Assembly (NCBI GenBank): GCA_000697665.1
Contig: KL197714.1
Location: 180,986 to 209,312 of the forward strand
Direction: 5' to 3'
Source of the DNA: Jaapia argillacea MUCL 33604
Lineage: Eukaryota; Basidiomycota; Agaricomycetes; Jaapiales; Jaapiaceae
Length of the DNA: 28,327 bases
The notes beneath the pieces are model-generated. The model ran no database searches. It was not told the DNA's origin and saw nothing but the letters and a program-made list of their open reading frames with translations. The position numbers and the translations under genes are program-made. Of the stretch, positions 1-28,327 are shown piece after piece (the stretch's first letter is position 1; the number at the start of each line of letters is the position of its first letter).

Positions 1-520
1 CATCACATGACAAAACAGTCAGGTTGTGGAATATAGAGACCGGCCAAAGCATTGGCTCTGCACTTGAAGGACACACTAGTGGGATCAACTCAGTTGTTTT
101 CTCACCAGATGGGACAAAGCTGGCCTCTGTATCACGTGACAAAACAGTCAGGTTATGGAATACAGAGACTGGCCAAAGCATTGGCTCTGCACTTGAAGGA
201 CACACTAGCTGGATCAACTCAGTTGTTTTCTCACCAGATGGGATAAAGCTGGCCTCTGCATCAGATGACAGCACAGTCAGGTTGTGGAATGCAGAGACTG
301 GCCAAAGTATTGGCTCTGCACTTCAGAGACACACTAAGGAGGTCAAGTCAGTTATTTTCTCACCAGATGGGACAAAAATGGCCTCTGCATCATATGACAA
401 TACAGTTAGGTTGTGGAATGCAGAGACTGGTCAAAGTATTGGCTCTGTACTTGAGGGACACACTCACTCAGTCCAGTCAGTTGTTTTCTCATCAGATGGA
501 ACTGTACTAGCTTCTTGGTC
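1..520 (+). repeat. 129-bp WD40 tandem repeats
   Basis: Each WD40 unit is 129 bp and almost identical to its neighbours at DNA level; for example TTTTCTCACCAGATGGGA recurs once per unit. Differences cluster at a few codons: GHT-SG-IN, GHT-SW-IN, RHT-KE-VK and GHT-HS-VQ, and then SVSRDK, SASDDS and SASYDN. The last unit is the most diverged and leads into the unique tail. High internal identity fits unequal exchange and gene conversion among units. Confidence 0.85.
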
Positions 521-803
521 AGGTGATAGTGTTGCAAAGTATTGGAATACCAGTACTGGTATGGAATTGCATCAGTCCACTCTGGATACTCTACTGTGGT
601 ATTCTCAAGAACAGATTAAAATTGCCATTGATCAGTCTGGCTTTATTACTTCTGATCAATGGACTGTTTGGATGCCACCTGCTCTGAGAGGAATGGCATT
701 TCTTCATTCAGTCAATGGATCTCAAGTGATAGCTGTTGGTGCCAGATCTGGTGCTATAACCTTTATTCATCTCCCCAATTCAACACCCATTTCTATTAAT
801 TAG
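1..803 (+). CDS. NLR-type protein, C-terminal WD40 region (partial, 'NLR-0')
   Basis: The frame is open to the left edge (residues S-H-D-K-T-V-R-L-W precede position 24), so this is the 3' end of a longer gene that ends at TAG 801-803. It encodes about four WD40 repeats of 43 residues; each has a GHT motif, a VxFSPDG strand and a D-x-TVRLWN ending. A conserved non-repeat tail of about 100 residues follows, from the SWSGDSVAKYWNTSTGM segment to the end PNSTPISIN. The same tail ends the reverse-strand NLR at 3886. WD40 propellers in fungal STAND receptors are ligand-sensing domains and act in the cytoplasm. Upstream NACHT and N-terminal domains are presumed to lie outside the window. No break is seen in the visible part. 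Family assignment is firm; function in allorecognition or immunity is inference. Confidence 0.85.
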   Translation, partial: SHDKTVRLWNIETGQSIGSALEGHTSGINSVVFSPDGTKLASVSRDKTVRLWNTETGQSIGSALEGHTSWINSVVFSPDGIKLASASDDSTVRLWNAETGQSIGSALQRHTKEVKSVIFSPDGTKMASASYDNTVRLWNAETGQSIGSVLEGHTHSVQSVVFSSDGTVLASWSGDSVAKYWNTSTGMELHQSTLDTLLWYSQEQIKIAIDQSGFITSDQWTVWMPPALRGMAFLHSVNGSQVIAVGARSGAITFIHLPNSTPISIN

Positions 804-1019
804 ACCTGGACTTTTATTGCTTGCAACACTTTGTACAATGTACACTCCATCTATGTAATATAACTTCCACTGACCAAATTCTCAAAAAAGCCAGGGCCCT
901 ACTAATGAAGAATTCAGCATTCTGAAGTTTCCCTCCCTTTATCAGAGTAATGGTAATTGAATAAGACCGACCTCTTTCCTTAGTTCCCTATGGCTTGATC
1001 TGTAGACAACTCTGATGAA
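804..1019 (+). repeat. 3' flank of NLR-0, inverted copy of 3644-3885
   Basis: The sequence after the NLR-0 stop matches the reverse complement of 3644-3885, the 3' flank of NLR-L. Shared blocks include CACTTTGTACAATGTA, CAGGGCCCTACTAAT and TTTATCAGAGTAATGGTAAT. Homology stops sharply after GATGAA at 1019. The two NLR tails and their flanks therefore form an inverted repeat. No coding function is apparent; it is probably 3' UTR and terminator sequence carried along in the duplication. Confidence 0.8.
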
Positions 1020-1110
1020 TTAGATTCAGAGCTTTGCTGGCATCATGTCCATCAATGGCACAAATTTTTTTATCTTACTGGCACCTTGACTGATCATCTT
1101 GATGTTGACA

Positions 1111-1449
1111 TTACCCTGTGCAAGAGTTTGGAACATTTGACCAGAAATACCAACCATGGTCGGCATCTGCTTCCCTATGAGAGACAGGATGGCCATGTTG
1201 TGGTGACTTGAGATCTACAGTAAATTTATCAACTAGGATAGTCTTGATATGAAAATGTAAGGTGAGACTGACTATGTCACTCTTCTGCAACTCCTTTGTC
1301 AACCTCTCCAGCACCTTCTTCTCCAACCCATGTTCCTCCATAGCCATACTAACATAAACCTCACCTGTACTGATCAAATCAACAACAACACCAAACCAAT
1401 CCCATGTCCTGAAAATACCAGCCAAGAAACCATGCAAGACACTCTTGTG
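1111..1449 (-). pseudogene. coding-like relic, unidentified
   Basis: On the minus strand an open frame begins just after a TAG at about 1450 that could be the end of an intron. It reads HKSVLHGFLAGIFRTWDWFG, then a Val/Leu-rich segment, then a charged helix-like stretch (EEHGLEKKVLERLTKELQ). Composition looks protein-like, with amphipathic and charged heptads and few rare residues. There is no good start codon, as the frame opens with TTG, and no partner exon was found. It lies in the loop between the two NLR tails. I do not recognise the family; it may be a fragment of a host gene or of the element that brought the neighbouring pogo gene. Confidence 0.3.
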
Positions 1450-1544
1450 ATCCTACTATTGACCAGAGGAAGCATGTACAAAAAAGTGTTATTAGATAAT
1501 ACTGACTAAGCTTCTCCACATGTGTGTGGCAGCACAAGCAACAA

Positions 1545-1613
1545 TCAGAACATTGGAACATTGGAACATCAGAATTGGAACATTAAAACATCAGAATTGG
1601 AACATTGGAACAT
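1545..1613. repeat. minisatellite of AACATTGG/AACATCAGAATTGG units
   Basis: About 70 bp made of imperfect repeats of AACATTGGAACATCAGAATTGG and its shorter form AACATTGG. It lies directly upstream of the pogo transposase frame. Confidence 0.7.
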
Positions 1614-1637
1614 GCCAATTTGTGATCTCGCAGGTCC

Positions 1638-3399
1638 ATGAGCCACACAATGCCTTTGACAACCCGAGATTTGCTTTTGCAGCTCCCTCTCCACTTTCCT
1701 CTCCGTTTGCCTGTTGTTTTTGGTGAAGGGCATCAAATCCTGCCTTTATATTACCCTGAAAAGTGGAAATCAGGTCAATTGAATCGATTTTTGGAGTATT
1801 TGGTTACTGATAAGGCTTTGATCTTCATTGATCTTCTGTTGAGTCACCATAGACTCAAGGAGCACGTTGACGAAATCTGCTGAGCAAGACTTGGTCATAA
1901 ATTCCCACCTCACAGAGTTGGTACAAACTGGACTCACTGTTTTGTGACAAAGTACTTGGATCGACTATCAATGTATACAGTCCAACCTCTTGACACCACC
2001 CGTGCCTGTGGAGTCAACCCAACAACAAATTCAGCGTGGTTTGAGTTACTCAGGAAGGTGCTGAAGAAAGGTGATAGTGGGAAGCTGATTGCCCCAGAGT
2101 GTTGCTGGGGTGTTGACGAGAGTGGATTCCAATCTGGACTTGGTGACACACAGGAAAAGGCTATTGGTAGGAAGGGTAAAAAAATTCAGTATCAGCAACA
2201 AGATGGAGACAGAGAGAACATCACCATCATTGTGACAATCGGTGCTGATGGCTTGTCTACTCCACCAGCTGTGATCTTTAAAGGAAAGGGATACCAGACC
2301 AAATGGAAGCAGGATAATCCATCCAATGCTTTGTAAGTCTGAATCCCATATCTTCTTTTAGTTGATCCTATCTAAACATACTCAAAGACTTGGATATTCA
2401 AAAAAGGGGTGGACCAATGGCAAAATTGGCCAACTGTGGATCCAGCAGTTCAACAAGTTCACACGTGAAAAGGCCAATGGTCGCACACAAGTCCTTTTTG
2501 TTGATGGATACAATTCCCACTACACGCAAGGGTTTCTCAAGTATGCCAGAATTCACAACATCCATATTCTCTGCTATCTGTCTCATTTGACCCAGATCTA
2601 CCAAGGTCTTGATGTCATGGTCTTCAGTGTCTTGAAGCGATTCTGGATTGAAGAATGTGATTGGTGGGAGAGGGAGGAGGGTGAGAAGGTCTCAAAACAA
2701 AATTTCTTGGCAGTGTATGGGCATGCTCACATTTGTGCTCTCACGCCCACGCTGATTAAGATGGCATTCCAAAAAACAGAGGTATGGCCATACGACCCTA
2801 GTGTTGTCTCCACTGAAATGTTAGCTCCGAGCATTGAAACCTTATGCAAAGGAATTCTTCCCCTTGTACCATCAACTCCAATTCGCATAATCGGAAAGTT
2901 GATGGATCGAGTGATAAAACAAAATCCTATCAATGAGGATGGTAATGAGGAGGACGGCGAGGGTGATGGTAAAGGGGATGGTGATGAAAGAGATGGCCAA
3001 GATGGTGAGGTAGCTGGTAACAGTAATGGAGAGGGTAAAAGCGAAGGGGAGGGTGAAGATGAAGGAGAGGGCAAAGGCAAAGGCAAAGGTGACAGTGAAG
3101 GCGAGAGTCCTGAAACATCAGCTGTTAGTGACCCCTCAGATTCGCCTATCAAGGAAGCACTCACTGAACTTGCTGCAACCTCTGTGAACTTCCTGTTTAC
3201 ATCATCACCTCTACATGCAAGTTCACAACTCCCAAGTCTGCCGACCATGACAAGTTCTCCGCAAAAACCACACAGTCGATATCAGGCACTTCTCAATGTA
3301 CATCCCACCACAGATCGAGCCAGTACAGCCAAAGAGGAGGATCAGGAGGGTCAGGAGGTTGAGGAGGACAAGTTTGAAGACAGTGATGATGATGATTAG
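1638..3399 (+). pseudogene. pogo/Fot1-type DDE transposase, one nonsense codon
   Basis: Cut-and-paste transposase of the Tc1/mariner-pogo group. Two exons, 1638-2332 and 2388-3399, flank a 55 nt intron (GTAAGT...CAAAG, with a CTAAAC branch-like site). Splicing restores NPSNALLGYSKKGW across the junction. The DDE_1 catalytic aspartates are visible: GVDESG (D at 2115), VDGYNSHYT (D at 2503) and YQGLDVMVFSVLK (D at 2611). RVGTNWTHCFVTKY before them is the end of the CENP-B-like DNA-binding part. The C-terminus is a long acidic Gly/Glu/Asp/Lys low-complexity tail (about 2935-3111). A TGA at 1881-1883 interrupts the N-terminal domain while the frame continues on both sides; it is best explained as CGA to TGA. 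The start at 1638 is uncertain. No terminal inverted repeats were found. Apart from the TGA the frame is open, so it died recently. Confidence 0.85.
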
Positions 3400-3643
3400 G
3401 TGGAGTCATGCAATGTGACACCCTTGTGACATACTGTACAGAGGACTGGTTTCTCGCAGAAACATCTCACTTAAAGGTTTGCTTGACCACCAGTGCATCA
3501 TTTTACAGAAACAGCCTCAATTTTGGCAAGGAGTACTTTTGTTCATCCTTAACAATATGAGATACAAAAAAATTTAATCAAACAGCATTTAACATCATTG
3601 AGGCCAATCCAAATTGGGTGTACAGAGGACCAGGTGATGACTG
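3400..3643. other. unassigned sequence after the pogo gene
   Basis: Between the transposase stop and the start of the NLR-L 3' flank there is no open frame worth calling. GTACAGAGGAC occurs at about 3436 and again at about 3620, a possible element-internal direct repeat. No terminal repeat or target duplication for the pogo element could be identified here. Confidence 0.4.
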
Positions 3644-3885
3644 TTCATCAAAGTTGTCTACAGATCAGGCCAGAGGGAACTAAGGGAAGAGGTCAGTCTT
3701 GTTTCATTACCATTACTCTGATAAAGGGATGGAATTTTCAGAATGCTGAATTCCTTATTAGTAGGGCCCTGGATATTTTGAGAGTTTGGTCAGCAGAAGT
3801 TATATTGCATAGATAGAGTATACATTGTACAAAGTGTTATATATTTACAATTCAAATCAGGTTGCAGAGCAATCAAAGTCCAGGT
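3644..3885 (-). repeat. 3' flank of NLR-L, inverted copy of 804-1019
   Basis: The reverse complement of this segment follows the NLR-L stop codon and matches the 3' flank of NLR-0 with scattered substitutions and a small insertion near 3845-3865. Together with the adjacent WD40 tails it makes an inverted repeat with arms of roughly 1 kb around a 2.6 kb loop. Confidence 0.8.
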
Positions 3886-6800
3886 CTAATGAATGGAAAT
3901 AGGTGTTGAATTGGGGAGATGAATAAAGGTGATAGCACCAGATCTGGCACCAATAGCTATCACTTGAGATTCATTGACTACACAAAGATAGGCTATTCCT
4001 ATCAGAGCAGGTGGTATCCAAACAGTCCATTGATCAGAAGAAATAAAGCCAGACTGATCAATGGTAATGTCACTCTGTTTTCGAGGATACCGTAGTAGAA
4101 TATCTAGAGTGGACTGATACAATTCCATACCAGTACTGGTATTCCAATACTTCCAAACACCATCACCTGACCAAGAACCTAGTACAGTCCCATCTGGTGA
4201 GAAAAGAACTGACTTGACCCAGTGAGTGTGTCCCTCAAGTGCAGAGCCAATGCTTTGGCCAGTCTCTGTATTCCACAACCTGACTATCTTGCCATGTGAT
4301 GCAGAGGCCAGCTTTCTCCCATCTGGTGAGAAAGCAACACTATTAACTGCACCACAATGGTTCAAAATATGTAAACAAGATGAAAATAGTGTATGACTTG
4401 AGTGAATTTTTGGCATTGCTGTAAATCTGTTATAGTACTTTGTATACAGCTTCGTGGTATTGTATGACAAAGGCAATGCTGATGCATATACCTGCATCAC
4501 TCTCAGACTCAATGCAGGAGCACAATGTTGTATAAGTTGCAATGCTTCCTTAATCAATTCATGATCATCTATAGTTACATGTTCCTTTGAACGTAGTTGA
4601 AAATTAGCTGCTGTCTAGACTCACTAAGCTGTTTAGCTTACCTGGACATGTTGTATCAAACACTTCAATACTCCTTCTGTCTTTGAGATGCTTTTCAGAA
4701 AACTCATTATCTCCAACCATTGTAGTAGCTTTTTATTGACAAAAGTAGAGAGCTGTTTGATAACTTCTTGCTTATAGCTCATTATACTGACAATATGGTT
4801 TATGAAATGCTGGCAGGAATATTGTAATGCAGGTGGAACACATCTCTTCAACTTCTGCTCTAAGTTAATAGTACCTCCATTTAGCAAGGCCATGTTTGGA
4901 AGCCTGCAAATATTGAACCTCAGGTTGTTGTTCATCATTTGCAAGCAATCCTGTGCCAGGTATCTATTCTGGTCTTGAAGGTCTAGTCGATATAATTTAG
5001 GACACTCTGTACTTGTTGTCAGATAATCCAACAATGATGTGTGAATCAGTTCAATGGTTGGTTGATTTTTGAGAAGTGGCTTCAATTGACCCAACATCCA
5101 GTTTGTTCTTGCTTTCACATCAGACTCTCCATCTCATGTTTCAATAAACTCCACCAAAGATGCTTCAGTCTGAGGAACCTTCAAAACCACTATCAAACCA
5201 ACAATCTTTTGAAAATCCTCTGCAATTCCATTATTTGTCCCATGTTGTCTATTCATATTGATGTATGAGACAAAGATAGAGTACAGATGCTCAAGTCTAT
5301 TGTCACCTTGTTTTGAGGGCTGCAACATGGATAAGATCCATTTCTTATCAAATGGCCTGACCCTTATTTGTTTGCATACCAGTAAGGCCCATAGAAATAG
5401 CAACTGTCCACCAACTTTTTCTGGAAGTCTATATTCAGCCACTCTGTTGATTGACTATTTTGTTTCTGAATTTCCTTCATCTGACAGGCAATATACCTGC
5501 AGATATCCTCATGTGTGGTTCTAATAGCACTTTCAGTACCATCTAAGCAGTATTCTTTTAGGTCCATCAGATGATTGATAATATTTTGTTCCTTATGACT
5601 GGTCAACAGAATTTTTATATAGTCTGGCATTTCAAATTGCATCTTATATATGATTGATAGAATGCTAGCTTGAGCATTATCCTGAATTTCATCTAATGCA
5701 TCAATTATGATCAAAATTGGGCCAGATAGCTTTACAGCAGAAAGGGGCTCAATCAAAATCTTTTGAAATTGATGGGTCAATGACTGTGATGCTACATTCC
5801 AGTGCTTCTTCAATGCATCCAGAATCTTGCACTTTAGTGTCTCATCAAACTGGGTCAGCTGGTAGGCAATCTGACGGAAAATGCTTTCTGGTGGATGCTG
5901 GCAGACAAATCTAAAACTAGCTCCCAGTCTCTGTAAATTGTAAAACCGCTCTGCCATAGAGTTGGCAATTGTAGATTTTCCTGACCCAGCAACACCAGTA
6001 AGCCTGAGCAATCTGCTTTCACTGTCAAGGTGAAGAATCTCTGTCAGGCTATCTAAGACTTGTACTCTAGTACCAGCCAGACAAGCATGCTCTGGATCCC
6101 ATTGACATATATAAGAGTTTGAATCCTGTAAAGTATTCAGCAAGCCTTCTTCAGCTGCATACTGTAACAAGTCAAGATTCTGCTCAAGACCACGGACGGT
6201 AATCCAAGCTCCAGTTGTGCAACTTTGATCAACTTTTGTTCTTAAATCCTGAAAACTTTTAGAAAACTCTCTGATAGCATCAGAAGTTGAAAAAGTTCCA
6301 TGAAGTAGTCGTACCAAAGTGCAGATATGATTGAGAATGAAATTTCAATTGAAAATAAAATGTCAGCATTTACCTGGATAAGCCTGGTCCCCATACTTTT
6401 GAAGGAACAAACAACATTCATATACTTGCTTCATCATGGCAAGGAGCACAGGAGTACTGAATGTTTGAATCTGTGAAACAGGGTTAACCTGCTTTAGAAA
6501 ATCCAGTGCATCAGCAACTTCCAGCCAGAGCTTCTTGACTTGTTGATCACGGTCAGCCTGAGCTTTGAGAACCTTGAAAAAATATAGATCTAAGTTGTCA
6601 AATAAAAGATTCTCACCCCAAGCATAATTTACCTTGTATCCAGATGTCAAGACTTGCCAAGCCAACTTGGCATAAGGATGAACCTAGAAGCTATTGAACA
6701 TTTTCAAGGTTATTGGGAATTGCAATACTCACCTCAGATATCACATCACCAATCTTCACAACCTTTTCCAGATATCCACCTACAGTCTGCAAGAGATCAT

Positions 6801-7597
6801 TCCCGGTTATCCCATCAACATGATCAATGGCAGTCCCCATGTCATCAATGCCAGAAGGGCCATCAACTGTTGCAACAGCATTTTGTGCCTTGTTAGCCTC
6901 AGAAGTGATTACCCCCAGATCTTGTTCTGGTGGAACATTTTCTCCCTTCTCTGTGGCAGCTAAGGTTGTAACTATCCATACATTGTAATTATTATGTGAG
7001 AAACTGGTCAGCATGATGGACTCACTGCAAGGGACCACCATAACCTTCCCATAACCTGTCCCTCCCTCCTTCACCAGATCATGAGTAATCTCTGCAAAGC
7101 AACAGAGTTGGTAAGCTATCATAGCAAACAGTCAATGCTAGACACACCAGTTCCTCCAGACTGACCAGCCAACCCTTGAACAGGGATCGTGGCAGCGCCA
7201 CGAAAGGCATTGCCACTGGACCTCCGCCTGTGCAACACTTCAATGTGCCATATGGATGAGGTAGAGGTGGTCCTGAAGCATAATCAGCAAAAATCAGGAC
7301 CAGGACAAGTTGTCGTCACGCACATCGTGAAAGTTTCGTTCCATCATGGGTTGGCGCCCTTGATCGTTCAAGTGGTAAGGGCTTCGCCACCCCCACCAGT
7401 TATCTGAACAAAACAGTTCAGCACCTGCTTACGATGGTTGTGCAAGTCTTGAGCACCCAGGACTACATATCATCGCAGGATAAGCTTATTGGCACAGATC
7501 AGCGTCAGGTAAATCGACTCACTTGTCAACTCCAGGGTGATTGTCCCGTTCTCGTTGGCGGGACGTTGCCCCATGGGGTGGGTAACATTTGGTTCCA
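3886..7597 (-). pseudogene. C2-NACHT-WD40 NLR-like protein, decayed ('NLR-L', main part)
   Basis: STAND receptor read leftwards, with the same exon plan as NLR-R. Introns by comparison are 7463-7522, 7273-7323, 7092-7147, 6972-7025, 6684-6732, 6573-6632, 6314-6373 and 4585-4641. Order: C2 domain (ILGAQDLHNHRKQV, then WNETFTM), linker with [22 protein letters not shown] with Walker [10 protein letters not shown] and Walker [12 protein letters not shown], then only two WD40 units and the shared tail, ending at 3886. Damage: CGA-to-TGA stops at 7368-7370, 7344-7346 and 5134-5136; a 7 bp deletion near 5400-5406 (NLR-R reads [10 protein letters not shown] there); acceptor AG changed to GG at 6314-6315 in the last intron before the NACHT exon; and loss of contact with its start codon through the insertion at 7598. 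It carries four residues (in LEQKLKRC) absent from NLR-R. Not expected to give a full-length protein. Confidence 0.88.
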
Positions 7598-8758
7598 TGT
7601 GGGGAACCCAATCCACCTACAAACGGAATCGCGCCATTATATCATTTCGACTGTAACTCCATTGAATCAATCCCATCTCAAACGAAACTCGACTTTCAGT
7701 AATTCGCTCCCTCATCATTCCAAACTCGGAAATATCCAAACTTCCGAAGGCACGCCTAATCCTCCTAACGAATCGATCGTATTCCGGATGATGTCGGAAT
7801 TTCCTATCTGCTCCAACTCCGAGATTCCTCCCAAGACCAGATATCCACTATTTCGCCTCCACGTCACTCAGTATCGAGATTTCCGATGTTATCGAGTTGG
7901 GACCATATTCAACCCGACGATACGACTCCGATGCACCCGATGCGATTCCTAGGACTCCGAGACATCCGATTCGACTCAGAACTCCTCCTTCACCACCTTG
8001 GACTTACGACCTTGCACGTCCCCGGAATCTCGACAATCTTATCAGGAAGCTTCTTATCTCGATGATCCGAGTCCCGATACACTGCCACAACACGTTCCGA
8101 TGATCCGATACTCCGGGATTTACAAAACACTTACATCTCTCTCCACACCCATCACTTATCGACTTCTCCACCTCATGTCTGTGCTCTTAGACTGAGTCCT
8201 CGATCAGGGAGACACTCACTTTAGGTTTCCGAGATTAACTACTATAGATCCTGCTCATCCCAAGGCTTCTATGCACTTCCCCTTTCGGTCTGATACGCCT
8301 CCGCTAGGACTTCATTCGCTTCTGAGGATACTCAGTATGTTTTACCTCAGTTACTTGACTTCCGACTTGTCCCCCTCTTTCATTGCGCACTCCTTCACTT
8401 GATTCACCCTCATGTTGTCCCGAATTCACCTTTTCCTTTATCCTTTCCTATTCCATAGCTACCTCATGTACTTAGGTATAAAATCCTGCCCATAGCTACT
8501 TTCTCCAATAACAACCTTTCGTGATCTCTCTCGCCCTGAGTCGCTCTCGGATGTCGTTCACCCTCGTGCTCTCAATCTAAGCTGGTCCTTGTGTTGCTCT
8601 CTAGTGTCCCCTCAGAATCTGTCCATCTCGGAACTGACTTTCTTTGTTTTCGGGATTTCCGACTTTTCTAACTTTCGACTTGTGCTGACGTTTCCCGACC
8701 TTCACCTTCTTTCTCGATGCTTTCTTTCGATTTGTTCCAATCTTATTTCGTTCGGATT
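7598..8758. mobile_element. left part of the LTR-like element
   Basis: Pyrimidine-rich, non-coding-looking DNA rich in TCCGA/CGAT words. Short open frames here have no recognisable domains. It is interrupted by the Harbinger element at 8762 and resumes at 12955. Confidence 0.5.
8477..8483 (+). promoter_or_regulatory. TATA box in the LTR-like element
   Basis: TATAAAA in the context AGGTATAAAATCC, the only strong TATA motif noticed in the LTR-like sequence. It is compatible with a U3 promoter read on the plus strand. Confidence 0.35.
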
Positions 8759-8761
8759 AGT

Positions 8762-8784
8762 AGGGGAGGTCAGAGTCGACGATT
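8762..8784 (+). repeat. left terminal inverted repeat of the Harbinger element
   Basis: AGGGGAGGTCAGAGTCGACG then ATT. It matches the reverse complement of 12929-12951 at 22 of 23 bases. The direct repeat AGT precedes it. Confidence 0.88.
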
Positions 8785-8956
8785 TTGGTGTGATTCCCCT
8801 TGTGATTCTGTAACGATTTGAGTCACGAAATCATCACAGAATCGGGTCCAACTTTGACCACCCCGATTTTTGGCTGATTCTGCTGTGCTACTCAATACGA
8901 TCAACCATGCTCTGGCACATTCAAAAATCAATTTGTTTCACCCATCTCTTAACCCC

Positions 8957-10782
8957 ATGCCACGATATACCCCCCGCACTGCTCGCGCCCTCAAGATTAT
9001 CAAGGCCTATGTGAAGTTCATGAAGGACAACAAGCCCGCCTTCGACGAGCTCAGATTCGTAGGGCGACATATCCGAACACTCAACCACACCAGATGGGTG
9101 GACATTGTGGTCATTCCCTCAGCTTATCATCAATGTCCTCCATCAGCTTGTCTTCCTCTTCATCTACCCATTCCGATTCTTCTGACAGTGACAGCTCTGA
9201 TGCAGGTTGGGACAACTACGAGACAGAGGCCTCAGATGTATCTATCAGCATTCTGTTCGATGAGACTCTCGCCAACATGCCGGATTTACTACCAATTGGG
9301 GATGAGGACAAGGAGTGGGATGTGGATGGATCTGTGGGGTGGTCTTCTGGGGAGTCAAGCACTGGTTTGGAAAGTGATGGTGAGGATGGTGATGATGAGG
9401 GAAGTAGTTCAGAAGAAGAAGATGATGAGGACGACGATGTGAGACCATCACTCAGCATGGGTCGACATGTCCGTCACGAACTTGAGTCCATGTACACAAA
9501 TCGATATCAGATGCCACATGACCGCATGCCTCGCAGTCCTGCATTTCTCAACCATGTCCTTACGGTCCTCAAGACCTCTCGACCTGACCAGTTTCGAGAG
9601 AACCTGCAGGTCAACCCTACCACCTTCGACACCATCGTATGAGCTATCCAGAATGATCCCGTCTTCGCGAACGACTCACCCAACTCCCAGATTGTGGTTG
9701 AGACACAGCTTGCCATCGCACTCTACCGATTCGGTCACTATGGAAATGGGGCGGCACTTCAGCAGGTGGCTAACTGGGCAGGGGTAGCAAATGGTACCAT
9801 AGAGCTCGTGACGAGGCGTGTCATCACCGCAGTTCTTCAGCCAAACTTTTTGCGCACCGCAGTTCACTATCCAACACCTGAGGAGAAGGAAGTCGCAAAA
9901 GCCTGGGTTGAGAAGCACTCCTGCAAAGCCTGGCACGATGGATGGTGCCTCGTTGATGGCACTCTCGTTCCCCTCTACGACCGGCCGTATTGGTACGGCG
10001 AAAGTTATTTTGATCGCAAATGTAACTATTCCCTCAACATCCAGGTTTGTCTTTTCACCCTCTTTCAAATGGGATCTTCGTCGATGGCTAACAGCCATAC
10101 TAGATCATCTCCCTACCAAATCTCCAAATTATAGATTTCGGATTTGGCTTCACCGGTAGCACCCACAACAGAAGACTCGTTTAGCTCAGGAATACACGAC
10201 TGTACTGGAAGGTGGAGAGTTCATCTGGGCTGACTCTGCATATCCGGTCATTAATTTGCCTTGATGTAAAATTGTCGTACCCGCTCATACTACAACTAGC
10301 TTGCGACTTGGATGATATCACCTTATAAGAAGCCCAAATGAGACCTCCCGAACAACGATAAATTCAATAACCATGTCTCCATGGTTCGCATTAGGTCTGA
10401 GCATGCGATCGGCTACCTCAAGGGATGTTTTCAGTCACTGAAGAGTCTCCGAGTCAACATCAAGGATGCCACCTCTCACAAATTTGCGACATACTGGGTA
10501 GTGGCCTGTATTGCGACTCATGCCTTTGCAATGCATTGCAAGGAGGATGAGCGACAGGATGACTCAGATGATGGTGGCGTAGATGCTGACCCTTTTATTG
10601 CAGAAGGTTTGTCTTCGTCATTGGACTTGGAGGATAACACACGTCGTTTACCAGCCCGTCAACAACCAACAGGCACACGACTCCATGCAGCAAAGGTTCG
10701 ACGCGAGCAGCTGAAGGATGCACTCTTTCGTTCAAAAGATAGGAGAGCTCAACGACGAGCAGAGCGCCGGCTTCGTCGGTAG
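8957..10782 (+). pseudogene. PIF/Harbinger DDE transposase (DDE_Tnp_4 family), broken
   Basis: Endonuclease for cut-and-paste transposition. The N-terminal part after ATG 8957 changes frame near 9090 into a Ser- and Asp/Glu-rich stretch, so the start and first junction are uncertain. From about 9450 the frame reads RHELESMYTNRYQMPHDRMP, then QLAIALYRFGHYGNG and WVEKHSCKAWHDGWCLVDGT (first catalytic D in LVDGT). Introns: 10045-10103 (59 nt, CTAAC branch) and 10247-10299 (53 nt, GTCATT donor). After splicing: QIISLPNLQIIDFGFGFTGS, ADSAYP, then VRIRSEHAIGYLKGCFQSL (catalytic E). Damage: TGA at 9640-9642 and 10339-10341, both best read as former CGA, and a frame-changing deletion near 10166-10173 that removes the segment after GSTHN, where relatives carry the second catalytic D. 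The C-terminus is Arg-rich. Confidence 0.85.
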
Positions 10783-10930
10783 TTCAACACTCTCAGACAG
10801 TGTAGAATTCGCTTAAAAACACTTTGGCAAATTCAATACATAGATAAATCTTAACTGAATAGGTTTGTAGGGAATGGGAGAATGAAATGCATGGTGAATA
10901 AGTATGCGCTTGTGAGCCACATCGAACCTC

Positions 10931-12671
10931 CTACATATTTCCATCTGAAGTCCCTCCCATGACCGGACCCATGTCGAAACCTCCAAAGTGATTGGCTGTC
11001 CCCTGGGGAGAGCCAACTGCATTGCCCTCATACGAGCTGGAGCCATTGCTATGGCTTCCCAGAGAGTACGGAGTGTTGGGCATTGAGGGCCAGTCGTCGG
11101 GGATGGAGTGCTGAGAATGAGGGTGATGGGAATGAACATGCCAATCCGGGGTTGATAACGAATGATTGGGCAGTTGACTTGGCCCCGCAACTGAAGGACC
11201 AGTCTGTCCCAGTGAAGACTGAAGTCTCGCCATCTGGAGCAAGTGTAAGTGCTTCATCTGCAGCGTCTTCAACTCCAGCTGTTGGCGGAGTCGGACTTGC
11301 TTGAGCTCCTTCTTCGCATCGATCTTCTTGATGTCGACCTCCAATTTCTTGATCGCCTTTGTCTTCTGAAGATCGAGCTGCATCTGACGGGTCTTCTCCT
11401 CCAATAGGGCGATTTGTTCAAAGTCAGCAATCCCCTTCATCTTTTTGGTCTTCTGAGGCGGAGCAGGGGCAGAGACTCCAGGACAAGCAGGAGTCTTCTT
11501 GGGGGCTTGAGGAGCGGCAGTCAAAGGGGGTTTCATCGAAGCTCGAGCACCTTCTGTCTTTGGCTTCTTCGTCACAGCAGCGCCAAATTCAATCTCACTC
11601 TCGCTGCTATCATCCGACAACACCACCAGAGTGCTTGATGGCTTCATTGCAAGACCTGTGCTCTTTTTCACCTCTGTAACCTCGATGCCACCGTCCTCTT
11701 GCCCCAGATCACTCTGCTCCCCATCCTCGTGACCCTCGCTGCTATCACCAAAGCCTTGGTCGTCAACGCCGCTCGTCGTGTCACTAATGGTGAGATCTTC
11801 GCCTCCAGTACCAGGAATGACCACACCAAAGTCGAAGTCACTCTGGCTATTCCCTAGGCCAGTGGGGACAAGGTTCGGGCATTGAGCAATAAGCTCTCGC
11901 ATCTCGAAGTACCACGGGGCTTTGAGTTCATCCCAGACCTGTTCTGGAATATCGACCATCAAGACCAAATGACTTGGATAGCATTCAAGGGCAGAAAACC
12001 TACTCCACTTATCTGTGAAGGTGTTATCGTCGGTCATATTAATCTGTTCAGCTTTCATAATGCCAGCGCCAGTTTCCCTGAGGATTGTGTTTCCCTTCCG
12101 AGTTATCTCTGTCATCCTGCCACAAGTTAAGTTCGACATGGACTGTGATATCAACCTGATCATATCACGTACTTCGAAAGCCTATTCTTGATCTTGTTGC
12201 ACCATACTGTCTTGTCCTTGGGAAGGCCCTGTGCAGCTCAGTGGAAGGCTATCTTGTAATCATCGTGATTGGCAAAGAGAGCCACGCAAACTGCCCAGTA
12301 GTGCTCTGTTTTCGTCTTCCCACCATTCCTACGTTGGTTCGGACCCTCAGGTGGAAACAAGCCCCTCTTAATCACAGGATCATCACTGATGGCCCCAATC
12401 ATGGACCAGCTTAACTTGGCCTCGTCGCCGTCCCATCTATGTCACAATCACAATCATCAAGAAGCTAGCCTTACAAAGTTATGGTTGCTTACTTCACAAT
12501 TAGCCTCCCACCTTCCTCATCGTCAGCTTGAGGTTCGACTGGGTTGTTGTCACTATCGGGGTTGTTGTTGTCAGCTTTTGCAGAGGGTTTACACTTCCTC
12601 TTGGCAGGTTCTTGGGATGGCGTAGATGCCGTGACTGCTTTGGTAATGGGAGCTCGGGTTTTAGGTGCCAT
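10931..12671 (-). pseudogene. Myb/SANT-like Harbinger accessory DNA-binding protein, one nonsense codon
   Basis: Four exons, 12671-12493, 12436-12173, 12116-12004 and 11943-10931, with GT-AG introns of 56, 56 and 60 nt, join into 523 codons with phases that close exactly. Residues 1-60 are basic and Pro/Ala-rich (MAPKTRAPITKAV). Residues about 62-150 hold a trihelix/Myb-like region (LSWSMIGAISDDP, KRGLFPPEGPNQ, NKIKNRLSKMTEITR, ETGAGI) as in accessory proteins of fungal Harbinger elements. Then comes WYFEMRELIAQCPNLVPTGL, an acidic region, and a long Lys/Glu/Gln coiled coil at about 359-430. The end is Ser/His/Gly-rich. A single TGA at 12238-12240 (codon 126, inside FH*AAQGLPKD) interrupts it and is probably CGA to TGA. 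In PIF/Harbinger elements such proteins recruit the transposase to the element ends and help its nuclear entry. Confidence 0.8.
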
Positions 12672-12928
12672 CGAAGCAGAGGACGTGAAAGCAGGAGGTT
12701 ACAGGGTTGAGTGTCGTATAGATTAGCCAAAAACTTCAGTTGAATTAAATCAAATCTATATAACTATGACTGAGTTGACCGTGTCCAATGCTTGAAGAAC
12801 CATGATTCTGCACGTTGTTGCACCTCTCGAGTCGAAACAGTGATTCCAGCGATTCTGCAAGAATCGTGATTCTGGGAGCGAAAATCAAACTCAGAATCAG
12901 CACATGGGATCGAGCGAGAATCGTCGAG
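12672..12928. promoter_or_regulatory. right subterminal region of the Harbinger element with GATTC/GAATC repeats
   Basis: Non-coding. The motif GATTC or its complement GAATC recurs about eight times between 12800 and 12935 (for example GATTCTGCAAGAATCGTGAT and GAGAATCGTCGAGAATCG). The left end at 8795-8850 also carries GATTCC, GATTCTG and AGAATCGG. Such subterminal arrays are where Harbinger Myb-like and transposase proteins bind; the role here is inference. It also contains the promoter of the Myb-like gene. Confidence 0.45.
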
Positions 12929-12951
12929 AATCGTCCACTCTGACCTCCCCT
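12929..12951 (-). repeat. right terminal inverted repeat of the Harbinger element
   Basis: Reverse complement of the left terminus with one mismatch (G for C at position 16). It is followed by AGT, identical to the triplet before the left end. Confidence 0.88.
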
Positions 12952-12954
12952 AGT

Positions 12955-13359
12955 GTTCCCCTTTCGTTCCTATCCTGATGTATTAGTTTCAGTTCGTTCC
13001 AATTTGATTTCTTCATTTTCCTATCATTTTAGTTAGTTTCTGTCACACATCCTACAGTTAGTTTCGTCGTATCGCGTCCTTAGATTTCCGAGTAGTCCGA
13101 CCCGATCCCCGACGTTTCGGACACCTGCACAAGTACTCGCCATAGCGCACCCTCCCCTCAGGATTACTCCTCCACTATCGCTGTGTCAAGTCGAGTTTCC
13201 CTTTGTGTTCCAATTACTGGACACATCATTTCCAGACCTTACCTAGTCTGTCCTACACATTCCCACATCCTGAAACACTGATCCCTCCCGTTCTTCAATT
13301 CTCATTGAAGATGAACAACCTACCCTCTCTTGGAACTTACGCACCCTGAGTACCCCACA
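12955..13359. mobile_element. right part of the LTR-like element
   Basis: Continues the LTR-like sequence after the Harbinger insertion and ends in CCCCACA next to the NLR-L start fragment. No open frame of note. GC/AT texture is like the left part (TTCGTTCC and TCCGA words). Confidence 0.5.
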
Positions 13360-13379
13360 TCGGTAGTGGTTTGATTCAT
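13360..13379 (-). pseudogene. NLR-L start codon and first codons (displaced 5' fragment)
   Basis: Reading leftwards from 13379: ATG AAT CAA ACC ACT ACC, identical to the first six codons of NLR-R (MNQTTT), after which the LTR-like element begins. Upstream of the ATG, 13380-13417 matches the 5' flank of NLR-R (ACAGAATCAATC and TCC-ACAAACA shared). This fixes the position of the true NLR-L start and shows that the rest of its exon 1 lies 5.76 kb away at 7597. Confidence 0.85.
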
Positions 13380-13420
13380 AGCGATTGATTTGATTGATTC
13401 TGTGATGTTTGTTGGAAATG

Positions 13421-13450
13421 CTAAGATAGGCCTCATGCAAACACGATTAG
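13421..13450 (+). repeat. left 30-bp terminal inverted repeat
   Basis: Exact 30 bp inverted match to 14341-14370. Confidence 0.85.
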
Positions 13451-13538
13451 GTGTGACAACGTGTGACCATCACATGAAGTGCAGGACTCCAAAACCACAG
13501 TGAACAAGCTAACCCAGAAAAGAAAGTGACAGCAACAA

Positions 13539-13604
13539 GAATCGAACCCAAGCCTGCCGGAAAAGCAAGACAAAAAGTAGTCAAAGTCAACAACTACTGA
13601 GCCA
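13539..13604 (-). promoter_or_regulatory. tRNA-like Pol III A and B boxes (possible SINE head)
   Basis: On the minus strand TGGCTCAGTAG (13604-13594) fits an internal A box and GGTTCGATTC (13548-13539) fits a B box, about 45 nt apart. A seven-base GCCTTCG precedes the A box as an acceptor stem would, but the 3' partner stem and the D and T stems do not pair well, so it is not a functional tRNA. It may be a tRNA-derived SINE head or a chance match. Confidence 0.3.
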
Positions 13605-14340
13605 CGAAGGCATACAAAGGAAAGCAATGCAGTGTTATATGATGCCGTGGGCTTGGCTGCCCTGCAAATTCACCTAAATTCATCCCCTTAGCTTGTTCCG
13701 TAACTCATTAAGTTCCTTGCTCAAGGCATCGAGCATGGTGTGGGTGGTTTGGGTGGGTGTGTTGCACATACCAAGCCTACACAGTCATGTAATGCCGCAT
13801 TACCTTACTTCATGTGCCTATGTAGATGAGTTGTTGTTGCTGCAGATCTTTTTTGGTTTTTTTTCCGCAAGGCTTGCGTTTGATCCCCTGTTGTTGCCGC
13901 CATTACATAATTGATGTCCACAATGTCAGCAGCCACAAATGGACTAGCATCGGAACCTGTGGCCAGCCACGGGAAACACAAGCGCTCCATTGCTTGCCAG
14001 GGCTTGCAAAGTCACGTGTCTGTGCGTGAGAGCTCCATCGCTCACCAAGGCTCACGAAGGAGCACGCGTGCTTCTTCCGTATTATCTAATACCAGTTTTT
14101 CCCACGCACTTCCTTTAGTCAATGGTAGGATTTCGGGGTCTCTTTGCCACACCGATTCTGAGGCCTATTCACCTAATAACTTGCTCCCCATTGTGTTTAA
14201 AAGAAATCAGCTTCCTGGGGCCCCTTGGAAACTGTGCTATTGATTATTGACAGGAAGCACTTTTTTTGATTTCATAGTGTAGACGAAGTTATTAGGACGA
14301 AAACGCTCCTCACCAAACGTGACAAAAAAGTCACGTGAAG

Positions 14341-14370
14341 CTAATCGTGTTTGCATGAGGCCTATCTTAG
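14341..14370 (-). repeat. right 30-bp terminal inverted repeat
   Basis: Exact inverted match to 13421-13450. The palindrome arm resumes immediately after it. Confidence 0.85.
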
Positions 14371-14371
14371 A

Positions 14372-17300
14372 GGTTGAGGACAAGCGGCTGGTCTGATCCC
14401 GATTAGGCCGCCACGTCAGCTTTCCTTCCGCTCCACGTTGTCGCGCCCTTCGTTGCCGATAGAGCCTTTCCTCTGGAGAACGGCGTCGACACTGGTGAGA
14501 TGGACTTGACAAGGCGGTGAAGATTCTCGTCCCTTCTTCTCTTAGTTGTTCTCGTGAGTAGTTCATCACCCCCATTTTTCGTGGAGTCACTAACGCGTAC
14601 CACCTTTGCCTTGCCTGTTATAGACCTAGAGAGAATCGCCATCGCTTACCTTCCGAATTGTTATGTTCGACGAGTCCTCACTGTATTCTAACATCTACTC
14701 CGAAGACACATGCTTTCCGAATTGAATGTCCCCTCCATCGTACTCCCCACATCTCGTGCAAAGACCCAACCGACATCCCGCCAACACCCTCGCGCACGAA
14801 ATTCGGTATCGCCGTGAGCAGGACGTAGCGCTGGTTATGGTATCTATGGCTTGGTGAGTACGACTCTTGGCACAGCGCGTGTTTACAGGGTGCTGACGTC
14901 CCTCGTTCTTGTGGATGCGTTGAATAGAAAGGGTAGCAATCGGAGGCCTCGATCACCGTCACGATACGTGCCGGCCATTCTATCAGTCCATCCTATCGAC
15001 AACATAGGGACGATCGGTGTTCTTATATTGCGTGGCCAAGCTCTCTCCGCTTACGCAATCGGTCGACCTCAAGATTATGGACTCCGATGAGGAACGCAGG
15101 CATCCAGCACCAGGTCGAGTTTCTCTGCGAGCGTGGTGGATCTCTGCAGCCCCAGTCGGAGAATATCCCAGCGGGTTCCTTTCATCGACCCGGACTCTCG
15201 TTTGGTACGCTCTCGCTCCTAATCGCGGTGAATTTGACTCATCTTGTCCCACCGCAGAACCTTGATACCACCACCCATTCGAGAATCCACGATCCTCACT
15301 CGAATTCACCGCGATCATCCCCCTCCTCTACGGCGCTCTCCGCCGTACACACCTTGTAGACTCGCAACGTTCTTCATATCGTTTTCGGTTCGAGATCTCT
15401 TCATACCAAGCACAAGACTCCGTGCTCTCTATTTCACTACAGCTCGATACTCGATCAATGCAGGCGCCCTAAGCAGAATCTGGAATCGTGTGGCCAGTCA
15501 TTCCTTTCAATGAACGAGAGGACGATGGGTGCCGTCCAGGGTTGTGTGCTGTGAGGGATTGTCGATACGGTCTCTCTCCGTGAGTATCCGATTCGCATCT
15601 CGACAATCCGTGGATATTGACTGTGTATGTTTTGTTAGGCTGTGATTCCGAAACTACGTTGTCTCCTTCTCGAGGATATGTCAATTTCGGTCGCCATTTT
15701 CGGGACACCGCATGCTGAAGTCGAATATTCGAAACAACAAATTATGGATTCGTATTGGTTTTAATGACAGACTTGATGAGCCTAGTACGACGGTAGTCAC
15801 GGCTACACAACCATCGGTTATGCCAACGAAACAGGACCATCCCTCGCCCAACCATCCAAGTCGATCTGTTGCCAAAGCGAAACCTATAGGCAACGTCCTC
15901 CATAACTCGACCGTGCCCACCCTCGATCAATGTCCTGTCAAAAGTGCTGGACTCAAGAAAAAGCGGAGTTCTCGCCAACGATCCCCGAGGCGAGGGAACG
16001 GAGAACTTGAGCCCTGATGGGCGGCGGAACTGAACTGCATGGTGTAGATAGTTGGGCAAGGGTGAGGGATATGTTTTTGCTTCGTCATCGGCATGGGAGC
16101 GGCGGTGGGGTGTTAAATGAGTTAGAGTTAGGTGCCAAATATAACGTGTCGTTTAGATAACTGGTGAGACTCGTTGGATTGAGAATCTCACCTTGCCCGT
16201 AATCTCACCTCCGACAACTCCCTTTCGAGTTGGCCTTGGTTGATTGCTTCATGTTGGTGTCGCCACCTTGAGGAGGATGTCGTTTCGCAAAGCGAGGGTG
16301 GAGACGAAGAGCGCTGTGGGGATCAGCAAGATCGATGCATCCCACCAACTCGGTTGGTGGAGCGAGTGAAGGAACTGCGAACGGGAAGTTGTGTCAGATC
16401 CCATTGGGGACGGAATGCATTAACCTGAGTGTCCTCGGCGGTTGGATAGACTGGCCCATAAACTCGGTCCATACGCTGATGTCGAGATGGTGGCAAGGAC
16501 AACGAGCTTCGAATCAAGAACGTCTGGGACTGAAACCAAGGGTGCTGCAGCGAAAGGTTGGCACAAAGCTGCGTGACGAATCAGGATCAAGTGCAGAGGG
16601 GATGAGTTTTGCTTATCTTATCTTATCTAAGTTGTTCAACGTTCGACACCTACAGCCACTGCAGCAAGACGACGCCTTTCCCCACCCTTCCCTGGACCAA
16701 TCGTCGTCCAACATTCAACATTCACAGCCACCCCAGCACAATGACACCCTCCATCATTCCCTAGGCCAATTGTCACCATCAACACTGTGTTCAACTGCTC
16801 CCATATGCATCCAAATCTGCAGACTCTTCTCCCATTTACTGTCGCCTCATCTGCCGCATGTATGGACGAAGCCATCGCATTCCTGCATTCTCCTGTTGGT
16901 CAACGATCTAGTCAAATTAGCGTCGGCTGAAGAGACTCCGAGGATTTTAGGTGTGTCTCGTTTCTCTTCTGCTCAACGTGTCTGCGCGCTGACTTCACCC
17001 AAGCGGTCCCTCTGACCATCCTTCCCATTTACTCAGGCCCGAGTTGCGGTTCCCAAGCTTTTCCTGCACTTCTTCGCCGATTGATTCTTTCTTCTAGCCA
17101 TTCCTGGTTTCAGAGCCGCGACGACTTGGTACATAGCCAGACTACCTCCCCACCCATCAACGCAGAGTGCAATCAATTGCTTAAGGCAATATTATGAGCG
17201 CGACACCTCCTTCCTACCTCCCCAATCCTCAAAACGTCGTTCGAATATACCCTATGGGATGTTGGTGAAGGATCGAGAAGAAATCGGCCGTGGGTTGGCT

Positions 17301-18040
17301 AGATACTCAGTGTCTGGTGAGGAGGATGCAGAGGTGAATTTGGGTTCGACGCCGAGATACAAGGTATGATCGGTTTGATTATCTATCCGTTGAGACACTT
17401 ACAATATATGATAGCTCGAAGTGTTCGCCTCTCCTCAGGGGGGTGCGATGCCGGAGCGATGTTCGCCACTTTCCCAACATTGATCTTCGCGGCTATCGGA
17501 AGATGTGTCGTCACACGCCGGTGGCTCGCGCAGCATATATGCAGGTATGAACACCTCCAGACATCCTATTTTCCGTCCCTTTATCTGATCAGTTGCCTGT
17601 GTCCGCTATACAGATTATTTCAGGTTTGTATTACAACTATATCCAACCTGCTCATTCTATCGAGAGAGCTTGGCGACGGGTTGTGAAGCTGAAGATGGGC
17701 TTGGTCGCCGTGGAGCTCGCTTGAGGGACTGAGTGCATTGCGAGCTGTCTTGAAGGGTACGGGTACTCGAGTTATTCATGCTCGCTGGTTACGGTATTCA
17801 CTCGCCTCGATGGACTTCGGAATTTCAGGCCATGCTTCTCACCATCCTCCAAGACACCATCAAAGTTTTCTATTCTCTGCTCTCTCCGCCTTTCTCTCCT
17901 CCATTCCGCAGCAATCGCAATTTCCCTCGAACTTCGCTTCTTCTCGTCCCTCTTCGACACTCGAAAGTACGAACAGCTGGGCTTCTCGCTGGTGATCCAT
18001 TGAAGGGCGCTGTGCAGAGATTGTGGAAGTGGATCGAAAC
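14372..18040 (+). pseudogene. gene X, left copy ('X-L'), unidentified and broken, with upstream region
   Basis: This 3.67 kb is an inverted homologue of 21092-24697. About 14372-14900 matches the region between X-R and NLR-R and is promoter-like. Beyond it, frames conserved between the copies include SLRAWWISAAPVGEYPSGF (about 15120), HKLGPYADVEMVARTTSF (about 16460) and SNIPYGMLVKDREEIGR (17241-17291), then an intron-like GTATGATC...GATAG before FASPQ and FATFPTLIFAAIGR. Frames shift repeatedly and stops intervene, for example TAA before PECPRRLD near 16422, so it cannot be translated as one protein even allowing for small introns. Orientation away from the NLR start gives a head-to-head pair. 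I cannot name the family. The opposite strand has ORFs but no better conservation. Confidence 0.5.
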
Positions 18041-18740
18041 GGCGCTGACTTTCCTTTCCGTAAACGGTGGTTGAGCGGTTGGTGATATTGGTGATAGTTG
18101 GATGCAAAGGATGGGTCGAAAGAGACTGTCGTCGGCTTCTTGGCATAGACTGTGTGTCCATCCTTCCTGTATGCCTCCCCGTTCTGAATGCGAGATATGC
18201 GGTTTTCGCAGATTCCTACTTTCATCCTCCAGCGGTAGTCATCACCCACCGTGGGCGATATCTCCCTCTCAGCCTTGATTCCAGGCCGTAGCATACTCTA
18301 TGTTGAGTCTCACTCGAAGCTTCTCGGGTTCCTCGCAGGCTTTCCGTCGCTCCGGACTCAGCAGGGTGTACTGTCCGTCGAACAAGTCTCTCCTTCAAGA
18401 ACGGATTTTGCTTTCACTGACCAGATCCATGATGCTCATGAAGAAGCTTCTATCGGTCAGTGCTCAATCCGAAAGTCCTTCCACTCAATCTCAATCTATT
18501 ATCTCCTCTTATTGCACATGTACCACGCACCCCTTCGATCATTCACAAACTCGCCGGCACAGCGTTACTCGGCAACAGCTACCTGGTCAACCTGTCTGCG
18601 GTTCCAAGACGACTCCCTCTCCCCACCATTTCCGTAGGCCAATCGTTCCTCACCAACACGGACACGGGATCTTCTCCTACCAAATGAATCCTGTCTTCTC
18701 CCCGCGTCAGGCTTGGATATCAACGGGCTGGACGCAGTCG
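18041..18740. other. spacer at the palindrome centre, left part
   Basis: Unique sequence between the two X arms. Several overlapping plus-strand frames (about 18251-18770) are Ser/Thr/Pro-rich and show no domain. Given the neighbouring X-like fragment at 18750 this may be an older, more diverged X copy, but no alignment can be defended here. Confidence 0.3.
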
Positions 18741-18749
18741 TCGTTCCTG

Positions 18750-18935
18750 CGTTCTTGTGTTGGTCAATGATCCATTCTCCATAGCAGCTGTTGAACAGAC
18801 CACTCAGTTTGCGACGGACCTCGCTAGTGTCGACTTAAGTGAGCGTCGTTACTCTTCTCTTTCCTCTCGTCTGCTCAGCATGCTGACTTTACCTAAGCGC
18901 TGCCCCACACTCTGACTAACCCATCAGTCCACTCA
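18750..18935 (+). pseudogene. third fragment resembling gene X
   Basis: Bases 18750-18770 are identical to the reverse complement of 22244-22264 in X-R (21 bp, containing CTTGTGTTGGTCAATG). The match continues loosely through a splice-like region to CTGACTTTACC(T/C)AAGCG near 18890. X-L has the same block in weaker form at about 16885-17010. In the frame shared with X-R it reads CVLVLVNDP, against RVLVLVNGP. It indicates that X-like sequence was present more than twice at this locus. Confidence 0.4.
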
Positions 18936-19153
18936 ATTCCGGGATTCGTTTCCCCAGGCTTCTTCACCGCCAGTTTCGTCCTTCCCAGCTGTTTCCTTCG
19001 TCCAGGCCCGTCGGTGATTTGGCACAAGCTGGATCACCTCCAGACCCATCGACGTAAAGTGATGATTGTTCAGGAGGATTCCAGCCAACACCACGGGCAC
19101 TTCCCCTTCTATGCCATCGTAAGTCTGCTTTCATTCGTCCCAATTCTCCGTGT

Positions 19154-19525
19154 GTGCTTCTCGTTGACGTTTTCCAAGGCTACATCTTTTCCAGCGCCTC
19201 CGGATTATTCATGCAAGGGAACAACTTGACCAGCGCGTCTATCAAGGCATTCAACCAACTTTTCAGCCTCGCGGCTTTCGGAGCCGACGTAGGTGAAATC
19301 ATCCCTCGGGAAACTTGGGAATGGGAGGAAATCTCGATGTTTGGTCACCATGTGATTATATGTGCCGTTTCCATGGTGAGATGCATTGACTGTGACACCA
19401 GTATTCTCATCAGGCTGGATTCGTTATTGGTCAATGGTGTTTCGCATCTGGTCTTGTGTTTGTCGGTCGTCTGTGTTTGGACTCGTCCAGGGCTCGTCGG
19501 TTGGTGTGAATGTGATGTATGCTGA
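19154..19525 (+). CDS. hypothetical exon, possibly part of a broken gene
   Basis: From about 19179 the plus strand reads YIFSSASGLFMQGNNLTSAS, then IKAFNQLFSLAAFGADVGEI and RETWEWEEISMFGHHVII, to a possible donor GTGAGA near 19375. A good intron candidate (GTAAGT...CCAAG, 19119-19178, 60 nt) lies before it. The sequence is protein-like, with hydrophobic helix-like stretches, but I do not recognise the family and no start or end could be fixed. It faces the biotin carboxylase pseudogene tail to tail. The first 25 bases of the stated frame are probably intron. Confidence 0.35.
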   Translation: MLLVDVFQGYIFSSASGLFMQGNNLTSASIKAFNQLFSLAAFGADVGEIIPRETWEWEEISMFGHHVIICAVSMVRCIDCDTSILIRLDSLLVNGVSHLVLCLSVVCVWTRPGLVGWCECDVC

Positions 19526-19539
19526 TTGGGTACTCTACT

Positions 19540-20931
19540 CCTCGCCCACGCACAACGACACCCCTCCCAACCACCCTCCACCCTCTTCCCTCTCCCCCTG
19601 ACCACATTCTCCATCTTCATCGAACTGCGCACCACCAACATCTCCCCATCCCTCACACTTGACGCCGGGTGAATCTCGACCACCTTGCCCATTAGGGGCG
19701 AAGCGATGGATCATCGGTCCCCTGGGTCCCCCAACTCGAAAGGGGAAGAGAAGAGTGCTGCGAGGATTCGGTGGGTGAGAATGTCGCTTACACCACTCTG
19801 GGGAGTCGGTCGGGGAAGGTGTCGTGCGAGAATCGACGGCAATGCCATTGTATGCTTCTGCAGAGTCGATGTGATCCTCGGATCCGGAGGATCCTCTGGA
19901 GAGTTCCAGGTCGAACGTCGTACCAGGCTGGAGGAGGACAATACCAGAGGATATCCCGATACTCATCGTCACACCAGCCCAAACAGGTACCAATCGTCAC
20001 TCAACAACCCTTGGCCTACTCTCCAAAATCGAACCGAGGTTCCAGTCGTCTCCACCTTCGCACCCACCCAATCCTCAATGACCTGATAACCCCCACCACG
20101 TCTTCACACCACCCTCTCGCCGTAATCCTTCTAGGCTCCTCGAGCTCTCTGGTTCTGCTCTTCAAAATCGTTGCCGCGCCGCCAACGATAATTCTAGCGA
20201 GGGAATCGAAATCATGTTCGACGGTCCGTTCAGCTCCCGCTTCGTGGGCGGTGGAAGGTGAGGTACAGAGCCAGGTATCCATTCGTACTCCCTCTCGGAT
20301 GGCGCGAGAGGGATCCCCTGGTTCCAGACGGGGTTGTATGGCATAGCCACTAGGCGAAGACGGGAAACTGAATGATCGAAGGGAAGTATCGGGGAGTGAC
20401 AGCAGGAGCTGAGTCCGACAACGTCGACATTCGACATCCTCCCTGTCACGAAAAGAATTAGTCTCAATGTAATGAGTGGGAGTAGGGGAGAACAGACCCG
20501 TGACTGTATACTGTATGCTCTGCTTGTACCTGCACTCATCTCCATGAAAACCCATTTGTCGGAATTGGCGTTGGCGAGGTACTCGAACGTTCCGAAACCT
20601 TATTAGTCCCCAAGCATTTTGAGGGAGGCTGAGAGGAGAGGTTTGGTTCCAGGCAACGTCGAGGGAGCCATCTGACAGATATTCGTGAGATCGAAATGAG
20701 AGTTCGGAGTGGATGGTGCTTACCTCTACGATTTTCCGGAATCTAGGGTTCGCGTTCTGTCAGATGTTGATTTCGAAGATCTGAGAGGGAAAGGGGGCGA
20801 ACCTTAATTGGACACTCCACTCCATCTCCCAACAATGCCAAACTTCAGGCGACCCCATTGGCTACAACCTGCACTTCGATATGTTTCCGCCCACGACCCG
20901 ATAACGCTTTCTCGACGAATAACCTGCGAGA
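19540..20931 (-). pseudogene. biotin-dependent carboxylase fragment (biotin carboxylase C-half plus biotinyl domain)
   Basis: ATP-dependent carboxylation of biotin, as in 3-methylcrotonyl-CoA, propionyl-CoA or urea carboxylases. Leftwards from 20931: FVEKALSGRGRKHIEVQVVA (the HIEVQV motif of the ATP-grasp domain), a degenerate CSVQ region, intron 20672-20723, GTFEYLANANSDKWVFMEM (the EMN motif), intron 20443-20529, SGYAIQPRLEPGDP and VRMDTWLCTS and DFDSLARIIVGG (biotin carboxylase C-terminal domain), LQPGTTFDLELS, then the biotinyl domain MGKVVEIHPASSVRDGE and SSMKMENVV (lysine at about 19615-19617). Multiple frame changes and two adjacent stops near 20605-20612 show it is dead. The N-terminal half is missing, cut where the X-R arm begins (about 21092). 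The exact carboxylase type is unresolved. Confidence 0.75.
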
Positions 20932-21091
20932 CGGACACTCTCCCACACCTGAGACACACGTAACTTTAGCATACAGTGGGGAAGAGGTGAAAACCAAGGG
21001 AACGGACGTTCCGTTTAAATGACTCCTCCAGATCAGATTCCCTCTTGAACAATCCAAATACCCTCCCACAGGCCAACGCGCCGAGGCAGCC

Positions 21092-24000
21092 CTTTTCGAT
21101 CCACCCACACAACTTCCACACAGCGCCCTCAACGAAGAACTAAACAAAATTCCAGCTGTTTGTGCTTTCGATTGACGGAGATGGACGAGAACAGGAGAAG
21201 GTCCGAGGAAATTGAAATTGTTGCGGAATGGAGGAGGATGGAGAGACGGAGAGAGTTGAGAGTTGAGAAGTGTGATGGTGTCTTGGAGGGTTGTGAGAAA
21301 CACAGCCTGGAAGTTTGTACCGACGTGTCGTCAACTTCGAAGTCTATTAAGGCCAGTGAGTACCGTAGCGAGCGATGATGAATAAGCCAAGTATCCGTAG
21401 CTATCAAGACGGCTCGCAATAAGCTCAGTCCCTCAAGCAAATTCCACAGAGACTAAAGCCCATCCGCAGCTTCACAACCAGTAGACGTGTCTTCTCGATA
21501 GAATAATTAGGTCGGGTATAGTTTGTAGTCCAAACCGGAACCAGTCTGTGTAGCGGTCAGGGGCACCTGATCAGATAACGGGACGGACGAATAGGATTTC
21601 TGGTGGTGTTCATACCTGCATACATGCTACGCGAGCTACGGGCGTGTGATGACACATCCTTCCAACAATCACGAAGCTTAATGTTGGGAAAGTGGCGAGG
21701 TTCCCTCCAGCATTGCGCCAGTCGGTTACGGTTTGAGGGGAGGCGAAGGCTGCGAGCTATCATACATCGTCAGTTTCTCGATTGATAGATAAAAAAAGTG
21801 ATCACACCTTGCATCTCGGTGTCGATCCCAAATTGACCCAAGTGTCTAGCGAGGACACGGCCGATTTCTTCTGGGTCCTTCAACAACATCCCCTGGGGTA
21901 TATTCGAACGGCATTGTGAAGATTGAGAAGGTAGGAAGGAAATGTTTTGCTCAGAATGTTGTCGCAAGAAATCGATCACGCTTAGCGTTGATGGGTGAGG
22001 ATGTCGTGGCCAAGTATTCGCAGTCGTGAGCAATGGAACGGATTGGAGGAGCGAAGGGAGCGGCAAGCATTGTACCAAATTGGGAGGAAGGAATCTCGGA
22101 CTAGAATACATGGGTGGGCTAGCCAGAGGGACCGCTTGGGTAAAGTCAGAGTGTGCTGCTCAGCAGGCGAGATTGAGCTAAAGAGAAATAACATACCTAA
22201 GATTCTCGGAGTCGCTTCAACTGACTGAGGTGAGTGCCAGGACCATTGACCAACACAAGAACGCGGGAATGCGATGGCGGTACTTCGATGGGAGAAGAGT
22301 CTGGAGATTCGGATGGGAAGAGTTGTACACGGCGTTGGTGGGGACAATAAACGTGATGGAATGTTGAGAGAGGGCGTCGTCTTGCTGGAGTGGCTGCAGG
22401 AGTCGAACGTCGTACATCGAACACTTGGTTGAAGTTGAACATTTGCGATTAGATAAGATAAGCAACTCCTCTGGCTTTGCTTTGTAGTCAACGTGTCAGC
22501 CTTGACTTACCTTTCGCTGCAGCACCCATGGTCTCAGTCCCATACGTTCCTGATCCGAAACTTGTTGTCCTTGCCACCATCTAGACGTCAGCATACAGGC
22601 TGAGTTTATGGGATAGTCCATCCAACAGTCGAGGGCGCTTGGGCTATCAATCCATTCCATCCCCAATCATATCTGACACAACTTCCGGTTCACACAATTC
22701 CTTCACTCGCTCTCCAAACCACGTTGTTAGGATCCACCTTCCTTTATCCCTTCAGCGCTCTCCGCCTCCGTGATCTCTTCGCGAAACGATATCCTTCGCA
22801 AAGCGGCGACCCCAACTCGAAGCAACCAATCGAGGGCATGTCCTGACCGAGAGAGTGTTCTACCTGAGACGAGGTTATGTGAATGGTGAGTTTCTCAATC
22901 CTGTGTGAGTCTCGCTGGCTACCCGAGGCGACGGTTTTACTCAGCAGCTAATCCCTAGTTCTTACAGGACCACGCGGATCCGCCTCCCACACTGACGACA
23001 TCGAAACGCCATCATATCGCAAAGCTAAAGTATATCACTCGCCCACGCCCAGCTATCCACACCAGTCCGGTCAGCTCTGCCGTCCATCAGCGCTTATATT
23101 CTCCATCCAGTCGCCTCCGGGATCAACGATGACGACCCGCTTGTGCTTGAGTTCGGCACTTCCAACGAGATATTGTTGAGGGTGGTCACGAGCAAGTTGG
23201 AAGGGGTTGTTTGTAGGTTTCGTTTTGTGACGAGATCGATAGTTGGGCCAGGGATGGTTCAGTTTCGTTGGGGTAACAGATGACCTAAGCTCATCAAGTC
23301 TGTCTTCAAATCTAATATCAATCAATCAATTTTTATTCGAATCTTCGACTACAGCATATCGTTTCCCGAAAGTGGCTACCGAATTCGACATCCTCGAGAA
23401 GAGATATCGTAGTCTCGGACGCACATCCTAACACAGCATACAGTCAATATCCACGGATTGTCGAGATGCGAATCGGATACTCACGGAGAGAGACCGTGTT
23501 GAGAATTCCCTCACATCGCGCAAGCATGGACGGCACGTATCGTCGACTCGATTATTGACAGGAATTACTTGCCACACGATTCCCGATGCTTCTCTGAGCG
23601 CCTGCATTGATCGACCATCGAGGGGTAGAGAGAAGGAAAGCACGCAGTCGTACACTCGGTAGAGAGATCCCGAAGGAAAAACGATGAGGCATGTTGCGAG
23701 TCAACAACTTGTGAACGGCGGAGAGGTCGTCGCGAACGAGGGGATAATCGCGATGAGGTGGGGTGAGGGTGGTGGATTCTTGAATAGGTGGTGGCATCAA
23801 GGCTTCAGGGGTGACACAAAATGAGCCAAATTCCGACGATCAGGAGCGAGAGCGTACCAAACGAGAGGACCTGTCGATAAAAAGAACCCGCTAGGGCACC
23901 ATCCGACCGAGACTGCAGAAATCAACCACCCTCGCAGAGAGAACTCCTCCCGGTGCTGAATGGTGGTGTCCTTCAAGTTGATGGTAAAGACAAGATCTTG

Positions 24001-24249
24001 AGGTGAGTGCTTGGGTATCGCGGATTGGACTTGGCCACAGACTACGAAAGCGCCTATTACCTCTACGTCGTCGACAGGATGGTCTGATAGAATGTCCGCG
24101 CGATGTGACGGTGATCGGGTCCTCTTATTGCTACAATCTCCCTTGAACGCTTGCCAGAGAGAGCGACCATCCTGCGTAAGTGGATTGGTCGGTGCGCTGG
24201 ACATATGCGGTACGAAAAGGATCGTGCTCACCCAAACTACCAATACCAC
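21092..24249 (-). pseudogene. gene X, right copy ('X-R'), unidentified and broken
   Basis: Inverted homologue of X-L. The start is near 24250; SLRGWLISAVSVGWCPSGFF lies around 23930-23870, followed by STGPLVWYALAPDR. Further on: SAELKHKRVVIVDPGGDW (about 23160), RVKELCEPEVVSDMIGDGMD (about 22700), HKLSLYADV and MVARTTSFGSGTYGTET (about 22610-22530), FNQVFDVRRSTPAATPARRR, RVLVLVNGPGTHLSQLKRLR, and SNIPQGMLLKDPEEIGRVLA (about 21909-21850). Damage: a TAG at 22581-22583 where X-L has GAG, two stops after GMD near 22640, and frame changes throughout. Conservation of several motifs in the same frame in both arms argues it was a real protein-coding gene. Function unknown. Confidence 0.5.
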
Positions 24250-24756
24250 AACGTCCTCTTCGCGTCAATGCCATAATTTATGCACGACGGTGCTGAACAG
24301 ATGTCGGATGAGTCATTCCGCAGGATGTGAGGAGTGCTATGGAAGGAACATGGGATTCGGAAACCATCTATCTCCGAAGTAGAGGCCGAAAAGACACTGA
24401 GGGATTGTTCAACATACGATTGCGAAGTCGAGGGATAGTGTTTCTCGCCAGGTCTACGATGGGCAAGGCAAGGTAATACACCTTAGCGACGCAACGAAAA
24501 ATGGGGGTGATTGACTACTCAACAGAACAACAAGGAGAAAGGATAAGAGTCTTTACGGCCTTGTCAAGGCCATCTCAACAGCGTCGACCCCGTTCTCCAG
24601 AGGAAACGGACCATAAGCAGCGCACGCGCGACATCGTTGGGCGGAAGGAAAGCTGACGTGGCCAAATCGGGATCAGACCTGTCGCTTGTCCTCAACCAGC
24701 GTCTTCAAGCTCTAGCTTTTCCGACAAACAACACAGAATCAATCGAATCTATCGCA
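24250..24756. promoter_or_regulatory. divergent intergenic region between X-R and NLR-R
   Basis: About 500 bp between the apparent X-R start and the NLR-R ATG. Bases 24250-24697 match 14372-14800 in inverted orientation, with conserved blocks GGAAGGAAAGCTGACGTGG, TCGGGATCAGACC and AAAATGGGGGTGAT. Bases 24712-24756 match the NLR-L 5' flank at 13380-13421. Conservation in both arms of non-coding sequence between two divergent genes suggests a shared promoter. No TATA box is obvious. Confidence 0.5.
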
Positions 24757-27700
24757 ATGAATCAAACCACTACCGTACCAAATATTGCCCACCCCGTGGG
24801 GCAACGTTCCGCCGACGAGAATGGGACCATCACCCTGGAGTTGACGAGTGAGTACACTTGCCCGACACTGATCTGCACCGATAAGCTCATCCCGCTGCGA
24901 TTTGTAGTCCTGGGTGCTCAAGACTTGCACAAACATCGTAAGCAGGTGCCGAACTGTTTTGTTCGGGTAACTGGTGGGGGCGGCGAAGCCCTTACCACTC
25001 GAACGGTCAAGGGCACCAACCCACGATGGAATGAAACATTCACGATGTGCGTGTCGACGACTCGTCCTGATTTCTGCTGATTTCTGCTTTAGGATTACCA
25101 CTACCTCATCCATCTTGAGCATTGAAGTCTCGCACAAGCGGATGACCAGTGGTGATGCACTTCGTGGTGTAGCCAGGATCCCGGTCCAAGAGCTGGTTGG
25201 TCAGCCTGAAGGAACTGGTGTGTCTACCCTTGACTAGTGTGTAAGCATGGCTCACGACCTCTGTGTTGCTCTGCAGAGACTACTCGTGATCTTGTGAAGA
25301 AGGGAGGGACAGGTTATGGGAAAATTATGGTGGCTTCCCGTAGTGAGTCCATTGTGCTTACTATCATGTCTTTAAATAATTACAATGTGTGTGTAGTTAC
25401 AACACCAGCCACTAGAGAGCAGGGGGGAAATGTCCCACCAGAACAAGATCTTGAAGTAATTGCTGCAGAGGCTGATAAGGCGAAAAATGCTCTTGCCATG
25501 ATTGATGGGCCTCCTATTGATGCTGTGGGGACTGTCATTGATTGTGTTGATGGGGTAACTGGGAATGATCTCTTACAGACTGTAGGTGGATATCTGGAAA
25601 AGGTTGTGAAGATTGGTGATGTGATATCTGAGGTGAGTGTTGTAATTTCCAGTGACCTTGTAAATGTTCAACAGCTTCCAGGTTCATCCTTATGCCAAGC
25701 TGGCTTGGCATGTCTTGACATCTGGATACAAGGTAAATTATGGTTGGGGTGGGAATCATTTATTCTGCAGCTTAGAGATACCTTTTTTTCAAGGTTCTTA
25801 AAGCTCAGGCTGACCGTGATCAACAAGTCAAGGAGCTCTGGCAGAAAGTTGCTGATGCACTGGATTTTTTGAAGCAGGTTGATCCTGTTGCAAAGACACA
25901 AGTCTTTGTTACTTCTATGCTATTGGCTATGATGAAGCAAGTCTATGAATGTTGTCTGTTCCTCCAAAACTATGGAGACCAGGCTTATCAAGGTAAATGC
26001 TGATGTTTCATTTCAATTGAGCTTTCTTAATCATACCTGCACTTTAGTACGACTCCTTCATGGAACTTTTTCAACTTCTGATGCTATCAGAGAGTTTTCT
26101 AAAAGTTTTCAGGATTTAAGAACAAAAGTTGATCAAAGTTTCACAACTGAAACTTGGATTAGCATCCGTGGTCTTGAGCAAAATCTTGACTTGTTGCAGT
26201 ATGCAGCTGAAGAAGGCTTGTTGAATACTTTACAGGATTCAAACTCTTATATATCTCAATGGGATCCAGAGCACACTTGTCTGGCTGGTACTAGAGTACA
26301 AGTATTGGATAGCCTGACAGAGATCCTTCATCTTGACAGTGAAAGCAGATTGCTCTGGCTTACTGGTGTTGCTGGATCAGGAAAATCTACAATTGCCAAT
26401 TCCATGGCAGAGCGATTTTATAATTTACAGAGACTGGGAGCTAGTTTTAGATTTGTCCGCCAGCATCCACCAGAAAGCATCTTCCGTCAGATTGCCTACC
26501 AGCTTACCCAGTTTGATGAGACACTAAAGTGTAAGATTCTGGATGCATTGAAGAAGCACTGGAATGTAGCATCACAGTCATTGACCCATCAAGTTCAAAA
26601 GATTTTGATTGAGCCACTTTCTGCTATAGAGCTATCTGGCCCAATTTTGATTATAATTGATGCATTGGATGAAATTCAGGATAATGCCCAAGCTAGCATT
26701 CTATCAATCATATATAAGATGCAATTTGAAATGCCAAACTATATAAAAATTCTGTTGACCAGTCGTAAGGAACAAACTATCACTGAGCATCTGATGGACA
26801 TAAAAGAATACTGCTTAGATGATACTGAAAATGCTATTAAAACCACACACAAGGATATCAGCAGTTATATTGCCTATCAGTTGAAGGAAATTCAGAAAAG
26901 AAATAGTGAATCAACAGAGTGGCTGAATATGGACTTCCAGAAAATGTTGGTGGATAGTGCTGGTGGGCTATTTCTATGGGCCTCACTAGTGTGCAAACAA
27001 ATAAGGGTCAGGCCATTTGATAAGGAATGGATCTTATCCATGTTACGGCCTTCAAAGCAAGATGACAATAGACTTGAGCGTCTGTACTCTATCTTTGTCT
27101 CATACATCAATAAGAATGGGCTACATGGGACAAATGATGGAATTGCAGAGGATTTTCAAAAGATTGTTGGTTTAATAGTAGTTCTGAAGGTTCCTCAGAC
27201 TGAAGCATCTTTGGTAGAGTTTATTGAAACACGAGATGGAGAGTCTAATGTGAAAGCAAGAACAAAATGGATGTTGGGTCAATTGAAGCCGCTTCTCAAA
27301 AATCATCCAACTATTGAACTGATTCACACCTCATTGTTTGATTATTTGACAACAGGAACTGAGTGTCCTAAATCATATCGACTGGACCTTCAAGCCCAGA
27401 CTAGATACCTGGCACAGGATTGCCTGCGAATGATGAACAACAACCTAAGATTCAATATTTGTGGGCTTCCAAGCATGGCCTTGCGAAATGAAGGTATCAT
27501 CAACTTGGAGAGATGTATTCCACCTGCATTACAATATTCCTGCCAGCATTTCATGAACCATATTGTCAGTATAATTAGCCTTGAGGAAGAAGTTATCAAA
27601 GAGGTATCTACTTTTGTTAATGAAAAGTTACTACAATGGTTGGAGGTGATGAGTTTGCTGAAAAAGATCTCAAAGACAGAAGGAACGTTGAAGGGTTTAG

Positions 27701-28327
27701 TGCAATGTGTCCAGGTAAGCTAAACAGCTTAGTGATTGTAAATAGTAGCTAATTTTTAACTTCTCCCAAAGAAACATGTAACCATAGATGATCATGAATT
27801 GATGAAGGAAGCATTACAACTTATACAACATTGCACTCCTGCATTGAGTCTGGGAGCAATGCAGGTGTATGCATCAGCACTGCCTTTGTCCTATAAAACC
27901 ACAAAGCTATATGCAAAGTACTATGACAGATTTACAGCAATGCCAAGAATCCACTCAAGTCATGCACTATTTTCATCTTGTTTACATATTTTGAACCATC
28001 TTGGTGAAGTTAATAGTGTTGCTTTCTCACCAGATGGGACAAAGCTGGCCTCTGCATCACTGGACAACACAGTCAGGTTGTGGAATGTAGAGACTGGCCA
28101 AAGCATTGGCTCTGCACTTGAGAGACACACTGGTGGGGTCGAGTCAGTTGTTTTCTCACCAGATGGGACAAAGCTGGCCTCTGCATCACAGGACAACACA
28201 GTCAGGTTGTGGAATGCATAGACTGGCCAAAGCATTGGCTCTGCACTTGAGGGACACATTGACAGGGTCAACTCAGTTGTTTTCTCACCAGATGGGACAA
28301 AGCTGGCCTCTGCATCAGATGACAACA
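24757..28327 (+). CDS. C2-NACHT-WD40 NLR-like protein ('NLR-R'), stopped in the WD40 region
   Basis: Signal-transducing STAND ATPase. Exons: 24757-24847, 24908-25046, 25093-25217, 25277-25342, 25397-25632, 25682-25732, 25794-25992, 26048-27714 and 27772 onward. All introns are GT-AG of 46-61 nt and the first eight exons total exactly 858 codons. Residues about 25-115 are a C2 domain ([41 protein letters not shown]), a fold that binds membranes, often with calcium. Residues 220-236 [17 protein letters not shown] begin a helical linker typical of basidiomycete NLRs. NACHT: Walker [10 protein letters not shown] at 409-417, Walker [12 protein letters not shown] near 502-512. From residue 859 come [16 protein letters not shown], a helical region and WD40 repeats. 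A TAG at 28219-28221 (GAG in sibling repeats) ends the frame at 1007 residues in repeat two, although homologous WD40 sequence continues to the window edge. Start: first ATG before the C2, conserved in NLR-L. Confidence 0.9.
28000..28327 (+). repeat. 129-bp WD40 tandem repeats of NLR-R
   Basis: At least three units to the edge: [40 protein letters not shown] and [20 protein letters not shown]. They differ mainly in the residues after GHT/RHT (GG-VE and DR-VN) and before DN (L, Q, D). The array runs out of the window, so the repeat number is unknown. Confidence 0.85.
28219..28221 (+). other. premature TAG in NLR-R WD40 repeat 2
   Basis: Context GGAATGCATAGACTGG, where the same position in NLR-0 repeats reads GGAATGCAGAGACTGG. 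A single G-to-T change converts GAG (Glu) to TAG. The reading frame and repeat pattern continue unchanged after it. Confidence 0.8.

Follow-up and report, generated by a model that had tools for sequence, protein, structure and literature searches.

We analyzed a stretch of 28,327 nucleotides of Jaapia argillacea MUCL 33604 (contig KL197714.1, positions 180,986 to 209,312), hereafter the window. It is part of the contig that we call C6; C40, C24 and C18 are other contigs with related copies. The window holds two NLR copies (NLR-L and NLR-R), each next to a sequence called X, the end of a third copy (NLR-LL), and the following features:

1..1019, plus strand: 3′ end of NLR-LL, the third copy
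1020..1451, minus strand: aspartokinase 3′ piece at NLR-LL, duplicated from the gene adjoining NLR-R
1452..3643, plus strand: pogo/Tc1-like transposase stretch between NLR-LL and NLR-L, with DDE_1 in ORF 2362-3399
3644..3742, no strand given: aspartokinase 3′-end scrap beyond NLR-L, 99 bp
3886..7593, minus strand: NLR-L body, broken, two WD40 stretches remaining
7594..13360, no strand given: insertion of 5767 bp in NLR-L exon 1, holding a PIF/Harbinger-like element
13361..13423, minus strand: NLR-L exon 1 start and 5′ flank, start codon 13377-13379, read by eye
13421..14370, no strand given: element of 950 bp bounded by perfect 30-nt terminal inverted repeats
14372..18050, plus strand: X-L, non-coding arm
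18051..18726, plus strand: X-L module tail, colinear with C18:734478-736621 at 85%
19597..21083, minus strand: decayed biotin-dependent carboxylase relic, matched as protein over 19597-20420 and as DNA up to 21069
21084..24697, minus strand: X-R, non-coding mirror arm with a truncated RUS-like part
24757..28327, plus strand: NLR-R, a C2 - NACHT - WD40 gene; the window ends inside its WD40 array
24757-24847, 24908-25046, 25093-25217, 25277-25632, 25682-25732, 25794-25992, 26048-27714 and 27772 onward, plus strand: NLR-R exons

The exon model of NLR-R, with splice sites picked by eye, was open and contained no stops up to 28169. Using Pfam, we observed matches to C2 (8.8e-9, covering positions 3-60 of 104 on an unspliced stop-to-stop ORF), NPHP3_N (6e-24), NACHT (6.2e-7) and WD40 (4.8e-24). 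The marks of a fungal NLR (STAND receptor), namely a NACHT/NB-ARC-type NTPase, C-terminal WD40 repeats and an N-terminal effector-type domain (C2), are all present, and we regard the family as predicted C2-NACHT-WD40 immune receptors. We assume that WD40 acts as the variable sensor, NACHT as the switch and C2 as the effector or membrane end. Two live NLRs are not supported: NLR-L is broken by nonsense codons (7370-7368, 7346-7344 and 5136-5134) and a 7-nt deletion at 5402/5403, and the insertion separates its exon 1 start from the body about six codons in. The 5′ part of NLR-LL lies at C6:176534-178514, across 2471 bp of N. L and LL are broken; in R and C40 the frame stays open over the readable part.

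The two arms had been described as mirror images around a 3 kb centre, and this was borne out. Window positions 4187-7593, 13361-13423 and 14372-18050 matched the reverse complement of 21084-28169 with identities of 88.6, 90.5 and 74.5%, compared to 0.413, 0.441 and 0.409 in shuffled controls. The proposed check, a self-comparison of the window, gave antidiagonals at 24777-28169/7593-4187 (87.9%) and 24713-24775/13423-13361 (90.5%), and the third, at 21084-24697/18050-14372, was present in pieces. The two halves of the centre did not match each other (0.429, control 0.440). The expected 6.7 kb or so of insertions in the left arm was found as 5767 bp (7594-13360) and 950 bp (13421-14370). The PIF/Harbinger-like element within the first has 31-nt inverted repeats (87%) at 8754-8784 and 12929-12959 and a DDE_Tnp_4 ORF at 10342-10782; the 950 bp element probably has a TA target duplication, as a visual comparison with the empty sites in R, LL and C40 indicates. 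For the transposase stretch at 1452-3643, terminal inverted repeats were sought, with chance-level matches only.

In a recent palindrome the arms would be almost the same, each having the other as its closest relative among the copies. Here the difference ranges from 11% in NLR exons up to 25% in X, and such closeness was limited to one 99-bp tract. The longest exact inverted run between L and R was 85 bp, while L-LL reaches 94 bp and LL-C40 86 bp, which does not fit the unstable palindrome that had been proposed. The L/R mirror is real, yet neither recent nor unique. No exact TTAGGG x4 indicative of a subtelomeric location was found anywhere in the assembly.

The prediction of a head-to-head pair of an NLR and a gene X stood for the mirror order, with the left NLR broken, and failed, in the tests made, for X as a gene. 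As a protein-coding partner, X had no 3-base periodicity, no long common open frame, and ORFs near chance. The longest stop-free stretches in X-L, X-R, X-C40 and X-C24 (every X copy other than X-LL) were 247, 174, 224 and 253 aa, where shuffled sequence gave 95th percentiles of 217, 217, 217 and 206, so that three of the four were slightly above chance, as was the centre (247 against 242). Ten pieces of X and the centre gave no Pfam match above cut-off, and no adjacent coding partner was found of the kind known from NLR/effector pairs such as NWD2/het-S. A known structured RNA or tRNA was also rejected: nothing in Rfam reached the gathering score, and no tRNA turned up across the window. From about 17257, X-L matches the RUS-gene region at C6:8.4-9.8 kb (about 62% DNA identity), with seven in-frame stops at 17939-18490, and distal X is a decayed UVB_sens_prot (RUS) relic. 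The matches of the proximal 2.2 kb (14372 to about 16550) were limited to other non-coding copies. The centre is not a plain spacer: a match to C18:734604-736594 crosses the inner edge of the X-L arm, and the carboxylase relic joins X-R at 21084, a junction also present in C40, where 242101-244076 forms one colinear match with window 20496-22460.

We observed five modules, each adjoining X: NLR bodies at C6:176.5k, 186.9k and 205.7k and C40:246.5k, and C24 with 413 bp of NLR. The three on C6 alternate in orientation within about 35 kb. Distances in X were 0.136 for LL-C24, 0.249 for R-C40, 0.254 for L-C24 and 0.306 for L-R. In X the L and R arms are not each other's closest relatives: X-R has its chimeric junction in common with C40, and X-L continues in line with C18. 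As predicted, NLR exons were more alike than introns between L and R (0.892 versus 0.817), because of purifying selection: dN was 0.086 and dN/dS 0.38 (0.37 for R-C40). Selection on both NLRs was thus supported as constraint over most of their history, but NLR-L is now broken. Conversion, which had been suggested to keep the exons alike, is not needed for this excess since dS (0.227) is close to intron divergence (0.210) for L-R. With L-R and R-C40 set aside, dS (0.199-0.247) exceeded intron divergence (0.163-0.177) in the remaining four pairs, which is a point against our preferred reading below. The same applies to the X divergence of L-R, larger than the NLR neutral value, which could be taken as conversion of the NLRs.

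Informative sites grouping R with C40, LL or L numbered 89, 31 and 26 in X and 15, 38 and 18 in the NLR. These patterns differ (chi2 32.8, p 7.5e-8), and the copies therefore have exchanged sequence. In X, label runs numbered 45 compared to 81.6 expected, and with C24 replacing LL the counts were 149 for R+C40, 50 for R+L and 36 for R+C24. Conversion is thus upheld as exchange at the level of the family, without overall preference for the mirror partner, but not as overall homogenisation of the arms; the 99-bp tract and two X segments favour L+R, which also counts against our preferred reading. This outer tract, the aspartokinase scrap at 3644-3742, differed between L and R at 1/99 sites, with 9-13 per 100 in the six preceding bins, and between R and LL or C40 at 12/99 and 26/98 sites, and probably reflects a recent L-R exchange or copy. 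Full-length aspartokinase DNA, named by NCBIfam asp_kinases, was found only at C6:211272-212512, beside R; scraps of it lie at the 3′ ends of LL (532 bp), L (99 bp) and C40 (105 bp).

About 450 bp into the NLR, the CpG observed/expected ratio, near 1.0 before that point, drops to roughly 0.1, giving two domains:

3600..7150, no strand given: CpG-depleted domain of the NLR-L body, o/e 0.00-0.21 in 400-bp bins
25200..28327, no strand given: CpG-depleted domain of the NLR-R body, o/e 0.05-0.33 in 400-bp bins

The NLR-R edge at 25200 falls between adjoining bins, at a resolution of 250 bp. Introns and 3′ flank are depleted too; the first 450 bp or so and the 5′ flank lie outside. The transposase stretch is low (0.30), the insert at 7594-13360 only mildly so (0.78), and the one at 13421-14370 is at 0.60. 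Duplication alone as the trigger is contradicted by X, which is repeated with a ratio near 1.0, and tandem repeats alone by the CpG-rich 105/210-bp array of locus L037 (1.30); two 77-bp arrays are depleted (0.05 and 0.03). The loss has no simple trigger, a further point against our preferred reading. Outside the insertion, NLR-L has three nonsense codons, all of the CpG-to-TpG type, and C-to-T singletons at CpG amounted to 11/39 in L, 1/32 in R, 3/16 in LL and 4/27 in C40. TpA/ApT was 0.64-0.67 in the NLRs and 0.52-0.75 elsewhere, and is not raised as in ascomycete-type RIP (C-to-T at CpA). DNA_methylase (PF00145) matches comprised five rows at three loci. The aspartokinase sequence provides a clean natural experiment, occurring both at its native locus and joined to an NLR copy: the LL piece has lost 23/23 CpGs of the R copy, with 25/386 other sites changed. 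The CpG loss is likely a methylation-coupled decay. A further suggestion, which we consider tentative and rather unlikely, is that live receptors carry a bounded gene-body cytosine-methylation domain from about 450 bp past the start codon to the 3′ border, a built-in CpG-to-TpG mutator feeding NACHT-WD40 variation and killing surplus copies.

We favor, with a probability of about 75%, one inverted pair within a small, old, multi-copy C2-NACHT-WD40 family subject to birth and death, exchange and bounded CpG decay. The copying unit would be the NLR together with its 5′ flank, in which RUS-gene debris was already present, plus a small piece of the adjacent aspartokinase gene. The likely founder, to which one gene scrap points, is the R locus, adjoining the full-length gene; L would be a reversed copy beside it, with LL beyond L and others on C40 and C24. 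The copies would then have diverged by about 15-35% at neutral sites, traded pieces, taken in transposons and died one by one, with CpG changing to TpG/CpA over the NLR body, most simply by presumed cytosine methylation and deamination. The striking but overdrawn palindrome gives way to a readable history of receptor copies.

The L and R modules may instead have reached C6 in separate events, their facing orientation being a coincidence and no inverted duplication having occurred on site; this differs from the favored reading solely in the copying route. The inner edges do differ (R has the carboxylase relic as in C40, L continues like C18) and the three C6 modules alternate, but the clustering of three copies in about 35 kb speaks for local copying, and the aspartokinase scraps in L and LL, that of L nearly identical to R, point to the R locus. 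We consider independent arrival not very likely. It is also doubtful that low CpG in the NLR body stems from foreign origin or codon choice. CpG profiling covered 20 of the 49 NLR match rows outside the present family, and the depleted NLRs (L024, L027, L029, L042 and the present family) may be one clade, so that the counts would not be independent; moreover, both transposon-bearing left-arm inserts are less depleted than the body. Nevertheless, the non-NLR aspartokinase scrap at LL lacks every CpG of R, and introns, 3′ flank, the pogo-bearing stretch and the two 77-bp arrays are depleted as well.

We find quite improbable a single inverted duplication whose palindrome drives arm-to-arm conversion and unstable copy number, keeps the NLRs alike and generates diversity. 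The mirror order across NLR, 5′ flank and X and the mosaic copies with two X segments favoring L+R agree with it, the 99-bp tract, 99% alike, slightly raises its odds, and an old in-situ duplication later seeding other copies would also fit the X distances. However, L+R accounts for just 26/146 informative sites in X and 18/71 in the NLR, the longest exact run is shorter than in L-LL and LL-C40, and the arms are 11-25% different, the left one split by 6.7 kb and with a dead NLR. A misassembly of alleles or haplotypes is highly improbable: N runs in WD40 arrays flank the window (C6:178515-180985 and 209313-210406), where the assembly is probably weak, though N may also stand for withheld sequence, but the window has no internal N, a neutral L-R divergence of 0.2-0.3 looks too large for alleles, insertions are one-sided, inner edges differ, and C40 and C18 back each edge separately, with about 18.73-19.60 kb outside this support.

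Among the matches listed from a single collection (titles, abstract starts and passages), neither this arrangement nor a loss of CpG from fungal NLRs was reported. Podospora anserina NWD/HNWD, as excerpted from Paoletti et al. (2007; PMC1805685), is a multi-copy NACHT-WD40 family with live and dead members (het-d, het-e, NWDp pseudogenes), sharing with ours near-identical WD40 repeats, inter-member exchange and C-to-T inactivation of some members. In contrast, our family has C2 at the N-terminus, CpG as the mutated dinucleotide, depletion in open-frame members as well, and TpA/ApT values within the flank range. In the excerpts on Rhizoctonia solani AG8 (PMC4014442), CpG-to-TpG hypermutation hits basidiomycete genes as well as repeats; this CpG-biased change is shared, but is spread over both there, whereas at the loci examined here it is sharp-edged and focused on one receptor class, a single transposon stretch and some of the tandem arrays. 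In basidiomycetes with Masc2-like methyltransferases, the passages of PMC4352252 ascribe CpG-to-TpG decay to methylation followed by deamination, in transposable elements rather than receptor genes. If methylation is confirmed in the present family, its mutational process would center on intact fungal immune-receptor genes, unlike ascomycete RIP. The excerpts of Dyrka et al. (2014; PMC4986451), on fungal NLRs with high internal repeat conservation, describe WD40 as prevalent among basidiomycota NLRs, with highly alike repeats; neither inverted modules nor CpG loss come up in them. Shifted self-matches in the N-interrupted WD40 arrays of C40 and R reached about 84-97% identity at the DNA level, the threshold for high internal conservation being 85% amino-acid identity over at least 100 aa.

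Self-comparison of the window returned inverted matches where the original prediction had placed mirror-image, head-to-head NLR/X pairs, X being the non-coding arm that adjoins each NLR, and this observation was right. In inverted orientation, 4187-7593 (NLR-L) matched 24777-28169 (NLR-R) at an identity of 0.886, the 63-bp block where the NLR begins reached 0.905 and the X arms (X-L, 14372-18050; X-R, 21084-24697) reached 0.745. The two halves of the centre, the 3 kb between the arms, were no more identical to each other than a shuffled control. The left arm carries 6717 bp of insertions:

7594-13360, insertion containing a Harbinger-type transposase ORF (DDE_Tnp_4)
13421-14370, insertion with perfect 30-nt terminal repeats

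We searched the assembly (43.7 Mb, 95 contigs), in which the window spans C6:180986-209312, with the DNA of the NLR 5' half and found further copies of this C2-NACHT-WD40 receptor gene:

C6:176534-178203, NLR-LL
C40:246539-248224, the C40 NLR
C24:484077-484472, a 413 bp remnant

An X copy adjoins every NLR copy of the family. The first kilobase of the window is the 3' end of the copy at C6:176.5 kb (NLR-LL), with 2471 bp of N in between, and the order on C6 is X-LL(-) NLR-LL(+) / NLR-L(-) X-L(+) / X-R(-) NLR-R(+). Assembly-wide there were 54 NACHT match rows, five of which are this family and the remainder distant NACHT genes. The WD40 array varies strongly in length within the family: the C40 NLR keeps a long, N-interrupted array (C40:249.6-252.6 kb, locus L015) and NLR-L has two WD40 stretches. 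An excerpt of PMC4986451 has C2 on record as an NLR N-terminal domain in a few basidiomycota.

The 3-base periodicity of substitutions was absent in X across five copies (median ratio 1.22; the NLR alignment, with its introns, gave 1.53), and shared open frames reached at most 58 codons in X compared to 166 in the NLR. The longest stop-free stretches of X were near chance, three of the four measured copies lying slightly above the shuffle 95th percentile, and none of ten pieces taken from X and from the centre matched Pfam above cut-off. Relics of housekeeping genes were found distally:

17939-18490, X-L end and tail, match to the UVB_sens_prot (RUS) ORF at C6:9017-10162 (Pfam of the ORF, 2.3e-10), with seven in-frame stops
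19597-21083, centre side of the R arm, decayed biotin-dependent carboxylase, open relative at C6:217243-218343 (Biotin_carb_C, Biotin_lipoyl)

NCBIfam gave only partial matches for the carboxylase, to several carboxylases. Taken together, the absent coding signal and the two relics led us to reject X as a partner gene of the NLR, and indicate that X, at least in its distal part beyond the proximal 2.2 kb, is housekeeping-gene debris travelling with the NLR. We also observed copies of a biotin carboxylase C-terminal region, one open and several decayed (C6:215511-218343, 200582-201405 and 169652-170363; C24:72771-85661), several of them close to NLR modules. In three places (L022, C6:5.5-6.2 kb; L010, C6:171.5-174.1 kb; L013, C24:488.3-490.9 kb) an unnamed conserved gene lies close to the RUS gene or to relics of it, so that the copied segments extended beyond the NLR module.

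X-R runs over 21084 into the carboxylase relic, as does the C40 copy (C40:242101-244076 against window 20496-22460, one colinear match, 78.7%), and X-L runs on past 18050, colinear with contig C18 at 85%. The X distances were 0.136 for LL-C24, 0.249 for R-C40, 0.254 for L-C24 and 0.306 for L-R. These shared junctions and distances exclude that the entire arm was duplicated recently, but an old L-R inversion, with arms from which the other copies were later derived, would explain them just as well. Beyond NLR-R lies an aspartokinase gene (ACT_9; NCBIfam asp_kinases). In a DNA search, its 3' 1241 bp were found in full only beside R, and scraps occurred at the NLR 3' ends of LL (532 bp, 88%), L (99 bp, 99%) and C40 (105 bp, 84%). 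We infer that R is the founder locus.

Between L and R, dS was 0.227, intron divergence 0.210 and dN 0.086 (ratio 0.38); for R-C40 the values were 0.253, 0.232 and 0.093 (ratio 0.37), and the other four NLR pairs ranged over 0.199-0.247 in dS and 0.163-0.177 in introns. Protein-sequence constraint explains why exons are more identical than introns, with no need for conversion. The similarity of the two ratios indicates that NLR-L evolved under constraint during most of its existence. Today the gene is broken by the exon 1 insertion, three nonsense codons outside inserted DNA and a 7-nt deletion; another stop, at codon 2, falls inside inserted DNA. The readable part of NLR-LL has one nonsense codon, and NLR-R and the C40 NLR are open throughout theirs.

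To describe exchange between copies, we counted informative sites in the quartet R, L, LL and C40, the NLR quartets being limited to the part of LL before its gap. In X, 89 sites grouped R+C40, 31 R+LL and 26 R+L, compared to 15, 38 and 18, respectively, in the NLR, and these patterns differed (chi2 32.8, p 7.5e-8). With C24 replacing LL, X gave R+C40 149, R+L 50 and R+C24 36. In X the labels were clustered, forming 45 runs where 81.6 were expected (0 of 5000 shuffles that low), with L+R favoured in two segments; clustering in the NLR was weak (35 runs, 44.0 expected, p 0.013). At the outer arm edge (3644-3742 against C6:211272-211370), L and R differed at 1 of 99 sites, in sharp contrast with 9 to 13 differences in each of the six preceding 100-bp bins; R differed there from LL at 12/99 and from C40 at 26/98, so that a short recent L-R exchange at this edge is likely. 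Overall, pieces have moved among copies without general preference for the mirror partner. That two modules arrived independently and face each other by chance is improbable, and the 99-bp tract slightly lowered its odds. The tract raised a little those of a single palindrome with arm-to-arm conversion keeping the NLRs alike, which we consider still less probable. The original reading, a large palindrome whose arms stay similar through selection or conversion, was overdrawn. What remains is an ordinary receptor family evolving by birth and death, with mosaic exchange among its copies, together with a domain of CpG loss.

In 400-bp bins, CpG observed/expected (o/e) was about 0.7-1.4 across X and the centre, compared to 0.05-0.33 in the bins starting at 25201 and beyond; in 250-bp bins it fell from 0.85 to 0.22 at 25200, about 450 bp past the NLR-R start codon. 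The C40 NLR and the L arm showed a similar drop. The low-CpG NLR bodies of the window (25200-28327 and 3600-7150) were near 0.1-0.2, with most flanks near 1.0, and beside R the ratio recovered inside the aspartokinase end (on C6, 0.22 at 211200, 0.75 at 211450 and 1.43 at 211700). In the aspartokinase scrap at NLR-LL (1020-1451 against C6:211371-211803), none of the 23 CpGs present in R remained, 20 of these sites now being TG, CA or TA, compared to 25 differences at 386 non-CpG sites. Each of the three nonsense codons that NLR-L carries outside the insertion was of CpG-to-TpG type.

Among 20 other NACHT loci, chosen by hand from 49 non-family match rows, four were CpG-depleted (L024, L027, L029 and L042), likewise with o/e near 0.1-0.2 over the NLR body, and 16 were near 1 across the NACHT match (0.91-1.14). 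A 129-bp tandem array (WD40) was present in the fetched stretch of one depleted locus, the other three running into N there. None of the 16 undepleted loci had one among the best two arrays listed; of these 16 loci, L032 runs into N and L037 contains a CpG-rich array of 105/210 bp. The four depleted loci and the present receptor family may be one clade, and hence would give no count of independent events. The pogo-bearing stretch 1452-3643 was also depleted (0.30), as were two 77-bp arrays (0.05 and 0.03) in a segment common to C6 and C24:

L009 308-2670 (C6:161.3-163.7 kb), 77-bp tandem array, 30.6 copies
L012 1846-3575 (C24:477.8-479.6 kb), 77-bp tandem array, 22.5 copies

The left-arm inserts were less depleted (0.78 and 0.60), and X, itself repeated, was near 1.0; therefore, neither repetition nor transposon identity suffices for CpG loss. 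As TpA/ApT was not raised, ascomycete-type RIP was ruled out as its source.

Among the literature matches listed, none described CpG loss with sharp boundaries on NLR bodies whose frames are open. In excerpts of the respective papers, dead members of the Podospora NWD family are hit by RIP and repeats are exchanged (PMC1805685), and CpG-to-TpG hypermutation is described for genes of R. solani AG8 (PMC4014442) and for basidiomycete transposons (PMC4352252). DNA_methylase matches are present in the assembly.
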